This document shows positions 1 through 64,000 of a DNA stretch of 64,000 bases, piece after piece. Position 1 is the stretch's first letter. Each line of letters starts with the position of its first letter. The notes beneath the pieces were generated by a model. The model saw only the letters and a program-made list of their open reading frames with translations. It ran no database searches and was not told the origin of the DNA. The DNA comes from Martelella mediterranea DSM 17316 (GTDB lineage Bacteria > Pseudomonadota > Alphaproteobacteria > Rhizobiales > Rhizobiaceae): the NCBI RefSeq assembly GCF_002043005.1, contig NZ_CP020330.1, positions 310,001 to 374,000 on the forward strand, written 5' to 3'. Made by a program: the position numbers and the translations under genes.

Positions 1-1019
1 TCAATGCCTATCGGCCGGAGGAGATTTCCTTCGGCCTCAACGCCACCTCCTTCATCCGCCTCGTGAGCCTCGGCATCGCCAGAATGCTGGATGAGCGCAA
101 CGAGATCGTGGTCACCGACATGGACCACGACGCCAATATCGCCACCTGGCTGGCGCTCCAGGAAAACGGAGCCAAGATCGTCTGGTGGCGGATGCGCGAG
201 GACGGAACGCTCAACCCGGAAGACCTTAAGCCGCTGGTCAATGAACGGACCCGGCTGGTCGCCTGCACGGCGACCTCGCATGCGATCGGCACAATCGTCG
301 ATGTCGCCGCCGTCGGACGCATCGCCCATGCCGCCGGCGCGGAGGTTTTCCTCGACAGCGTCCATTTCGGCCCGCACGGATTGATCGACGTTCAGGCCTG
401 GGACTGCGACTATCTGGTCTGCTCCGGTTACAAGAATTTCTCGCCGCACATGGGCTTCCTGTGGGGGCGCTATGACGCACTTTGCCGGCTGCCCACCTTC
501 AAGGAGGACTTCATCCCCGACGTTCCGCCCTACAAGATCGAGGTCGGCACCTTTCCCTATGAGAACGTCGCCGGCATGGACGCCGCCGTGCGCTATCTCG
601 AAAGCGTCGGGGAACGGTTCCTGCCTTCAGGCGAGCACGGCCGCCGCGCGGCGATTGTCGCGGCGATGGGCGCGATCCGCGACTACGAAATGATCCTGGC
701 CAGGGAAATGCTTTCCGTGCTGAAGCGCCACGGCGCTGTGATCTACGGCATTTCCGACAATGACAGGCTCGAGCAGCGGGTGCCGACGATCTGCTTCAAC
801 ATTCCGGACCTCGCGCCGAAGACGCTTTCCGTCGAGATGGGCAAAATGCGCATCGGTATTCGCGACGGGCACATGTTCGCGCCGCGCCTGATGGCCCGTC
901 TCGGCCTTACGATGGACAGCGGCGCGGTGCGCGTCTCGCTGCTGCACTACAACAAGCTTGAAGAAATCGAACGCTTCGACACAGTGCTTGGCGAGATCAT
1001 CGCCGCGCACAAAAGCTGA
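1..1019 (+). CDS. Aminotransferase class V family protein, 5' end outside the window
   Basis: The reading frame is open from the first complete codon (base 3), so the N-terminus lies upstream; 339 residues are visible. It has the class V PLP fold: an [10 protein letters not shown] segment carrying the Asp that contacts the pyridine nitrogen, followed by [10 protein letters not shown], whose Lys is the probable Schiff-base residue. This is the layout of cysteine-desulfurase-like and isopenicillin-N-epimerase-like enzymes, and these motifs alone do not give the substrate. The next genes encode an amino-acid binding protein and permease, which suggests that an imported amino acid or amine is transaminated or desulfurated. 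Family assignment is firm; specificity is open. Confidence 0.85.
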
Positions 1020-1095
1020 AGCGTCGCGATGCCGGCGGCGCGAGAGAGCGTCGCCACAAACCGCATGCGGTCACCACCAGAGGGAGAATGAAAAA

Positions 1096-1887
1096 ATGAT
1101 GCTTACCCGCCGCCACGCCATCATGCTTGCAACGGCCATCGGACTTGCTGCCGGAAGCCTGTCGGCAGCCTCCGCCGAGCCTTTCCGCATCGGCGCCTAT
1201 CCCAGCAATCCGCCGTTCGAATACAAGAACGCCAGCGGCACTTTCGAGGGCTTCGAGGTGGATATCGCCACCGAAGCCGCCAAGCGCGCCGGCCTTGAGC
1301 CGGAAATCGCCGATTACGGTTTCCAGGCGCTGTTCGCCGCCACCACTTCGGGCCGTATCGACGGCGCCATCTCCTCGATCACGATCACCCCGGAACGCCT
1401 GGAATCGCAGTCCTTCACCCAGCCCTATTACGATTCCGACATGGGCATCGCCGTCAAGGAAGGCGTTACGCTTTCCGGCACCGAAGAGCTGAAGGACAAG
1501 ACCGTCGGCGTGCTCTCCGGTTCCACCGGCGCGAAATGGGTCGATGAAAACAAAGAGAGCCTCGGCATCAAGTCGGTCAAGGGCTACAACGCCCAGCAGG
1601 ACATGTTCCTCGATCTCGGCGCGGGCCGCGTCGATGCCGTCGTCTCCGACATTCCGGGCATGGAGTACCTGTTCACCAAGATGAAGGGCTTCGAGGTCGC
1701 AGCCCGGATCAAGACCGGCGAGCAGTACGGCATGATGATGGGCAAGGATCATCCGCAGCTCGACGCCATCAACGAGGCGATCACCACGATGAAGGAAGAC
1801 GGCACCATGGCCAAGATCCACGAAAAGTGGTTCGGCTCGGCGGCGCCGGCCAATTCCTCCACCGTCACGGTCTTCGCCATCCCGTGA
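1096..1887 (+). CDS. Amino-acid ABC transporter periplasmic substrate-binding protein (family 3)
   Basis: A 263-residue family 3 solute-binding protein. The N-terminus is basic (LTRRHAIM), then a hydrophobic stretch ends in SAASAEP, a Sec signal peptide. The mature start FRIGAYPSNPPFEYKN and the following FEGFEVDIATEAAKRAG are typical of polar amino-acid binding proteins. The start ATG at 1096 is chosen because AGGGAG lies 9 bases upstream and because it begins at the signal peptide; a longer open frame to 958 overlaps the aminotransferase. It should bind an amino acid in the periplasm for the permease at 2012. A palindrome that can form a terminator-like hairpin separates the two genes. Confidence 0.88.
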   Translation: MMLTRRHAIMLATAIGLAAGSLSAASAEPFRIGAYPSNPPFEYKNASGTFEGFEVDIATEAAKRAGLEPEIADYGFQALFAATTSGRIDGAISSITITPERLESQSFTQPYYDSDMGIAVKEGVTLSGTEELKDKTVGVLSGSTGAKWVDENKESLGIKSVKGYNAQQDMFLDLGAGRVDAVVSDIPGMEYLFTKMKGFEVAARIKTGEQYGMMMGKDHPQLDAINEAITTMKEDGTMAKIHEKWFGSAAPANSSTVTVFAIP

Positions 1888-1898
1888 TCACGCATGAC

Positions 1899-1929
1899 GG
1901 AGGGCGTCGCGACGCCCTCCTCTCTTTTT
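1899..1929 (+). terminator. Perfect palindrome plus T-tract between binding protein and permease
   Basis: GGAGGGCGTC (1899-1908) pairs with GACGCCCTCC (1911-1920); the 22 bases are fully self-complementary and are followed by TCTCTTTTT. It lies 12 bases after the binding-protein stop, so it probably acts as a partial terminator or 3' mRNA stabiliser that raises binding-protein output over permease. Confidence 0.65.
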
Positions 1930-2011
1930 GCCGCCGCGAGGCATGGCCGGAAGACGTCGCGCCTAAAAGGCGCGGCAAGACGCATGTCACGCTCACCGAA
2001 AGTTGCCGCCG

Positions 2012-2686
2012 ATGACCCTCGTCGAAACCTTCTTCAATACCGAAGTGCTCGCCGCGAGCATACCGCTCCTGTTGCGCGGGCTGATGAACACGCTGATCCT
2101 CGGCGTGCTCGCCATCGTGATCGGCGTCAGCGCCGGGCTGCTGATCTGCGTATTGCGTCTCTACGCGCCGAAGCCGATCCGGTTTCTGACGGTCGCCTAT
2201 ATCGACGTGTTCCGCGCCATGCCGGTGCTGGTGGTGCTGATCCTGGTCTATTATGCCCTGCCCTTCGTCGGCATCCGCTTTTCCGCCTGGACGTCCGCGA
2301 TCCTGTCGTTTTCGATGGTGATGGCGGCCTATTCGGCGGAGGTGTTCCGCTCCGGCATCGAAAGCGTGCCGGACGGGCAGTTCGAGGCCGCCTCCGCGCT
2401 TGGCCTTTCCTTTCCCGTCACCCTGTGGAAGGTCATCCTGCCGCAGGCGATCCGGATCGTGATCCCGCCGACCACCAGCAATTGCGTGTCGATGTTCAAG
2501 GATACCGCGCTCGCCTCTACCGTGGCGATGCCCGAGCTCCTGAAGGAGGCGCAGGACGCCCAGGCGTTTTACGCCAATCCGACGCCGCTGATCGGCGCGG
2601 CGATCATCTATCTGGTGTTTCTGCTGCCGCTGGTGCGTCTCGTCGGCGTTCTGGAACAGCGGTTCCGGCGGGCGAAAACCCGCTGA
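2012..2686 (+). CDS. Amino-acid ABC transporter permease (HisM/GlnP type)
   Basis: About 224 residues with several hydrophobic segments. The EAA loop reads FEAASALGLSFPVTLWKVILPQAIRIVIPP, the hallmark of polar amino-acid permeases that contacts the ATPase. The N-terminal segment (LLLRGLMNTLILGVLAIVIG) is also typical. ATG 2012 is preferred; an in-frame TTG at 2003 is possible, and neither has a strong ribosome site. No partner ATPase follows: the next gene is a GntR regulator. The nucleotide-binding subunit must be upstream of the window or elsewhere, or be shared. Confidence 0.88.
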   Translation: MTLVETFFNTEVLAASIPLLLRGLMNTLILGVLAIVIGVSAGLLICVLRLYAPKPIRFLTVAYIDVFRAMPVLVVLILVYYALPFVGIRFSAWTSAILSFSMVMAAYSAEVFRSGIESVPDGQFEAASALGLSFPVTLWKVILPQAIRIVIPPTTSNCVSMFKDTALASTVAMPELLKEAQDAQAFYANPTPLIGAAIIYLVFLLPLVRLVGVLEQRFRRAKTR

Positions 2687-2767
2687 GGCGCTCGCACGCT
2701 TGACTTTGAGGCCTCTTGCCCCGACAGACGGTGAAAGGCTCGCACCACCACCGGGGAGAGAGGCGCA

Positions 2768-3454
2768 ATGAACAATACGGGGCTTTCCAGGATTTCGTCG
2801 CGGATGACCGTTCAGGACGGGGTGTACGAGCAATTGCGCCATGCCTTGATGTGGGGCCAGTTCGAACCCGAGCAGGTGACGACGATCTCGTCGCTCGCCG
2901 CCGAATTCGGCACCAGCCATATGCCGGTGCGCGAGGCGCTGCGCCGGCTTGCCGCCGAAAAAGGCCTGGAGATCAGCCGCAACGGCTCGGCCCGGGTGCC
3001 CGCCGTTTCGCGCCAGCGTCTCGATGATCTCTGCCGCGCGCGCACCGCGCTGGAGGGGCTTGCGACCAAGCTTGCGACGGAGCGCATGAAGACGGCCGAG
3101 ATCGAGCATTGCCTGGCGCTGGCGCGCGAGCATGAGGCGCTGGGCCGCGATGGCCATGTCCACGAGATGCTGCGCAAGAACCAGGAGTTCCATTTCGCGA
3201 TCTATGAGCTGTCCGGCTCGGAAATCCTGCCGCAGATGATCGAGACCCTGTGGCTGCGCTTCGGACCCTATATGCGCATGCTCTCCGATCTCGTGATCCA
3301 TCAGATCAACGAGGGCACGATCCACCCCTATTCGACCTATCACTACGAGATGATCGAGGCCTTCCGGCGCGGCGACGCCGAGGCGGCCGCAGCACTCATG
3401 GTCAAGGATATCGAGGCGACGCAGGCCCTGCTGCAGGGCATGTGCCCGATCTGA
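2768..3454 (+). CDS. GntR-family transcriptional regulator (FCD type)
   Basis: A 228-residue regulator. A winged helix-turn-helix occupies about residues 18-75 (VYEQLRHALMWGQF; ISSLAAEFGTSHMPVREALRRL), followed by an all-helical FCD ligand domain with the usual metal-binding-type histidines in FHFAIYEL and near STYHYEM. GGGGAGAG lies 8 bases before the ATG. It follows the amino-acid permease by 81 bases and probably controls this small cluster. It differs in sequence from the two related GntR proteins at 36.4 and 62.3 kb. The effector is unknown. Confidence 0.88.
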   Translation: MNNTGLSRISSRMTVQDGVYEQLRHALMWGQFEPEQVTTISSLAAEFGTSHMPVREALRRLAAEKGLEISRNGSARVPAVSRQRLDDLCRARTALEGLATKLATERMKTAEIEHCLALAREHEALGRDGHVHEMLRKNQEFHFAIYELSGSEILPQMIETLWLRFGPYMRMLSDLVIHQINEGTIHPYSTYHYEMIEAFRRGDAEAAAALMVKDIEATQALLQGMCPI

Positions 3455-3591
3455 GGTTCGCTCGCGCCTGACCGGGAAGCGCCCCAACGCTTACGTCGGA
3501 GAAGCGGCTTCATACATTGTTCATGAGCGCCGGATAGAGGCGGCGGGCCGTATCGTCAGCACCACGAAGCAAATGAAAGCGAAGCCAGACC

Positions 3592-4461
3592 ATGTCGCAT
3601 AACAGCGGACTCCATCTTGAACTGAACGGCCGCAGGACGCGGCTGAAATGGCACCAGTTGCGCAAGCGCCTCGCCGATCCCGTCTTTTCGCTTGCGGTGA
3701 TGGCGGAAGGCTTCGCGGTCGGGGCCTCGATGGAGCTTGATCTCAGGGTGCGCGCCGATGGCGGTTTTGCCGTCGTGCACGACGACACGCTGGAAAGCGA
3801 GACCGATGGCCGGGGCCTCGTCTCCGCATCGCGCCGTGAGGACCTTGAGGGCGTGCGCTATGCCGTCGGCGGCGAGCCGCTTATCCTTTCCGAAGACCTC
3901 GCCCGGCTGCTCTCCGGCGCGCATCCCGACACGCTGGTGCAATTCGACATGAAATCGGATCTCGGGGTGATCGGGAGCGCCGGACTTGCGCATCTGGTCC
4001 AGATCATCGGCGCCAATGCCGCCAACATCATCGTCTCGGCGACCGACCTCGCGCTGATCGCAGCGATGCGCGAGACCATGCCCGAGGTCGCGCGCGGCAT
4101 CGACCCCTCCGAGGACATCTGGGAGGCCTGGGAGAAGGACGGGCTTTCGGCCGCCTCCGATGTGCTTGATGCGGCGCTTGCGGGACCGACCGCAGCCGGC
4201 ACCATCTACCTGCACTACCCACTGGTTCTGAAAGCGGCGGATAACGGGCTCGACATGATCGCCGCCAGCCATGATGCCGGCCTTCTGGTCGACGCCTGGA
4301 CCTTCAATCCCGCCCGGCCCGACGAGGGGCTGACGGAGGCGGAGATTGAAACGGTCAGACGTCTCCTCGAACTCGGCGCCGACCAGATCACCACCGATGA
4401 AGCGCCGCTGCTCGAAGCCGCATGGCGCGCGGCAGGGCACACCGTTTCCGCGCCCGACTGA
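3592..4461 (+). CDS. Glycerophosphodiester phosphodiesterase-like protein lacking the first His-Arg motif
   Basis: A 289-residue TIM-barrel protein of the GDPD family. Recognisable parts are MELDL (Glu48 and Asp50, metal ligands in the family), VVHDDTLE (His63-Asp64, the second catalytic histidine), QFDMK and the C-terminal WTFN and GADQITTDEA segments. The family's first motif, an N-terminal HRG followed by ENT, is absent: the N-terminus reads LHLELNGRRTRLKWHQ. One catalytic His and one substrate-contacting Arg therefore appear to be missing or replaced. No signal peptide is visible. It precedes the operator and transporter that also carry an intact GDPD (9423). It may be inactive, use another residue, or act on a different phosphodiester. 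Confidence 0.7.
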   Translation: MSHNSGLHLELNGRRTRLKWHQLRKRLADPVFSLAVMAEGFAVGASMELDLRVRADGGFAVVHDDTLESETDGRGLVSASRREDLEGVRYAVGGEPLILSEDLARLLSGAHPDTLVQFDMKSDLGVIGSAGLAHLVQIIGANAANIIVSATDLALIAAMRETMPEVARGIDPSEDIWEAWEKDGLSAASDVLDAALAGPTAAGTIYLHYPLVLKAADNGLDMIAASHDAGLLVDAWTFNPARPDEGLTEAEIETVRRLLELGADQITTDEAPLLEAAWRAAGHTVSAPD

Positions 4462-4765
4462 GGCGGCTTCCGCTCCAGAAAGGTCCATACCGGTATTTTT
4501 TTGTACACGTGTACATTTGTCATGTACACGTGTACAAAATGTCACGTGGGCGTCATGAGGAGGACATAGGTCATATCGTGCGTCCGATCAGCGAAGGCCA
4601 ATTTCCGCGGTTTGGAGGACGTGCGCGGGTGGTTTCGCTTCACCGGCATCGTGCTGTTCCGGCAGGCCCGGAAACAAGAAACGGCCGATGCGATATGACA
4701 ACACGGGCGGGGCTTCCGTGACAATTTCGGGGGAGCCTCATGCTCAGGGACCTGGAGAGACCCGC
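4462..4765. other. Intergenic control region of the 4.8-12 kb operon
   Basis: A 304-base region without a convincing gene. It holds the paired palindromes at 4502-4536 and, downstream of them, leader sequence to the binding-protein start. Short open frames cross it, but they run through the palindromes and have no protein-like features. Confidence 0.7.
4502..4536. promoter_or_regulatory. Two identical palindromic operators, likely LacI-family sites
   Basis: TGTACACGTGTACA occurs at 4502-4515 and again at 4523-4536, both perfect 14-base palindromes centred on CG, as LacI-family operators usually are. Their centres are 21 bases apart, two helical turns, so two dimers would bind on the same face. 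The cognate protein is probably the LacI regulator encoded at 10187 in the operon this region controls. Confidence 0.75.
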
Positions 4766-6115
4766 ATGAATATCAAGGCATTTATCGGTACGGCTGCCAT
4801 CGCGATCGCGGCCGCCACGTCAGGTGCGGCGCATGCCGAGGACTACACCATCACCGTCTGGTCGGGCGGCACCGACGACAACTCGCTCTATCGCGTCGAC
4901 GCCATCGAAATGGCGGCTGACTATCTCGAGCGCCAGGCAGCCATTCGCGGCGACGATCTCAACATCACCGTCGAAAAGCAGGTCTGGTCGAGCTGGGACG
5001 ATTTCAAGCAGGCCGTGACGCTGGCCGCCGAATCCGGCACCGCTCCCAACATCATCGTCACCGGCCATGAAGACATCGGTCCGTGGTCGCAGGCGGGTAT
5101 TCTGCGCCCGATCGAGGACTATGTCGACTTCGACGCCTGGCCGCTCAACCAGCTCTATGACAACCTCATTGACGTATCGAGCTATGACGGCATGATCTGG
5201 GGCATCCCGCAGGATGCCGAAGCCCGTCCGTTCTTCATGTCCAAGCCGGACCTGAAGGCGATCGGCTACAGCGATGCCGATATCGACGCGCTGCCTGGCA
5301 AGATCGAGAGCGGCGAATACACGCTCTACGACATGCTCGACGATGCTAAGAAGATGCAGGATGAGGGCGTGGTCGAACCCGGCTATGGCTTCGCGCCGCG
5401 CGTCAACAACGGCGCCGATTACTGGCAGTTTTATCAGTCCTTCGGCGGCGAAATGGTCGACCCCGAGACCGGCAAGCTGGTGTTCGACAAGCAGGCGATC
5501 ACCGACATGTACCAGTTCTTCGTCGACGCGGTCGAAATGGGCGTGACGCCGAAGACCTATCTCGGCGGCGAGTGGGACACGTTCCACACCAATGTCGCCA
5601 CCGGCAAATACGGCGCCTGGCACGGCGGCACCTGGCACAAGCTGCAGTGGGAAAACCAGTACGGCCTCGAGGATTTCTTCGACACCGTCTCGTTCTCGTT
5701 GATCCCGGCCGGCAATGAAAACGGCAGGCCGAACACCATCACCCATCCGCTGGTCTACCTGATCTCGACCCAGGGCACCGATAATGACGCGGCGATCTCC
5801 GCCGAGCTTGTCGCCGTTGCGTCCGAGCCGCGCATCAACGCGCTGCATGCGGTCCAGTCCGGCCATCTGGCGATCGGCGAAGCCGAGACGACCATTCCGT
5901 TCTACGCCAATGACCGCTGGGCCAGCGAAGCCACCGAAAAGCTGCTCCCCTACGCCAACTCGATCCCGAACAATGCCGATTTCGGCATCTACTGGGAAGC
6001 CATGTTCAAGGGCCTGGAATCGGCCTGGGCCGGCACGACCTCGGTCGAAGACGCCGTCAATCAGGCTCAGGCGACGGTCGAAAACGGCCTCGGCGACCAG
6101 ATCATCATTCGCTGA
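4766..6115 (+). CDS. CUT1 ABC transporter substrate-binding protein
   Basis: A 449-residue family 1 extracellular binding protein. The signal peptide is MNIKAFIGTAAIAIAAATSG ending AAHAED; the mature start YTITVWSGGTDD is typical of sugar and sugar-phosphate binders. ATG 4766 is chosen because GGAGA lies 7 bases upstream and the signal peptide begins there. It starts an operon: binding protein, two permeases, ATPase, GDPD, LacI, IMPase. The downstream phosphodiesterase and IMPase suggest a glycerophosphodiester, polyol phosphate or related ligand rather than a plain sugar, but the sequence does not fix this. Confidence 0.88.
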   Translation: MNIKAFIGTAAIAIAAATSGAAHAEDYTITVWSGGTDDNSLYRVDAIEMAADYLERQAAIRGDDLNITVEKQVWSSWDDFKQAVTLAAESGTAPNIIVTGHEDIGPWSQAGILRPIEDYVDFDAWPLNQLYDNLIDVSSYDGMIWGIPQDAEARPFFMSKPDLKAIGYSDADIDALPGKIESGEYTLYDMLDDAKKMQDEGVVEPGYGFAPRVNNGADYWQFYQSFGGEMVDPETGKLVFDKQAITDMYQFFVDAVEMGVTPKTYLGGEWDTFHTNVATGKYGAWHGGTWHKLQWENQYGLEDFFDTVSFSLIPAGNENGRPNTITHPLVYLISTQGTDNDAAISAELVAVASEPRINALHAVQSGHLAIGEAETTIPFYANDRWASEATEKLLPYANSIPNNADFGIYWEAMFKGLESAWAGTTSVEDAVNQAQATVENGLGDQIIIR

Positions 6116-6126
6116 ACGGAGCGAAG

Positions 6127-7530
6127 ATGACCGACAACACCTCCGTCGAAAGAGGTATCAACCCGGGCGTGGAAACACGCCCGGGCGATGCCGAGACCGT
6201 GAAAGCCGCACGCAAAGGCGGCCCCCGCATCAGTCCGTTCGGCATCCTGATGCTGTCGCCGGCGCTTCTGTTTCTGCTCGCCTTCTTCTTCGCACCCGTG
6301 GTGCTGACGGCGGTCTTTTCCTTCACCAACATGACCAGCGCGACCGGCATTACCGGCGGCGCTTACGTGATCAGCCCCAACACGCTGCGCAATCTCGAAT
6401 GGCAGGGCATGGACAAGGCCGTGACCGAGAGCCTCAGCGGCACGTCGATCACCGTCGACGAAGCGGCGCTTTCCCGCGCAGCCGAAGCCGGCGTCGACCC
6501 GGATTTTCTGGACGATATCGAAAGCCGCCTGATGGGCGCGCATTTCGAGGATGCCCGCAGCTTCGAACGCGAGTTGAAGACGCTGCCTAACCGCCCGCGT
6601 CGCATCCGCGACCTCAAGCTGGCCGCTGAACCTTTCGGCCAGTCGATCCTCAATACCCGCTTTGCAACGCGCGACCAGGCGGTGACGGCGATCGATGCGG
6701 TCGCGCCGGACCTGACCGAAGACCAGCGCGACGCGGTTCTGACCCAATCCTATACCGGCTGGGTCTGGACCACGGACAATTTCAGACGGCTTGCAACGAC
6801 GCCGGCAACCGGGCGACTTCTGACCAACACCGCGCTTTATGTCGGCCTGACGCTTTCGATCTTCAATGTCGGGCTCGGCCTGTTCCTGGCAATCGCGATC
6901 TTCTACATGCCCAAGGCCAGTGGTTCGGTGTTCAGCGTGCTCTGGCTTCTGCCGCGCATCACGCCGGTCGTGCTCTACGCGGTCATGTGGCGGTGGTTCA
7001 CGTGGGATGACGGGTTTCTGGCGACAATCGCCGCCCATCTCGGCCTCCCCTCCTTCAATTACATGAAAGGCTCCGTGCCGACGGCCTGGGCGACGATCAT
7101 CACCCTCAACGGCTTCATCGGTGCTTCCTTCGGCATGATCCTGTTCAGCGGCGCGCTCCGGGCAATCCCCGTACAGCAGCTTTGGGCGAGCGAGGTCGAC
7201 GGCGCGAACCGTTGGCAGCAGGTCCGCAAGATCATCCTGCCGCAGTTGAAATGGCCGATCCTGTTCGTGACCTGCTATCAGTCGCTGTCGCTGCTGTCGT
7301 CCTATCAGGAGATATGGCTGACGACCAATGGCGGTCCAGGCAACACCACCAATGTGTGGGCGTTGGAAGCCTTCCGGATCGCGCTGTCGAACTTCACCGG
7401 CAATCTCGAATATGGCCTCGGCGCTGCCATGGCGCTGGTGCTGGTCGTCGTCGGCCTCGCGCTTTCCATCATTTTCCTCCGACTCTTCAAGTTCGGGGAA
7501 ATGCTGGAAAAGCCGAAGATCGAATTTTAA
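6127..7530 (+). CDS. CUT1 ABC permease (MalF-like) with a large extra loop
   Basis: 467 residues, against about 300 for most CUT1 permeases. A first membrane segment (PALLFLLAFFFAPVVL, about 46-62) is followed by about 150 mainly polar residues before the next one (TALYVGLTLSIFNVGLGLFL). The extra stretch is charged and probably helical (for example RAAEAGVDPDFLDDIESRL) and should sit in the periplasm, like the P2 loop of E. coli MalF. The C-terminal half has the standard EAA loop (ASEVDGANRWQQVRKIILPQL) and the NGGPGNTTN motif. It begins 11 bases after the binding-protein stop. Confidence 0.88.
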   Translation: MTDNTSVERGINPGVETRPGDAETVKAARKGGPRISPFGILMLSPALLFLLAFFFAPVVLTAVFSFTNMTSATGITGGAYVISPNTLRNLEWQGMDKAVTESLSGTSITVDEAALSRAAEAGVDPDFLDDIESRLMGAHFEDARSFERELKTLPNRPRRIRDLKLAAEPFGQSILNTRFATRDQAVTAIDAVAPDLTEDQRDAVLTQSYTGWVWTTDNFRRLATTPATGRLLTNTALYVGLTLSIFNVGLGLFLAIAIFYMPKASGSVFSVLWLLPRITPVVLYAVMWRWFTWDDGFLATIAAHLGLPSFNYMKGSVPTAWATIITLNGFIGASFGMILFSGALRAIPVQQLWASEVDGANRWQQVRKIILPQLKWPILFVTCYQSLSLLSSYQEIWLTTNGGPGNTTNVWALEAFRIALSNFTGNLEYGLGAAMALVLVVVGLALSIIFLRLFKFGEMLEKPKIEF

Positions 7531-7543
7531 GGGAGGTTGGAAG

Positions 7544-8368
7544 ATGTCACGCAATTTCGCTGCCTGGCCGCTCATTCTGGTGCTGGGGCTGCTCAGTCTC
7601 CCGCTGGTGATCATGTATGCCTTCGTATTCATCGACAGCTTCACGAATTCGCCACCGGGCTCGATGATCCCCGACGAGTTCACGCTCGAACACTGGCAGT
7701 TCCTGATCGACCCCTCGATTGCCGGCAATGTCTGGTCGGCCACCCTCAACACGCTGATCTTCGCCTGCTCGATCGGCGCGATCGTGGTGTCGCTGTCCTC
7801 CATGGGCGGTTATGCGCTTTCGCGCCTGAACATGCCGTTCCGGCAGTTCTTCCTGGCCGGCATCATGGTGATGCACGCCTTCCCCTCGGTGACGCTGATC
7901 ATCGGGGTGTTTCTGGTCCTGCAGTTCATCGGTCTATACGACACGCTGATCGGCGTGGTCTTCGTCAAGGCATCGCTGATGCTGCCCTTCGGCATCTGGA
8001 TCATGAAGGGGTTTTACGACACCGTGCCCTGGGAGATCGAGATGGCGGGCGTTCAGGACGGCGCCTCGCGCTTCACCGTCTGGCGCCGGCTGATCCTGCC
8101 GCAGGTCAAGCCCGGCCTGATCGCCCTCGTCGTGTTCTCCTTCCTCGATGCCTGGGGCGAATATGTGCTGCCGCGCATTCTGGCTCCCACGGCGGATTAC
8201 CGGGTGCTCTCGGTCTATCTCGAGCGCGTCTCGCAGAAGGATTCGATCACCTATGACTTCAACCTCTTCAAGGCGGTGGGGCTCTATTACACCCTGCCCG
8301 TCATCATCCTGTTCATCATCTTCCAGAACCGGCTGATGAACATCTTCAGCGGAGGCACCAAAGGCTGA
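7544..8368 (+). CDS. CUT1 ABC permease (MalG-like)
   Basis: A 274-residue inner-membrane permease with about six hydrophobic segments and the EAA loop MAGVQDGASRFTVWRRLILPQV. GGGAGG lies a few bases before ATG 7544; a longer open frame back to 7328 lies inside the preceding gene and is rejected. It overlaps the ATPase start by one base (TGATG), showing translational coupling. Confidence 0.88.
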   Translation: MSRNFAAWPLILVLGLLSLPLVIMYAFVFIDSFTNSPPGSMIPDEFTLEHWQFLIDPSIAGNVWSATLNTLIFACSIGAIVVSLSSMGGYALSRLNMPFRQFFLAGIMVMHAFPSVTLIIGVFLVLQFIGLYDTLIGVVFVKASLMLPFGIWIMKGFYDTVPWEIEMAGVQDGASRFTVWRRLILPQVKPGLIALVVFSFLDAWGEYVLPRILAPTADYRVLSVYLERVSQKDSITYDFNLFKAVGLYYTLPVIILFIIFQNRLMNIFSGGTKG

Positions 8369-9426
8369 TGCGTATCAAGCTCGAAAATTTCACCAAGACC
8401 TTCGACCACACCACGGTCATCGACAAGATGAACCTTGAAGTGAACGACGGCGAAATGCTGGCGCTGCTCGGCCCTTCCGGCTGCGGCAAATCGACGACGC
8501 TGCTTGCCATTTCCGGCATCCACCGCATCAATGGCGGGCGGATCCTGTTCGGCGACAAGGACGTCTCGGGCGTGCCGAGCCAGAAGCGCAATGTCGGCGT
8601 GGTGTTCCAGAACTATGCGCTCTATCCGCATATGACGGCGTTCGAGAACATCGCCTTCCCGCTGGAAGTGCGCCATGCGAGCCGCGATGAGATCGACCGC
8701 GAGGTTCGCCAGATCGCCGAACTCGTGCATATCGACCGCTATCTCGATCGCCGCCCCGGCCAGCTTTCCGGCGGCCAGCAGCAGCGCGTGGCGCTTGCCC
8801 GCGCACTGGTGCGCAAGCCCGCCGTGCTGCTGTTCGACGAGCCGCTCGCCAATCTCGACGCCAAGCTCCGCCTCGAAATGCGCTCGGAAATCCGCCGCAT
8901 CCAGATGGAGACCGGCATCACCGCCATTCTCGTCACCCATGACCAGGTGGAAGCGATGTCGATGTGCGACCGGATCGCGATCATGAATGAGGGACAGATC
9001 ATCCAGATCGACACCCCGACCGACATGTACCGCAATCCGAAGACCCAGTTCGTCGCAGGCTTCCTCGGCAATCCGCCGATCGCCTTCGTCAACGGACGGG
9101 CGGAAGCAGGCGTCATCCGGCTCGACGAGGACGACGTCATCCTGCCGATGCCTTCCAATGCGAAAAAGACCGAGGACGGCGCGCCGATCATCGTCGGCAT
9201 CCGCCCGGAGATCTTCGGCAGCAATGATGGCAGCCCGGTCGGCGGTCGCGTCAGCTTCGTGGAAACCCAGGGGCGCGAGAACCTCTACGACGTTGCCCTG
9301 CCGTCGGGCGCGGTGCTCCGCTCCATCCAGCCGGTGCGTCACGACATCGCGATCGGCGACGAGGTGCGCTGGGGCGTTCGCCCGGACGATCTGCTGGTGT
9401 TTCAGCAGGACGGGACGCGCCTATGA
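8368..9426 (+). CDS. CUT1 ABC transporter ATP-binding protein (UgpC/MalK type)
   Basis: 352 residues. Walker A GPSGCGKS is at about 35-42, the signature is LSGGQQQR, Walker B is VLLFDEP, and the switch histidine is in [11 protein letters not shown]. The C-terminal part after about 240 is the OB-fold regulatory domain of the MalK/UgpC family. It energises the permeases at 6127 and 7544 and overlaps the next gene by four bases (ATGA). Confidence 0.92.
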   Translation: MRIKLENFTKTFDHTTVIDKMNLEVNDGEMLALLGPSGCGKSTTLLAISGIHRINGGRILFGDKDVSGVPSQKRNVGVVFQNYALYPHMTAFENIAFPLEVRHASRDEIDREVRQIAELVHIDRYLDRRPGQLSGGQQQRVALARALVRKPAVLLFDEPLANLDAKLRLEMRSEIRRIQMETGITAILVTHDQVEAMSMCDRIAIMNEGQIIQIDTPTDMYRNPKTQFVAGFLGNPPIAFVNGRAEAGVIRLDEDDVILPMPSNAKKTEDGAPIIVGIRPEIFGSNDGSPVGGRVSFVETQGRENLYDVALPSGAVLRSIQPVRHDIAIGDEVRWGVRPDDLLVFQQDGTRL

Positions 9427-10190
9427 GCGGCGCGCCCGGACTTGCAGATTTCATCGCGCGCTATGGCTGGCCGGAGACATCCGGCCCGCTCTGCATTGCC
9501 CATCGCGGTGCGAGCGACCATGCCGTCGAAAACACTCTCGCGGCCTTTCGCCTCGCCTCCGAGCTGGCGGCCGACATGTGGGAGCTCGACACCCAGTTGA
9601 CCCGCGACGGCGTCGTGGTCGTCTCCCATGACGATCACCTCGAACGGGTGTTCGGTGTCGATGCCCGGATTTCCGCGATGACGGCGGCTGAACTGACCGA
9701 CCTCGATAGCGTCGATGTCCCGACCTTCGCCGAGGTCGCAGCCCTCGGGCGCGAACTTGGCACCGGCCTCTATGTCGAGCTGAAGGCGCCGGGCACCGGG
9801 CTGAAATGCTGGCAGGAACTCAAGGACCAAGACCAGCGCTATGCCTCCCTCGGCTCGTTCGACACGGCGCAGGTGCGCGAATTGCGCGACGCCGGCTGCG
9901 ACCACCCGCTTGCCGTCCTGGTCGGTATGGGCAAGGACCCGATGGCGCTGGCCGAAGAGGCAGGGGCCGATCTGGTGCATCTATGCTGGGAAAAAGACGG
10001 GCCGCGCCCGCAGGACAAGGTGACAGCAGGGCTCTGCGACCGTATCTTCCGCTCACAACGGCAGATTGTTCTCTGGCATGAGGAGCGGGCGGATATCCTG
10101 AAAGACATGATCGACCTTCCGGTTCTGGGCATCTGCACCAACCGGCCGGAGATGATGCAGACCGGCGAGGCATCCAGCGATATTACATGA
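9423..10190 (+). CDS. Glycerophosphodiester phosphodiesterase
   Basis: A 255-residue cytoplasmic GDPD with all family motifs: IAHRGASDHAVENTLAAF near residue 20, WELDTQLTRDGVVVVSHDD (metal ligands and second His) and YVELKAPG. It should hydrolyse a glycerophosphodiester to glycerol 3-phosphate and an alcohol. Overlap with the ATPase gene and with lacI by four bases each shows that it belongs to the transporter operon, so its substrate is probably what the transporter brings in. It is intact, unlike the related protein at 3592. Confidence 0.88.
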   Translation: MSGAPGLADFIARYGWPETSGPLCIAHRGASDHAVENTLAAFRLASELAADMWELDTQLTRDGVVVVSHDDHLERVFGVDARISAMTAAELTDLDSVDVPTFAEVAALGRELGTGLYVELKAPGTGLKCWQELKDQDQRYASLGSFDTAQVRELRDAGCDHPLAVLVGMGKDPMALAEEAGADLVHLCWEKDGPRPQDKVTAGLCDRIFRSQRQIVLWHEERADILKDMIDLPVLGICTNRPEMMQTGEASSDIT

Positions 10191-11194
10191 GCGATCCAGT
10201 ATTTCCGAAACGGGCCGTGACGTCCCATGATGTCGCCCGGCACGCCGGCGTTTCCCGCGCCGCCGTGTCGCGCACCTTCACGCCCAATGCCTCCGTCTCC
10301 GAGGAAACCCGGCAGAAGGTCATCAAGGCCGCCAACGAGCTCGGCTACCGCGTCAATTATCTCGCTCGCAGCCTGATCAACAAGCGCTCCGATCTCGTCG
10401 GCGTGGTCGCCGCCGGCCTCGACAATCCGTTCCGGACGATGCAGATCGACCACCTGACGCGCGGCCTGCTGGCGCGCGACCTGCGGCCGATCCTGCTGCC
10501 CACCTCGCGTTCGGAGGATGTGACGACCTTCATCCGGCAATTGCTGCAATATTCGGTTTCCGGCGTCATTGTCACATCGGACACCCCGCCGACGGAGCTT
10601 TGTGAGGAATGCGCCGGCAATGGCATACCGATCGTCCTGATCAACAAGGGCGAGAACATTCCCCTGGTGGATCGCGTGGTCAACGACGACGATGCAGCTG
10701 CCCGGGCGGCGGCCGATTATTTCTTCGATGCCGGCTGTCGGCGGCTGGCCGTCATGGCCTCACCGCATCTGTCCTTCACCGGCCGCAGCCGCAGGCAGGC
10801 TTTTGTCACGCGTGCTGAGGAACTGGGCGCTGCTCTTGAGGTGATCGACGTGCCGGTCAACGACTACAAATCGGGCTTCGAACAGGGCGCAGCACTCGCC
10901 GACAGCGCCGCCGAGGCGCTGTTCTGCGTCAATGACTACATGGCCTGCGGCGTCATCGACGCGCTGGCCCGCCTTGGACGCGACCGCGACCATCCCGGCC
11001 TCAGGATCATCGGTCATGACGATATCCCCCAGGCGGGATGGGACGCCTATCGACTGACCACGTTCGCCCAGGCCTGCGACCTGCAAACCGAGGCCGCGAT
11101 CGATTTCCTTGAAAGCCGCATCGCCGATCCCGAGCTTCCGGCGCGGCTGGAGACCACGCCCGTGCGGCTGGTCGAGCGGGTATCCGCCGCATGA
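10187..11194 (+). CDS. LacI-family transcriptional regulator of the glycerophosphodiester-type operon
   Basis: 335 residues. The helix-turn-helix is at about 9-35 (TSHDVARHAGVSRAAVSRTF), with the hinge NYLARSLINKRSDLVGVV and a periplasmic-binding-protein-like effector domain. It is embedded in the operon with four-base overlaps on both sides, so autoregulation through the palindromes at 4502-4536 is likely. The HTH reads SRAAVSRTFTPNASVS rather than the classic VSRVLN, a modest deviation. The effector is unknown. Confidence 0.9.
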   Translation: MSDPVFPKRAVTSHDVARHAGVSRAAVSRTFTPNASVSEETRQKVIKAANELGYRVNYLARSLINKRSDLVGVVAAGLDNPFRTMQIDHLTRGLLARDLRPILLPTSRSEDVTTFIRQLLQYSVSGVIVTSDTPPTELCEECAGNGIPIVLINKGENIPLVDRVVNDDDAAARAAADYFFDAGCRRLAVMASPHLSFTGRSRRQAFVTRAEELGAALEVIDVPVNDYKSGFEQGAALADSAAEALFCVNDYMACGVIDALARLGRDRDHPGLRIIGHDDIPQAGWDAYRLTTFAQACDLQTEAAIDFLESRIADPELPARLETTPVRLVERVSAA

Positions 11195-12015
11195 CCAGCC
11201 TGTCCGAACATGACATTGAAGCACGCTATGCGTTTGCGCGAGCGCTGGCCGAAAGCGCCGGCGCGCGTGCGCTTGAAATCCAGCGGCGCAAAGACGCGAT
11301 TTCGGTCGCCAACAAGGGGCTTCAGGATTTCGTCACCAATGCCGACCGGGAATGCGAGGCGCTGATCCGCGCGGCGATCGCCCGCGACTTTCCCGATGAC
11401 GGCTTCGTGGGCGAGGAGACCGGCCGGACGGGTGGCGACGGCCCGATATGGGTGATCGATCCGATCGACGGCACCAACAATTACATGCGCCGCCTGCCCG
11501 ACTGGGGCGTATCGATCGCGCTGGTGGCCGATGGCGAAATCATGCTCGGCGCGATCTTCGACGCGACCACGCAAACCGTGTTCCACGCCCGCCGTGGCCA
11601 TGGCGCGTTCAATGGCGACAACCGCCTTGCCGCTTCGACAATCGATGACCCGCAGACCGCATTGGCGCTCACCGGCCATTCCCGCCGCACTGCGATCGAC
11701 CCTTATCTCGACCTGCTCCTGAAGCTGCACGAGCACGGCTTCGATCACCGCCGCATCGGTGCCGCGGCGCTCGGACTGTTGCGTGTAGCTGAGGGCAAGG
11801 CCGAGCTCTATTACGAGGCCCACCTTAATTGCTGGGACGTCCTGGCCGGCATTCTGATCGCGGAAGAGGCAGGCGCCATTGTCGAACGCCCTGCCCTTTC
11901 CGACCTGCTCCGCCAGGGCGGACCGGTGCGCGCCTGCGGCCCCGAAATCGCGTCCGCCGTCAGCGCATTGTTCCACCCCTCGCCGCAACGCCGCCAAACG
12001 CAGGGTCGGGGCTGA
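11191..12015 (+). CDS. Inositol-monophosphatase-family phosphatase
   Basis: A 274-residue Mg-dependent phosphatase. The metal motifs are GEETG (Glu75-Glu76) and WVIDPIDGTNNY (Asp90, Asp93), and the C-terminal substrate motif is NCWDVLAGILIAEEAGA. It overlaps the lacI stop by four bases and ends the operon. Family members remove phosphate from myo-inositol phosphate, histidinol phosphate, fructose bisphosphate or 3'-phosphoadenosine phosphates. Next to a GDPD, a plausible role is dephosphorylating inositol phosphate or glycerol phosphate released from a glycerophosphodiester; this is inference. Confidence 0.87.
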   Translation: MTSLSEHDIEARYAFARALAESAGARALEIQRRKDAISVANKGLQDFVTNADRECEALIRAAIARDFPDDGFVGEETGRTGGDGPIWVIDPIDGTNNYMRRLPDWGVSIALVADGEIMLGAIFDATTQTVFHARRGHGAFNGDNRLAASTIDDPQTALALTGHSRRTAIDPYLDLLLKLHEHGFDHRRIGAAALGLLRVAEGKAELYYEAHLNCWDVLAGILIAEEAGAIVERPALSDLLRQGGPVRACGPEIASAVSALFHPSPQRRQTQGRG

Positions 12016-12059
12016 CCGCTCGCCGGCCATCCCCATTCGCGCGACGGTTTCCAGCCCGG

Positions 12060-13136
12060 CTAAAGCGCCTCGCCGGTCTCGCTGTCGAAGATGTGGACGC
12101 GTTCGGGGTCGATCTTGGCCTCGAAGAGCTGGCCGTGGTGGATTTCGCGTTCGCCGTCGACGATCGCCGTCACATGCTGGCCGCCGAGTTCGAACACGAC
12201 ATGGCTCTGCGCACCGGTCGGCTCCACCAGCAGCGCCGTGCCGTTGATCACCGAACCGGTTCCGATATCGGGATTGAGGTGTTCGGGGCGCAGCCCGACC
12301 GTAACCTTGCGGTCGGGCGTGAGGCCGGCATGGTCGCCAGAGATCGCCAGCACCGTGCCATCGGCAAAGCGCACCGCCGGCGCGCCGTCCGCGGCAACGA
12401 TCGTACCGGGCAGAAGGTTCATTGCCGGCGAGCCGATGAAGGCGGCAACGAACAGGTTGGCCGGCTTCCTGTAAAGCTCGATCGGCGTGCCCTGCTGCTC
12501 GATCCGGCCCTGGTTGAGCACCACCACCCGGTCGGCCAGCGTCATCGCCTCGATCTGGTCATGGGTGACATAGACCGATGTGGTCTCCACGCGCTGATGC
12601 AGCGTCTTGATCTCCGCGCGCATCTGTACCCTGAGCTTGGCGTCGAGGTTCGACAGCGGCTCGTCGAACAGGAACACCGCCGGATCGCGCACCACCGCGC
12701 GGCCCATGGCGACGCGCTGGCGCTGGCCGCCGGAAAGCTGCGAGGGCTTGCGGTCGAGCAGCGCCGTCAGGTCCAGCATCCGCGCCGCCTCGCCGACGCG
12801 CTCCTCGATTTCCGCTTTCGGGCGCTTGGCGAGGCGCAGGTTGAAGCCCATGTTTTCGGCCACCGTCATATGCGGATAGAGCGCGTAGGACTGGAACACC
12901 ATGGCGATGTTGCGCTCGCGCGGCGTCAGATCGTTGACGATCTCGCCGCCGATCGAAATATCGCCGCCGGTGATTTCCTCAAGGCCGGCGATCATGCGCA
13001 GCAGCGTGGATTTCCCGCAGCCCGACGGCCCGACAAGGGCGACGAACTCGCCATCCTCGATGGTCAGCGAAACGCCGTGGATGACCTCGAGAGCGCCGTA
13101 GGACTTTCTGATATTGCTGAGTTCGACGGATGCCAT
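12060..13136 (-). CDS. CUT1 ABC transporter ATP-binding protein (UgpC/MalK type)
   Basis: 358 residues. Walker A GPSGCGKS is at 37-44, the signature is LSGGQRQR, Walker B is VFLFDEP, and the switch is [10 protein letters not shown]. The regulatory OB domain is C-terminal. ATG 13136 is preferred over a TTG three codons earlier because a GGGAG ribosome site is correctly spaced for the ATG. It is the last gene of the leftward operon 16429-12060 and converges with the IMPase gene, separated by 44 bases. Confidence 0.92.
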
Positions 13137-13158
13137 TTTCGACAAGCTCCCGGAGGGT

Positions 13159-14043
13159 TCACGATTTCACGGCGCCGGCGGTGAGCCCGGCGATGATGTG
13201 TTTCTGGGCGATAAAGAAGGCGATGATCGTCGGCAGGATGGTCAGCGTGATGAAGGCGAGCACAAGCTGCCATTCGGTCGCGAATTCGCCCTTGTAGACC
13301 ATGATGCCGAGCGGCCAGGGATAGCGGCTCTCCGTGTTCAGCATGATCAATGGAATGATATAGCTGTTCCAGCTCTGCACGAAGGCGATGATGCCGACCG
13401 TGGCGATGATCGGCCGCGACAGCGGCATGGTCACATGCCAGAAAAAGCCGATATAGCCGCAGCCATCGACAAAGGCGGCGTCGAACAGCTCCTCCGGCAG
13501 GTTGCGGAAATAATTGCGGAACAGCAGGATGCTCATGCCGAGCCCGAAGGCCACCTGCGGCAGGATCACGCCCCAATAGGTATCGAGCAGGCCGAGATCG
13601 CGGATGCGGATATAGAGCGGCAGGATGGCGGTGGCCGCCGGAAACATCAGCCCGATCAGGAAATAGTTGAGCAGGTAATCCGAGCCGAAGAAACGGATAT
13701 GGGCGAAGCAGAAGGCCGCGCAGGCGGCGAACACGATGGTGAGAAACACGGTGAACACCGCGATCAGCAGCGAATTGCCCATCTGCAGCCAATAGCGCTT
13801 CGAGATCAGGATATCGGTGTAATTGCTCCACTGCCATTGATCAGGCAGGCCGAACGGACTGCCGCGCAGATCCGGCAGCGTCTTGAAGCCGCCAAGCGCG
13901 GTGGTGATGAGCGGGATGATGACAATGCCCGCGACAAGCAGCAGCGAGACATAGAGATAGGTCTTGGTGCCGGCATTGAGCTTGCGGCCTTCCCCGCCGG
14001 ATTTTGCCGCATCGATCGGCGCGCTTTCGGAAATCTCAGTCAT
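13159..14043 (-). CDS. CUT1 ABC permease (MalG-like)
   Basis: 294 residues, with an N-terminal cytoplasmic tail, about six hydrophobic segments and the EAA loop [22 protein letters not shown]. The C-terminus [12 protein letters not shown] is typical of this subunit. It overlaps the preceding permease by eight bases and lies 22 bases before the ATPase start. Confidence 0.88.
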
Positions 14044-14977
14044 TTTTCATGAATATCCGTTTGTAGCTGAAGGCCAGCGTGACGCAGATGATGAACAGAA
14101 TGACGCCGACGGCGCTGCCGAAGCCGACCTGCATGCGGGTGACGCCGAAATTGTAGAGGAAGGTCACCATGGTCTGGGTCGAGTTGGCCGGGCCGCCGCC
14201 GGTGAGCGGCATGATGAGATCGAAAAGCTGGAGCGAGCCGATGACGGCGAAGAATACCGAGAGCCGCACGGTGGAGCCGAGCATCGGCAGCGTCACAAGC
14301 CGGAATTTCTGCCAGCCGGTCGCCCCGTCGATATCGGCCGCTTCCAGAATGCTGCGATCGATCGCCTGCAGGCCGGCGATGAACAGCATCATGTGGAAGC
14401 CGAAATATTTCCAGACCACAACGGCGAGGATGGCCGACATGGCGGTATCGGGGTTGGCGAGAACGAACGGCGGCTCCGCGCCGAAGAAATGCCAGATGCC
14501 GGCCACCAGCCCGAAATCGCCGTCATAGACGAAACGCCAGATCATGCCGGCGGCGACATCGGCCAGCACATAGGGCAGGAAGAAGATCAGCCGGAAGAAC
14601 AGCGCGCCCCTGATCTGCTTCGTCACCATGGAGGCGAGCCACAGCGCCAGGGGAAGCTGGATGACGATCGAGACGGCGATGATCAGGCCGTTATTGATCA
14701 GCGCCTTGGTGAAGGCGCTGTTGCGGAAGATAAGCTGGTAGTTGCGGAAATCGACCCACTTGCTCGGTTCGCCATAGCCGTTCCAGCTGAAGAAGGAGTA
14801 CCAGGCCGCCTCGCCGATCGGCAGGATGACCAGCAGCGTGAACAGCACCAGCGCCGGCGGCAGGAAGATGATCAGCACCGGCCATTTGGTATGGGCCAGC
14901 GAGCGCCGTCTTCTGGACCTGCCCGGAGCAGGCCCGACCGGCGCGGGCAGGATGGAGTCGGTGGTCGTCATTGGCAT
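14036..14977 (-). CDS. CUT1 ABC permease (MalF-like)
   Basis: 313 residues of normal length, with a basic N-terminal tail (GRSRRRRS), six predicted membrane segments, the EAA loop LEAADIDGATGWQKFRLVTLPML and the GGGPANSTQ motif. It pairs with the MalG-like permease at 13159. A GC-rich hairpin separates it from the binding-protein gene upstream. Confidence 0.88.
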   Translation of the reverse strand: MPMTTTDSILPAPVGPAPGRSRRRRSLAHTKWPVLIIFLPPALVLFTLLVILPIGEAAWYSFFSWNGYGEPSKWVDFRNYQLIFRNSAFTKALINNGLIIAVSIVIQLPLALWLASMVTKQIRGALFFRLIFFLPYVLADVAAGMIWRFVYDGDFGLVAGIWHFFGAEPPFVLANPDTAMSAILAVVVWKYFGFHMMLFIAGLQAIDRSILEAADIDGATGWQKFRLVTLPMLGSTVRLSVFFAVIGSLQLFDLIMPLTGGGPANSTQTMVTFLYNFGVTRMQVGFGSAVGVILFIICVTLAFSYKRIFMKND

Positions 14978-15101
14978 TTTCCCGCATGCAGTGCGGCGGC
15001 GGTATGCCGCCTTGCCCGTGCAGCCGGAGATCGCGCATTTAAGCCGGGCTCAGTGAAAAAGGCCGGCCGGGCACATCCCCGAACATCAGGAGCCTGGAAT
15101 G

Positions 15102-15127
15102 CCGGGCGCCGGCAAGGCGGCGCCCGG
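15102..15127 (-). terminator. Hairpin between binding-protein gene and permease gene
   Basis: CCGGGCGCC (15102-15110) and GGCGCCCGG (15119-15127) form a perfect 9-base-pair stem with an 8-base loop, starting 9 bases after the binding-protein stop on the minus strand. There is no T-tract, so it is more likely an mRNA stabiliser or attenuator than a full terminator. Confidence 0.6.
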
Positions 15128-15136
15128 AACAACGAG

Positions 15137-16429
15137 CTACATGTTTTCCAGTTCGTAGGTGTCCTGGATCTGCTGGGCGGCGTCTTCCGGCGAGGTCGCG
15201 CCGGAGACGATCGCGACGCTCATGTCGTTGACGACGGCGCCGACATTGGGGCCGAGATCCTGGTCGAGATAGTTCTGGTGCCAGGTTTCATCGGCCAGCG
15301 CCTCGGCGCTGCTTTTCAGAAGCGGATCGGTGATCGAATCGGCGACGCCGATCGTGACCGGAATCACCTTCTGAACCTCGGAAATCCTGCGGGCGACATC
15401 CGGGCTGGTATAGTATTCGAGGAATTTCTCGGTCTCGGGCGGCGCGTCCTTGGTCACGGCCCAGCCGGTCAGCCCGCCCATATTGTCGGTGACCACGCCC
15501 GGCGCGCCCTCGATGACCGGAAAGGCGAAGCGGCCGATATTGTCTTCCGCAAGCCCCTTGCCGTCGGTGGAATTGCTGATCTGGGTCCGGCCGGTGTTCT
15601 CGAAGGACAGGATCATCGCCGCGCGCCCGTCGCCGAAGGCTGCCAGCGCATCGTTCCAGGTCGCGCCGAGATAGCCGTTCTGGAAGGGTTCAAGCGCGCC
15701 AAGCGCCGCAAGCTTCTCGCCGGCCGCGACGAAGGGCTCGCCCGCGAAACCGCCATTTTCGCCAGCCTTGGCCGCCATGAAGCCGTCATGGCCTGCCTCG
15801 CGCATGGCGAGATAACCCCAGTAGAAATGGATCGGCCACTTGTCGCCGCCGCCGCCGGCAATCGGCGTGATTCCGGCATCCTTCAGGGTCTTGACGGCCC
15901 CCATGAAGTCATCCCAGGTTTCGATCGAGGTGCCATCCACGCCGGCCTTGTCGAACAGTTCCTTGTTGTAGAAGAACGAGACGACGCCGTTCAGCACTGG
16001 CGCGGCCCAGACTTGGTCGTCAAACGTCATCCCGGCAATCGACGACGGTTTCAGCGTGTCGCGCCATTTGTTGTTGTCGGCATCGAGCGCCGGCGTGATA
16101 TCCCTGAGGACGCCGGTCTCGGACTGCGCCTTCAAAACGCCGCCGCCCCATGTGTAGAACAGGCTGGGGATTTCCGATGATTGCAGCAGGGTCGGCAGTT
16201 TCGCCTTGAAGGCCTGGTTTTCAAGGAACTGCATCTCGATCTTGACGCCCGGATTGGCCTGCTCGAACTCGTCGGCGACCTGACGCCAGACTTCCACGAC
16301 CGGCTCCTGGTTTTCCAGATGGAGCCATTTGATGACGGTCTCGGCCGATGCCGTGTTCGCGGTCACCGCGAGGGCCGCAAAGCCTGCGGCGGCAGCGCCG
16401 TAACGAAGCCATTTGGCAGTAATTGACAT
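15137..16429 (-). CDS. CUT1 ABC transporter substrate-binding protein
   Basis: 430 residues with a signal peptide (SITAKWLRYGAAAAGFAALA to NTASAET) and the mature start VIKWLHLENQEP, family 1 sugar-binding protein. ATG 16429 is chosen for GGAGGAG just upstream; a GTG ten codons earlier is rejected. The operon is divergent from a ROK regulator, a Gfo/Idh/MocA dehydrogenase and ThuA, which suggests import of a disaccharide, polyol or sugar derivative that is then oxidised. The ligand cannot be named. Confidence 0.88.
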   Translation of the reverse strand: MSITAKWLRYGAAAAGFAALAVTANTASAETVIKWLHLENQEPVVEVWRQVADEFEQANPGVKIEMQFLENQAFKAKLPTLLQSSEIPSLFYTWGGGVLKAQSETGVLRDITPALDADNNKWRDTLKPSSIAGMTFDDQVWAAPVLNGVVSFFYNKELFDKAGVDGTSIETWDDFMGAVKTLKDAGITPIAGGGGDKWPIHFYWGYLAMREAGHDGFMAAKAGENGGFAGEPFVAAGEKLAALGALEPFQNGYLGATWNDALAAFGDGRAAMILSFENTGRTQISNSTDGKGLAEDNIGRFAFPVIEGAPGVVTDNMGGLTGWAVTKDAPPETEKFLEYYTSPDVARRISEVQKVIPVTIGVADSITDPLLKSSAEALADETWHQNYLDQDLGPNVGAVVNDMSVAIVSGATSPEDAAQQIQDTYELENM

Positions 16430-16657
16430 ATCGCACTCCTCCCAAAGTACTTTTTGCACACTCCGGATTAAATAAATGTCGAGACCTGAGTTTTGTCAAC
16501 CCGAAACTGCCCGCGCCGGGGCAGACTGCCTTTAAAATAGCCAAATCGCGGAAAAATCGCTTGCAAGGCGCGCGGGACCGGGACTAAGAACAGACATAAA
16601 TTATTTCGTGATGCGGAAAAATTAAACCCCTGCCCTGAAGCTGCCCGACGAGCCTCC
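16430..16657. promoter_or_regulatory. Divergent promoter region between binding protein and ROK regulator
   Basis: A 228-base divergent intergenic region. The only suggestive element is an AT-rich imperfect dyad at about 16601-16625 (TTATTTCG then CGGAAAAATTA around a TGATG centre), which resembles AT-flanked sites of ROK repressors. It is weak and no clean promoter hexamers stand out. Confidence 0.4.
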
Positions 16658-17857
16658 ATGAAGACCGCTGATCCTGAATTGATGCGAGCAATCAACCGGT
16701 TGAGCGTGCTGGACACGATCCGGCGCAACGGCCCGATCGCGCGCATCGAGATCAGCAAGCGCACCGAGCTTTCGACCAGCACGGTTTCGGCGATCACCGG
16801 CTCGCTGATAGACGATGGTCTTATTCTGTCGCGGCATGAGGGCGACCTGCGCAATGCCGCCGCGCGCGGCCGCCCCCGGGTGATGCTCGAGCTCAACCCC
16901 GAGGCTTCCCGGGTTGTCGGCGCCAAGATCGCGGCGACGCGCATGACCTTCGTGGTGTCCGATTTCTGCGGCGAGGTGCTTTCGGAATTTTCGCTCCCGG
17001 TGCGCATCGACAGAATGCCGATCGACGTCATCGCCGATCTGGTGGAAGACGGCGTGCGCGCCTGCGTGATGGATAGCGGGCTGACGCTTTCCGAAATCGA
17101 CATGATCTGTCTCGGCATTCCCGGCGTGGTCGAGCACCGCACCGGCGTGGTGCGCTCCAGCCCGATCTTCAGTGACGAGAATGTGGATTTCGCCGCCGTC
17201 ATGTCCCCGCGCTTCGGCATCCGCACGATTATCGAGAGCGATGTCCACGCCGTCACGCTCGCCCATCACTGGTTCGGCAAGGCCCGCCATCTCGAGGACA
17301 TGGTGCTGATCTCGCTGGAGCGGACCCTGGGGCTCGGCGTGCTGCACAACAGCCAGCTGTTTCGCGGCGCGGGCGGGCTCAGCCACAATCTCGGCGACCT
17401 CGTGCTCGGCAGCAGCGCCGACAGCATGTCGCGGCTGGCAAGCCTCGCCGGCGAAAGCGCGATCCTCGGCGACGGCCCGCGCGAGGGGCTTTATGCCGAC
17501 GCCGTCCGCCTTGGTCGGGGCATTTCGCATGCCCAGACGCTGATCAAGGCCAAGGACGCGCAGATCATGTCGGCGGCGGAGCGCGCCGGCGATGCCATCG
17601 GCGTGACGGTCGCCAACATCGTCACCCTTTTCGCCCCGCCGCGCGTTATTCTCGTGGGGTCCAGCCTTGCGCTTGGCAAACCCTTCATCGACCGGCTGAC
17701 AAAGGCCTTCAACAGCGCGATCCCGCCATCGCTCGCCGATGTCAGCGAACTGGTCTTCGACGACGCCGAGGATTTTTTCTGGGCGCGGGGAGCGGCAGCG
17801 GTAGCACTTTACGAACTGTATGAATCGCCATGGAGCACAACCGGCCCTGCGCTTTGA
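16658..17857 (+). CDS. ROK-family transcriptional regulator (NagC/Mlc/XylR-like) without the zinc motif
   Basis: 399 residues. A MarR-like winged helix is at about 12-60 (LDTIRRNGPIARIEISKRTELSTSTVSAITGSL), followed by the two-lobed ROK domain (LGIPGVVEHRTGVVRSSPI; FAPPRVILVGSSLALG). Typical ROK proteins carry a GH...CxCGxxGC zinc segment; here the equivalent stretch is GGLSHNLGDLVLGSSADSM, with no cysteines. The DNA-binding function looks intact, but sugar sensing may work differently. It heads the rightward ROK, dehydrogenase, ThuA and AKR genes and probably controls both divergent operons. Confidence 0.85.
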   Translation: MKTADPELMRAINRLSVLDTIRRNGPIARIEISKRTELSTSTVSAITGSLIDDGLILSRHEGDLRNAAARGRPRVMLELNPEASRVVGAKIAATRMTFVVSDFCGEVLSEFSLPVRIDRMPIDVIADLVEDGVRACVMDSGLTLSEIDMICLGIPGVVEHRTGVVRSSPIFSDENVDFAAVMSPRFGIRTIIESDVHAVTLAHHWFGKARHLEDMVLISLERTLGLGVLHNSQLFRGAGGLSHNLGDLVLGSSADSMSRLASLAGESAILGDGPREGLYADAVRLGRGISHAQTLIKAKDAQIMSAAERAGDAIGVTVANIVTLFAPPRVILVGSSLALGKPFIDRLTKAFNSAIPPSLADVSELVFDDAEDFFWARGAAAVALYELYESPWSTTGPAL

Positions 17858-17890
17858 ACGCCGGGCTTCGCGCTTTGGGAGGAGTGAGAA

Positions 17891-18991
17891 ATGGAAAAAG
17901 TAGGTATCGGCATCATCGGATGCGGCAATATTTCGGGCGCCTATCTGAAGGCGATGGCCGGATTCGACATTCTCGACATTCGCGGCGTCGCCGACCTCAA
18001 CCAGGCGGCAGCCGAGGCGAAGGCGGCCGAGTTCAATGTGCCCGTCAGCACGATCGACGCGCTTCTGGCCGACCCCAAGGTCGAGATCATCCTCAACCTG
18101 ACCATTCCGCGCGCCCATGTCGCGGTGGGCCTCAGGGCGCTTGAGGCCGGCAAGCATACCTATTCGGAAAAGCCGCTCGGCATCACCTTCGCCGAGGGCA
18201 AGACGCTCGCGGACGCCGCCGCCAAAGCGGGACTCAGGATCGGCGCGGCCCCCGACACGTTTCTCGGCGGCGGCCACCAGACGGCCCGCGCGCTCGTCGA
18301 CAGCGGCGCGCTCGGCCTTGCGATCGGGGGCACGGCGAGCTTCATGCGGCCGGGCCATGAATCCTGGCACCCCAATCCCGATTTCTACTACGATATCGGC
18401 GGCGGGCCGATGCTCGACATGGGGCCCTATTACATCACCGACTTGGTCAACCTGTTCGGCCCAGTGAAGAAGGTTGCCGGTTTTGCGACCATGCTGCGCC
18501 GGGAACGCGAGATCACCAGCGAACCGCGCCGGGGCGACATGATTTCCGTCAAGGTGCCGACCCATATCGCCGGCACGCTGATCTTCGAAAACGGCGCGGT
18601 CGTGCAGGTGACGATGAGCTTCGACGTGGCGGGCCACAAGCATCTGCCGATCGAGATCTACGGCACCGAGGGAACGCTGCTGGTTCCCGACCCCAATTTC
18701 TTCGCCGGCCCCGTCTCGCTTCTGAAGAAGGGCGGAGACTTCGAGGATCAGCCCGTCGACCAGCCCTATGCCGACGGCAATTACCGCTCGATCGGGCTTG
18801 CCGACATGGCCTATGCGATCCGCAACGACAGGCCGCACAGGGCGAACGGCGATCTGGCCCTGCATGTGCTGGAGGTGATGGAGGCCTTCACCACCGCCGC
18901 CGAAACCGAAAAGACCGTCGGGATCACGACCACCGTCGCGCGGCCGGCGCCGCTGTCGGATTCGCTGATCGACGGCGCGCTCGGCAAGTAG
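17891..18991 (+). CDS. Gfo/Idh/MocA-family NAD(P)-dependent oxidoreductase
   Basis: 366 residues. An N-terminal Rossmann fold carries GIIGCGNISGAYL at about 7-19 and the family signature SEKPLGITF near residue 95. The C-terminal alpha/beta domain includes the YYDIGGGPMLDMGPYYITDLV segment with conserved acidic and aromatic residues. Such enzymes oxidise sugars, polyols or inositols, or glycosides at C3. A strong GGGAGGAG site precedes the ATG. With the following ThuA-like gene it forms a pair often seen in rhizobial sugar clusters. Confidence 0.9.
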   Translation: MEKVGIGIIGCGNISGAYLKAMAGFDILDIRGVADLNQAAAEAKAAEFNVPVSTIDALLADPKVEIILNLTIPRAHVAVGLRALEAGKHTYSEKPLGITFAEGKTLADAAAKAGLRIGAAPDTFLGGGHQTARALVDSGALGLAIGGTASFMRPGHESWHPNPDFYYDIGGGPMLDMGPYYITDLVNLFGPVKKVAGFATMLRREREITSEPRRGDMISVKVPTHIAGTLIFENGAVVQVTMSFDVAGHKHLPIEIYGTEGTLLVPDPNFFAGPVSLLKKGGDFEDQPVDQPYADGNYRSIGLADMAYAIRNDRPHRANGDLALHVLEVMEAFTTAAETEKTVGITTTVARPAPLSDSLIDGALGK

Positions 18992-19056
18992 GCCGAAGGG
19001 CGAGAAACCATCAACCCGGCCGGCGGAGCGCCGGCTGACGCGAGAGGAGAGATATC

Positions 19057-19698
19057 ATGCGCGAAGCACTCATTGTCTGGGGCGGCTGGAGCGGCCACGA
19101 GCCGGAGGAATGCGCCCACATCATCCGCGACATGCTGCAGGAGGATGGGTTCAAGGTCTATCTGGAACATTCCACCGAGGCCTTCGCCGATCCGCAGATC
19201 AAGGATCTGAGCCTGATCGTTCCGATCATGACCATGTCCAAAATCGAGAAGGAGGAGGTCAAGAACCTCTCCGCGGCCGTGGAGGGCGGCGTCGGCATTG
19301 CCGGCTATCACGGCGGCGCGGGCGATGCCTTCCGCGATTCGGTCGACTACCAGTTCATCATCGGCGGCCAGTGGGTCGCCCATCCCGGCAATATCATCGA
19401 CTACACGGTCAATGTGACGAAGCCGGACGATCCGATCATGGAGGGGATTTCCGATTTCCCCTATCATTCGGAGCAGTATTACATGCATGTCGACCCATCG
19501 AACGAGGTGCTGGCGACCACCACCTTCAGAGGCGACCATGCGGAATGGATCGACGGCGTGGTCATGCCGGTGGCGTGGAAGCGCCGCCACGGCAAGGGCC
19601 GGGTGTTCTATTCCTCGCTCGGCCACATCGCCAGCGAGTTCCAGGTTCCGGAAATGGCGACCATCTTCCGCCGCGGCGCCAACTGGGCGGCGCGCTGA
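19057..19698 (+). CDS. ThuA-like (trehalose utilisation) domain protein
   Basis: 213 residues of the ThuA family, which has a class I glutamine-amidotransferase-like fold. Visible features are the start EALIVWGGWSGHEPEECA, the segment GIAGYHGGAGDAFRDSVDYQFIIGGQW, and the late motif VAWKRRHGKGRVFYSSLGH. In rhizobia ThuA works with the dehydrogenase ThuB in disaccharide use; here it follows a Gfo/Idh/MocA enzyme in the same operon. The AGAGGAGAG ribosome site is good. Its exact reaction cannot be stated. Confidence 0.88.
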   Translation: MREALIVWGGWSGHEPEECAHIIRDMLQEDGFKVYLEHSTEAFADPQIKDLSLIVPIMTMSKIEKEEVKNLSAAVEGGVGIAGYHGGAGDAFRDSVDYQFIIGGQWVAHPGNIIDYTVNVTKPDDPIMEGISDFPYHSEQYYMHVDPSNEVLATTTFRGDHAEWIDGVVMPVAWKRRHGKGRVFYSSLGHIASEFQVPEMATIFRRGANWAAR

Positions 19699-19743
19699 GC
19701 CGCGCGACCGCCTTTGCCATCAGTCAACAGAAAGGAAACGCTC

Positions 19744-20775
19744 ATGGATTATCGCAGACTAGGAAACAGCGGCGCGGTGGTGACCAATCTCTGCCTCGGC
19801 ACCATGACCTTCGGCGACGAGGCCGACGAGGCGACCTCCTTCCGGCTGATGGACGCCTATGTCGAGGCTGGCGGAAACTTCATCGATACCGCCAATGTCT
19901 ACTCGACCGGACTCTCCGAAGAGATTGTCGGGCGCTGGCTGAAACAGAAGCCCGGCATTACCAAGGACCTGGTGATCGCCACCAAGGCGCGGTTTCCCAT
20001 GGGCGACGGGCCGAACCGCATCGGCCTGTCGCGCAAGAACCTCGCCGAAGCGCTCGATGCCTCGCTGGCCCGCCTTGGCGTCGAGCAGATCGACCTCTAC
20101 CAGCTTCATGCCTTTGACGCGCTGACGCCGCTGGAGGAATCGCTGCGCTTCCTCGACGATGCCGTCTCGAGCGGAAAGATCGCCTATTACGGCTTCTCCA
20201 ACTTCCTTGGCTGGCAATTGACCAAGGCGGTCTGGATCGCCAGGGCGAACGGCTTCTCCGCCCCGGTCACCCTTCAGCCGCAGTATAATCTGCTGGCGCG
20301 CGGCATCGAGCACGAGATCGTCCCGGCCTGCCAGGATGCGGGCATGGGGCTTTTGCCATGGTCGCCGCTCGCCGGCGGGTGGCTTTCGGGCAAGTACAAG
20401 CGCGACCAGATGCCGACCGGCGCCACGAGGCTCGGCGAAAATCCGGCGCGCGGCATGGAAGCCTATGACAAGCACAATGCCAAATCGGTGACCTGGGAGG
20501 TGCTCGGCGCGCTGGAGGACATCGCCGGTGCGCATAATGCCAGCATGGCGCAGGTGGCGCTCGCCTGGCTCGCGGCGCAGCCCGCCGTCACCTCCGTCAT
20601 TCTGGGCGCGCGCACCGAGGCCCAGCTTGCCGACAATCTCGGCGCGGCTGAGCTTCAGCTTTCCGCAGACGAGATCAAGCGCCTCTCTGACGTCTCCCAC
20701 CAGCCGATGCCGGATTATCCCTATGGAGAGGCCGGGGCCGCACAGCGCTTCCGCAAGATCGAAGGCGGCCGCTGA
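19744..20775 (+). CDS. Aldo/keto reductase
   Basis: 343 residues, a TIM-barrel NADPH-dependent reductase. The catalytic tetrad is visible as Asp in FIDTANVY, Tyr in the same motif, Lys in VIATKARF and His in LYQLHAFD. The C-terminal NADP-binding segment is SVILGARTEAQLADNLGA. ATG 19744 follows AAAGGAAA; a TTG ten codons earlier is rejected. It is the last gene of the ROK operon and may reduce or oxidise the sugar product made by the upstream dehydrogenase. Confidence 0.9.
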   Translation: MDYRRLGNSGAVVTNLCLGTMTFGDEADEATSFRLMDAYVEAGGNFIDTANVYSTGLSEEIVGRWLKQKPGITKDLVIATKARFPMGDGPNRIGLSRKNLAEALDASLARLGVEQIDLYQLHAFDALTPLEESLRFLDDAVSSGKIAYYGFSNFLGWQLTKAVWIARANGFSAPVTLQPQYNLLARGIEHEIVPACQDAGMGLLPWSPLAGGWLSGKYKRDQMPTGATRLGENPARGMEAYDKHNAKSVTWEVLGALEDIAGAHNASMAQVALAWLAAQPAVTSVILGARTEAQLADNLGAAELQLSADEIKRLSDVSHQPMPDYPYGEAGAAQRFRKIEGGR

Positions 20776-20793
20776 GAAATGCCGGATATTCAA

Positions 20794-20827
20794 GGCCGGC
20801 GGCTTGCTGCCGGCCCCGCTGCTTTTT
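20794..20827 (+). terminator. Probable terminator after the aldo/keto reductase
   Basis: GGCCGGC (20794-20800) pairs with GCCGGCC (20809-20815), loop 8 bases, followed after a short spacer by a run of five T at 20823-20827. It lies about 20 bases downstream of the operon's last stop. The spacing to the T-run is longer than ideal. Confidence 0.5.
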
Positions 20828-20887
20828 GGGGCAATTCGGGGCGGGCAGACCCGCGTACCGGGATCTGCCGTTCACGTGTCGAGAAAT

Positions 20888-20915
20888 TTGACCGCGCCAA
20901 GAATCCTGATATGAA
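20888..20915 (+). promoter_or_regulatory. Candidate sigma70-type promoter for the ArsR-type regulator
   Basis: TTGACC (20888-20893), a 16-base spacer and TATGAA (20910-20915), about 40 bases upstream of the regulator's ATG. A second TTGACA at 20922 has no matching -10 before the start codon. Confidence 0.45.
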
Positions 20916-20954
20916 CGTTTTTTGACAAACGCCTCCCAGCAGCGAACCACATCC

Positions 20955-21881
20955 ATGCCACGTAACTTTCTTGTCGTTGATCCTCAAAAGGACATGCATG
21001 TCATCAAGGGGCTTGCCGCGCCCGCGCGCATCTCGGTCCTCAAGCTGTTGCGTCGCAAGGGCGCGCTCAACGTCAAGGAAATCGGCGAGCTTCTGAACCT
21101 GCCGCAGTCGACGGTGTCGCTCAGCGTGCAGTTGCTGGAGGAGGCCGGGCTGATCCGCACCGAAAGCCATCGGGCGCGCAAGGGCAATCAGAAGCTCTGC
21201 ACCAGCATTTATGACGAGGTCGTCATCATGTTCGGCGATGCGGCCGAAGAACGTCGCAATGACGCGATCGAGGTGGCAATGCCGGTCGGTCTCTATACCG
21301 CCTGCGAGGTCAGCGCGCCCTGCGGGTTGTGCACCGATGAAGGCATTATCGGACTTCTTGATGTGCCCGATTCCTTCCTCGACCCGGCGCGGATGAAGGC
21401 GGGACTGATCTGGTTCACGCGCGGCTCGGTGGAGTACCAGTTTCCCAACAATGCCCGGCTCGACAACCGCGACGTCGCCGAGCTTGAGTTCTCGCTGGAG
21501 CTTTCCTCCGAAATGCCGGGCACCAATCCGGACTGGCCGTCCGATATCACGATCACCGTCAACGGCGTTGATATTGGACAGTGGACCTCGCCCGGCGATT
21601 TCGGCGATCGCCGGGGCGTGTTCACCCCCGACTGGTGGAAGCTGAAGGGCTCGCAATACGGCATGCTGAAGCGTTTTCGGGTGACCGATGCCGGCTCGTT
21701 TGTCGACGGCGTCAGGATGTCGGATGTCTGTCTCGCCGATCTCCGGCTCGATCAGAAGCATTCGATCCGCCTCTGTCTGAGCGTGCGTGATGACGCCCGC
21801 CACCCCGGCGGCATCAATATCTTCGGCAAGGGATTCGGCAATTACGATCAGGATATCGTGCTGCGCCTGACGACCCGGTAG
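20955..21881 (+). CDS. ArsR-type transcriptional regulator with a large C-terminal sensor-like domain
   Basis: 308 residues. An N-terminal ArsR winged helix lies at about 10-75 (IKGLAAPARISVLKLLRRKG; VKEIGELLNLPQSTVSLSVQLLEEAGLI). It is followed by about 200 residues rich in predicted beta strand (SVEYQFPNNARL; DITITVNGVDIGQW; HPGGINIFGKGFGNY). ArsR metal sensors are usually about 100 residues, so this is a different class in which the extra domain may bind a carbohydrate. ATG 20955 is preferred over TTG 20922. It lies directly upstream of the GH51 operon in the same direction and is the likely regulator of arabinoside use. Confidence 0.8.
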   Translation: MPRNFLVVDPQKDMHVIKGLAAPARISVLKLLRRKGALNVKEIGELLNLPQSTVSLSVQLLEEAGLIRTESHRARKGNQKLCTSIYDEVVIMFGDAAEERRNDAIEVAMPVGLYTACEVSAPCGLCTDEGIIGLLDVPDSFLDPARMKAGLIWFTRGSVEYQFPNNARLDNRDVAELEFSLELSSEMPGTNPDWPSDITITVNGVDIGQWTSPGDFGDRRGVFTPDWWKLKGSQYGMLKRFRVTDAGSFVDGVRMSDVCLADLRLDQKHSIRLCLSVRDDARHPGGINIFGKGFGNYDQDIVLRLTTR

Positions 21882-21926
21882 CCCCGCCCGGGGCTAAAAC
21901 GAACCCACCCGCCTCCGGAAAACCGC

Positions 21927-21957
21927 TTGACGAACGGAACGATCGGGTCTTTATTAT
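21927..21957 (+). promoter_or_regulatory. Candidate promoter of the arabinofuranosidase operon
   Basis: TTGACG at 21927 is followed by either TTTATT (17-base spacer) or TATTAT (19-base spacer), 48 bases or more before the GH51 start. An AT-rich dyad CCA-N7-TGG just downstream (21959-21971) could be the regulator's binding site, but it is weak. Confidence 0.45.
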
Positions 21958-22004
21958 CCATAAATATTGGTTTGCACCAAAAAACAAAATTTCGAGGAGG
22001 AAGC

Positions 22005-23513
22005 ATGCAGGCCCGCGTCACCGCGCACAAGAATTTCACCATATCCACGATCGATCCGAGGCTCTACGGCTCGTTTCTCGAGCATCTCGGACGGGCAGTA
22101 TACACCGGCATCTATGAGCCTGACCATCCGACCGCGGATGAAAACGGCATGCGCCGCGACGTCATCGATCTTGTGCGTGAACTCGACACCCCGATCTGCC
22201 GCTATCCCGGCGGCAATTTCGTCTCGGCCTATAACTGGGAGGACGGCATCGGCCCGCAGAGCGAGCGCCCCACCCGCCTCGACCTTGCCTGGCGGACGGC
22301 GGAATCCAACCAGGTCGGCATCCACGAATTCGCCCGCTGGGCCGAGGCCGCCAATACCGAGATGATGCTGGCCGTCAATCTTGGCTCGCGCGGGCTCGAT
22401 GCGGCGCGCAACTTCGTCGAATATGTCAATCATCCGGGCGGCAGCTACTGGTCCGACCTGCGCCGCAAGAACGGCCAGGCTGATCCGTGGAACGTCAAGC
22501 TCTGGTGCCTCGGCAACGAGATGGACGGCCCCTGGCAGGTCGGCCACAAGTCGGCCGCCGAATACGGCCATCTCGCCAACGAGACCGCCAAGGCGATCCG
22601 CGCCTTCGACGACAAGCTGGAGCTTGTGGTCTGCGGCTCTTCCCATTCCGACATGCCGACCTTCCCGCAATGGGAGGCCACGGTGCTGGACGAGACCTAT
22701 GACCAGGTCGACTATATCTCGCTGCACATGTATTTCATGAACTACGAGAAGAACACGCGCGAATATCTGGCGCTGCCGGAAAAGCTCGACCGCTATATCG
22801 GCACGGTCAGCGGCGTGATCGACTATATCAAGGCCAAGAAGCGCTCGAAGAAGAACGTCAAGATCTCCTTCGACGAGTGGAACGTCTGGTATCACGAGCG
22901 CGAGGCGGACGAAAAGCGCATGAAGGAGTGGGACTGGCCGCACGCGCCGGTGCTTCTTGAGGACATCTACAATTTCGAGGATGTGCTGCAGGTCGGCTGC
23001 ATCATCAACACCTTCATCCGCCGTTCGGATGTGGTGAGCATTGCCTGCATCGCCCAGCTCGTGAACGTGATCGCGCCGATCATGACGGCGCCCGGCGGCG
23101 CTGCCTGGAAGCAGACGATCTATCATCCCTTCCAGCTCGCCTCGCGCTATGGCCGCGGCACGGCGCTGGCGCTCGACGTCGACTGCGCGACCTATAACGC
23201 CGATATCGCGGCCAATGTGCCCTATCTCGACATCACCGGCGTTCATGATGCCGATGCGGGCACGCTGACCTTCTTCGCCATCAACCGTCACGGAGAGGAG
23301 CCGATGACGATCGATCTGGCGCTGGAGCGCTTCGGCGAAATCAGGTCGGTCGAGCATACCCTGATCAAGCATGACGACCTCGAAGCGGTGAATACGAAGG
23401 AAAATCCGGACAATGTCAGCCCTGTGAAGCAGGACGGCGCGAGCGTGTCCGGCGGCAAGGTTTCGATTACGGTGCCTGCCTATTCCTACTCGATGATCCG
23501 GGTGAAGCTGTAG
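22005..23513 (+). CDS. abfA: Alpha-L-arabinofuranosidase, glycoside hydrolase family 51
   Basis: 502 residues, a clan A TIM barrel followed by a beta-sandwich domain. The acid/base is Glu172 in CLGNEMDGPW and the nucleophile is Glu291 in SFDEWNVWYH. CRYPGGNFVSAYNWEDGIGP is the family's substrate-pocket motif. It removes terminal alpha-L-arabinofuranosyl units. No signal peptide is present, so it acts in the cytoplasm on imported oligosaccharides or glycopeptides. GAGGAGG lies 5 bases before ATG 22005; an upstream TTG frame is rejected. It starts an operon with a CUT1 transporter. The function is secure at family level; the natural substrate is inferred. Confidence 0.93.
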   Translation: MQARVTAHKNFTISTIDPRLYGSFLEHLGRAVYTGIYEPDHPTADENGMRRDVIDLVRELDTPICRYPGGNFVSAYNWEDGIGPQSERPTRLDLAWRTAESNQVGIHEFARWAEAANTEMMLAVNLGSRGLDAARNFVEYVNHPGGSYWSDLRRKNGQADPWNVKLWCLGNEMDGPWQVGHKSAAEYGHLANETAKAIRAFDDKLELVVCGSSHSDMPTFPQWEATVLDETYDQVDYISLHMYFMNYEKNTREYLALPEKLDRYIGTVSGVIDYIKAKKRSKKNVKISFDEWNVWYHEREADEKRMKEWDWPHAPVLLEDIYNFEDVLQVGCIINTFIRRSDVVSIACIAQLVNVIAPIMTAPGGAAWKQTIYHPFQLASRYGRGTALALDVDCATYNADIAANVPYLDITGVHDADAGTLTFFAINRHGEEPMTIDLALERFGEIRSVEHTLIKHDDLEAVNTKENPDNVSPVKQDGASVSGGKVSITVPAYSYSMIRVKL

Positions 23514-23604
23514 CGCGTCAGCCGCGCCGCCGCAGGGCTCAATCAAGCAAGACGGCGCGCCGCATGCCTCCGTGAACGGGGCCGGCGCGGCGAAAATGCC
23601 AACC

Positions 23605-23623
23605 ATACGGCGGGAGGCCGTAT
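23605..23623 (+). repeat. Short inverted repeat before the binding-protein gene
   Basis: ATACGGC (23605-23611) and GCCGTAT (23617-23623) flank a 5-base loop, about 20 bases before the start of the binding-protein gene in the abfA operon. It may affect mRNA processing or stability between abfA and the transporter genes. Confidence 0.4.
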
Positions 23624-23643
23624 TGCAAAGAGAGGAGAAGACG

Positions 23644-24921
23644 ATGGCTAGAATGTTAGGTGCGGCCATGGGCGCGATAATCGCCGCGGGGGTATTCGCC
23701 ACCGCCGCCCAGGCTCAGGAAACGGTCACCTGGTGGGACTTTCTCAGCGGCGGCGACGGCGTTCGCATGAAGCAGCTGATCTCCGATTTCAATGCCGAAC
23801 ATGAAGGCGAGATCACCATCGACGCGACCACGCTGGAATGGGGCACGCCGTTCTACTCAAAAGTGCGAACCTCCGCCGCGATCGGCGAGGGTCCTGATAT
23901 CATGACCTATCACGCAAGCCGCATTCCGCTTGCCGTCAGCCAAGGCATTTTGCAGCAGATCACCCCCGAGGACTGGGAGACGATGGGCCTCTCCGAAGCC
24001 GATTACGCGCCGGCGACCTGGGACGCGGTAACGGTGGACGGCAAGCAGTACGCCGTGCCCTTCGACACCCATCCGATTGTGCTCTACTACAACAAGGACG
24101 CGCTCGCCGAAGCCGGTCTCCTGACCGAGGACGGCAAGCCGATGGGACTTGATTCCCGCGAAGGCTTCGAGGCCACGCTGAAGGGCCTGAAGGAAGCAGG
24201 CGCGGAATTTCCGCTCGCCTCGACCACTGCGGACGGCACCTTCATGTTCCGCACGATCTACTCGCTCATGGGCCAGCAGGACGGCGAGCTGATGTCCGAC
24301 GGTGAATTCCTCGCCGGCGACAACGCCGAAAAGCTGCAAAACGCGCTGGCCGTGCTGCAGGGCTGGACCAATGACGGGCTTCAGACCACCTATACCGATT
24401 ATCCCGCGACCGTGGCGCTGTTCACCTCCGGCGAATCGCCGCTGATGATCAACGGCGTCTGGGAAGTGCCGACCATGATCGACCTCAAGGAGCAGGGCAA
24501 GCTGTTCGAATGGGGCGCCGTGGAACTTCCGGTGATCTTCGACCACCCCGCGACCTATGCCGACAGCCATTCATTCGCCATCCCCGCCAATTCCGGCAAG
24601 GAGATGAGCGCGGAGAAGAAGGCGGCGGTTCTGGAAGTCATGTCGTGGATGGCGAAGAACTCGCTGTTCTGGGCGACGGCCGGCCACATCCCGGCCTACG
24701 GTCCGGTCACGGAATCGGCGGACTACCAGGGCATGCAGCCGAACGCCACCTATTCGAGCGTGACGGAGAACATGATCTTCGACCCCAAATCGACGCTCGC
24801 GGGCGTTGCCGGGCCGATCTATGACGTGATGTCCACCTATTTCGTGCCGACGCTCAACGGCGAAATGGAGCCGGCCGAGGCCGTGGAGGAAATCAAATAC
24901 GAGCTGAACGATCTGCAATGA
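23644..24921 (+). CDS. CUT1 ABC transporter substrate-binding protein (arabinoside cluster)
   Basis: 425 residues. The signal peptide is ARMLGAAMGAIIAAGVFATAAQAQE and the mature start TVTWWDFLSGGDGVRM is typical of family 1 oligosaccharide binders. ATG 23644 is chosen over the longer GTG frame because GAGAGGAG precedes it and the signal peptide starts here. It follows abfA by 130 bases. The ligand is probably an arabinose-containing oligosaccharide, judged only from the neighbouring GH51 gene. Confidence 0.88.
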   Translation: MARMLGAAMGAIIAAGVFATAAQAQETVTWWDFLSGGDGVRMKQLISDFNAEHEGEITIDATTLEWGTPFYSKVRTSAAIGEGPDIMTYHASRIPLAVSQGILQQITPEDWETMGLSEADYAPATWDAVTVDGKQYAVPFDTHPIVLYYNKDALAEAGLLTEDGKPMGLDSREGFEATLKGLKEAGAEFPLASTTADGTFMFRTIYSLMGQQDGELMSDGEFLAGDNAEKLQNALAVLQGWTNDGLQTTYTDYPATVALFTSGESPLMINGVWEVPTMIDLKEQGKLFEWGAVELPVIFDHPATYADSHSFAIPANSGKEMSAEKKAAVLEVMSWMAKNSLFWATAGHIPAYGPVTESADYQGMQPNATYSSVTENMIFDPKSTLAGVAGPIYDVMSTYFVPTLNGEMEPAEAVEEIKYELNDLQ

Positions 24922-24929
24922 TCGCTGCG

Positions 24930-24955
24930 GGCCGCCGGCATCACCGCCGGCGGCC
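24930..24955 (+). terminator. Hairpin between binding protein and permease
   Basis: GGCCGCCGGC (24930-24939) and GCCGGCGGCC (24946-24955) form a perfect 10-base-pair stem with a 6-base loop, 8 bases after the binding-protein stop. There is only a short GTTTC after it, so partial termination or protection of the upstream mRNA is more likely than full termination. Confidence 0.6.
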
Positions 24956-24989
24956 GTTTCGCATACCAGTTCTCCGCTTTTGAGGCCTC

Positions 24990-25874
24990 ATGATGCTCCG
25001 CAACAAACGAAACGAAGCGATTGTCGCCCTGCTTCTGGTCGCGCCGTTCGTCGCAATCTACGGATTGATCTTCATCTATCCGACCATCCGGCTGCTCATC
25101 ATCTCGTTTCAGGATGCGCCGCTGATCGGCAGCGGCGAGTTTGTCGGCCTCGAGAATTATACGCGGCTCTGGGGTGACCGACGCTTCAACACTGCGTTCT
25201 GGAACACCGCCTATTTCGTCGCCATCACCGTCATTCCCGGAACATTGGTGGCCTTCGCCATCGCGCTCGGCATCAACCGGCTGAAGGGCCGCGTGCAGGC
25301 GCTGGTGCTGGCGATGTTCTTCCTGCCCTATATCCTGCCGGTATCGGTGGTCTATCTGATCTGGGACTGGACTCTGAACTTCCAGTTCGGCATCGCCATG
25401 TATATCTTCGATATCCTCGGGATCGACCGGGTGCCGGTGTTCAAGTCGACGGTCTGGTTCATGCCGGCGGTCGGCCTCATCACGATATGGTGGACCGCGG
25501 GCTTCTCGATCCTGCTTTTTCTCTCCGGACTGCGCGCCATCCCTGCCGAGATCTACGAGGCGGCCGCCTTGGACAACGCATCCCGCCTGACGACCTTCCG
25601 GCAACTGACCTGGCCGCTGATGTGGCCGGTGACGGCGCTGGTGCTGACGATCCAATTGATCCTGCAATTGAAGATTTTCGACCAGGTCTATCTGTTTTCC
25701 GTCGGCGGACGGCCAAACGACAATCTGGTGCTTGTCTATTACGTGTTCCAGCGGGCCTTCCAGTATGACCAGGGCGGCCGGGCCGCTGCCGCTGCCGTCG
25801 TCCTGTTCATCATCGTCATCGTGGTGTCGGTTCTCAACTTCCAGCTGACACGGCTTTCGAAGGGGCGCGAATGA
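24990..25874 (+). CDS. CUT1 ABC permease (MalF-like), arabinoside cluster
   Basis: 294 residues with six hydrophobic segments and the EAA loop YEAAALDNASRLTTFRQLTWPLM. Two ATG codons are adjacent (24990 and 24993). It overlaps the next permease by four bases (ATGA), so the two are co-translated. Confidence 0.88.
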   Translation: MMLRNKRNEAIVALLLVAPFVAIYGLIFIYPTIRLLIISFQDAPLIGSGEFVGLENYTRLWGDRRFNTAFWNTAYFVAITVIPGTLVAFAIALGINRLKGRVQALVLAMFFLPYILPVSVVYLIWDWTLNFQFGIAMYIFDILGIDRVPVFKSTVWFMPAVGLITIWWTAGFSILLFLSGLRAIPAEIYEAAALDNASRLTTFRQLTWPLMWPVTALVLTIQLILQLKIFDQVYLFSVGGRPNDNLVLVYYVFQRAFQYDQGGRAAAAAVVLFIIVIVVSVLNFQLTRLSKGRE

Positions 25875-26716
25875 TGAACGCAACAACCGCAAAACGTCTC
25901 AACCTCGCCGGTCTCGTGATCACGCTGCTGACAGTATTCATCGCCGTATTGTGGGCTTTTCCGCTCTATTGGGGGGTGATTTCATCGCTCAAGCCGGAAG
26001 ACGAGGTGGTGCGCCGCTATATCGAATTATGGCCGGACACCCTGACCTTCTCGCATTACTATTTCGCGCTCACCCAGACCCAGATCGGCGTCTGGTATCT
26101 GAATTCGATTGTCACCGCGCTTGCGATCACGGTGCTGACCGTCGGTTCCTCGATGTTCTGCGGCTATGCCATCTCGCAGCTTCAGTTCCCGTTCCGGCGG
26201 GTTCTGTGGTGGCTGATCCTGGCCAGTTTCATGGTGCCGATGCAGGTGCTGATCGTGAACCACTTCGAACTGATGGCGCGTTTCGGCCTCATCAACACCT
26301 GGGCCGGGATCGTTCTGCCGCAGTTGATCCACCCGGTGGTGATCATCGTCTACAAGCATTTTTTCGACAACGTGCCCAAGGATTTCCGGGAAGCGGCGGC
26401 CATGGATAACGCCTCCGAATGGCGCATTCTCACGCGCATCTACATGCCGATGAACTGGGGCGTCACCACCGCGCTTGCAATCGTCACCTTCATCTGGTCG
26501 TGGAATGCGTTTCTGTGGCCGTTCCTGGCGGTTACCAAGACCGAAATGATGACGATCACCGTCGGCATCACCCAGGTCAACGACGCCTTCGGCGTCTATT
26601 ACGCCCGCGAACTGTCAGCCGCCGTGCTGGCCGGTCTCCCGGTCGCGGTCGCCTATCTGATCTTCCAGCGTAGGGTGACCCAGGCCATCACCCTTTCCGC
26701 CGGTATCAAGGGGTAG
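25871..26716 (+). CDS. CUT1 ABC permease (MalG-like), arabinoside cluster
   Basis: 281 residues with six hydrophobic segments and the EAA loop REAAAMDNASEWRILTRIYMPM. It ends the rightward operon just before a strong bidirectional terminator. Its ATPase partner is encoded on the other strand, facing it (26816-27895). Confidence 0.88.
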   Translation: MMNATTAKRLNLAGLVITLLTVFIAVLWAFPLYWGVISSLKPEDEVVRRYIELWPDTLTFSHYYFALTQTQIGVWYLNSIVTALAITVLTVGSSMFCGYAISQLQFPFRRVLWWLILASFMVPMQVLIVNHFELMARFGLINTWAGIVLPQLIHPVVIIVYKHFFDNVPKDFREAAAMDNASEWRILTRIYMPMNWGVTTALAIVTFIWSWNAFLWPFLAVTKTEMMTITVGITQVNDAFGVYYARELSAAVLAGLPVAVAYLIFQRRVTQAITLSAGIKG

Positions 26717-26751
26717 CCTGTGTAAGGCCGGCTCACGCCGGTTGCATTCAA

Positions 26752-26789
26752 ACGAAAACGCCGCGGCATTCTGTCCGCGGCGTTTTCGT
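26752..26789. terminator. Bidirectional terminator between convergent transporter genes
   Basis: ACGAAAACGCCGCGG (26752-26766) and its exact complement at 26775-26789 form a perfect 15-base-pair stem with an 8-base loop. The A-run and T-run at the stem base give a T-rich tail in either direction, fitting a terminator shared by the permease (plus) and ATPase (minus) genes. Confidence 0.8.
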
Positions 26790-26815
26790 GAGGGGCCGAA
26801 GCGCCCCCGATATCG

Positions 26816-27895
26816 TCAATGAACGTGATAGGCGTTTCCGGCGTCATCGAAGAGGTGAAGCGCGGTCGCGTCGAAGGCGAGCTTCACCCGATCGCCGGTT
26901 CTGGCTTCGGAACGTCCCTTGTCGGTGGCGATCAGCTCCGTGCCGTCTTCCAGGGTGCAGTAGAGCAGGGTTCGCTCGCCGAGACGCTCGACAACGCCAA
27001 CCGTCGCGGTGGTGGTGACCGCATGGCGCTCATCCTCATCCACCGCCTGCACGGCTTCCGGCCGAATGCCCATCTCGTAGCGTCCGGGTTTCATCTCTGG
27101 AATGTCGATCTCAACCGTCGAACCATCCTTGAGACGGGCCACACGGTCGTCGGCTGAAAGATCCACCTCCAGGAAATTCATGCCGGGCGACCCGACAAAA
27201 CCGGCCACGAAGCGCGAGGCCGGCCTGAGATAGACCTCCATCGGCGTGCCGATCTGCTCGATCCGGCAATTGTTGAGCACCACGATCCGGTCGGCGAGCG
27301 TCATCGCCTCGGTCTGGTCATGGGTCACATAGATCATCGTCGCCTGCATGCGGTTATGCAGCCGCGCAAGTTCGACGCGGGTTCTGACCCTGAGCGCCGC
27401 ATCGAGATTGGAGAGCGGCTCATCGAACAGGAAGGCCTTGGGTTCCTTGACGATCGCCCGGCCGATCGCGACCCGCTGGCGCTGGCCGCCGGAAAGCTGG
27501 GCGGGTCGCCGTTTCAGCAGTTCCTCCATCTCCAGCATGCGCGCGGCTTCAAGCACCCGGGTCTCGATCTCATCCGCGCTCATGCCGATATTGCGCAGGC
27601 CGAACGCCATGTTGTCGTGCACGGTCATGTGCGGATAGAGCGCGTAGTTCTGGAACACCATCGCGACATTGCGCTGGCCCGGCGCGAGATTTTCGCTGCG
27701 GACCCCGTCGATCGTCAATGCCCCGTCATCGATGGTTTCAAGCCCCGCGATCATCCGCAGCAGCGTCGACTTTCCCGAACCCGACGGCCCGAGAAACACC
27801 ATCAGTTCACCGGATTCGACGGCGAGCGAGATATCGTTGATAACGTTGACGTTCCCGAAGCTCTTCGAAACACTGTCGAGCTTGATTGGAGCCAT
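26816..27895 (-). CDS. CUT1 ABC transporter ATP-binding protein, convergent to its permeases
   Basis: 359 residues. Walker A GPSGSGKS is at 36-43, the signature is LSGGQRQR, Walker B is AFLFDEP and the switch is [10 protein letters not shown], with a C-terminal OB regulatory domain. It should energise the permeases at 24990 and 25871, which lack an ATPase in their own operon. It is on the opposite strand with its own promoter region (27896-28141), so its supply is set separately and it may also serve other CUT1 systems. Confidence 0.9.
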
Positions 27896-28087
27896 CTTTT
27901 CCTCCCGAACGGCTTTTGAACCATTGTTTCCGGTCCAGACCAGAAGTCAAGATGTCATATGCCGTTCCGCGCGATCATTCACGCAAGCAGGCTGCCCGAA
28001 GGTCGCCCGCGCGGAACGATCGGTTCGGGTAGACACAACTGAATGCATTTCAGTCTGAAGAGAGGTGTGGACTGCGTGAGAGCAGCC

Positions 28088-28116
28088 CCATCCCTTGCCG
28101 CGATGGCAAGGGATGG
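28088..28116. repeat. Perfect inverted repeat upstream of the hydantoinase operon end
   Basis: CCATCCCTTGCC (28088-28099) and GGCAAGGGATGG (28105-28116) form a 12-base-pair stem with a 5-base loop. It lies 25 bases beyond the stop of the leftward hydantoinase B gene, a typical place for a 3' stem-loop, but lacks a T-run on that strand. Confidence 0.5.
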
Positions 28117-28141
28117 AGATATCGCGGCGGGGCCCGGTCGA

Positions 28142-29800
28142 TCAGACCTCGTAGCCGTAGATTTCCTTGGCGCGTTCCGGCGTGAGATACTCGTTCTTTA
28201 GGTCGCGTTCGATATCGGCACGGCTGCGCAATTTCGGGTCGCCATATCCGCCGCCATTGCCGGTGACGACGCGGATGATATCGCCTTCGTTGACCGTGAG
28301 GTTCGTTGTGAAGGCGTGGCGGTCGCGGGTCCCGTCACGGCGCATCACCTCGACATAGTTGACCGAACCGTCCAGCCCGCCCGATGCGCCCCAGGGCGGC
28401 ATGCGCGAGCGGGTGTAGCCGACCGAGAGGAAATTGTTGTCGGCGCGAACGCGGTAATGCACCTCGATGCCCTTGCCGCCTCGCCACTGGCCCTCGCCAC
28501 CGGGTTCGGAATTCAGCGCCACCTGCTCGATCCCCAGCCCGTAGCGGGCCTCGGCGACTTCGGCCGGGCAGTTGAAGGTCTCGCCGTGGAAGCCGGAGAA
28601 CTGGCCCGACACGCCATCGGAACCTTCCCATGCGCCCCAGCCGCCGACCTGCGGTTCGACGATGGTGTAATGGCGGCCGGTATCGGGGTGCGGACCGCCG
28701 ATATTGGTGCCGCAGATCGAGGCGAAATTGCCGGCCGGCACGGAGCCCGGGAAATGCTCGGCCATCGCCCGCAGCAGCATGTCGAACAGCCGGATCTCGA
28801 CCTCGGCATAATAGCCGAGCGCGCCGGGGGCCTCGACATGATAGATCGTGCCGGGTTTGGTCACCACCTTGAGCGGCCGGAAGAAACCGCCATTGCCGGG
28901 CGCGTCGGCATCGGTGAAATCCTTGAAGGCAAGCTGCACGGCAATCTCGGTGCCCTCGCGCGAGCAGTTGAGCGAGCCGGACTGGGCCGGGTTGTCGGTG
29001 AGGTCGACGATGAATTCGTCGGCGGTGACCGTCAGCGTGACCTTGTTGACCACGCCGCTGTCCTGCTCCTCGGCAAAGCTGTAGCTGCCCTGCGGAATGT
29101 TCGCCAGCGCCGCCCGGGCCCGGCGTTCACCGAGGTCCATATAGTCGGTCACGGCCGCCGCAAACGTGTCCGCGCCGTATTTCGCGACCAGTTCCAGCAC
29201 CCGGCGCTCGCCGATGCGCAGACCCGCGATCGCGGCCCACAGATCGCCGTTCAGGTAATCCGGCAGACGGGAATTGACCTTGAGAATATCGAAGACGGCA
29301 TGGTTCTCGACGCCGGCGGTGAACAGCTTCACCGCCGGAATGCGAATGCCTTCCTGGAAGATTTCCGTGGCCTCGGCCGACATCGAACCGGGCACATTGC
29401 CGCCGACATCGTTCCAGTGAGCGATATTGGCAACCCAGGCGACCATAACGCCATCATGGAAAACCGGCGCCGCCAGCACCATGTCGTTGAGGTGGGTGAC
29501 GCCGCCGAAATAGGGGTCGTTGGAGGCGAAGACATCGCCTTCGCGAATATCCTCGAGCGGGAACTTGGCGAGAATGCCAGCAATCGCCTTGTCCAGCACG
29601 CCGATGAAGGCCGGGATACCGGCCCCCGAGGCGGCGATCTCGCCTTGAGGGTTGAGGATCGAGGTCGAGAGGTCGAGCACCTCGTAGATGATCGCGCTCA
29701 TCGAGGTCTTCACCTGGGCGTAGAACATCTCGTCGGCGATCGCTTCCAGCGCGTTCTGGATGATGTCGAAGGTGACGGGATCAAAGGTCTTGTCGGTCAT
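28142..29800 (-). CDS. Hydantoinase B / 5-oxoprolinase-type subunit B
   Basis: 552 residues of the HyuB family. Characteristic parts are DPVTFDIIQNALEAIADEMF at the N-terminus, FASNDPYFGGVTHLNDMVL, the late RGGKGIEVHYRV segment and GNGGGYGDPKLR near the C-terminus. HyuB pairs with HyuA to hydrolyse cyclic amides (N-methylhydantoins, 5-oxoproline) using ATP. It starts 3 bases after hyuA ends and closes a six-gene operon (GAF, CUT2 transporter, HyuA, HyuB). The substrate is unassigned; a cyclic imino compound would fit the hydroxyproline neighbourhood. Confidence 0.87.
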   Translation of the reverse strand: MTDKTFDPVTFDIIQNALEAIADEMFYAQVKTSMSAIIYEVLDLSTSILNPQGEIAASGAGIPAFIGVLDKAIAGILAKFPLEDIREGDVFASNDPYFGGVTHLNDMVLAAPVFHDGVMVAWVANIAHWNDVGGNVPGSMSAEATEIFQEGIRIPAVKLFTAGVENHAVFDILKVNSRLPDYLNGDLWAAIAGLRIGERRVLELVAKYGADTFAAAVTDYMDLGERRARAALANIPQGSYSFAEEQDSGVVNKVTLTVTADEFIVDLTDNPAQSGSLNCSREGTEIAVQLAFKDFTDADAPGNGGFFRPLKVVTKPGTIYHVEAPGALGYYAEVEIRLFDMLLRAMAEHFPGSVPAGNFASICGTNIGGPHPDTGRHYTIVEPQVGGWGAWEGSDGVSGQFSGFHGETFNCPAEVAEARYGLGIEQVALNSEPGGEGQWRGGKGIEVHYRVRADNNFLSVGYTRSRMPPWGASGGLDGSVNYVEVMRRDGTRDRHAFTTNLTVNEGDIIRVVTGNGGGYGDPKLRSRADIERDLKNEYLTPERAKEIYGYEV

Positions 29801-29803
29801 GGT

Positions 29804-31873
29804 TCAGCCCCTCGTCTCGATATGCGTGTTGCCGAAATCGTCGATGAAGACGCGGTTGCCGGGATGGACGACGATGGTCGTGCCCGGATCCTCGATCACC
29901 GCCGGCCCGGTAAAGCTCATGCCCGGCTCGAATTTCGTGCTGTCATAGATGGTGGCCTCATGCCGGCCTTCGGTGGCGTAATCGACCATGCGCCTGCCCT
30001 TCACCGCGTCTTCCAGCTTCGCGCCAGTTTTCGGCAGCGCCACCAGTTCGAGCTTGCCAACCTCGGCGGCGGCGACCAGATGCAGGCCGATGATCTCGAC
30101 GCCGGCGGCAAGGCGATAGGTATATTCGCGCTCATAGATCTCGTGGAATTCCGAGACCATCTTCGTCAGGGTTTCCTCGGTCACGGGGCCGGCGGGCACT
30201 GGCACCTCGACGGCGAATTCCTGGTTCTGGTAGCGGCAGCGCACCATCGGCTTCAGCGAAACCTTGTCGGCGCCGAAACCCTCGCGGGCATATTCGGCGC
30301 GCGCCCGCTCCATCGTGTGGGCGAGCAGGGCATCGAGGCCCTCGCGGTCGGCGCTGTCCATCAACCGGGTGACGAAATAGTCGCGGCGCAGGTCCGACAT
30401 CATCATGCCCCAGGCGGAGAACACCGGCGCGCCGCGCGGCACGACAACCTTCTTGACGCCGAGTTCCTGGCCAAGCGCCACGCCATGCATCGGCCCGCCG
30501 CCGCCGAACACCACGAGCGTGAAGTCTCGGGGGTCGTAGCCACGGTTGACCGAGACCAGCTTCAGCGCGTTGACCATGTTGGAATTGGCGATGCGGATGA
30601 TGCCGCGCGCGACGTCCTCGGGCGAATTGCCCATGCGTTCGGCCAGTTTTCCGAGCGCTTTTTCGAGCGCCGGGATATCCGCCTCGACCGAGCCGCCGCA
30701 GAAATAATCCCTGTTGATCCGCCCGAGCGCGAGATTGGCGTCCGTGGTGGTCGCCTCCTCGCCGCCGCGTCCATAGGCGGCGGGGCCGGGCGTGGAGCCG
30801 GCCGAATGCGGGCCGACATGCAGTTTGCCGAAATCATCGACCCAGGCGATCGACCCGCCGCCATTGCCGATCTCGACCAGATCGACCACCGGCACCATGA
30901 TCGGGTAGCCGGCGGACTTACCGTCGCGCTCGATCCAGTAATCGGTCTTGATCGTCACCTGGTTGTTTTCGATCAGCGAACATTTGGCGGTGGTGCCGCC
31001 AATGTCGAGCGCCAGAATATTGGGCTCGCCGATGATCCGGCCGAGCTCGGCCGCGCCCCAGAAGCCGGAGGCCGGGCCGCTTTCGACCATGGTGATCGGA
31101 ACGGCCTTGATGGCATCGAGGGAATCGACGCCGCAATTCGACTGCATGATGAACAGCTGGCCGGCATAGCCCTTGCCGGTCAAACCGGCCTCCAGCTTCT
31201 CGAGATAACGCTGGGCCTTGGGTTGGACATAGGCCGAGAGGATGGCGGTGTTGGTGCGCTCATATTCGCGCCACTCGCGGGTGATCTGGTGCGATGCGAC
31301 CACCGTCACCTCGGGCCAGCACGCCTCGACCTCGGCCTTCAGGCGGATTTCGTGTTCGGGGTTGGCATAGGCGTGCAGAAGGCTGATGGCGATAGCCTCT
31401 ATGCCCTCGGCGCGGAACAGCGCCAGCGTCTCGTCGAGCGAGGCGAGGTCCAGCGGCGTGACCTCGTTGCCGTGATAATCCATCCGCTCGACGATCTCTC
31501 GGCGGAGGTAACGCTCCACGAAGGGAGCCGGCTTCTTGTATCTGAGATTGAAGAAGTCCGGCCGGTTGCCGCGGCCGATCTCGATGGAATCGCGGAAGCC
31601 CTTGGTGGTGATCAGCCCGACCTTCGCGCCCTTGCGTTCCGTCAGCGCGTTGATGACGACGGTGGTGCCGTGGGCGAAGAAATCGACCGAACCGACATCG
31701 ACCTTCGCCTTTTCCAGAACGTTGAGAACGCCCTTTTCGAAATCCGGCGGCGTGGTGTCGGATTTTTCCGTGCGCACGGTCTGGACGCCGGTTTCAAGGT
31801 CGGTCTCGAAATAGACGAGGTCGGTGAAGGTGCCGCCGACATCGGTCGAGACGCGCGTGATTTTGTCAGTCAT
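29804..31873 (-). CDS. Hydantoinase A / 5-oxoprolinase-type subunit A (ATP-binding)
   Basis: 689 residues of the HyuA family with an actin-like ATPase fold. The N-terminal phosphate loop is STDVGGTFTDLV, with later motifs FFAHGTTVVINAL, QSNCGVDSLDAIKAVPITMVESGPASG and LALDIGGTTAKCSLIE. It supplies ATP-driven activation of a cyclic amide for HyuB. Related acetophenone and acetone carboxylases share the fold, but the two-gene HyuA-HyuB arrangement and the CUT2 transporter favour a hydantoinase or oxoprolinase. The start ATG 31873 is 30 bases after the permease stop. Confidence 0.87.
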   Translation of the reverse strand: MTDKITRVSTDVGGTFTDLVYFETDLETGVQTVRTEKSDTTPPDFEKGVLNVLEKAKVDVGSVDFFAHGTTVVINALTERKGAKVGLITTKGFRDSIEIGRGNRPDFFNLRYKKPAPFVERYLRREIVERMDYHGNEVTPLDLASLDETLALFRAEGIEAIAISLLHAYANPEHEIRLKAEVEACWPEVTVVASHQITREWREYERTNTAILSAYVQPKAQRYLEKLEAGLTGKGYAGQLFIMQSNCGVDSLDAIKAVPITMVESGPASGFWGAAELGRIIGEPNILALDIGGTTAKCSLIENNQVTIKTDYWIERDGKSAGYPIMVPVVDLVEIGNGGGSIAWVDDFGKLHVGPHSAGSTPGPAAYGRGGEEATTTDANLALGRINRDYFCGGSVEADIPALEKALGKLAERMGNSPEDVARGIIRIANSNMVNALKLVSVNRGYDPRDFTLVVFGGGGPMHGVALGQELGVKKVVVPRGAPVFSAWGMMMSDLRRDYFVTRLMDSADREGLDALLAHTMERARAEYAREGFGADKVSLKPMVRCRYQNQEFAVEVPVPAGPVTEETLTKMVSEFHEIYEREYTYRLAAGVEIIGLHLVAAAEVGKLELVALPKTGAKLEDAVKGRRMVDYATEGRHEATIYDSTKFEPGMSFTGPAVIEDPGTTIVVHPGNRVFIDDFGNTHIETRG

Positions 31874-31903
31874 GAAAAGTCTCTGTTCAATGCGTGAAGG
31901 ATG

Positions 31904-32869
31904 TCAGCGGCTGCGCCGGCCCGATGCGGCAAGCGCGACCGCGACGACGATGATCACGCCGGTGGTGAGGTCCTTGAAGAAGGGGTTCACGTTGAGAATG
32001 TTGAAGCCGTTGCCGATCAGCGCCATCAGCAGCACGCCCGCGACCGAGCGCCAGATCGCGCCGGAACCGCCCATGATCGAGGTTCCGCCGAGGATCACCG
32101 CCGCGATCGCCTCGAATTCCATGCCGACGCCGGCCTGGGGCGATGCCATGGAGATGCGAGACACGGCGATCACGCCGGCGAGACCGGCGGCCATGCCCGA
32201 CAGCGAGAAGGTGACGATCTTGATCAGATTGGTGCGGATGCCCGAAAGGATCGCGGCCTCTTCATTGCCGCCGACGGCGAAGACGCGGCGGCCGAATGTG
32301 GTGCGGTTGAGCAGCACCATGAAGATCACCATGAAGATGATCAGCACGACCACGGCGATGTTGACCATGCCGATGCGTCCGCGGCCGATCCAGGAAAACT
32401 CCGCGATCCGGACCGGGATCAGCGCGCCGCCCGTGATCAGGATTGCGATGCCGCGATAGACGAGACTGGTGGCGAGCGTGACGAGGAAGGAATGCACCCC
32501 GAAGCCGGTAATGATCGCGCCGTTCAGCGTCCCGAGCGCAAACCCGATCAGCGGTCCGGCGATAATGGCCGTGTAAGGATCGACATGAACGGCGATCCAG
32601 CCGGCCGCGACCGAGGCCACGCCGAAAATCGCCCCCGTCGACAGGTCGAACCCGCCGCCGATGATGACGAGCGTCAGCGCGCAGGCGATGATCGCCAGCG
32701 GCGCCGACTGGTTGACAATGTTGAGCAGGTTGCGGGCTGTCAGGAAACTGTCGGAAATCAGGCTGAGGCCGACCATCAGGATGACGATGATGGTCAAAAC
32801 GCCGTATTCGCGGGCGAAATCGCCGGGCGTGATGGAAAAACGCCGGGCAGGTGTCTGAACGTCGCTCAT
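31904..32869 (-). CDS. Ribose-type (CUT2) ABC permease
   Basis: 321 residues, RbsC-like, with about eight hydrophobic segments. LTLVIIGGGFDLSTGAIFGVASV is the conserved CUT2 segment, and LGGTSIMGGSGAIWRSVAGVLLMALI is the later one. It overlaps the ATPase gene by four bases. With the ATPase and binding protein upstream it imports a ligand probably acted on by HyuA/HyuB; CUT2 systems also carry non-sugar ligands. Confidence 0.88.
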   Translation of the reverse strand: MSDVQTPARRFSITPGDFAREYGVLTIIVILMVGLSLISDSFLTARNLLNIVNQSAPLAIIACALTLVIIGGGFDLSTGAIFGVASVAAGWIAVHVDPYTAIIAGPLIGFALGTLNGAIITGFGVHSFLVTLATSLVYRGIAILITGGALIPVRIAEFSWIGRGRIGMVNIAVVVLIIFMVIFMVLLNRTTFGRRVFAVGGNEEAAILSGIRTNLIKIVTFSLSGMAAGLAGVIAVSRISMASPQAGVGMEFEAIAAVILGGTSIMGGSGAIWRSVAGVLLMALIGNGFNILNVNPFFKDLTTGVIIVVAVALAASGRRSR

Positions 32870-34398
32870 GGTTGGGTGACCTCCTTGCCGCGGGAGACGG
32901 CGCCTTGTTCTTCAAAGATGCGGTGCAGTGCCTCGTCGACCGTGGTGTCCCGGCAGTCGGTCTCCGCGAAGATACGGCCGTCGCTCATCAGATAGCCGCG
33001 ATGGGAAAGGTTGATGACCTCTTCGAGTTCCGAGGAGATCAGAAGCACGGCCACGCCGTTCTCAGCCATTTCGATGATGAATTCGTGGATGCTCTGGCGG
33101 GCGCCGATATCGACGCCCCGGCTCGGTTCATCGAGGATCAGCAGGCGCGGCTTTTCCACCGCCCATTTCGACAACAGCACCTTCTGCTGGTTGCCGCCGG
33201 AATAAAAGGCGACCTTGCCGTCGATGGCCGAGGGCACGATGCCGAAATGGTCGATCATCTTGCGCGCCCGGCTGCGTTCCAGGCCGTGGTTGATGAAGCC
33301 ATGGCGCGAGATGTTGCCGAGCGAGGCGAGCGAGATGTTGGGACGGGTCGTCTGGGTGAGCACCAGGCCCTGCTTGCGCCGGTCCTCGGGCACGAAGGCG
33401 ATGCCTTGGGCAATAGCGCGCGGCACCTTGAGCCGGCGGCTCTGCACGACGCCCCCTATGGCATAGCGGCCGGAGACGATCGGATCGGCGCCGAACAGGG
33501 CGCGCGCGACCTCCGAGCGGCCGGAACCGACAAGGCCGATCAGGCCGACGATCTCGCCGGGGAAAATCTTCAGGGTGATATCGGAAAGGCCGGTGGCCGT
33601 GGCGACATTTTCCATCTCGACGATCGGCGTCGCCTGCTCGGCGGGACGCGGCGGAAGAGTGGGCCAACTGATCTCCGAGGCCTCGCCCAGCATGGAGTCG
33701 ACGAGGCTGTTCTTGGTCTCGCCGGCAATGGCGTCGGTACGGATCACCTTGCCATCGCGCATGATCGTGACCCGGTCGCAATTGGCGAGGATGTGATCGA
33801 GAAAATGGCTGACATAGATCACGGTGACGTCGCGCGCCTTCAGCCGCGCGATCAACTGGTGCAGGCGCTCGGCCTCGTCTTCGGTCAGCGACGAGGTCGG
33901 CTCGTCCATGATGATCACCCGCGCCTCGCGGGCAATCGCGCGCATGATCTCGACCTTCTGGCGCTCGGCGATCCGCATGTCGGCGATCCGGCTATGCGGG
34001 TTGAGGCCGAAATCGCAGGTCTCCTCCAGCGCGTGGAAGCGGGCGAGATCGCCCTTGCGCAGAAAACCGGCGGTATTGCTCTCCAGCCCCAGGAACACGT
34101 TTTCCAGTACGGTGAGTTCCGGGACGAGCTGAAGCTCCTGATGGATCATCGCGATGCCGCGGCCAAGCGCGTCGCGCGGCGAAAACCGGGTGACGGCCTC
34201 GCCGAACACCTCGACGACGCCTTCGTCCGCCGAATAATAGCCGCCGATGATCTTGCCGACCGACGACTTGCCGGCGCCGTTTTCGCCGACAAGCGCGTGA
34301 ACCGAACCTTTTTCAATGTCGATATTGATGTCATTCAGGATGCGCATGCCGCCAAAGCTCTTGGCGACGCCCCGAAGCCGGATGGCGATATCGGTCAT
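32866..34398 (-). CDS. Ribose-type (CUT2) ABC ATP-binding protein, two domains
   Basis: 510 residues, RbsA-like, two nucleotide-binding domains. The first has Walker A GENGAGKSS and Walker B VIIMDEPTSSL. The second has the degenerate Walker A VGSGRSE usual for RbsA proteins, then YSGGNQQKV and LLILDEPSRGVD. ATG 34398 is chosen because AAAAGGAAAG lies just before it; an ATG five codons earlier overlaps that ribosome site. Confidence 0.9.
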   Translation of the reverse strand: MTDIAIRLRGVAKSFGGMRILNDINIDIEKGSVHALVGENGAGKSSVGKIIGGYYSADEGVVEVFGEAVTRFSPRDALGRGIAMIHQELQLVPELTVLENVFLGLESNTAGFLRKGDLARFHALEETCDFGLNPHSRIADMRIAERQKVEIMRAIAREARVIIMDEPTSSLTEDEAERLHQLIARLKARDVTVIYVSHFLDHILANCDRVTIMRDGKVIRTDAIAGETKNSLVDSMLGEASEISWPTLPPRPAEQATPIVEMENVATATGLSDITLKIFPGEIVGLIGLVGSGRSEVARALFGADPIVSGRYAIGGVVQSRRLKVPRAIAQGIAFVPEDRRKQGLVLTQTTRPNISLASLGNISRHGFINHGLERSRARKMIDHFGIVPSAIDGKVAFYSGGNQQKVLLSKWAVEKPRLLILDEPSRGVDIGARQSIHEFIIEMAENGVAVLLISSELEEVINLSHRGYLMSDGRIFAETDCRDTTVDEALHRIFEEQGAVSRGKEVTQP

Positions 34399-34416
34399 GG
34401 CTTTCCTTTTCATCTG

Positions 34417-34443
34417 CAGCGCGCCGGCCAGGCAGGCGCGCTG
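34417..34443 (-). terminator. Hairpin between CUT2 binding protein and ATPase
   Basis: CAGCGCGCC (34417-34425) and GGCGCGCTG (34435-34443) pair perfectly over 9 bases with a 9-base loop. It lies about 48 bases after the binding-protein stop on the minus strand, with no T-run, a candidate attenuator or mRNA-end stabiliser. Confidence 0.55.
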
Positions 34444-34491
34444 TGTGAAGTCGGGTTCCGGCGCGTCAGATGCGCACCGGGAAGATTTGGA

Positions 34492-35481
34492 TCAGCCCTG
34501 CCATTCCGGCTCGAAATCAGGATTGGCGTCGAGCCATTCCTTGGTGACGATCTTCGGGGTCTGACGCAGGGAGTATTCGTCAATCCAGGTCGGGACCGTT
34601 TCGCCGTTCAGCGCCTTGACGACGGCGTCGAGCGCGGCCTCGCCCTCGGATTTCGGAAACTGCGCCAGTGTGCCGCTCCAGGTGCCGGCCTTGATGGCGT
34701 CAACGGCGATCTGGTTCAGCCCGCCGCCGATGGTGTAGAGCTCGGACATGTCGAGGCCCGCATCCTCGATCGCGATCTCCGCGCCCATCAGGTGCTGGTC
34801 GGCATTGGAGAGAACGACGTCGATGTCCGGATGGGCCTGCAGGATGTCCTGCATGGCGACCATCGAGGTCTGGGGCGAGTAGTTGCCCTCGCCGGTGGCG
34901 ACGATCTCGATATTGTCGTGTTCGCCGAGAATCTTCTTGTAGGTGTCGTTGCGCAGATTGTCGAAGGGGTAGATGAGCTGGCCGATCAGGACAACGACCT
35001 TGCAGGGGTCCTTGTCGGCGCAGTAATCGACCACGGCATCGGCCTGCGCGGTTGCACCGACGACCGGATCGGAGGCGACGGTGACGGTGAGGCCGGGCAC
35101 CTGCGGTTCCATGTTCGACAGTTCGGGGCCGACCGGGAACAGCGTCGTGCCAACCTTGACGCCGGCCTTGATGGCCTCTTCGAGGGCGGTCGCGATACCC
35201 ACTGTGTCGTTCGGCGTTATGATGATCGCATCGAACTTGCCGCCGGCGGCGATATCCTCGACCTGCGAGAACTGCGCGGTGGCCGAAAACTCGCCGTCGA
35301 AGATCTGGGTCTTGACGTTGTCGTATTTGGCGGCCGCTTCCTCGATGCCGGCATAGATCGCCTGGTTGAAGCCGTTCTGCGACGAGGCGGCGAGGAAGGC
35401 GATGTTGTAATCCTCGGCCTGCGCGGCCAGCGGCGCGGCGAGCGCCGAGGAGAGGATCGCTGCTGTAAGTGCTGTTTTCAT
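34492..35481 (-). CDS. CUT2 ABC transporter substrate-binding protein
   Basis: 329 residues of the periplasmic binding protein 2/4 (RbsB-like) family. The signal peptide is KTALTAAILSSALAAPLAAQAED; the mature start YNIAFLAASSQNGFNQAIYAGIE and FDAIIITPNDTVGIATALEEA are typical. Two cysteines in DYCADKDPCKV may form a disulfide in the periplasm. ATG 35481 follows GGAG; the longer frame lacks a signal at its start. It lies 109 bases downstream of the GAF gene. Confidence 0.88.
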   Translation of the reverse strand: MKTALTAAILSSALAAPLAAQAEDYNIAFLAASSQNGFNQAIYAGIEEAAAKYDNVKTQIFDGEFSATAQFSQVEDIAAGGKFDAIIITPNDTVGIATALEEAIKAGVKVGTTLFPVGPELSNMEPQVPGLTVTVASDPVVGATAQADAVVDYCADKDPCKVVVLIGQLIYPFDNLRNDTYKKILGEHDNIEIVATGEGNYSPQTSMVAMQDILQAHPDIDVVLSNADQHLMGAEIAIEDAGLDMSELYTIGGGLNQIAVDAIKAGTWSGTLAQFPKSEGEAALDAVVKALNGETVPTWIDEYSLRQTPKIVTKEWLDANPDFEPEWQG

Positions 35482-35590
35482 GGATCGGTTTCTCCGGGTT
35501 GAGATATTTTCATCGGGTTTATGCGGCCCTTTGAGGGCCATTCAGCGGGACTCTCCGGCCCCTTGGACATCCTTGGTCGGGTTGTTTCCG

Positions 35591-36103
35591 TCATGCCGGG
35601 TGAAATGTCGCCGTTTCGATGTCTTCAAGATGCAAGAGAAGGAATGCCATGGTCACCGCCGGCTGCCAGGCGAGGGCCCTTGCGACAGTCTCGGGCGTGA
35701 AGTGGCCCCGCTTACCCAGCATGTTGACTGTTCCGATCACGCGTCCGTCGGCTATCGCCGGAAGGTTCATGTTGGATTCGAAGCCGAGATCACGGATCTT
35801 TTCCCAGTCGAAAAACACCTCCGCGATCTCATCTATGCTGGTCGTGCTGAAATGCCGGTTGCCGGCGATGACCGTGTCGAAATAACGGTTTTTCTCAAGC
35901 GGCTTGAAGCCGCCGGGCTCATAAGCCTCGACATCCTCGGAAAACACCCGGCGCGAGCGCATGCGCGGCAGATCGTAGACCGAGGCGGTGGTCAGGCCCT
36001 TGCCGACATCTTCGTTGAGGCCGTCGAGCAGATAGGCGAAGACCCGCCGCGCCGCATCCGGCGCCGCCGCAAGGCGGAAGACTTTTTCCGTATCGCACGG
36101 CAT
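35591..36103 (-). CDS. Small GAF-domain protein
   Basis: 170 residues that match the GAF fold: RVFAYLLDGLNEDVGKGLTTASVYDL, then IAEVFFDWEKIRDLGFESNMNLPAIADGRVIGTVNML, the usual core strands ending in a TVNML strand. It closely parallels the protein at 45176, with shared SYELID/FDWEKI-LG-xSxxNLP and GxxxGTVNML patterns. There is no output domain, so it is a free-standing sensor or a small ligand-binding or catalytic protein. ATG 36103 follows AAGGGAGAAAG. It heads the leftward hydantoinase operon. Confidence 0.75.
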   Translation of the reverse strand: MPCDTEKVFRLAAAPDAARRVFAYLLDGLNEDVGKGLTTASVYDLPRMRSRRVFSEDVEAYEPGGFKPLEKNRYFDTVIAGNRHFSTTSIDEIAEVFFDWEKIRDLGFESNMNLPAIADGRVIGTVNMLGKRGHFTPETVARALAWQPAVTMAFLLLHLEDIETATFHPA

Positions 36104-36369
36104 CAGCTTTCTCCCTTCATGGCAGGCCCAAAGCACTCCGGCCCGCTGCCGCCGCGCGGAGACTTGACCGCTGCAAGCGCGATCAGAGCGATTTTCATGC
36201 GGGCGGGTTTCATGTTGGTGCTGTCCGTTTCAGCTTGCGATCATCGTGGAACAGGTCGTCACATTAATGCCGAAAATTTATTATGTCGACAAAAAAAATT
36301 TAAAGCGCAAGATGGATTGTGTGCATGGAGTGTTGCATATTGACCAAAATTACCGGAGAGCGGAGCATT
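36104..36369. promoter_or_regulatory. Divergent control region with a GTCGAC palindrome
   Basis: A 266-base intergenic region between the leftward GAF/CUT2/hydantoinase operon and the rightward GntR gene. TGTCGACA at 36284-36291 sits in an AT-rich stretch 79 bases before the GntR start. GTCGAC fits the general GntR half-site pattern GTM-KAC with no spacer, so autoregulation and control of both directions are plausible. Confidence 0.6.
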
Positions 36370-37092
36370 ATGGCCAAGACATCGTTGGAAAGCAGCGGAC
36401 TCCAGAGCCAGCAGGTCAGGCGCGGCGGCGGCGTGGCGCACGTCTATGAAACCCTGCGCAACGAAATCATCGAGCTGAAGCTCGCGCCCGGCAGCCCGAT
36501 CGACGAGACCGAGCTTTCCGAGCGCTTTGCGATGTCGCGCACGCCCATCCGGGAGGCGCTCGTCCGGCTTGCGGCGGAGGGGCTGATCACCGCGCTGACC
36601 AATCGCACGACGATCGTTTCCAACATCGATTTCGTCCAGCTCGGCGCATTTTTCGATGCCCTGACGCTGATGTACCGCGTTACCGCGCGGCTTGCGGCGA
36701 TCCATTACAACGAGGCCGATCTGGCCGGGATACGCGCCCACCAGAGGCGCTTTGCCGAGGCGGTCGAGGCTCGCGACGTGCTTGGCATGATCGCGGCCAA
36801 CCGCGATTTTCACATCGCCATCGCCGAGGCCGGCCGCAACAAATACTATACCGACCTGTTCCGGCGCCTGCTCGATGACGGACGCCGGATTCTTCGCCTT
36901 TACTATCGCTCCTATGACGACGACCTGCCGCGCCAGTATGTGGCCGAGCACGAACACATCGTCAGCGCCATGATCGCGCGTGATCAAGACGCATGCGACC
37001 GGCTTGCTACGGCGCATGCCGACCAGATCGTGCGTCAAATCCGGGCCTATATCTCTGCGGATTCCCGCAGCGTTTCCTCAATCGCGCTCTAG
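36370..37092 (+). CDS. GntR-family regulator (FCD type) next to hydroxyproline genes
   Basis: 240 residues. The winged helix is at about 22-80 (VYETLRNEIIELKLAPGSPI; ELSERFAMSRTPIREALVRLAAEGLI), followed by a helical FCD domain (FDALTLMYRVTARLAA; RRLLDDGRRILRLYYRSYDDDLPRQYVAEHEHI). It shares long identical blocks with the GntR at 61571-62287, including RRILRLYY and DxLPRQYV. ATG 36370 follows GGAGAGCGGAG. The next genes encode hydroxyproline catabolism, so it probably senses hydroxyproline or a derivative. GTCGAC palindromes lie before it and after it (37148). Confidence 0.88.
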   Translation: MAKTSLESSGLQSQQVRRGGGVAHVYETLRNEIIELKLAPGSPIDETELSERFAMSRTPIREALVRLAAEGLITALTNRTTIVSNIDFVQLGAFFDALTLMYRVTARLAAIHYNEADLAGIRAHQRRFAEAVEARDVLGMIAANRDFHIAIAEAGRNKYYTDLFRRLLDDGRRILRLYYRSYDDDLPRQYVAEHEHIVSAMIARDQDACDRLATAHADQIVRQIRAYISADSRSVSSIAL

Positions 37093-37147
37093 ATTTCACG
37101 GGTTTCCCGAAAGGCGGAGAGGTGCGCTTCGCTTTTAAGTATTTTAT

Positions 37148-37157
37148 TTGTCGACAA
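37148..37157. promoter_or_regulatory. GntR-type palindrome before the hydroxyproline deaminase gene
   Basis: TTGTCGACAA, a perfect 10-base palindrome in AT-rich DNA (37148-37157), 116 bases before the start of the DHDPS-family gene and 55 bases after the GntR stop. It is the same core as the sites at 46834 and 62415. Confidence 0.65.
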
Positions 37158-37273
37158 GATAGATTATCGGTGGTACTGAAATTGCAACCGACCGGCTCCG
37201 GGCCGCAGCGCCAGAGATTGCCAGCAGATTGCCCCGCCGAGACCAATTCCTTGTGCCTATGAAAGGACCCCAG

Positions 37274-38206
37274 ATGAGCGACACGATTTTCACCGGCTGC
37301 ATTCCGGCTTTGATGACCCCCTGCAAGGCTGACCGCACGCCCGACTTCGCCGCGCTTGCGCGCAAGGGCCGGGAACTGGTCGAGGCGGGCATGTCGGCTG
37401 TCGTCTATTGCGGATCGATGGGCGACTGGCCGCTTCTGACCGACGAGCAGCGCATGCAGGGCGTCGAGGCGCTGGTCGAGGCCGGCGTTCCGGTGATCGT
37501 GGGCACCGGCGCGATCAACACCAAATCCGCCGTGGCGATCACGGCGCATGCCGCCCGCGTCGGCGCCGCTGGCCTGATGGTCATTCCGCGCGTTCTCTCG
37601 CGCGGCAGCTCTGTCTCGGCGCAGAAGGCGCATTTCTCGGCTATCCTCGAAGCCGCGAACGGCCTGCCGGCCGTCATCTACAACAGCCCGCATTACGGCT
37701 TTGAAACCCGCGCCGACCTGTTCTTCGCCCTGCGCGCCGACTATCCCAACCTGATCGGCTTCAAGGAATTCGGCGGCGCGGCCTCCCTCTCCTACGCAGC
37801 CGAGCACATCACCTCCGGCAATGACGATCTGACCCTGATGGTCGGCGTCGATACCCAGGTCTTCCACGGCTTCGTCAAATGCGGCGCCACCGGCGCGATC
37901 ACCGGCATCGGCAACGCGCTCCCGAAGGAGGTCCTGCATCTCGTTTCGCTCTGCAAGACCGCCGCCGAGGGCGACAGCGAGGCTCGCGTCAAGGCGCGCG
38001 AACTCGAGGAAGCCCTGATGGTGCTGTCGAAATTCGACGAGGGCGTCGATCTCGTGCTGTTCTACAAATATTTGATGGTGCTGAATGGCGACGCGGAATA
38101 TACCCTGCACTTCAACGAGACCGACGCCCTGACGGCACCGCAGCAGGCCTTTGTCGAAGAACAGTACCGGCAGTTCAAGACCTGGTACGCCAACTGGGCG
38201 GCCTGA
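37274..38206 (+). CDS. Probable 1-pyrroline-4-hydroxy-2-carboxylate deaminase (DHDPS/NAL family)
   Basis: A 310-residue TIM-barrel class I aldolase-like enzyme. The Schiff-base Lys164 is in LIGFKEFGG and the supporting Tyr136 in AVIYNSPHYGF. The motif CGSMGDWPLLTDEQR replaces the GTTGE of true dihydrodipicolinate synthases, as in the branch that deaminates the pyrroline from hydroxyproline to 2-oxoglutarate semialdehyde. It sits between a GntR regulator and 4-hydroxyproline epimerase, which strongly supports this role over lysine synthesis. GAAAGGA precedes ATG 37274; an ATG five codons earlier is less well placed. Confidence 0.85.
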   Translation: MSDTIFTGCIPALMTPCKADRTPDFAALARKGRELVEAGMSAVVYCGSMGDWPLLTDEQRMQGVEALVEAGVPVIVGTGAINTKSAVAITAHAARVGAAGLMVIPRVLSRGSSVSAQKAHFSAILEAANGLPAVIYNSPHYGFETRADLFFALRADYPNLIGFKEFGGAASLSYAAEHITSGNDDLTLMVGVDTQVFHGFVKCGATGAITGIGNALPKEVLHLVSLCKTAAEGDSEARVKARELEEALMVLSKFDEGVDLVLFYKYLMVLNGDAEYTLHFNETDALTAPQQAFVEEQYRQFKTWYANWAA

Positions 38207-38240
38207 AACCGGCGGAGCGGGCCTTGCCAGGGAGCAGCGC

Positions 38241-39173
38241 ATGCATGTGATTGACAGCCACACCGCGGGCGAGCCGACGCGGGTCATCCTCGACGGCTTT
38301 CCCGATCTCGGTTCGGGCCCGCTTTCCGAACGCGCGGCGCTGCTTGCGACGCGCTTTTACGACGACTACCGCGCCGTGGTGCTGGAACCGCGCGGCCAGG
38401 TCGCCATGGTCGGCGCGCTGCTGGTGCCGCCGGTGGACCCGACCTGCGTCACCGGCGTCATCTATTTCGATGTCGGCGCGGTTCTCGGCATGTGCGGTCA
38501 TGGCACGATTGGCCTCGCCGTCACGCTTTACCACATGGGCCGGATCGGCACGGGGCTGCATCGCATCGAAACGCCCGCCGGCGTCGTCACCGTCGATGTG
38601 CAGGATGAAAGCACGGTCACCGTCACCAATATCGAAAGCCGCCGGGTTGCGGTCGGCGTTACGGTCGAGGTGCCCGAATTCGGCCCCATGACCGGCGATG
38701 TCGCCTATGGCGGCAACTGGTTTTTCCTGGTCGATCCGAGCCCGATCCCGGTGATCCCGGAGAATATCCGCCAGCTTACCGATCTCGCCGTCGCCACCCG
38801 GACCGCGCTCAATGCACAGAAGATCGGCGGCGAGAACGGCGAACCGGTCGACCATGTCATCTTTTATGGTCCTGCCGGCGATGCGGCGGCGCACAGCCGC
38901 AATTTCGTGCTCTGCCCGGACGACGCCTATGACCGCTCCCCCTGCGGGACCGGCTGTTCGGCGCGGCTCGCCTGCCTTGCCGCAGCCGGTCAACTGGGAG
39001 AAGGACAGGAAATCGTGCAGGAGAGCATTATCGGCTCCACCTATCGGCTTTCCTACAGGGCCGGACACAAGGGCGGCGTGATCCCCTCGATCACCGGCCA
39101 AGCCTATGTCATGTCGGTGGCCGAACTGGTATTCCACCCCAACGACCCCTTCCGCAACGGCATCATCCTCTGA
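38241..39173 (+). CDS. 4-hydroxyproline 2-epimerase (proline racemase family)
   Basis: 310 residues. Both catalytic cysteines are present: Cys85 in GMCGHGTIG and Cys235 in DRSPCGTGCSA. Having Cys, not Thr or Ser, at the first site separates epimerases from trans-3-hydroxyproline dehydratases of the same family. The start IDSHTAGEPTRVI and HSRNFVLCPDDAYDRSPCG match hydroxyproline epimerases better than proline racemases. It converts trans-4-hydroxy-L-proline to cis-4-hydroxy-D-proline, the substrate of the dehydrogenase at 60253. ATG 38241 follows AGGGAG; the upstream frame overlaps the deaminase gene. Confidence 0.9.
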   Translation: MHVIDSHTAGEPTRVILDGFPDLGSGPLSERAALLATRFYDDYRAVVLEPRGQVAMVGALLVPPVDPTCVTGVIYFDVGAVLGMCGHGTIGLAVTLYHMGRIGTGLHRIETPAGVVTVDVQDESTVTVTNIESRRVAVGVTVEVPEFGPMTGDVAYGGNWFFLVDPSPIPVIPENIRQLTDLAVATRTALNAQKIGGENGEPVDHVIFYGPAGDAAAHSRNFVLCPDDAYDRSPCGTGCSARLACLAAAGQLGEGQEIVQESIIGSTYRLSYRAGHKGGVIPSITGQAYVMSVAELVFHPNDPFRNGIIL

Positions 39174-39205
39174 TCCACGACGATGGCGCGGCATTGAAAT
39201 GACAA

Positions 39206-39234
39206 AAGGCCGCCCCGTTTTCGGGAGCGGCCTT
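39206..39234. terminator. Terminator hairpin between convergent genes
   Basis: AAGGCCGC (39206-39213) pairs with GCGGCCTT (39227-39234), extended inside by CCCG/CGGG around a TTTT loop with one bulged A. Outer bases CATTGAA and TTCAATG add further complementarity. It separates the epimerase (plus) and peptide-binding protein (minus) genes. Confidence 0.7.
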
Positions 39235-39271
39235 CAATGTTTCGCTGTGGTCGCAGACTTGTGTCAAAAAA

Positions 39272-40858
39272 CTATTTCGTCACCAGCCGGTAATAGACGA
39301 AGTCAGAGGTCGCGCCGTTGACGTAACCTTCGACGTCATCCTGCATGGCAACCTCGTAGGCGGCCTGGAACATGATGATGATCGGCGAGGTTTCCTGCAC
39401 CTTCTTCTGCAGGTCGACATACATCTCAAGACGCTTGTCCGGATCGGATTCCGAAAGCGCGGCCATGGTTTCCTTGTTCATGTCATCCGGCACGGCCCAG
39501 GCATTCCGCCAGGTGGTGGTTGCCTGATAATTGTCGTCGGAATTATCGGCATTGTAGGCGAAGGCCTTGGCGTTCGAATGCGGGTCCATGAAGTCTGGCC
39601 CCCAGTAGAGCAGCATCGCCTCATGGGTGCGGTCGCGATACTTGGTGATGACCTGCGCGCCGGTTCCCGGAATGATGTCGAAATTGATGCCGGCTTCGGC
39701 GAAGCTTGCCTGCAGCGACTGCGCCATGTCGGTGAACGGCGCCGAATTGATGACGTCGAGCGTCACGTTGATCGGGGTTTCGACGCCCGCATCGGCGAGG
39801 ATCTGCTTGGCCTTCTCGGGGTCGTAGGTATAGGGGTTTTCATCATAGGAACCCGGAAAACCCTTCGGCCAGAACGCCTGATGGATTTCCATCTGGCCCT
39901 TTAGGAAGCTGTCGGTCATGCCCTCGTAATTGACGAGATAGCGCGCGGCTTCCCAGACGGCCTCGGGCTGGAGCGCCTCGTCCTTCTGGTTGAAGGACAG
40001 GAAGTGGACGGCGGCCTGCGGGAAGGTCTCGACCTTGATGCCGTCGCCTTCGATGGAGGCGATCTGGTCCGGCGTCAGGTTGCGGGCAAGGTCGACATCG
40101 CCGGAGGTCAGCAGCAATTGCTGCGTCGCCGATTCGGCGACATGACGGATGATGACCGATTCCATCGCCGGCGCGCCCTTGAAGTAGTCCGGGTTGGCGG
40201 TCAGCCGGATCAGTTCTGCGGGACGGTAATCGGCAAGGCTGAAGGGGCCGGAGCCGGCGGTATTGGAATTCAGCCAGGCATTGCCCATGTCGCCGTCGGT
40301 CTCGTGCGCCATCACTTCCTTTTCGTCGACGATCGAGGCCGGACGGGAGGCGAGCACGTTGAGCACGAAGGCGGAAGAGAAATCACCATCATATTTGATC
40401 GTGACGGTGTTGCCGTCGACGGTCACCATGTCGTCGACATTCTCCGGCGTCCAGCCGAGCTGGGCAAGGATGAAGGCGGGCGTCAGGTTCAGCTTGATGA
40501 CGCGGCCGAGCGAAAACGCCACATCCTCGGCACGGACAGGATTGCCGGAGGAGAAGGTGGCATCGTCGCGCATCGTGAAGGTGATGGTCTTGGCCTCATC
40601 ATCGGCCGTCCATTCGCTGGCAAGGCCGGCCGAAAGCACGGTCGGGTCCTCGGCGTCATACTGCACCAGCCGGTCATAGGTGTTGGTGACGAGCTCGCCG
40701 GATGTGAATTCATAGGCCTGGGCCGGGTCGATGGCGACGATATCGTCGATGTTCTGAGCGACGACCAGCATGTTTGCGGGCGTGTCGGCCATGGCAGACC
40801 CCGCGCCCATCGGCAGGGTCAGCGCTGCCGCGAGCAATGCGGCTTTGAAGAGTTTCAT
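39272..40858 (-). CDS. Dipeptide/oligopeptide-type ABC substrate-binding protein (family 5)
   Basis: 528 residues. The signal peptide is KLFKAALLAAALTLPMGAGSAMAD; the mature protein starts TPANMLVVAQNIDDIVAIDPAQAYEFTS, a DppA-like family 5 binder, with the usual SSGNPVRAEDVAFSL segment. It is transcribed after the XRE-cupin regulator, 2 bases apart, and divergently from the dppBCDF-like genes at 41.6-45.2 kb with which it must work. GAGGAG lies before ATG 40858. Peptide or nickel ligands are typical of the family; the setting favours hydroxyproline-containing peptides or hydroxyproline itself. Confidence 0.88.
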   Translation of the reverse strand: MKLFKAALLAAALTLPMGAGSAMADTPANMLVVAQNIDDIVAIDPAQAYEFTSGELVTNTYDRLVQYDAEDPTVLSAGLASEWTADDEAKTITFTMRDDATFSSGNPVRAEDVAFSLGRVIKLNLTPAFILAQLGWTPENVDDMVTVDGNTVTIKYDGDFSSAFVLNVLASRPASIVDEKEVMAHETDGDMGNAWLNSNTAGSGPFSLADYRPAELIRLTANPDYFKGAPAMESVIIRHVAESATQQLLLTSGDVDLARNLTPDQIASIEGDGIKVETFPQAAVHFLSFNQKDEALQPEAVWEAARYLVNYEGMTDSFLKGQMEIHQAFWPKGFPGSYDENPYTYDPEKAKQILADAGVETPINVTLDVINSAPFTDMAQSLQASFAEAGINFDIIPGTGAQVITKYRDRTHEAMLLYWGPDFMDPHSNAKAFAYNADNSDDNYQATTTWRNAWAVPDDMNKETMAALSESDPDKRLEMYVDLQKKVQETSPIIIMFQAAYEVAMQDDVEGYVNGATSDFVYYRLVTK

Positions 40859-40860
40859 GG

Positions 40861-41499
40861 TCAGTTCTCCTCTTTCTGGTTCGGTTTCGCCGTCTGTGCG
40901 GCTGGTTTCGGGGCGGCATTGGATCGGAAGAGCGCCAGCGTTCCCGCCCAGAGAAGCTTTGCCGGCCTGTCCGTATGGTTCGACCATGCATGCGGCTGGC
41001 TGCCGCGGAAATGCAGGCTGTCGCCCGCCGACATGATCATTTCGTCGTTGTCGACGCGCTGGGTGATCGATCCCTCCAGCACGTAGATGATCTCTTCGCC
41101 TTCATGGCTGACCACTTCCGAGCGATAGCCCGGCGGCACGGTCATCAGAAAGGAGGAGAGTGTATTGCCGGGGAAATCGGCGCCGAGGCGCTCATAGGTC
41201 ACCGAGGAGCCGTCGACGGAAAACTTGGTGCGTTCGCCTTCCCGCGTCAGCGCATCACGCGGCGCCGGAGTGGCTATGAAATAGTCGATGCCGACCTTCA
41301 GCGCCCGGGCGATCTGCGCCAGCGTGCCGAGCGAGGGCACGGCCTGGTCGCGTTCGACCTGGCTCAGATAGCCGACGGAGACGCCCGATGCCTGGCTGAG
41401 CGCCGTCAGCGTCATCTGCATCTGCTGCCGGCGGGCCCGGATGATCGATCCGACCCGGGGTTGTGTCGTGTCCCGCATGGCGGCGAGCGTTTCGCGCAT
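40861..41499 (-). CDS. XRE-family regulator with C-terminal cupin domain
   Basis: 212 residues. The HTH_3 domain at about 15-72 contains LTALSQASGVSVGYLSQVERDQAVPSLGTLAQIARAL; a linker is followed by a cupin_2 barrel (about 115-190) with SHEGEEIIYVLEGSITQRV and HFRGSQPHAWSN. Such proteins often sense small metabolites and control amino-acid or polyamine use. It forms an operon with the peptide-binding protein and faces the permease operon, so it likely controls both from the 41500-41622 region. Confidence 0.9.
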   Translation of the reverse strand: MRETLAAMRDTTQPRVGSIIRARRQQMQMTLTALSQASGVSVGYLSQVERDQAVPSLGTLAQIARALKVGIDYFIATPAPRDALTREGERTKFSVDGSSVTYERLGADFPGNTLSSFLMTVPPGYRSEVVSHEGEEIIYVLEGSITQRVDNDEMIMSAGDSLHFRGSQPHAWSNHTDRPAKLLWAGTLALFRSNAAPKPAAQTAKPNQKEEN

Positions 41500-41509
41500 A
41501 TTCCATCCC

Positions 41510-41555
41510 GATCAAAATTTTTTTGATCTAAGCAAAAATACTTGTATTATCCAAG
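41510..41555. promoter_or_regulatory. Two dyad symmetries in the XRE/dpp divergent promoter
   Basis: GATCAAAA (41510-41517) and TTTTGATC (41521-41528) form an inverted repeat with a 3-base spacer, just upstream of the XRE start. A second, imperfect dyad is CTTG-N7-CAAG at 41541-41555. Either could be the operator of the XRE-cupin protein. Confidence 0.55.
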
Positions 41556-41622
41556 CGAAAATATTCATCGCGCCGCGCCTTGCGGCGGCAGAGCCTCCCG
41601 CCAGACAAGGGAAAGACCCGAA

Positions 41623-42708
41623 TTGAGTTTTGAGCCAGCCGGCCCGACAAACGAAACGATGCCCGTGGCCGGACCGTCGCGCATCAGGCGCGGCGGACGC
41701 ATGCTGGGCGCCATCGCCTCGGTGCTGGTCACCATCGCGTTCACCTTTCTCGGCCTCCTCGCCATCACCTTCTTCATCGGCCGGGTGATCCCGATCGATC
41801 CGGTGCTTGCGGTGGTCGGCGATCGCGCGACGCCGGAAGTCTACGAGGCCGCCCGCGTGCAGATGGGGCTCGACCAGCCGCTGCCGGTGCAGTTCTTTCA
41901 TTATGTCGTCAACGTGCTTTCCGGCGATTTCGGCCGCTCGGTATCCACCGGAAGGCTGGTCTCCGACGATCTCGCCCGCTTCTTCCCGGCGACGCTGGAA
42001 ATGGCGACGATCGGCATTATTATCGGCGTTCTGCTCGGTGTACCCATGGGGGTTTATGCCGCGGCCCATCGGGGCCGCCCGCTCGATCAGGTCATCCGCG
42101 TCATCGGCATGCTCGGCTATTCGGTGCCCGCCTTCTGGCTCGGCCTCGTCGGGTTAGCGCTGTTTTATGCCCGCTTCGGCCTCGTCGGCGGGCCGGGGCG
42201 GCTCGATATCTTCTATGACGGGCTGGTGCCGCCAGTGACCGGGCTCATTCTGGTGGACAGCCTGATCGCCGGCGAAACCGACATCTTCTTCAACGCCATC
42301 TCGCATATCATCCTGCCGGCCTCGGTGCTGGGCTTCTTCAGCCTCGCCTATATCGCCCGCATGACCCGCTCCTTCATGCTCGACCAGCTCGGCCAGGATT
42401 TCGTCACCACAGCGCGGGTCAAGGGCGTTGCCGAATGGCTGGTGATCTGGCGTCATGCCTTCCGTCCGATCCTGGTGCCGCTGATCACCGTGATCGGCCT
42501 GTCCTTTGCCGGCCTGCTCGAGGGCTCGGTGATGATCGAGACGGTGTTTTCCTGGCCCGGCATCGGCAATTACCTGACGACCGCGCTGCTGAACGCCGAC
42601 ATGAATGCCGTTCTCGGCGCGACGCTGGTGGTCGGCGCGGTTTTCATCCTGATCAACAAACTCTCCGACGTGCTCTATCGCGTCATCGACCCGAGGGCCC
42701 GCCGATGA
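41623..42708 (+). CDS. Dipeptide-type ABC permease (DppB-like)
   Basis: About 361 residues. After a cytoplasmic N-terminal tail it has the first membrane segment GAIASVLVTIAFTFLGLLAITFFIG, then the periplasmic motif MGLDQPLPVQFFHYVVNVLSGDFGRSV, and the late motif VMIETVFSWPGIGNYLTTALLNADMNAVLGATLV of DppB proteins. The start is uncertain: TTG 41623 has AAGGGA well placed upstream, whereas ATG 41659 and ATG 41701 lack one. It overlaps dppC by four bases. Confidence 0.87.
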   Translation: MSFEPAGPTNETMPVAGPSRIRRGGRMLGAIASVLVTIAFTFLGLLAITFFIGRVIPIDPVLAVVGDRATPEVYEAARVQMGLDQPLPVQFFHYVVNVLSGDFGRSVSTGRLVSDDLARFFPATLEMATIGIIIGVLLGVPMGVYAAAHRGRPLDQVIRVIGMLGYSVPAFWLGLVGLALFYARFGLVGGPGRLDIFYDGLVPPVTGLILVDSLIAGETDIFFNAISHIILPASVLGFFSLAYIARMTRSFMLDQLGQDFVTTARVKGVAEWLVIWRHAFRPILVPLITVIGLSFAGLLEGSVMIETVFSWPGIGNYLTTALLNADMNAVLGATLVVGAVFILINKLSDVLYRVIDPRARR

Positions 42709-43607
42709 CAACACGCGACTGGCTCCTGGCCGATTCTCCCACATCGCTGCTGCAGGCGCGGCTTGGCGCATCCTATCGCGCCGGTCTTGCGCTGCTTGGC
42801 AATCCGCTCGCCGCCATCGGGCTCGCGATCGTGTTGCTGCTGATCGTCATGGCTGTCTTCGCCCCGTGGCTGGCGCCCTATTCGCCCTTCGGCCAGTCGC
42901 TTGGCGAACGTCTGCAGCCGCCGAGCCTGCAACACTGGATGGGCACGGACGAACTCGGCCGCGACATCCTCTCCCGCGTTATCTACGGCGCGCGGATCAC
43001 GCTGATGATCGTGGCTCTGGTTGCGATCATCTCCGCGCCGATCGGCCTTCTCGCCGGCGCGGTCTCGGCCTATTTCGGCGGCTGGACCGACCGGATCATG
43101 ATGGGCATTACCGATGTATTCCTGTCGATGCCGAAGCTGATCCTCGCGCTTGCCTTTGTCGCCGCCCTCGGGCCGGGCATCGAGAACGCGATCATCGCGA
43201 TCGCGATCACCGCCTGGCCGGCCTATGCCCGCATCGCCCGCGCCGAGACCATGACCTTCCGCAATTCCGAATTCATCGATGCCGTCCGGATGCAGGGCGC
43301 ATCCTCGTCGCGGATCATCTTCCGCCACATCCTGCCGCTCTGCACCTCCTCGATGATCATCCGCGTCACCCTCGACATGGCCGGCATCATCCTGACGGCG
43401 GCGGGCCTCGGCTTCATCGGGCTTGGCGCACAGCCGCCGCTTCCTGAATGGGGCGCGATGATCTCGCGCGGGCGCGCCTTCATCCTGGATCAGTGGTGGG
43501 TGGCGACTATGCCGGGCTTTGCGATCCTGGCCGTCAGCCTCGGCTTCTGCTTCCTCGGCGACGGCTTGCGCGACGTGCTCGATCCGAAACAGGGGGCGGG
43601 ACGATGA
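42705..43607 (+). CDS. Dipeptide-type ABC permease (DppC-like)
   Basis: 300 residues, with the motif APYSPFGQSLGERLQPPSLQHWMGTDELGRDILSRVIYGARITL (split by the usual periplasmic segment) typical of DppC/OppC. The EAA region is FIDAVRMQGASSSRIIFRHILPL, and the C-terminus is FLGDGLRDVLDPK. It overlaps both neighbours by four bases. Confidence 0.9.
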   Translation: MTTRDWLLADSPTSLLQARLGASYRAGLALLGNPLAAIGLAIVLLLIVMAVFAPWLAPYSPFGQSLGERLQPPSLQHWMGTDELGRDILSRVIYGARITLMIVALVAIISAPIGLLAGAVSAYFGGWTDRIMMGITDVFLSMPKLILALAFVAALGPGIENAIIAIAITAWPAYARIARAETMTFRNSEFIDAVRMQGASSSRIIFRHILPLCTSSMIIRVTLDMAGIILTAAGLGFIGLGAQPPLPEWGAMISRGRAFILDQWWVATMPGFAILAVSLGFCFLGDGLRDVLDPKQGAGR

Positions 43608-44428
43608 CGGCATTGCTCGATATCGAAAACCTCCGCGTTTCCTTCCCGACCCATAAGGGCCGTGTCGAGGTGGTGAAGGGGCTCTCCTTCACGCTTGGTC
43701 GCGAGCGGCTTGGCATCGTCGGCGAATCCGGCTCCGGCAAATCGATGACCGGCCGCTCGATCCTGAGACTGATCGCCCCGCCGGGCCGCGTCACAGCCGA
43801 CCGGCTCGATTTCGACGGCATCGACATTCTGGCGCAATCGCCCCGGCAGATGCGGAAAATCCGGGGCGCGCGGATCTCGATGGTGATGCAGGACCCGAAA
43901 TTCTCGCTCAACCCGGTGCTGACCATCGGCGCCCAGATCGGCGAAGCGCTGGCCGCGCATTTCTCGCTGTCGCGTCACGCAATCCGCGAACGCAGCATCG
44001 CCATGCTGGAATCGGTGCGGATCGACGATCCCGAACGGGTGATGGGCCTTTATCCGCACGAGGTCTCCGGCGGCATGGGCCAGCGGGTGATGATCGCGAT
44101 GATGCTGATCCCCGAACCGGACCTCTTGATTGCCGACGAGCCGACCTCCGCACTCGACGTTTCGGTGCAGGGCCAGGTGCTCGACATCATGGACAGGCTG
44201 GTCCGCGACAAGGGCATGGGGCTGATCTTCATCAGCCACGATCTCGATCTCGTCTCACGCTATTGCGACCGCATTCTGGTGATGCGCTCCGGCGAGATCG
44301 TCGAGGAATGCGTGGCCTCCGAGCTTTCGCAGGCGCGCCATCCCTATACGCGCGGGCTCTTGGCGGCGATGCCGCGCATGGACGAGGACCGCGATTTCCT
44401 GCCGGTGCTGGAACGGGGAGACACGTGA
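43604..44428 (+). CDS. Dipeptide-type ABC ATP-binding protein (DppD-like)
   Basis: 274 residues. Walker A is GESGSGKS near 40-47, the signature VSGGMGQRV, and Walker B LLIADEPTSALDVSVQGQ. It ends TRGLLAAMPRMDED, the oligopeptide-transporter C-terminal segment, but lacks the long cysteine-containing tail that binds an iron-sulfur cluster in many DppD proteins. One-base overlap with the next ATPase gene. Confidence 0.9.
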   Translation: MTALLDIENLRVSFPTHKGRVEVVKGLSFTLGRERLGIVGESGSGKSMTGRSILRLIAPPGRVTADRLDFDGIDILAQSPRQMRKIRGARISMVMQDPKFSLNPVLTIGAQIGEALAAHFSLSRHAIRERSIAMLESVRIDDPERVMGLYPHEVSGGMGQRVMIAMMLIPEPDLLIADEPTSALDVSVQGQVLDIMDRLVRDKGMGLIFISHDLDLVSRYCDRILVMRSGEIVEECVASELSQARHPYTRGLLAAMPRMDEDRDFLPVLERGDT

Positions 44429-45174
44429 TGAGCGCGCTTTCCCTGAACAATGTCGATATTTCCTATGGCGACACCAAGGTCGTCTTCGGTGCTGGCCTCG
44501 CCGTTGCCGAGGGCGAGAGTTTCGCGCTTGTCGGCGAGAGCGGATCGGGCAAATCGACCATCCTGCGCGCCATCGCCGGGCTTGCGCCGGACTGGACCGG
44601 CGATATCGCCGTTCTAGGCAAACCGCGCGGCAAGAAACTCGACAAGGATTTCGCCCGCATTTGCCAGATGGTGTTCCAGGACCCCTACGGCTCGATCCAT
44701 CCGCGCAAGACCATAGACGCCACGCTTTCCGAACCGCTTGCCATCCACGGGGTCGGCAACCGTTCCGAACGGGTGGAGGCGATGCTGGTCGCCGTCGGCC
44801 TCGACCGCCGTTTCCGGTTCCGCTTTCCGCACCAGCTTTCCGGCGGTCAGCGCCAGCGCGTGGCGATTGCCCGCGCCCTGATGCTGGAACCGAAAATCCT
44901 GCTTCTGGACGAACCGACATCGGCGCTCGACGTCTCGGTACAGGCTGAAATCCTCAACCTGCTGAAGCGTCTGCGCGCCGAGCAGAACCTCACCTTCCTG
45001 CTCGTCACCCACAACCTGCCGGTGGTCTCGTTTCTCTGCGACCGGCTGGCGGTGATGCGGCGCGGACAGATCGTCGAGATCGCCGGCGTCGACAAGCTCA
45101 AGGCCGGCACGCTTACCCACCCCTACGCCCGCGAGCTCTATGCGGCGAGCGGCGGACATACCGAAGGACACTGA
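44428..45174 (+). CDS. Dipeptide-type ABC ATP-binding protein (DppF-like)
   Basis: 248 residues. Walker A is GESGSGKST, the signature is LSGGQRQRV, Walker B ILLLDEPTSALDVSVQAE, with VFQDPYGSIHPRKTID characteristic of DppF/OppF. It is shorter than the usual 320-330 residues because the C-terminal oligopeptide extension is trimmed, ending at THPYARELYAASGG. It partners the DppD-like subunit. Confidence 0.9.
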   Translation: MSALSLNNVDISYGDTKVVFGAGLAVAEGESFALVGESGSGKSTILRAIAGLAPDWTGDIAVLGKPRGKKLDKDFARICQMVFQDPYGSIHPRKTIDATLSEPLAIHGVGNRSERVEAMLVAVGLDRRFRFRFPHQLSGGQRQRVAIARALMLEPKILLLDEPTSALDVSVQAEILNLLKRLRAEQNLTFLLVTHNLPVVSFLCDRLAVMRRGQIVEIAGVDKLKAGTLTHPYARELYAASGGHTEGH

Positions 45175-45175
45175 C

Positions 45176-45664
45176 ATGACCACCGAAACGGCGCTCGCCC
45201 GCTTTGCCACCGACATCGCGGCCGCCACCACAGCCGACGCCGCCTTCGAAGCACTTCAGGCGCTGACCGAGGCCACCGTCGGCGTGAAGCTGTTCACGGT
45301 GATGACGGTGGACATGGAGGCGGGACTTGCGCGCCGGGCCTATACCAGCGACCCCAAATCCTATCCGGCGACCGGCACCAAGCCGATCCACCGCGACGCC
45401 TGGTTCGACATCGTCCATATCGAACGCCGCCCCTTCGTCGCCAACACGATCGAGGACATCGCCAAGGTGTTCTCGGACTATGAGTTGATCGACTCGCTCG
45501 GCTGCCAGTCGGTGGTCAACCTGCCGGTCATTCTCGGCGGCGAACTGGTCGCCACGGTCAATATGCTGCACGAGACGGATCATTATACGCCGGAGCGCGT
45601 TGCCGCGATCGTGCGCGACCTCACCATCCCCGCTCAGCTCAGCCTGAGCGTTGCCCGAGGTTGA
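45176..45664 (+). CDS. Small GAF-domain protein, paralogue of the one at 35591
   Basis: 162 residues, a single GAF domain: FEALQALTEATVGVKLFTVMTVDM, then FVANTIEDIAKVFSDYELIDSLGCQSVVNLPVILGGELVATVNMLHETDHYTPERV. The same strand order and closing motif occur in the protein at 35591-36103 (IDEIAEVFFDWEKI; GTVNMLGKRGHFTPETV). It starts 1 base after the DppF stop and so is co-translated with the peptide transporter. No catalytic or output domain is present. Confidence 0.78.
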   Translation: MTTETALARFATDIAAATTADAAFEALQALTEATVGVKLFTVMTVDMEAGLARRAYTSDPKSYPATGTKPIHRDAWFDIVHIERRPFVANTIEDIAKVFSDYELIDSLGCQSVVNLPVILGGELVATVNMLHETDHYTPERVAAIVRDLTIPAQLSLSVARG

Positions 45665-45707
45665 AGCCGCTTCCGTTCGCGCTGGCTTTTATTTCAACCC
45701 GAAGGAC

Positions 45708-46751
45708 TTAGTCACGCGACCGTAGAAGGATTGGGCCATCGTCCGGTCGCCTCGCAACGCTTTCGCGCCGAACGAGCGAACACGGAAGCCGGATGATGCC
45801 CTTGTCGACCGGCTCGTTCCGGGTCAGCTGCAGCATCGCGAGGCCGGCGCGGTGACCGATTTCCTTGAGCTCCATATCGATGGTCGTCAGCGGCGGACGG
45901 GTCTGACGCGACACGACTTCCCAGTTGTCGAAACCGACCACCGAGACATCGTCCGGCACCGAAATGCCGTGGTCGCGCAATCCATCGAGGGCGCCGCGGG
46001 CGATTTCGTCGCTGCCGCAGAAGATCCCGTCGGGGAGCTTTTCGCGCGTGGCCAGCACCTGCTCGATCGCCGCGTGGCCCCATTCCTCCGACCATTCTCC
46101 GAACATCACCGGTGAGGCCGGCCGGCATCGTGCACGATAGGCCGCCGCGCGATGTCGGGCCGCAAGCCAGGTTTCAGGCCCGGTGATGTGGAGAATGTCG
46201 CGGCAGCCGGCCTCCTCGAGACAGGCGATTGCCAGCATTGCGCCGTGGGCGTCGTCGGGAACGAAACTGGTGCTGTGCGGTGGCCCGGCCGCGAAGGCAT
46301 AAACGACTGGAATGTTAAGGGCGGTGAGATCGATGGGGGGATCGACGTCGAGGCGCGTCGCCGTCAGGATGATGCCGTCGACCTGCTTGTCGAGCAGCGC
46401 CTGAAGATGGAGCTCGGCGAGCCGCTTGTCGCCACTGGTGGCGCAGAGGAACGCCGAGACGCCGTGATCGACCAGAATCTCCGAGACGCCGGAACTGATC
46501 GGCAGGGTCAACCGGCCATAGGTATCGTCCGTGATGATGCCGATGGTGAGGCTTCGGCGACTCAATAGGCTGCGGGCGAGCGCGTTCGGCCGGAAGCCGA
46601 TTTCCGTTGCCACCCGCAGCACCCGCTCGCGTGTCTCGGCATTGACACGACCAACGCCGTTCAGCGCATTCGACGCCGTCGACAGGCTGACATCGGCCGC
46701 CTTGGCGACATCCCTGAGGGTGCATCGGCGATGCTGAATGGGCTTTATCAT
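45708..46751 (-). CDS. LacI-family transcriptional regulator of the GH127 operon
   Basis: 347 residues. The HTH is at about 10-35 (CTLRDVAKAADVSLSTASNALNGVGRV), with the hinge PNALARSLLSRRSLTIGIITDD and an effector-binding domain (FVPDDAHGAMLAIACLEEAG; FCGSDEIARGALDGLRDHGISVPDDVSVVGFDNWE). ATG 46751 starts directly before the HTH; a longer frame to 46871 runs through the promoter palindromes and is rejected. It is divergent from the CUT1/GH127 operon, which it should repress until an arabinoside or arabinose is bound. Confidence 0.9.
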   Translation of the reverse strand: MIKPIQHRRCTLRDVAKAADVSLSTASNALNGVGRVNAETRERVLRVATEIGFRPNALARSLLSRRSLTIGIITDDTYGRLTLPISSGVSEILVDHGVSAFLCATSGDKRLAELHLQALLDKQVDGIILTATRLDVDPPIDLTALNIPVVYAFAAGPPHSTSFVPDDAHGAMLAIACLEEAGCRDILHITGPETWLAARHRAAAYRARCRPASPVMFGEWSEEWGHAAIEQVLATREKLPDGIFCGSDEIARGALDGLRDHGISVPDDVSVVGFDNWEVVSRQTRPPLTTIDMELKEIGHRAGLAMLQLTRNEPVDKGIIRLPCSLVRRESVARRPDDGPILLRSRD

Positions 46752-46767
46752 GACGGTTCCAATTCCC

Positions 46768-46785
46768 TGATAAAAGCTTTTATCA
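46768..46785. promoter_or_regulatory. Perfect 18-base palindrome, candidate LacI operator
   Basis: TGATAAAAGCTTTTATCA at 46768-46785 is fully palindromic, lies 16 bases before the LacI gene start, and sits in the divergent promoter. Length and position fit a LacI-family autoregulatory operator. Confidence 0.65.
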
Positions 46786-46798
46786 AACAAAAACAATG

Positions 46799-46818
46799 TT
46801 GCAAAAAGGTTTTTGCAA
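46799..46818. promoter_or_regulatory. Second palindrome in the GH127 promoter
   Basis: TTGCAAAAA (46799-46807) and TTTTTGCAA (46810-46818) are perfect 9-base inverted arms around GG. It lies between the first palindrome and the GntR-type site and could be a second LacI operator, given the TTGCAAA arms common for that family. Confidence 0.6.
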
Positions 46819-46823
46819 GCAGA

Positions 46824-46844
46824 TGAACACAAATTGTCGACAAC
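46824..46844. promoter_or_regulatory. GTCGAC site with flanks repeated at 62414-62434
   Basis: TTGTCGACAA (46834-46843) plus eleven flanking bases forms a 21-base block identical, on the opposite strand, to 62414-62434 in front of the second GntR gene. It is 66 bases before the binding-protein start codon. Shared flanks beyond the palindrome suggest that both sites are bound by the same regulator and share ancestry. Confidence 0.75.
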
Positions 46845-46909
46845 GAAATTTTTCTCCCATACCGTTATCAAACGTCAAGAGGAATGACGAAAACGAGAAG
46901 GGGAATGAC

Positions 46910-48154
46910 ATGCTGAAAACCAAACTCATGCTTGCCGCAGTCGCGCTGGCGGCATCCGCTTCATGGGCCCAGGCGGAGGAGGTAAACCTCTGGGTTCGCA
47001 CCTCGTCGGCCGCCGTGCTGCAGGCGCTCGCCGAGAAGTACAACGCCGCCCATGACGATACCGTCAACGTCACCGCGGTCATCGCCGAACAGATGGTCCC
47101 GAAGCTCGGCGCCGCGATCGCCGGCGGCGCGCCGCCCGAAGGCGCGGTGCTTGACCTGATCTATCTGCCGACATTCGCAGCCAACGACACGCTGGAAGAC
47201 ATGACCGGCTTCGTCGAGAGCCTGCCCTATGCCGATGCGCTCAGCCCGTCCCATATCCGGCTGGCCACCTATGACGGCAAGATCTACGGCGTTCCCGCCC
47301 TGCCCGACGCCTCGATCATCGCCTATAATACCGACCTGTTCGAACAAGCCGGCCTCGATCCCGAGAAGGCCCCCGCATCACTCGACGAGATCGTCGAAGA
47401 CGCCGAGAAGATCAGCGCGCTCGGCGACGACATCTACGGCTTCTACTTCGTCGCCAATTCGGGAAGCTGGCTGATCTACGACTTCCTGCCGCATATCTGG
47501 GCGGCCGATGCCGATATCCTGACCGATGACGGCCGCGAAGCGACGATCGACACGCCGGCCATGCGCGAAACGCTGGAAGACTACCGCACAATGTGGCAGG
47601 CCGGCACGATCCACCCGACGTCGCGCTCCGGCAACGGCAACAATGCCGTCGAGGCCTTTGCCTCGGGCAAGGTCGGCGTGCTGATGACCGGGTCCTACAT
47701 CGTCAACCTGCTCGACAGCAATTATCCGGATGTCAACTTCGCCGTTGCCCCGATCCCCGGCCCGACGGGCGGCCAGTCGAGCTTTGCCGGCGGCGACACG
47801 CTCGCCATGATCAAGGGCATCGCGCCCGAAAAGAAGGCCGTGATCGAGGATTTCGTGAAGTTCTACATGGAGCCCGAACAGCAGGTGTTCATCACGCAGG
47901 AAGCCGGCATGCCCTCGCGCACCGATCTGGCGGAAGAGGCCTATGCCAATTTCGACCCGCGCAACCTCATCGCCTATGACATCCTGTCCAAGGCGCGCAC
48001 GCCCTACACCTACGCTTCGGACGAGCTTTTCGTCAGCCGCACCGGACCGTTCCTGAACCTGATCCAGAGCGCGGTCTTCGGCGATGATGTGGATGGCGCG
48101 ATCGCAACCGCGCAGGAGGATTTCACCAAGATCCTCGACCGCACCAATCCGTGA
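46910..48154 (+). CDS. CUT1 ABC transporter substrate-binding protein (GH127 operon)
   Basis: 414 residues. The signal peptide is LKTKLMLAAVALAASASWAQAEE; mature start VNLWVRTSSAAVLQALAEKYN is family 1. ATG 46910 follows AAGGGG; a longer frame runs through the operators and is rejected. It heads the operon binding protein, two permeases, GH127, ATPase. Likely ligand: an arabinofuranosyl oligosaccharide or arabinosylated hydroxyproline, inferred from GH127. Confidence 0.88.
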   Translation: MLKTKLMLAAVALAASASWAQAEEVNLWVRTSSAAVLQALAEKYNAAHDDTVNVTAVIAEQMVPKLGAAIAGGAPPEGAVLDLIYLPTFAANDTLEDMTGFVESLPYADALSPSHIRLATYDGKIYGVPALPDASIIAYNTDLFEQAGLDPEKAPASLDEIVEDAEKISALGDDIYGFYFVANSGSWLIYDFLPHIWAADADILTDDGREATIDTPAMRETLEDYRTMWQAGTIHPTSRSGNGNNAVEAFASGKVGVLMTGSYIVNLLDSNYPDVNFAVAPIPGPTGGQSSFAGGDTLAMIKGIAPEKKAVIEDFVKFYMEPEQQVFITQEAGMPSRTDLAEEAYANFDPRNLIAYDILSKARTPYTYASDELFVSRTGPFLNLIQSAVFGDDVDGAIATAQEDFTKILDRTNP

Positions 48155-48163
48155 CGCCCGGCT

Positions 48164-48185
48164 GCGGGCGGCCCGCGCCGCCCGC
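48164..48185 (+). terminator. Hairpin between binding protein and permease
   Basis: GCGGGCGGC (48164-48172) and GCCGCCCGC (48177-48185) form a perfect 9-base-pair stem with a 4-base loop, 9 bases after the binding-protein stop, with no T-run. This is the same arrangement as at 15102 and 24930. Confidence 0.6.
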
Positions 48186-48260
48186 GTCCCTCCCCCCGCA
48201 GGGGATAGCAGAGCCTCGGGAAAGCCCCGCAGACATCACCAAACTCAGGGATTTGACGTC

Positions 48261-49181
48261 TTGTTTCTCAAGCGCGCGTTACAGAAACGCCGGCAGGCGG
48301 GCAGCGATGAGCCGCATGGCTGGCTGGGCCTCGCCTTCATCGCGCCGAGCATGGTGTTCATCATCGGCCTGTTCATCATTCCGCTGGTCATGACGGTGTG
48401 GATGAGCTTCTTCCGCTGGCCGCTGCTCGGCCGCCGTAAGTTCATCGGCCTCGAAAACTATGCCGAGCTTCTGGGCGATAGCCAGCTCTGGCAGTCCTTC
48501 GGCTTCACCCTGCTCTATACGGTGCTGGTCACCACCGCGATCATGGCCGTCGCCCTGCCGCTGGCGCTTCTGGTCGACCGACCGCTGCGCAGTGTCGGTT
48601 TCTTCCGCACGGTGTTCTTCATGCCGGTGGTCATCGGCTTTGGTGCGGCCTCCACGCTGTGGCTCTGGCTGCTGAACCCCGATAGCGGCGTGTTCGCGCG
48701 GCTTCTGACCGGGCTTGGCCTTGTCGATCAGGCGCCGCGGCCGCTCGAAAGTTTCTGGCCGGCGCTCGCCGTGATCATTCTCATGGTGGTTTGGAAAACC
48801 GCCGGCTTCACCATGGTCATCCTTCTGACCGGCCTGCAGAGCATCCCCAATGATGTGATCGAGGCCGCCCGGATCGATGGCGCGAGCCCCTTCAGTCGCT
48901 TCCGCCGTATCACCCTGCCGCTGATGCGCAATTCGGTTCTGCTGGCGCTGATCCTGAACGTGACCTCGTCCATGCTCGCCTTCGACCAGTTCTTCATCAT
49001 CACCCAGGGCGGGCCGAACAACAGCACGATCTCGGCGGTGTTCACCATCTATCTCGCGTCGTTCTCGTCCTATCGGCTGGGCTACGGTTCCGCCCTTTCC
49101 TTCGCCCTGCTGGTCGTTCTCGTCGCCATCAGCTCGATCCAGCTTTCCTTCATGCGCCAGCGGCCGGAGGACGGACGATGA
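48261..49181 (+). CDS. CUT1 ABC permease (MalF-like), GH127 operon
   Basis: About 306 residues from TTG 48261, chosen because AGGGA precedes it and the protein then begins with the usual short basic tail (KRALQKRRQ) before the first membrane segment LGLAFIAPSMVFIIGLFIIPLV. The longer frame to 48084 overlaps the preceding gene. The EAA loop is IEAARIDGASPFSRFRRITLPLM and the GGPNNST motif follows. It overlaps the next permease by four bases. Confidence 0.85.
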   Translation: MFLKRALQKRRQAGSDEPHGWLGLAFIAPSMVFIIGLFIIPLVMTVWMSFFRWPLLGRRKFIGLENYAELLGDSQLWQSFGFTLLYTVLVTTAIMAVALPLALLVDRPLRSVGFFRTVFFMPVVIGFGAASTLWLWLLNPDSGVFARLLTGLGLVDQAPRPLESFWPALAVIILMVVWKTAGFTMVILLTGLQSIPNDVIEAARIDGASPFSRFRRITLPLMRNSVLLALILNVTSSMLAFDQFFIITQGGPNNSTISAVFTIYLASFSSYRLGYGSALSFALLVVLVAISSIQLSFMRQRPEDGR

Positions 49182-50050
49182 AAGTCAAAGACCTGTTCAT
49201 GGAAGCAGATGAAGGCTATGGCGCGGTTGCCGGCCGTCTCCTCATGCTTCTGGCGATGATCATTCTGGCGGTGTTCTTCCTGATGCCGATCATCTGGTCA
49301 TTCGCCAATTCCTTCAAGCCGGCGGCAGAGGCGCTGGCCCATCCGGTGGCGCTGTTTTCCAAGGCGTTTTCGCTGGAGAATTACCGCCGTCTCGAAAATG
49401 TCGGGGCCGGATGGTATGTCTACGCGACCAATTCGGTGCTGATCGCACTCGGCACCATCGCCTTCACCGTGGCCGTCGCGGTGCCTGCCGGTTACGGGTT
49501 TTCCAAGTTCCGTTTCCCCGGCCAGACGCTGATCTTCGTTCTCGTCATGGCGACGATGATGATCCCGTTCCAGTCGATCCTGACGCCGCTGTTCCTGATC
49601 CTGAAGTTCCTGCATCTGCAGAACAGCCTTCTGGGCCTGGTGCTGATCTACACCACGTTCCAACTGCCGTTTTCGATCTTCATGATGCGCAACGCTTTCG
49701 ATGCGATCCCGAAGGCGCTGGTCGAGGCCGCGCGCATTGATGGCGCGTCGCAATGGACACTGGTACGCCGCATCCTGATGCCGTTGGCGCTGCCGGGCGT
49801 GGCCACCGTCGTGATGTTCGCCTTCCTCAATTCCTGGAACGAGTTCCTGGCGGCGCTGATCTTCCTGTCGGACCAGAACAAGTTCACCCTGCCGATCATG
49901 CTGGTGAACGTCTCCTCCGGCATTTACGGCATCATCGACTGGGGCGCGCTCCAGGCCGGCATTTCCCTCACCATGATCCCCTGCATCGTGATGTTCCTGG
50001 CGCTGCAGCGCTACTATGTGCGCGGGCTGACAGCCGGGGCCGTCAAATGA
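49178..50050 (+). CDS. CUT1 ABC permease (MalG-like), GH127 operon
   Basis: 290 residues with six hydrophobic segments and the EAA loop VEAARIDGASQWTLVRRILMPL; the C-terminus is [12 protein letters not shown]. It partners the MalF-like permease and overlaps the first possible start of the GH127 gene by four bases. Confidence 0.88.
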   Translation: MKVKDLFMEADEGYGAVAGRLLMLLAMIILAVFFLMPIIWSFANSFKPAAEALAHPVALFSKAFSLENYRRLENVGAGWYVYATNSVLIALGTIAFTVAVAVPAGYGFSKFRFPGQTLIFVLVMATMMIPFQSILTPLFLILKFLHLQNSLLGLVLIYTTFQLPFSIFMMRNAFDAIPKALVEAARIDGASQWTLVRRILMPLALPGVATVVMFAFLNSWNEFLAALIFLSDQNKFTLPIMLVNVSSGIYGIIDWGALQAGISLTMIPCIVMFLALQRYYVRGLTAGAVK

Positions 50051-50073
50051 ATACCATGTCCCAAGGAGTTTCC

Positions 50074-51993
50074 ATGTCATCGTCCGCGTCTCGCCGCTTT
50101 GACCGCTACGTGCCCGTCGATCACACCCGCGTCGCCTTTGATGGCGGTTTCTGGAAAAGCTGGCAGGAGACGGTGCGCGACGTCACCATTCCCACCCAGC
50201 ACAAGCGGTTGGAGGAGGACGGCTTTCTCGAGGTTCTGGATTTCGACAACCCGCCCGGCCCGCTGGCGCGGCCGATCCAGCCGAGCGGCTTGTCGATGCA
50301 GCATTTCTTCGATTCCGATTTCGGCAAGTGGATCGAGGCGGCGAGCTATACGCTGAAGAACCATCCGAACCCGGATATCGAGGCCAAGATCGACGCTATC
50401 GTCGAAAAGCTGGAACACGGCCAGATGCAGGACGGCTATCTCAATAGCTGGTTCATCCGCCGCGAACCGGAAAAGCGCTGGTCCAATCTGCGCGACCTGC
50501 ACGAGATGTATTCGATGGGCCACCTGCTGGAAGGTGCGGTCGCCTATTACGAGGCGACCGGCAAGCGCCGCTTTCTCGATGTGATGATCCGCGCCGTCGA
50601 CCACATCATCGACACCTTCGGCCCCGAACCCGGCAAGCTTCGCGGTTACGATGCGCATGAGGAAATCGAGCTGGCGCTGGTGAAGCTCTACCGGGTGACC
50701 GGCGATCCGCGTCATCTGAAGCTCGCGACATGGCTGGTCGACGAGCGCGGCCAGATGCCCTCCTATTTCGATGACGAAGCCCGCCGCCGCGGCGAGGACC
50801 CGGCCGACTATGTGTTCGAGACCTATGCCTACAGCCAGGCCCACAAGCCGGTGCGCGAGCAGACCGAGGTCGTCGGCCATGCGGTGCGCGCCATGTACCT
50901 GCTCTCGGCGATGACCGATCTCGCCTTTGAAAACGACGACCCGACCCTGAAGGACGCCGCCGACCGGCTGTTTGCCGATCTCACCGGTCGGCAGCTCTAT
51001 GTCACCGGCGGGCTCGGCCCCTCGGGGGCAAATGAGGGCTTCACCCGCGCCTTCGACCTGCCAAACGAGACGGCCTATGCGGAAACCTGCGCGGCCATCG
51101 CCCTCGGTTTCTGGTGTTCGCGCATGGCCGAGATCGATCTCGACGGCAAATATACCGATCAGCTCGAAACCGTGCTGTTCAACGGCGCACTATCCGGCAT
51201 CGCCCGCGACGGGGAGCATTATTTCTACGAGAACGTGCTGGAAAGCCACGGCCAGAACCGGCGCTGGAAATGGCACTACTGCCCCTGCTGCCCGACCAAT
51301 ATCGCCCGGTTCATCACCTCGCTCGGAAAATATTTCTATACCACAAAGGGCAATGAAATCGCGGTGCATCTCTATGGCGCCAATGTCGCCGAATTCGATC
51401 TCGACGGCACCTTCGTGCGGCTCAGGCAGGAGACGGCCTATCCCTGGGACGGCGATATCCGCATCGCGCTCGGTCTTTTCGAACCGACCGACCTCACGCT
51501 GAAACTGCGCATTCCCGGCTGGTGCCGCAATGCGCGGGCGACGCTCAACGGGCGCGATATTCCGCTCGTTCCGGTCAAGGGCTATGCCGAGGTCAGCGGC
51601 ACTTTCAAGGATGGCGACGAACTGCGCTTGAGCTTCGACATGCCGGTTGAACGGCTCTACGCCCATCCGGCCGTTGGCGAGGATGCCGGGCGGGTGGCGC
51701 TGCGCCGCGGCCCGGTGGTCTACTGCGTCGAGGAGGCCGATATCGGCATCGAGCCGCAGCGCCTGCGGATTGCGCCCGATGCCCGGCTCGAGCCGCGCTA
51801 TGACACCGACCTTCTCGGCGGCGCAGTGGTGCTGGAAGGCGAAGGTTATGAGGCGGCGGCGGACGGCTTTGACGGCAGGCTTTACCGGACCGCGCCCCCT
51901 GACCTCAAGCCGAAGCCGTTCCGCGCCATTCCATACCACCTCTGGGCCAATCGGGAAGCGGGCGCCATGCAGGTCTGGCTCGCGGAAGAATAG
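50074..51993 (+). CDS. Beta-L-arabinofuranosidase, glycoside hydrolase family 127
   Basis: 639 residues, an (alpha/alpha)6 barrel followed by beta-sandwich domains (DUF1680 family). The zinc and catalytic residues of GH127 are in place: Glu337 and Cys339 in AETCAAIALGF, and Cys405-Cys406 in CPCCPTN. In the founding enzyme, HypBA1 of Bifidobacterium longum, the first Cys of this last pair is the nucleophile, and it releases L-arabinose from beta-linked arabinofuranosides on hydroxyproline. No signal peptide, so cytoplasmic. ATG 50074 has AAGGAG 5 bases upstream; in-frame ATGs at 50047 (overlapping the permease stop) and 50056 are alternatives. GH127 members vary in specificity. Confidence 0.9.
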   Translation: MSSSASRRFDRYVPVDHTRVAFDGGFWKSWQETVRDVTIPTQHKRLEEDGFLEVLDFDNPPGPLARPIQPSGLSMQHFFDSDFGKWIEAASYTLKNHPNPDIEAKIDAIVEKLEHGQMQDGYLNSWFIRREPEKRWSNLRDLHEMYSMGHLLEGAVAYYEATGKRRFLDVMIRAVDHIIDTFGPEPGKLRGYDAHEEIELALVKLYRVTGDPRHLKLATWLVDERGQMPSYFDDEARRRGEDPADYVFETYAYSQAHKPVREQTEVVGHAVRAMYLLSAMTDLAFENDDPTLKDAADRLFADLTGRQLYVTGGLGPSGANEGFTRAFDLPNETAYAETCAAIALGFWCSRMAEIDLDGKYTDQLETVLFNGALSGIARDGEHYFYENVLESHGQNRRWKWHYCPCCPTNIARFITSLGKYFYTTKGNEIAVHLYGANVAEFDLDGTFVRLRQETAYPWDGDIRIALGLFEPTDLTLKLRIPGWCRNARATLNGRDIPLVPVKGYAEVSGTFKDGDELRLSFDMPVERLYAHPAVGEDAGRVALRRGPVVYCVEEADIGIEPQRLRIAPDARLEPRYDTDLLGGAVVLEGEGYEAAADGFDGRLYRTAPPDLKPKPFRAIPYHLWANREAGAMQVWLAEE

Positions 51994-52002
51994 GAGACGG
52001 AC

Positions 52003-53103
52003 ATGGCACGGCTGACACTGAAGAATGTGGTCAAGTCCTACGGCATCTACGAGGCCGTCCGGGGCATCAATCTCGATATCGAGGACAAGGAATTCGTGGT
52101 CTTCGTCGGCCCGTCGGGCTGCGGCAAGTCGACGACGCTCCGGATGATCGCCGGGCTGGAACACATCTCCGGCGGAGAAATCCTCATCGGCGATCAGGTC
52201 GTCAACCGCCTCGGCCCCGGCAAGCGCGATATCGCCATGGTGTTCCAGAACTACGCGCTCTATCCGCATATGAGCGTGCGCGAGAACATCGCCTTCTGCC
52301 TCGAACAGCAGCGTCTGCCGAAGGCAGAAATCGAAAAACGCATCACCGAGGCGACCGATACGCTTCGGATATCGGAACTGCTGGATCGCCGCCCCGGCGC
52401 GCTTTCCGGCGGCCAGCGCCAGCGCGTGGCCATGGGGCGCGCCATCGTGCGCGATCCGAAAGTCTTCCTGTTCGACGAGCCTTTGTCCAACCTCGATGCC
52501 AAGCTTCGCGTCAGCATGCGCACCGAGATCAAGCGGCTGCACCAATTGCTGCCGACGACGACCGTCTACGTCACCCACGACCAGGTGGAAGCCATGACCA
52601 TGGCCGACCGCGTGGTGGTGATGAACCAGGGCCTCGTCGAACAGATGGGCGCGCCGCAGGAACTCTATTCGCGGCCGGTCAGCAAGTTCGTCGCCGGCTT
52701 CATCGGTTCACCGTCGATGAATTTCCTGCCGGTGAGCCTCGAAGAGGCGGACGGCACGCTTTTCGTCGTCTTCGAGGACGGCAACCGCATGGCGATACCC
52801 GAAGCAAGGGCCGCCGGGTTTCGCTCTCATGCCGGTCGCGGCGCTACCTTCGGCATCCGCCCGGAAGCGATCACGCTTCGGCAGGAGCGCAGCGGCTTTA
52901 TCCCCTTCGACGCCGAAATCGATCTGGTCGAGCCGCTCGGCGCCACCACCATGGCCTATTTCAGCATCGCGGGGACGGAAATCTGTGCCAGCGTCGAGCC
53001 CGAGGAGAGCCTGCGCGCCGGCACCACCGTGCCGCTGTCCTTCGACCTCAACCGCATGCACCTGTTCGATCTCGAAACCGAACAGGCGCTCGCTGCTCAC
53101 TAG
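52003..53103 (+). CDS. CUT1 ABC transporter ATP-binding protein, GH127 operon
   Basis: 366 residues. Walker A GPSGCGKS is at 36-43, the signature is LSGGQRQRV, Walker B VFLFDEP, and the switch [10 protein letters not shown], with a C-terminal OB domain. It starts 9 bases after the GH127 stop and energises the permeases at 48261 and 49178. It converges with the AraC gene, 29 bases apart, with no clear terminator between them. Confidence 0.92.
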
Positions 53104-53132
53104 CGCAGGCGCGGTTCAGGACGCGTAACCGT

Positions 53133-54122
53133 CTAAATCTGGGCGGTCATGCCGGCGGCGATGCGGCTTGGCGGATGGCCCGTAATGCGCTTGAAGGCGC
53201 GGCTGAACGCAGCCTGCGAGCCGTAACCGAGGCGATGGGCGGCGGTTTCGATCGGCACGCCCTCGCGGCTTATCCAGTCGGCGGCAAGGCGCATGCGCAT
53301 TTCGGTGAGATAACGCACCGGCGTAACGCCAGTGACATCGAGGAAGCGCTCGGCGAAGACCGAGCGCGAAACGCCCATCTCGCGCGCGAGTTCGGCCACG
53401 GACCAGTTGCGCCCGGGATCGCGGTGGAGCGCCAAAAGCACGCGGCCCAGACGCGGATCGCGTAGCGCGGCGATCCATCCGGTGGCATCGCCGCAGCCGC
53501 ATTCGACCCATGCCCGGACGATGCAGGCAGCGACCACATCGGCAAGCCGGGCGAGAATGCCGGCATAGCCGGCGCGGCCGTCCCTGGCCTCTCTGGCCAT
53601 CGCCTCCAGCATCGGCAGGATTTCCGGGTAGCGGTCGGTCAGCGTGCCGACGCGCATCACCTCCGGCATCATCGCCACCAGCGGGTGCATGCTGCCGAGG
53701 TCGAAATCCATGCATGCGGAAAACAGCACGACCCGCTCTTCCGGCGGCGTCGCCTCGCAGGTCCTGATCTCCTTGACGCTCGGGCAGATCGGGGAGGATG
53801 GCAGGGCCGTCAGGTCGGCGCAGGGCGCGGGATTGTCGGGCGATGACGCCAGCCGGTGCAATCCGCCATGCGGCAACAAAGCCGCATCGCCGGCGCCCAT
53901 GACATGGACCTCGCCGCCCGACGCGATGAGCGCGGTCCGTCCGCGCGCGACGAAGATGAATTTCGCGCGCAGGTCGTCCTGAGCGCCGAAGGAATAGGAA
54001 AACGGTTCGGCAAGCTCGATGCGGCGATAATCGATGCCGACAAGCCGCATGCCGAGCAGGAGCTCGCTGACAAGATCGGCATCGCGTGAACGCGGCGATG
54101 TTTCGGACGGATAATCATGCAT
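53133..54122 (-). CDS. AraC-family regulator (cupin_6 N-terminal type)
   Basis: 329 residues. The N-terminal cupin-like domain contains VARGRTALIAS and MGAGDAALLPHGGLHRL. Two C-terminal helix-turn-helices follow (WSVAELAREMGVSRSVFAERFLDVTG; IETAAHRLGYGSQAAFSRAFKRITGHPPS). ATG 54122 is preferred to a longer frame. It is divergent from the MFS exporter, a pairing common in this class of regulator, and appears independent of the arabinoside genes. Confidence 0.9.
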   Translation of the reverse strand: MHDYPSETSPRSRDADLVSELLLGMRLVGIDYRRIELAEPFSYSFGAQDDLRAKFIFVARGRTALIASGGEVHVMGAGDAALLPHGGLHRLASSPDNPAPCADLTALPSSPICPSVKEIRTCEATPPEERVVLFSACMDFDLGSMHPLVAMMPEVMRVGTLTDRYPEILPMLEAMAREARDGRAGYAGILARLADVVAACIVRAWVECGCGDATGWIAALRDPRLGRVLLALHRDPGRNWSVAELAREMGVSRSVFAERFLDVTGVTPVRYLTEMRMRLAADWISREGVPIETAAHRLGYGSQAAFSRAFKRITGHPPSRIAAGMTAQI

Positions 54123-54208
54123 AGCGGATTTACTGGCATAGAAAGTCCGGACTGTCCAGCCTAACTTCAGCCCATCCTCCTCCACCTCCCATCGCGAAGG
54201 ATATCGCA

Positions 54209-55402
54209 ATGAACCCTGTTATGAACGAGACGGCGGACGGCGCGCCCGCATGGGGCGCCGTGACGGCGATGACGCTGGGCGTCTTCGGCCTTGTCACCGC
54301 CGAATTCCTGCCGGCGAGCCTGCTGACGCCGATTGCCGCCGATCTCGGCATCTCCGAAGGCGCCGCCGGCCAGGCGGTGACGATGACGGCGATGTTCGGC
54401 TTCGCCGCGAGCCTGCTGATCTCGGCGGCCGCGCGCGGCGCCGACCGGCGCCACATGATGATGATCTTCTCCGTCCTGCTGATCGTCTCCAATCTGATGG
54501 TCGCCTTCGCCCAGGGCGTCTATATGCTTCTGGCGGGCCGGGTTCTGTTAGGTGTCGCGCTCGGCGGCTTCTGGGCGATGTCGACGGCGGTCACCATGCG
54601 TCTCGTTCCGCCGGGCCTGGTTCCGCGGGCGCTCTCCATCCTGATGAGCGGCGTATCCGCCGCGACGGTTTTCGCCGCACCAGTCGGCAGCTATCTCGGC
54701 GAGATTATCGGGTGGCGCGGCGTTTTCCTGCTGGCATCGCTTCTCGGCGCGATTTCGCTATTCGCGCAGTGGCGCAGCCTGCCCAGCATGCGACCTGCCG
54801 GCATGGCCCGGTTGAGAACGCTTGGCGAGGTGCTGCTGCGCCCCGGCATCGGCATCGGCATGATGGCGGTCCTCCTGGTCTTTGGCGGCCACTTCGTGTT
54901 CTTCACCTATCTCAGGGCCTATCTGGAAACCCGGGGCGGGTTTTCGATCGAGGCGATTGCCATCATCCTGCTCGGTTTCGGCATCGCCAATTTCTTCGGC
55001 ACCGTCCTGGCCGGCCGCATGGCCCAACTGAGCCTTCGCCTGACCCTGGTGCTTGTGCCGCTTTCGATGGGGACGCTGGCGATGGTCATGGTCGTCTTCG
55101 GCGGCAATCCGATGAGCGACACCGTCTCGGTCGTGCTGTGGGGCATGATCTTCGGCGGCGTTCCGGTGGCCTGGTCGAGCTGGATCGCGCGCACCGTGTC
55201 GGATGAGGCCGAAAGCGCCGGCGGCCTGTTCGTCGCCACCATCCAGCTCGCGATCGCGCTCGGAGCCGGCCTCGGCGGCATCGTCTTCGACGCGGCGGGC
55301 GGCACCGGGACGGTGTTCGCAAGCGGCGTCCTCCTGCTGCTCTCCGCCACCACGGTGATGTTCGGCGTGCGTATCCGCGCATCGGCCGCTGCCCCGGCCT
55401 GA
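54209..55402 (+). CDS. MFS transporter, NepI-like (purine nucleoside efflux type)
   Basis: 397 residues with about twelve hydrophobic segments. The N-terminal stretch TAEFLPASLLTPIAADLGISEG and the fourth-helix motif LGGFWAMSTAVTMRLVPPGLVP closely resemble E. coli NepI as remembered, a drug:H+ antiporter-1 family exporter of purine ribonucleosides. Probably regulated by the divergent AraC protein. A classical terminator follows. The substrate is unproven. Confidence 0.87.
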   Translation: MNPVMNETADGAPAWGAVTAMTLGVFGLVTAEFLPASLLTPIAADLGISEGAAGQAVTMTAMFGFAASLLISAAARGADRRHMMMIFSVLLIVSNLMVAFAQGVYMLLAGRVLLGVALGGFWAMSTAVTMRLVPPGLVPRALSILMSGVSAATVFAAPVGSYLGEIIGWRGVFLLASLLGAISLFAQWRSLPSMRPAGMARLRTLGEVLLRPGIGIGMMAVLLVFGGHFVFFTYLRAYLETRGGFSIEAIAIILLGFGIANFFGTVLAGRMAQLSLRLTLVLVPLSMGTLAMVMVVFGGNPMSDTVSVVLWGMIFGGVPVAWSSWIARTVSDEAESAGGLFVATIQLAIALGAGLGGIVFDAAGGTGTVFASGVLLLLSATTVMFGVRIRASAAAPA

Positions 55403-55425
55403 GCGTAGACACGTCGAAAGTCGTG

Positions 55426-55454
55426 AAAGCCCGGTTTCGTCCGGGCTTTTTTTT
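55426..55454 (+). terminator. Rho-independent terminator after the MFS gene
   Basis: AAAGCCCGG (55426-55434) pairs with CCGGGCTTT (55441-55449) around TTTCGT, and the T-run continues to 55454. It lies 24 bases after the stop. The clearest classical terminator in the window. Confidence 0.9.
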
Positions 55455-55542
55455 GCGCTGTCAGTCGGTGTTAGTGGTCTTCGAAGGGTGCAAATTGCCG
55501 CTGTTGGGATCTCTCCTCATGGCGAACCGGGCGCAATATCCG

Positions 55543-56154
55543 TCAAATGCCGACGGGCTTTGTCATCTGGGTCGCCATTGAGAAGCCGAAAACAGGGCTC
55601 AGCGGACCGAGCGACTCAACGGATTTCTCGACGAAGCCCTCCCGTTCGTAGAGGGCACGGGCGCGCGGATTGGTGTCGATAACGTCGAGGCGAACATGGC
55701 GCAGGCCCATCGACGCGGCGCGGGTCTCGATGGCCTTCAACAGGGCTTTCCCGATTCCCCTTCCTCGTGCGTGCGGTTCAACGAATATGCCATCCATAAG
55801 CAGCGTGTCCGGCTCGCAGTCACGCTCCAGAATGCCGATCAACAGACCGCGGAATGTCGCGCCGATCCATCCGAACGTCACCGCCAAGTCTCTGAAACCA
55901 CCGCCGATAAACGCCCCTTCCGGCGACTTGAAACCGGCCACGCCAAGAAAATCGCCGTTTTGCGAGACCGCGCTGATCGCATGGTCGGGATCGATTGCGC
56001 GTTCAATGAAAGTGACCGCCTTCGCCTCGGGGCCAAGCGGGTAGCGCAGCTTGCGCGAAAATGCCCGCCAATATCCCCGCGCGGCGAGATGGCGGTGTTG
56101 AAACCGCAAGCCGGCCTCGATCCGGAAAGGCGCTGAATTCCGATCTTCACTCAA
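55543..56154 (-). CDS. GNAT-family N-acetyltransferase
   Basis: 203 residues. The acetyl-CoA motif is in LLMDGIFVEPHARGRGIGKALLKAIETRAASMG (R-G-R-G-I-G-K-A), followed by HVRLDVIDTNPRARALYEREGFVE, the conserved C-terminal GNAT motif. It starts at TTG 56154, supported by AAGGAG 9 bases upstream. It converges with the MFS gene and precedes no obvious partner. The substrate is unknown. Confidence 0.87.
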   Translation of the reverse strand: MSEDRNSAPFRIEAGLRFQHRHLAARGYWRAFSRKLRYPLGPEAKAVTFIERAIDPDHAISAVSQNGDFLGVAGFKSPEGAFIGGGFRDLAVTFGWIGATFRGLLIGILERDCEPDTLLMDGIFVEPHARGRGIGKALLKAIETRAASMGLRHVRLDVIDTNPRARALYEREGFVEKSVESLGPLSPVFGFSMATQMTKPVGI

Positions 56155-56265
56155 TCCGTTGTCTCCTTCGATATCCTATCAGATGGGGAGACCCGGGAGC
56201 AGGTTCAATCGAGATCGCGCCCGCTACCGACAGTCGTGGCAACCGGGCGCGGCAGTTCGCAGCCG

Positions 56266-57789
56266 TTACCGGCGCAAAGAGTCGGGAAGCAGGTCCGCCG
56301 GCATGTCCTGATAGGAGATCGGACGGAGGAAGCGGTCGATCGCGAGCGTGCCGACCGAGGTTGAGCGCACGTCCGAGGTCGCCGGATAGGGCCCGCCATG
56401 GACCATGGCAGGCGACACCTCGACGCCGGTGCCAAACCCGTTGACGAGCAGACGGCCGGCCAGCATTTCGAGCTTCGGCATCAGTTTCGCCGCCGCCGGA
56501 TAGTCCGCTTCGTCGATGTGAAGCGCGACGGTCAACTGGCCTTCCAGACCATCGACCACGGTTTCGAGCTCCGCCATATCGCGGCATCTGACGATCAGGC
56601 CCGCACCGCCAAAGACTTCGTCATGCAGGCTCTTGTCCTTGAGGAACGAGGCGGCCGTCGTCTCAAAAAGCGCGGCCTGGCCGTGAAACTCGTCGCCCTC
56701 CTGCCCTTCGGCAAGCTGAGTGACATCACTGTGGCTGACCAGTTTTGCCACGCCGTCACGATAGGCCTTGCAGATGCCGGCGGTCAGCATCGTCTGGGCC
56801 GGCACGGCCTTCAGCGCCTCGACGGCGCTCGCCTTGAAGGCTTCGAGCCCCTCGCCTTCGACGGCCAGAATCAGCCCGGGATTGGTGCAGAACTGGCCGG
56901 CGCCGAGCGTCAGCGATGCCGCGAACGCCGCGCCGATCTTGCCGCCGCGCGCCTTCAGCGCTTCTGGAAACAAGAGGACCGGGTTGATCGCGCTCATTTC
57001 GGCATAGACCGGGATCGGCATGGCCCGTTTCGCGGCGATATCCACCAGCGCCAGACCGCCCCGGCGCGAGCCGGTGAAGCCGACCGCGCGGATCAGCGGA
57101 TGAGCCACCAGCGCGCCGCCGATCTCATAGCCGGTGTCATGCAGCATCGAAAACGTGCCCGCCGGCATGCCGCAATCGATCACGGCCTGCTGCAGCGCGC
57201 GGGCAACCAGTTCCGAGGTGCCGGGATGGGCCGGATGGGCCTTGACCACGACCGGGCATCCGGCCGCCAGCGCCGAGGCGGTATCGCCACCGGCCACCGA
57301 AAACGCCAGCGGGAAATTCGATGCCCCGAAAACGGCAACCGGGCCGAGGCCGACCTTGCGCAGCCGGAGATCGGGCTTCGGCGGCGTGCGGGCGGCATCG
57401 GCGGGATCGAAACGCAGGTCCTGAAACGCGCCTTCGCGCACCACACCGGCGAAGAGACGCAACTGGTTGACGGTGCGCATGCGCTCGCCTTCAAGGCGCC
57501 CGCGCGGCAGCCCGCTTTCGGCCATGGCGCGCTCGATCAGCGGCTCGCCGATGGCCAGGATATTTGCGGCCGCCTTTTCAAGAAACGCCGCCCGGTCTTC
57601 CAGCGCCGTCTCGCGATAGGCGAAGAAAGCCTGCCAGGTAAGTTGCGCCGCCTCGTCCAGATCGGTAACGCTCGCGCCGCCGAACGCGCCCTCCAGCGCC
57701 TTTCCGGTGGCCGCTTCCACAGCCGTCAGCGTGCCGTTTTCGCCCATGCGGGTCTCGTTGCCGATCAGCAATTCGCCGGTGATCTTCAT
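56266..57789 (-). CDS. 2-oxoglutarate semialdehyde dehydrogenase (aldehyde dehydrogenase family)
   Basis: 507 residues. Catalytic Cys301 lies in [12 protein letters not shown], general-base Glu264 in [11 protein letters not shown] and the oxyanion Asn158 in GASNFPLAF; Lys183 in [10 protein letters not shown] binds the cofactor. The YAEMS and FCTNPGL forms are those of ketoglutarate-semialdehyde dehydrogenases of the hydroxyproline type. It oxidises 2-oxoglutarate semialdehyde to 2-oxoglutarate, the last step of the pathway; L-arabinose oxidation also ends in this aldehyde. ATG 57789 follows GAGGATG; the longer frame is rejected. It is third in the M24, Ldh2, ALDH operon. Confidence 0.88.
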
Positions 57790-57811
57790 TGGTGCATCCT
57801 CAGTCTGGTTC

Positions 57812-58852
57812 TCAAATCGTCTTGTTTTGATGTTTTGCGGCACGCAACCGCAACTCGTCGAGCACGTTCTTGCGCACCGGCATAACGCCGGCCCTGGTGT
57901 TGCGGGCCCGCGCCCGGTAGCGTCTGGCAGAGGGAAGGCGCGCGCCCTGCCCTTCGATCGCGTCAAACAGCGTCTCGCCGCGCTTCAGATTGTCACGTGC
58001 CGCCTGCCCCATGAAGGAGGCCGGATCGAGCGCGATGATCAGTTCACCGTGAAACGGCGTGACCTTGGCGCCATCGTCGAAAGCCATGGATTCGGCGCTG
58101 GTGAGATCGCCGATCAGCGGCCCGGCCAAGAGTTCGATCATCGTCGAAAGCGCCGAGCCCTTGTGGGCGCCGAAGGTGAGCATCGCTCCGTCCACCGCTT
58201 TGTCCGGATCGGTCGTGGGCTTGCCATCGGCATTGATCGCGGTTCCTTCCGGCAGAGGCGTCTTCATGCGGCGGTGCAGTTCGATATCGCCGCGGGCGAT
58301 CGCCGAGGTGGCGAAGTCGAACACGAAGGGATGTTTGCCGGGGCGCGGCCAGGCGAAGGCAAACGGATTGGTGCCGAACACCGGCCTGCTGCCGCCCGCC
58401 GGCGCGACCCATGCATGACTGACCGTGACGGCGATGGCGACAAGGCCCTGATCGGCGATCCTTTCCACCTCCGGCCAGAGTGCGGAGAAATGAAAGCAAT
58501 TGTTGATCGCAAGCGCTGCGAGCCCGCAATGCCGCGCCTTTTCGGCGATAACGGGAAGCCCGGCCTCAAAGGCTGACAGCGAAACGCCTCTGCGGGCATC
58601 GACGCGGACGATCGCCGGCGCGCGGTCCTCGACGACCGGCGTCGCGGCCGGATCGACCTTGCCGCGCTCGATCAGCTCCAGGCAACTGATCAGCCGGTAG
58701 AGCCCGTGCGAATGGCATTCGTCCATCTGCGCGCGCACGACGCAATCGGTGATCGTGCGGGCATGGTCTTTGGAATAGCCGGCCGCCGAAAGCAGGCCCT
58801 CGCCCAGCGCCCGCGCCTCATCGATCGCAATCGTTTCGAAATCGTCGCTCAT
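57812..58852 (-). CDS. Malate/L-lactate dehydrogenase (Ldh2) family oxidoreductase
   Basis: 346 residues of the Ldh2/MDH2/DpkA family of NAD(P)H enzymes, unlike classical malate dehydrogenases. Visible motifs are [17 protein letters not shown] near residue 45, [13 protein letters not shown] and [18 protein letters not shown]. The family includes delta-1-pyrroline-2-carboxylate reductases, which act on proline-type imines, so here a pyrroline reductase is a good guess. ATG 58852 follows AAGGGAGAC. It lies 22 bases before the ALDH gene. Confidence 0.85.
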
Positions 58853-58949
58853 GCCGTCTCCCTTCAGGCGTGGTGTCGCATGCGCGCCATGCGGAAAGCG
58901 CGCCGGAAGCAATCTGCCCCATGGATGAAGTCGATGGGAAGCCCGGCGC

Positions 58950-60083
58950 TCAGGCGAAGGGCTCGGTCGGGCCCTTGCCGGGCGTGGTGAACCAGACCGG
59001 CCCGTCTTCACCCATGTGAATGATGTCCTCCAGCCGGACGCCGAATTTTTCGGGCACGACGATCATCGGTTCGTTGGAAAAGCACATGCCGGGCAGAAGC
59101 GGCGCGGCATTGCCCCGCACGATGAACGGCGCTTCGTGAATATCCATGCCGAGCCCGTGCCCCGCTCTGTGCGGCAGGCCGGGCAGGCGATAATCCGGGC
59201 CGAGGCCATGAGCGGCGATCACGCGGCGGGCCGCATCGTCGAGGGTTTCGGCCGCAACGCCCGGCTTCGCCGCGTCGAACACGGCCTGCTGCGCCTCGCG
59301 TTCGATCATCCAGATCCGCGAAAATTCTGCCGAAGGCTCCGCCTTCACATAGGTGCGCGTCATATCCGACTGGTAACCGCCGACAATCGTGCCGGTGTCG
59401 ACGAGAATGATATCGCCCTCGGCATAGGTCTGGTCGTCATCGACGCCATGCGGCAGCGATGTCGCCGCGCCGAAGGAGCAGATCGCGAAGGTGCTGCCCG
59501 AGCCGCTGAGCGCGCGGTGGGTCTCGTCAATGAAGCGCACGACCTCGGAAGCGCGGATGCCCGGCTCGATCAGCGCGTGAACGCGCTTGTGCACCTCAAG
59601 AGTGGCATCCATCGCATACTGCATCAGCGCGATCTCGGCGGGCGATTTCACCGCTCGGAGCGAAGAGATCATCGGCCCGCCGTCAACGAGCCGCTCCGGC
59701 GCGAGCTGCCGGACAAGCGCCGAATAGATGGCGAACGGCAGCGCGTCGTCGAGCGCCAGCGTCCGGCCCTGGCCAAGCAGCTTCGCCGTCAGCGCCGCGG
59801 GGTCTTCGTGCTCGTCCCACGCCGCGATGTCGCCGTCGAGGCGATCGAGCGTTTCGATCTTCGAGACTTCGAAGGCGGGCGCGATATAGGTCAGGCTGTC
59901 GGCGGTGATCAGCGCCCCGACCAGACGCTCGCTCTGGTGCCATACAAGCCCGGTGAAGTAGGCAAGGCTGGTGGTCGAGCCCAGCAGCACGGCATCGGCG
60001 CCGGCGGCCTGCATGGCCGCGCGCAGCCATGCGATCCGGCCCTTGCGTTCGTCTTTGCTGATCGGTTCAGGGCGGTTGGTCAT
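58950..60083 (-). CDS. M24-family peptidase (Xaa-Pro dipeptidase-like)
   Basis: 377 residues. A creatinase-type N-terminal domain is followed by the pita-bread catalytic domain. The metal ligands are visible: two Asp in ILVDTGTIVGGYQSDMTRTY, His in GHGLGMDIHE, Glu in FSNEPMIVV and Glu in GVRLEDIIHM. Such enzymes cleave peptides before proline or hydroxyproline, or hydrolyse creatine-like compounds. No signal peptide, so it acts on imported dipeptides. It heads a three-gene operon with a GTCGAC palindrome 84 bases upstream. Confidence 0.87.
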   Translation of the reverse strand: MTNRPEPISKDERKGRIAWLRAAMQAAGADAVLLGSTTSLAYFTGLVWHQSERLVGALITADSLTYIAPAFEVSKIETLDRLDGDIAAWDEHEDPAALTAKLLGQGRTLALDDALPFAIYSALVRQLAPERLVDGGPMISSLRAVKSPAEIALMQYAMDATLEVHKRVHALIEPGIRASEVVRFIDETHRALSGSGSTFAICSFGAATSLPHGVDDDQTYAEGDIILVDTGTIVGGYQSDMTRTYVKAEPSAEFSRIWMIEREAQQAVFDAAKPGVAAETLDDAARRVIAAHGLGPDYRLPGLPHRAGHGLGMDIHEAPFIVRGNAAPLLPGMCFSNEPMIVVPEKFGVRLEDIIHMGEDGPVWFTTPGKGPTEPFA

Positions 60084-60166
60084 CGCAGCGGTCTCTCCGT
60101 CTTCACTCGATCCAAGATCGAGATTTTTTCATTCACCAAATCCGCCTACCATATTTGTCGTCAGTT

Positions 60167-60174
60167 TGTCGACA
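60167..60174. promoter_or_regulatory. GTCGAC palindrome in front of the M24 operon
   Basis: TGTCGACA (60167-60174) lies in the 169-base gap between the dehydrogenase and M24 genes. A related half-match TTTGTCGTCA lies just beside it (60154-60163), giving two TTTGTCG steps about one helical turn apart. Confidence 0.6.
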
Positions 60175-60252
60175 GTGCGATCGGCGAGCTTTTGCAATCA
60201 AGAAAACCGTACCGGCCCCCAGCAGACGCCGGCCCCGGAACGACCGCGCGCC

Positions 60253-61512
60253 CTACCGGCCGGAAAACCGGTCGAAACGCAGGTTTTCGAGGTTCACGGA
60301 TGGCTTCTGCTGGCCGGCCAGTTCCGCGATCAGCCGACCCGTGGCGGCCGACTGGGTCAATCCCAGATGCCCGTGGCCGAAAGCGTAGAGCACGTTCGGC
60401 GCGGCCTTCGAGCGGTCGATCACCGGCAGGCAGTCGGGCATGGAGGGGCGGAACCCCATCCACCGCTCGCCGCCCTCGGTCTCAAGGCCGGGCAGGAACC
60501 GTTTGGCAAGTGTCAACAGCGCCTCGGCGCGCTTGAAATTGGCTGGCAGGTCGAGGCCGCCGAACTCCACCGCTCCGCCGACGCGGATACCCGCCTTCAG
60601 CGGCGTGACGACAAAGGAATGATCGTTGAAATAAAGCTGGCGCTTCAGCGGGAAGGCCGTTGCCGGCAAGGTGGTGTTGTAGCCGCGCTCGGTATCGAGC
60701 GGCACCGCCTCGCCCAGGCTTTTCGCAAGCGTTTTGGACCACGCGCCGCAGGCAACCACGACGGTGCGCGCCTCGAGGACGCTTCCATCGGCAAGGCGGA
60801 TGCGCGCGCCCGCATCGGTCGGTTCGATGGCGGCGGCTTCACCGATGGTGATCGTGGCGCCGTCCTCCCGCAGGCTTTCGGCGAGCGCACGGGTAAAGCC
60901 GGCCGGATCGGAAACCTGCAGCCCGTCCTCGCTGTAGATCGCATGTTCGAACTGCGTCGCGAGACCGGGCTGAAGCCTCGCGATCTCGCTGCGGCCAACG
61001 CGGTGGAAATCGAAGCCGGCTTCGCGCTTTCTTGCCCAGCCGGGTGCTGCGGCGGCAAAACTCTTTTCGCTGTCGTAGAGGTCGAGCGTGCCGGTATTGA
61101 CGATAAAGGAAGCCAGCCGTGCGTCCTTGCGGACCGTTTCATATTCGGCGACCGCCAGCCGCATCATCGCCGCCTGAACCTTGAGCCCGCGCTCGAAACT
61201 GGCCCTGGAGCTCGCCTGCCAGAAATGCCAGAGCCAGGGTGCCAGCCTTGCCGCATAGGCCGGGCGAATGGCAAGCGGCCCCAGCGGACCGAGCAGCCAT
61301 CCGGGCGCTTTCCAGGTAATGCCAGGCGCGGGGATCGGCACGATCTCGGGGAAGGCGAGAATGCCGGCATTGCCGGCGCTGGCTCCCGCCGCGATCGCGC
61401 TGCGCTCCAGGATCGTGACCCTTCGGCCGGCCTCCACGAGGTAGCGCGCGGCCATGCAGCCGATAATCCCGCCGCCGATCACGACGACGTCTGCTTCGGA
61501 TTGGTCTTTCAT
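60253..61512 (-). CDS. FAD-dependent D-amino-acid (cis-4-hydroxy-D-proline) dehydrogenase
   Basis: 419 residues of the DAO/DadA family. FAD dinucleotide motif VVVIGGGIIGCMAA at about 9-22, then ILERSAIAAGASAGNAGIL, and the C-terminal YAFGHGHLGLTQSAATGRL segment typical of DadA. Given the epimerase and deaminase in the window it most likely oxidises cis-4-hydroxy-D-proline to 1-pyrroline-4-hydroxy-2-carboxylate. ATG 61512 is preferred over a start 16 codons earlier. It follows the GntR gene by 58 bases, probably co-transcribed. Confidence 0.87.
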   Translation of the reverse strand: MKDQSEADVVVIGGGIIGCMAARYLVEAGRRVTILERSAIAAGASAGNAGILAFPEIVPIPAPGITWKAPGWLLGPLGPLAIRPAYAARLAPWLWHFWQASSRASFERGLKVQAAMMRLAVAEYETVRKDARLASFIVNTGTLDLYDSEKSFAAAAPGWARKREAGFDFHRVGRSEIARLQPGLATQFEHAIYSEDGLQVSDPAGFTRALAESLREDGATITIGEAAAIEPTDAGARIRLADGSVLEARTVVVACGAWSKTLAKSLGEAVPLDTERGYNTTLPATAFPLKRQLYFNDHSFVVTPLKAGIRVGGAVEFGGLDLPANFKRAEALLTLAKRFLPGLETEGGERWMGFRPSMPDCLPVIDRSKAAPNVLYAFGHGHLGLTQSAATGRLIAELAGQQKPSVNLENLRFDRFSGR

Positions 61513-61570
61513 CAAGTCCTCATGTTGTGCGGGCAGGTGGCGGCAATGCGCCATAATCATGAACCATGGC

Positions 61571-62287
61571 TCACCCTAGCGGCAGCGCGCGCGCCTGATC
61601 GGCTTCCCGCGCCAGATATTCCTGGATCTGGCGCACGATCTGCCCGGCATGGGCGACTGCCAGCCGGTCGGCCCTGTCGACATCCCCGGCTTCGATCGCC
61701 GCGATGATATCCTCGTGCTCGTTCACATATTGACGCGGAAGCTGGTCCTCGAAGGTGGAATAGTAAAGCCTCAGGATACGGCGTCCCTCATCCAGCAGCC
61801 GGGAGAAGAAACCGGTGTAATAGGCATTGCCGGCCAGCTCGGCGATGGCGACGTGAAACTCGCGGTTGGCCTCGATCATGGCAAACGCGTCCTGCGCTTC
61901 CACGGCGGCGACGAACTCGTCCTGTCGGCTGCGGATGTTCGCCATCATCGCCCGCTCATGCGGCGCGCGCGCGGCCGCGCCTCTGGTGCTGATCCGGTAC
62001 ATCAGCGTCAGGGCTTCGAAGTAATGCGGCATGGCTGCGAAGTTGATGGCGGAAACGATGGTGTTGCGGTTGGGCAGCGTGGTCACCAGCGTATCGCTTG
62101 CAAGCCTGAGCAAGGCCTCGCGCACCGGCGTGCGCGACATGCCGAAGCGCTCCGACAGCCTGACCTCGTCGAGCGGGCTGCCCGGCGTCAGCTCCATCGC
62201 CAGAATTTCGCGGCGCAGCGTCTCGTAGACCTTCTGGGTGCCCGACCCGCGCGTTTTCGTTTTTGCCGCCTCTACCGCTGCCGCCAT
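61571..62287 (-). CDS. GntR-family regulator (FCD type), paralogue of the one at 36370
   Basis: 238 residues. Winged helix VYETLRREILAMELTPGSPLDEVRLSERFGMSRTPVREALLRL, then an FCD domain with FEALTLMYRIST, FHVAIAELAGNAYYTGFF and DEGRRILRLYYSTFEDQLPRQYVNEHEDI. The FCD domain shares many blocks with the GntR at 36370, so the two probably sense related ligands and bind related operators. ATG 62287 follows GAGG; a GTG twelve codons earlier is an alternative. It probably controls itself, the dehydrogenase, and the M24 operon. Confidence 0.9.
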   Translation of the reverse strand: MAAAVEAAKTKTRGSGTQKVYETLRREILAMELTPGSPLDEVRLSERFGMSRTPVREALLRLASDTLVTTLPNRNTIVSAINFAAMPHYFEALTLMYRISTRGAAARAPHERAMMANIRSRQDEFVAAVEAQDAFAMIEANREFHVAIAELAGNAYYTGFFSRLLDEGRRILRLYYSTFEDQLPRQYVNEHEDIIAAIEAGDVDRADRLAVAHAGQIVRQIQEYLAREADQARALPLG

Positions 62288-62413
62288 TACTGCCTCATTT
62301 CTGGTTCTCGGGCTTCCACACAATCCCGCAGATACTGTATGCTATCCGTTCAGCCGGCTTGATCCGACCAGGCCGGCGACGTCCGGGCTTTGAGCATACG
62401 TCGCCGCCGGCAG

Positions 62414-62434
62414 GTTGTCGACAATTTGTGTTCA
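62414..62434. promoter_or_regulatory. GTCGAC site with flanks identical to 46824-46844 (opposite strand)
   Basis: Contains TTGTCGACAA at 62415-62424 with flanks; the reverse complement of the full 21 bases equals 46824-46844. It lies 128 bases upstream of the GntR start and is the likely autoregulatory operator. Confidence 0.75.
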
Positions 62435-62640
62435 GAAAAATGCGCCCGCCTTGCGGGCTGACAGCGGCATTCTCGGGACGGTGAAGAATGCGTTCGCATG
62501 GAGAAGAGTGAGTTTAACGCCTGAACGGCCTGACGCGCGGCAAGCGCGCTTTCGCCAGGACTTACGACCCCGCTTGGACGCCGGGCCGCCATGTCAAAAA
62601 TCCGTGTGCCCGGCCAATCCGAGCCCGATGTTCCAGGCGC

Positions 62641-62799
62641 CGGCGTTCGGATAGCTGCGCCGTTCTCGCCAATATGGACGATGTCCAGGTGCGCCGCCTC
62701 GTCGTACCGGACAGCGACAAGCGCATGTGCGGGATCGTTTCGCTTGCGGATGCCGCCCGCGGCAGCCATATGGCCGGGAACACGGTCCGGAAGGGCTGA
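62641..62799 (+). pseudogene. Remnant of a CBS-domain protein gene
   Basis: The frame ending TGA 62797-62799 reads ...VQVRRLVVPDSDKRMCGIVSLADAARG, a good match to the second half of a CBS domain (RRLPVVD-dk-LvGIVSLgDlA). No start or upstream CBS sequence in this frame precedes it, so this is a fragment left by deletion or decay. The first part of the region is not recognisable. Confidence 0.55.
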
Positions 62800-62852
62800 A
62801 AGCGTTCGTCAACATCAAGTCGATCCGGATCGGCTGATCGGCCAGGACGCCG

Positions 62853-62878
62853 AAAAGGGCCGGAAAGCCGGCCCTTTT
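62853..62878. terminator. Terminator hairpin beside the autotransporter stop
   Basis: AAAAGGGCCGG (62853-62863) and CCGGCCCTTTT (62868-62878) form a perfect 11-base-pair stem with a 4-base loop and A/T ends giving T-runs in both directions. It is 35 bases after the autotransporter stop (minus strand). Confidence 0.8.
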
Positions 62879-62912
62879 CTTTGCGACGCACCCGTTTTTT
62901 TCTGGCTCGCTG

Positions 62913-64000
62913 TCAGAAGCTGAGGCTGGCCTTGGCGGAGAACATGTGGCTCTCGAGGTTTTCCCGGAACTCGCCCTCATAGGCGGCTTCGAAGGTGAAG
63001 CGGTCATCGGCGAAGGCCGTCACAGAAACCCGGCCGATAAAGGCATCGGCGCCGATATCCGCGCCTGCGACATCGAAATCGCTTCCGAAAATGCCGAGCG
63101 TCGATGAACGGCCGGTATCGCCGTAATCATGCCGCCAGCCGGCGCTGATCGCGGGCAGAAGCCGCACGCCATTATCGAAGCTGATATCCTTGGAAAGCGC
63201 GACCGCCAGCGTGGTCTGGGTTTCGTCGAACGTCTGTGAGGGGATGGCGAGCGCGAAGCTGCTGCCGCTTTCCTGCATGCTGTCACGGTGAAACGCGCGG
63301 TATCCGAGCGTCGCCGAGGGCGTCAGCGTAAACGCATCCATATCGAGGTCCGAGAACGCCGCGGCCTCGATGAACCCGCCGGTGCCATGGCCGCTGGCAG
63401 ACGCCGTGGCCGAATAGGCGCCAAGCGCGGTGATCCGGCTGGTCGACAGGTCGCCGTAACCGAGGCCGGCGCGGCCGGCAAAGGTCATCATGCCGGCGTC
63501 AAAACTGCCGTAGAGCGCCGCCTGATAGGTGCCGACATCGCCGGAGCCGCTGGCGCTCGCCGAGACATCGGCATATTCATAGGAGGCGGCGACGCCGGCG
63601 ACGCCCTGGCCGAACCGCCAGTCGTAGCCGAAGACGCCGTTGCCGCCGGAGACATCGTAACCTGAAAGTCCGTTTGCCGAACCGACGCTGGTCGAGAGCG
63701 AATTGCCGCTCGCCCAGAGCGTTCCCTCGCCGGCGGAGCGGTCGCCCGTTCCGGCAAGACCGTTCGTCAACTGCATCTGTCTCGTGCCAACGGCATCCGC
63801 AAACCGGCCGACGGCGCGCACCGCGGTCGTTCCGATCTCGGCATGCAATTGTCCGGTCATCGACGGAAGACCGGCCGCCAGCGCAGCAAGGTCGGCCGCA
63901 TAGAGCGTGTTGTAGGCATCGTTATAGGCCGCGTCCGGACGCACGCCGGCCGATGGCCGCGCCATGTCGATCGCGGTGCCCAGCGCGGTCTCGTTTACCG
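62913..64000 (-). CDS. Autotransporter beta-barrel domain protein, N-terminal part outside the window
   Basis: The frame stays open to the end of the window, giving about 362 residues of a larger protein. The visible start (DMARPSAGVRPDAAYNDAYNTLYAADLAALAAGLPSMTGQLHAEIGT, seen as separate segments) is the usual linker before an autotransporter barrel. It is followed by about 260 residues of alternating strands such as VAASYEYADVSASASGSGDVGTYQAALYGSF and a C-terminal KASLSF, ending in Phe as outer-membrane barrels do. The passenger domain, which would tell its role in adhesion or hydrolysis, lies beyond 64000. Confidence 0.88.
   Translation of the reverse strand, partial: VNETALGTAIDMARPSAGVRPDAAYNDAYNTLYAADLAALAAGLPSMTGQLHAEIGTTAVRAVGRFADAVGTRQMQLTNGLAGTGDRSAGEGTLWASGNSLSTSVGSANGLSGYDVSGGNGVFGYDWRFGQGVAGVAASYEYADVSASASGSGDVGTYQAALYGSFDAGMMTFAGRAGLGYGDLSTSRITALGAYSATASASGHGTGGFIEAAAFSDLDMDAFTLTPSATLGYRAFHRDSMQESGSSFALAIPSQTFDETQTTLAVALSKDISFDNGVRLLPAISAGWRHDYGDTGRSSTLGIFGSDFDVAGADIGADAFIGRVSVTAFADDRFTFEAAYEGEFRENLESHMFSAKASLSF

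Follow-up and report, generated by a model that had tools for sequence, protein, structure and literature searches.

Gene content of the island

The window, i.e. the whole stretch of 64,000 nucleotides from Martelella mediterranea DSM 17316 analysed here, contains a complete 4-hydroxyproline (Hyp) pathway according to profile and homology searches, split between blocks at 36–39 kb and 56–62 kb, with a LacI/sugar-ABC/GH127/MalK operon placed between the two (Table 1). The full pathway had been proposed in a preliminary description of the same DNA, and the predicted epimerase, dehydrogenase, deaminase and semialdehyde dehydrogenase genes were all found, 37274 being the likely start of the deaminase gene as given there, together with the prolidase-type M24 peptidase. 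The DAO-family dehydrogenase reaches 195 bits with the NCBIfam D-amino acid dehydrogenase model, which is under the cut-off of 383. The Ldh_2-family gene and both HypR-like GntR genes were missing from the earlier gene list.

Table 1 Features of the island (window coordinates)
Feature	Coordinates	Strand	Basis
Putative HypR-type site ATGTCGACAA	36283..36292		One mismatch; upstream of GntR1
GntR/FCD regulator 1 (GntR1), HypR-like	36370..37092	+	Pfam FCD and GntR; 60% to S. meliloti hyp-locus GntR
Putative HypR-type site TTGTCGACAA	37148..37157		Exact; upstream of HypD; same 10-mer in S. meliloti GntR-HypD gap
HypD-like deaminase (DHDPS family)	37274..38206	+	489 bits to 2hmc; 72% to S. meliloti gene
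4-Hydroxyproline 2-epimerase	38241..39173	+	NCBIfam NF052296, 550 bits, cut-off 450
Local dipeptide-importer module: SBP_5 (-), XRE-cupin regulator (-), DppBCDF (+), GAF protein (+)	39272..45664		Pfam
LacI-family regulator adjoining sugar operon	45708..46751	-	Start corrected; LacI HTH found
LacI-like palindrome TGATAAAAGCTTTTATCA	46768..46785		Upstream of GH127 operon
Putative HypR-type site TTGTCGACAA	46834..46843		Exact; upstream of GH127 operon
Sugar ABC substrate-binding protein (SBP1)	46910..48154	+	Pfam SBP_bac_1; signal peptide by eye
Two ABC permeases	48351..50050	+	Pfam BPD_transp_1
GH127 beta-L-arabinofuranosidase (predicted)	50074..51993	+	Pfam PF07944/PF20736/PF20737; 4qjy 612 bits, HypBA1 389 bits
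MalK-type ABC ATPase	52003..53103	+	Pfam
HypH-like semialdehyde (aldehyde) dehydrogenase	56266..57789	-	Best chain 3v4c; 51% to S. meliloti gene
HypS-like Ldh_2 dehydrogenase	57812..58852	-	Pfam; 54% to S. meliloti gene
M24 Xaa-Pro-type peptidase	58950..60083	-	Pfam; no signal peptide by eye
Putative HypR-type site TTGTCGACAG	60166..60175		One mismatch; M24/DAO gap
HypO-like FAD dehydrogenase (DAO family)	60253..61512	-	Pfam PF01266; 49% to S. meliloti gene
GntR/FCD regulator 2 (GntR2), HypR-like	61571..62287	-	Pfam; 57% to S. meliloti hyp-locus GntR
Putative HypR-type site TTGTCGACAA	62415..62424		Exact; upstream of GntR2

The likely start of the GH127 gene is ATG 50074 (50110 in the initial gene call); the catalytic, middle and C-terminal domains of the protein exceed the Pfam cut-offs with 333, 75 and 81 bits, respectively, and no signal peptide was seen by eye. 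The protein is closer to 4qjy than to HypBA1. The zinc and cysteine residues of HypBA1 had been noted in it before, and by-eye alignment agrees, placing a putative Cys nucleophile, Zn ligands and acid/base: in 627-residue numbering, counted by eye, HypBA1 C415/C417/C418 align with C391/C393/C394, E338/C340 with E325/C327 and E322 with E309. C418, E338, C340 and E322 of HypBA1 are taken by us to have their roles among the Zn ligands and acid/base. C415, and C417 as the nucleophile, are given in the accessible part of PMC10728902. Aceric acid hydrolase, the sole NCBIfam match, was rejected as the identity of the protein at 379 bits against a cut-off of 950.

No GH43 gene, as present in the Bifidobacterium longum HypBA system, was found among the 40 of the 56 called window genes given to Pfam, which are those beyond the 16 genes at 84-16366; to our knowledge, GH121 may have no Pfam model. 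The GH51 arabinofuranosidase previously described as nearby lies ~27 kb from GH127, outside 36104..62434 and amid other sugar-ABC genes, and was dropped as an island member; this GH51-type gene (22005-23513) matches Pfam in the C-terminal domain only. The dipeptide importer of the same description was recovered with Pfam at 39272-45174. The module to which it belongs harbors no HypR-type site at up to one mismatch, and is also found in the Hyp locus of another Martelella genome (G006), there without GH127.

Recurrence of GH127 beside Hyp genes

The neighbourhood comparison suggested in the preliminary description was performed on 80 named GH127 loci, with 34 loci of GH127 paralogues as controls. 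A wider set of 86 loci holds three repeats (L178, L179 and L182 repeat L055, L063 and L072), so the counts rest on the 80 named ones. The neighbourhood was set at ~10 kb around GH127 and a seed match at ≥45% identity, six of the 80 loci being under 15 kb long. Seeds from the Hyp locus of the window, named beforehand, have matches near 36 of the 80 GH127 loci (33 of 74 outside Martelella) versus 0/34 paralogue loci. Families chosen after viewing the loci, with most seeds drawn from the focal loci themselves, gave 54/80 versus 1/34 paralogue loci and 0/14 arbitrary stretches; the Fisher p values ignore kinship. The linkage recurs with a paralogue control near zero, and chance adjacency was rejected on the paralogue and arbitrary-stretch controls.

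The linked genes are mostly those for the M24 peptidase and a HypR-like GntR, with an M24 match (≥45%, within ~10 kb of GH127) at 28/80 loci versus 0/34 paralogue loci. Hyp enzymes proper (racemase family, HypD and DAO at 45%) are located near GH127 at 11/80 loci, and window seeds alone detect HypD at five, the epimerase at three and DAO at none of the 80. The island interpretation put forward earlier is partly supported: its linkage and shared site are upheld, and direct adjacency to the Hyp enzymes proper accounts for the smaller share of loci. A quick GH127 tree requires at least 5 to 18 changes of state in the linked genes.

Several loci have compact arrangements. The Marinibacterium locus (L065) is a one-strand run of GntR, HypD, epimerase, DAO, SBP, permeases, GH127, MalK and S33 genes. 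Two Kaistia loci (L070, L072) have the order GH127-DAO-epimerase, with the L070 epimerase scoring 559 bits (cut-off 376), and two Devosia loci (L055, L082) the order Dpp-DAO-GntR-aminopeptidase P-GH127-racemase family, where the racemase-family protein of L055 resembles trans-3-Hyp dehydratase most closely without reaching the cut-off for it.

Among 13 Martelella genomes, GH127 and the epimerase are no more than 12 kb apart in all four that possess both orthologues, and five (G002, G004, G006, G009, G011) have a Hyp locus without this GH127. One genome (G008, locus L006) keeps the GH127 operon and the exact site with no match to the epimerase (E 1e-3) or M24 (E 1e-60) genome-wide, so Hyp use is not obligatory. 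The S33-type peptidase was discarded as a partner of GH127 across Martelella, as it is present in 13/13 genomes and adjoins GH127 only in G003.

The putative HypR-type site

The single regulatory motif proposed earlier was confirmed as the 10-mer TTGTCGACAA, exact at three positions in the island with two further one-mismatch copies (Table 1). The window contains eight matches at up to one mismatch, five of them in the island, with 1.31 expected.

In related loci the core TGTCGACA was counted if it lay ≤350 bp upstream of a gene. It precedes SBP1 in the GH127 operon in 55/64 loci (0.3 expected; missing in 9/64), M24 in 26/28, GntR2-type genes in 12/16, GntR1-type genes in 4/4, HypD in 4/5 and the DHDPS family c11 in 9/10. 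Inner operon genes were almost devoid of it (MalK 0/64, permease-1 1/67, permease-2 0/67), and it was found upstream of the epimerase in 0/3 and of DAO in 0/6 cases. Within 4.5 kb 5′ of GH127 the core occurs at 67/80 loci versus 4/34 paralogue loci (strand-corrected), and in 4/42 arbitrary 4.5-kb pieces. The exact 10-mer is present in 6/64 SBP1 upstreams, a result weaker than the core counts, and in a scan of all 1024 palindromes there it ranks sixth, after LacI-type palindromes, CTGTCGACAG and two others. With no more than one mismatch allowed, the LacI-like AAAACGTTTT and AAAAGCTTTT occur in 59 and 57 of the 64 SBP1 upstreams, respectively. Judged from sequence, the locus has two marks of a HypR regulon, namely a HypR-like GntR/FCD gene and a site common to the Hyp genes and the GH127 operon.

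Proposed pathway and comparison with known systems

It is quite reasonable to suggest, with a probability of roughly 0.7, that the island is a HypR-type hydroxyproline regulon that took in an arabinoside module and thereby reaches to GH127, as well as to proline peptidases. The gene identities, the recurrent linkage and the shared site are features of the sequences themselves, and the recurrent neighbourhood with its negative control, together with the site, agrees with the earlier view of GH127 and the Hyp genes as one functional unit. We infer the substrate (arabinosylated Hyp or Hyp peptides), its transport, the induction and which GntR binds. Plant hydroxyproline-rich glycoproteins would be broken down extracellularly to short beta-arabinofuranosides, arabinosyl-Hyp or Hyp peptides, which would be taken up by the sugar ABC importer and by Dpp-type importers. 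The cytoplasmic GH127 would take off beta-L-arabinofuranose, M24 (elsewhere also S33-type and aminopeptidase-P-like peptidases) would release Hyp, and the epimerase, HypO, HypD and HypH would convert it to 2-oxoglutarate, with a HypR-type GntR repressor at TTGTCGACAA governing the Hyp genes, the peptidase and the GH127 operon. Since this operon has both HypR-type and LacI-like sites, it may respond to both sugar and imino acid. More tentatively, plant-associated alphaproteobacteria might possess a pathway with two inputs, LacI and HypR, by which arabinosyl-Hyp or arabinosylated Hyp peptides are imported intact and deglycosylated in the cytoplasm, with both sugar and imino acid leading to 2-oxoglutarate; besides wall extensin, arabinosylated peptide hormones of plants and infection-thread extensins may be among its natural substrates.

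A variant compatible with the regulon reading, to which we give somewhat less than even odds, is that the imported material is chiefly peptide: Hyp glycopeptides would enter via Dpp importers, with GH127 removing the sugars that stand in the way of peptidases. Four of the six Devosia loci, two from Cohaesibacter and L052 have GH127 beside Dpp and aminopeptidase-P-like genes and without sugar-ABC genes, and the core precedes the binding-protein gene (SBP_5) of a Dpp-type importer, different from the local one and present as a copy on contig C2 of the M. mediterranea genome, in 14/14 loci; against this, a sugar SBP accompanies GH127 in 64/80 loci.

It is unlikely that the two gene sets are mere neighbours in a shared catabolic hot spot, the GH127 operon serving pectin, arabinan or arabinogalactan beta-arabinosides under its own LacI regulator. 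The operon is indeed self-sufficient (LacI, importer, GH127, MalK) and has a LacI-like palindrome, 26/80 loci have no linked genes within ~10 kb of GH127, and G008 retains the operon in a genome with no epimerase or M24 match; nevertheless, the core upstream of SBP1 and the window-seed matches absent from paralogues argue otherwise, as do the lineages in which GH127 without sugar-ABC genes adjoins Hyp and peptide genes, GH127 itself carrying the core in 7/13 loci without sugar-ABC permeases. Still less probable is that TGTCGACA belongs to a different regulator of the FCD-type GntR group, its link to HypR being one of motif resemblance only: TKGT/ACMA-type sites are common to FadR-subfamily regulators (PMC6608401) and the genome has 145 core copies, but the full 10-mer occurs only 12 times in 5.69 Mb, three of them in the island, and flanks the HypR-like gene of S. 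meliloti on both sides.

The hyp locus of Sinorhizobium meliloti was reportedly described by White in 2012, a work cited in PMC5343134. The window Hyp genes show 49–72% identity to this pSymB locus, which has the same enzyme set, a HypR-like regulator and TTGTCGACAA both before the GntR (hypR) gene and in the GntR-HypD gap. It differs in that the window epimerase is of another subgroup (35%) and the ABC importer HypMNPQ stands in place of the sugar and Dpp importers, and no GH127 or M24 match was found in the 49 kb searched around it. As the record is unannotated there, the locus was recognised by gene content, and the names HypR, HypD, HypS, HypH, HypMNPQ, HypO and HypRE were transferred from the accessible portions of PMC5343134 and PMC6608401.

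The B. longum HypBA system, consisting of HypAA (GH43), HypBA2 (GH121), HypBA1 (GH127) and a sugar ABC importer, likewise joins GH127 to sugar import for beta-arabino-oligosaccharides of Hyp-rich glycoproteins, although there the sugar is used and Hyp catabolism is not described with it in the available text of PMC7263609. In Xanthomonas euvesicatoria (XeHypBA1/BA2/AA), GH127 also acts on Hyp-linked arabinosides and a prolyl oligopeptidase pseudogene adjoins xehypAA, but XeHypBA1 is extracellular and the part of PMC6085000 at hand describes no Hyp regulon. For Latescibacteria, extensin breakdown by GH127 was predicted in silico, a similar idea of GH127 serving Hyp-rich glycoprotein use, with no linked Hyp catabolism or regulator described in the accessible part of PMC4454575.

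Known HypR regulons already cover collagenases and prolidases: those of Alteromonadales (mostly Shewanella) and Aeromonas include a di/tripeptide permease besides collagenases and proline peptidases (PMC5343134), and Streptomyces HypR is associated with the putative collagenase SCO5912 (PMC6608401). A HypR regulon including GH127 was not found in the literature consulted. Both types share a Hyp regulon reaching upstream to protein breakdown, theirs being directed at collagen whereas in the Martelella island a sugar ABC importer accompanies the plant-glycan GH127. With promoter, regulator and enzyme all named for testing, it offers a testable account of how rhizobia and their relatives could feed on Hyp-rich plant wall proteins, and would be the equivalent, on the plant side, of the HypR regulons linked to collagen.

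Gene content of the island

Genes of the window were called and scanned against Pfam and NCBIfam, Pfam being run on 40 of the 56 called genes. The 4-hydroxyproline (Hyp)/GH127 island starts with genes coding for a HypR-like regulator (GntR1), HypD and a 4-Hyp epimerase, followed by an importer module consisting of SBP_5 (a Dpp-type binding protein), XRE-cupin, DppBCDF and GAF genes. The middle part contains a LacI gene, the GH127 operon with the sugar substrate-binding protein gene SBP1, two permease genes, GH127 and MalK, and then AraC and MFS genes, while the last part includes HypH-like ALDH, HypS-like Ldh_2, M24 peptidase, HypO-like DAO and the second HypR-like regulator, GntR2. NCBIfam scores the epimerase as a 4-Hyp epimerase at 550 bits, above the cut-off of 450. 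GH127 aligns with 4qjy at 612 bits and with HypBA1 at 389 bits, the acid/base, zinc and cysteine residues being kept, and no signal peptide was found in it on inspection by eye.

The AraC-family regulator and the NepI-like MFS gene, which separate MalK from HypH in the window and in Martelella genome G001 and are absent from G010, are probably unrelated. The HyuA/HyuB stretch adjoins GntR1 in G001, G002, G006, G009 and G011 as well, and the compared stretches end within it.

Locations of HypR-type sites and of other features
Feature	Location	Context
TTGTCGACAA, one-mismatch copy	36283	before GntR1
TTGTCGACAA, exact	37148	before HypD
TTGTCGACAA, exact	46834	before GH127 operon
TTGTCGACAA, one-mismatch copy	60166	before M24
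TTGTCGACAA, exact	62415	before GntR2
HyuA/HyuB stretch	28142-36103	HyuA/HyuB-type genes, ribose-type ABC importer, 170-aa protein without Pfam match
AraC/NepI-like MFS pair	53133-55402
Second importer block, contig C2 of the window's genome	G000:C2:162049-170076 (L218:10050-18077)	one exact TTGTCGACAA
TTGTCGACAA site outside the island	G000:C1:4524600 (L214)	AT-rich gap separating two divergent open frames
pRL10 locus of the laboratory strain Rhizobium johnstonii 3841 (L204)	16494-27107	annotated GH127 operon, then DHDPS, GntR, alpha/beta hydrolase and Xaa-Pro peptidase genes

Linkage of GH127 with Hyp and proline-peptide genes

The window GH127 used as a query gave 120 relatives in named genomes, and the best 80 of the 120 (48-97% identity) were kept as focal loci with at most 10 kb of flanking sequence on either side of GH127. 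Its companions in these best 80 are LacI (61/80), SBP (64/80), the two permeases (67/80 each) and MalK (65/80). ORF clustering revealed further repeated neighbours, namely an S33 prolyl-aminopeptidase-like protein (best chain 8jgn, AT3g61540), M24, aminopeptidase-P-like M24, GntR, Dpp-type importer, DHDPS-family, DAO and proline-racemase-family genes. Counted at 45% identity in 80 focal loci, 34 loci of GH127 paralogues and 14 arbitrary stretches (control stretches of 19.9 kb), the numbers, which vary with the sequence thresholds and with the truncation of loci by contig ends, are 28/0/0 for M24, 31/0/0 for S33, 10/0/0 for aminopeptidase P, 14/0/0 for SBP_5, 12/0/0 for DppDF, 20/0/0 for GntR, 9/1/0 for the racemase family, 5/0/0 for HypD, 6/1/0 for DAO, 10/1/0 for the DHDPS cluster c11 and 2/0/0 for HypH.

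Any of these families except HypH is present in 54/80 focal versus 1/34 paralogue loci (Fisher p 1.9e-11, kinship ignored), several families having been picked after the focal loci were seen, with seeds drawn from those loci. With only the eight Hyp-locus proteins of the window as seeds, the counts are 36/80 versus 0/34 (p 1.3e-7, kinship ignored), and 33/74 for loci outside Martelella. Hyp enzymes proper (racemase family, HypD, DAO) lie near GH127 in 11/80 loci. The sole paralogue exception, L177, contains DAO, racemase and DHDPS genes, and its GH127, which sits on a long branch, has an alignment starting at residue 2 like the focal type. Linked loci occur in seven named families. On a quick GH127 tree (120 rows, three being repeats) the fewest changes, inflated by early contig ends, are 10 for M24, 18 for S33, 8 for racemase, 10 for Dpp and 15 for any.

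Judging from gene order in the sequences compared, the locus is modular among Martelella. Out of 13 genomes, eight have the window-type GH127, nine an epimerase orthologue and four both, always less than 12 kb apart. M24 is found in 12/13, and 11 of them have a racemase-family gene no more than 20 kb from it; in G003, G005 and G007 this gene is only 35-37% identical to that of the window. In G004 a single stretch, lacking GH127, carries HypD, epimerase, HypH, HypS, M24, HypO and GntR2; in G006, where GH127 is missing, the window's importer module sits between epimerase and HypH. The latter position is occupied by the GH127 operon in G001 and G010, and in both of them M24 and HypO are separated by a second importer block (SBP_5, DppDF, C, B, aminopeptidase P). 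The genome of the window has no such block between these two genes but has it on contig C2, flanked by fragments of M24 (residues 1-73) and HypO (357-419); it looks to have been relocated from the island, in which the relatives G001 and G010 retain it. Since G008 possesses the GH127 operon with the site and no epimerase or M24 match anywhere in the genome, the coupling of GH127 with Hyp genes is common and not universal.

The shared HypR-type site and a possible regulon

The exact palindrome TTGTCGACAA occurs 12 times in the genome, three of them in the island, and its core TGTCGACA 145 times, six of them within the 26-kb island, including one inside GntR2. Across the 80 loci, the core was counted within 350 bp upstream of each gene, so that divergent genes may count the same stretch; it precedes SBP1 in 55/64, M24 in 26/28, SBP_5 in 14/14, DHDPS c11 in 9/10, GntR2 in 12/16, GntR1 in 4/4, HypD in 4/5, S33 in 17/32, aminopeptidase P in 4/11 and the racemase family in 1/9 cases, and none of the DAO (0/6) and HypH (0/2) genes. 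The inner-operon controls gave 0/64 for MalK, 1/67 for permease-1 and 0/67 for permease-2. In the 13 loci without sugar-ABC permeases, the core lies upstream of GH127 itself in seven. Within 4.5 kb 5′ of GH127 it is found in 67/80 focal versus 4/34 paralogue loci. The site on contig C1 may belong to an additional gene of the regulon or to a different GntR target.

When the sequences upstream of SBP1 were scanned for each of the 1024 ten-base palindromes, two kinds stood out: a LacI-like kind, AAAACGTTTT and AAAAGCTTTT, in 59/64 and 57/64, and another kind, CTGTCGACAG, in 47/64. As two kinds of site precede the GH127 operon, joint sugar and imino-acid control is suggested. The best reading of the island is a HypR-type regulon, with presumed repression and induction, whose inflow would go beyond free Hyp and take in Hyp peptides and arabinosylated Hyp as putative imported substrates. 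L-arabinose (by the oxidative route) and Hyp are known to converge at 2-oxoglutarate semialdehyde, with three dehydrogenase types (PMC4495286).

Comparison with known systems

HypR regulons that take in genes for secreted collagenases and proline peptidases, together with one for a di/tripeptide permease, have been described (PMC5343134), and a Streptomyces HypR represses a putative collagenase gene (PMC6608401). Bifidobacterium (PMC7263609) and Xanthomonas (PMC6085000) are reported to have GH127 enzymes acting on Hyp-linked arabinosides, and for Latescibacteria GH127 was the basis of a prediction of extensin utilisation (PMC4454575). In the main text of the proline racemase superfamily genome-neighbourhood study (PMC4113996), the strings "glycos", "arabino" and "extensin" are absent, and among the matches listed for titles and abstract starts of the open-licence literature none joined GH127 with Hyp catabolism.

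The comparator was an unannotated 49-kb stretch of S. meliloti pSymB, assigned as the hyp locus from gene content. Identities to it by tblastn are 60% for GntR1, 57% for GntR2, 72% for HypD, 54% for Ldh_2, 51% for ALDH and 49% for DAO, and only 35% between the epimerases. The exact 10-mer TTGTCGACAA is located in S. meliloti before the HypR-like gene and again between this gene and HypD.
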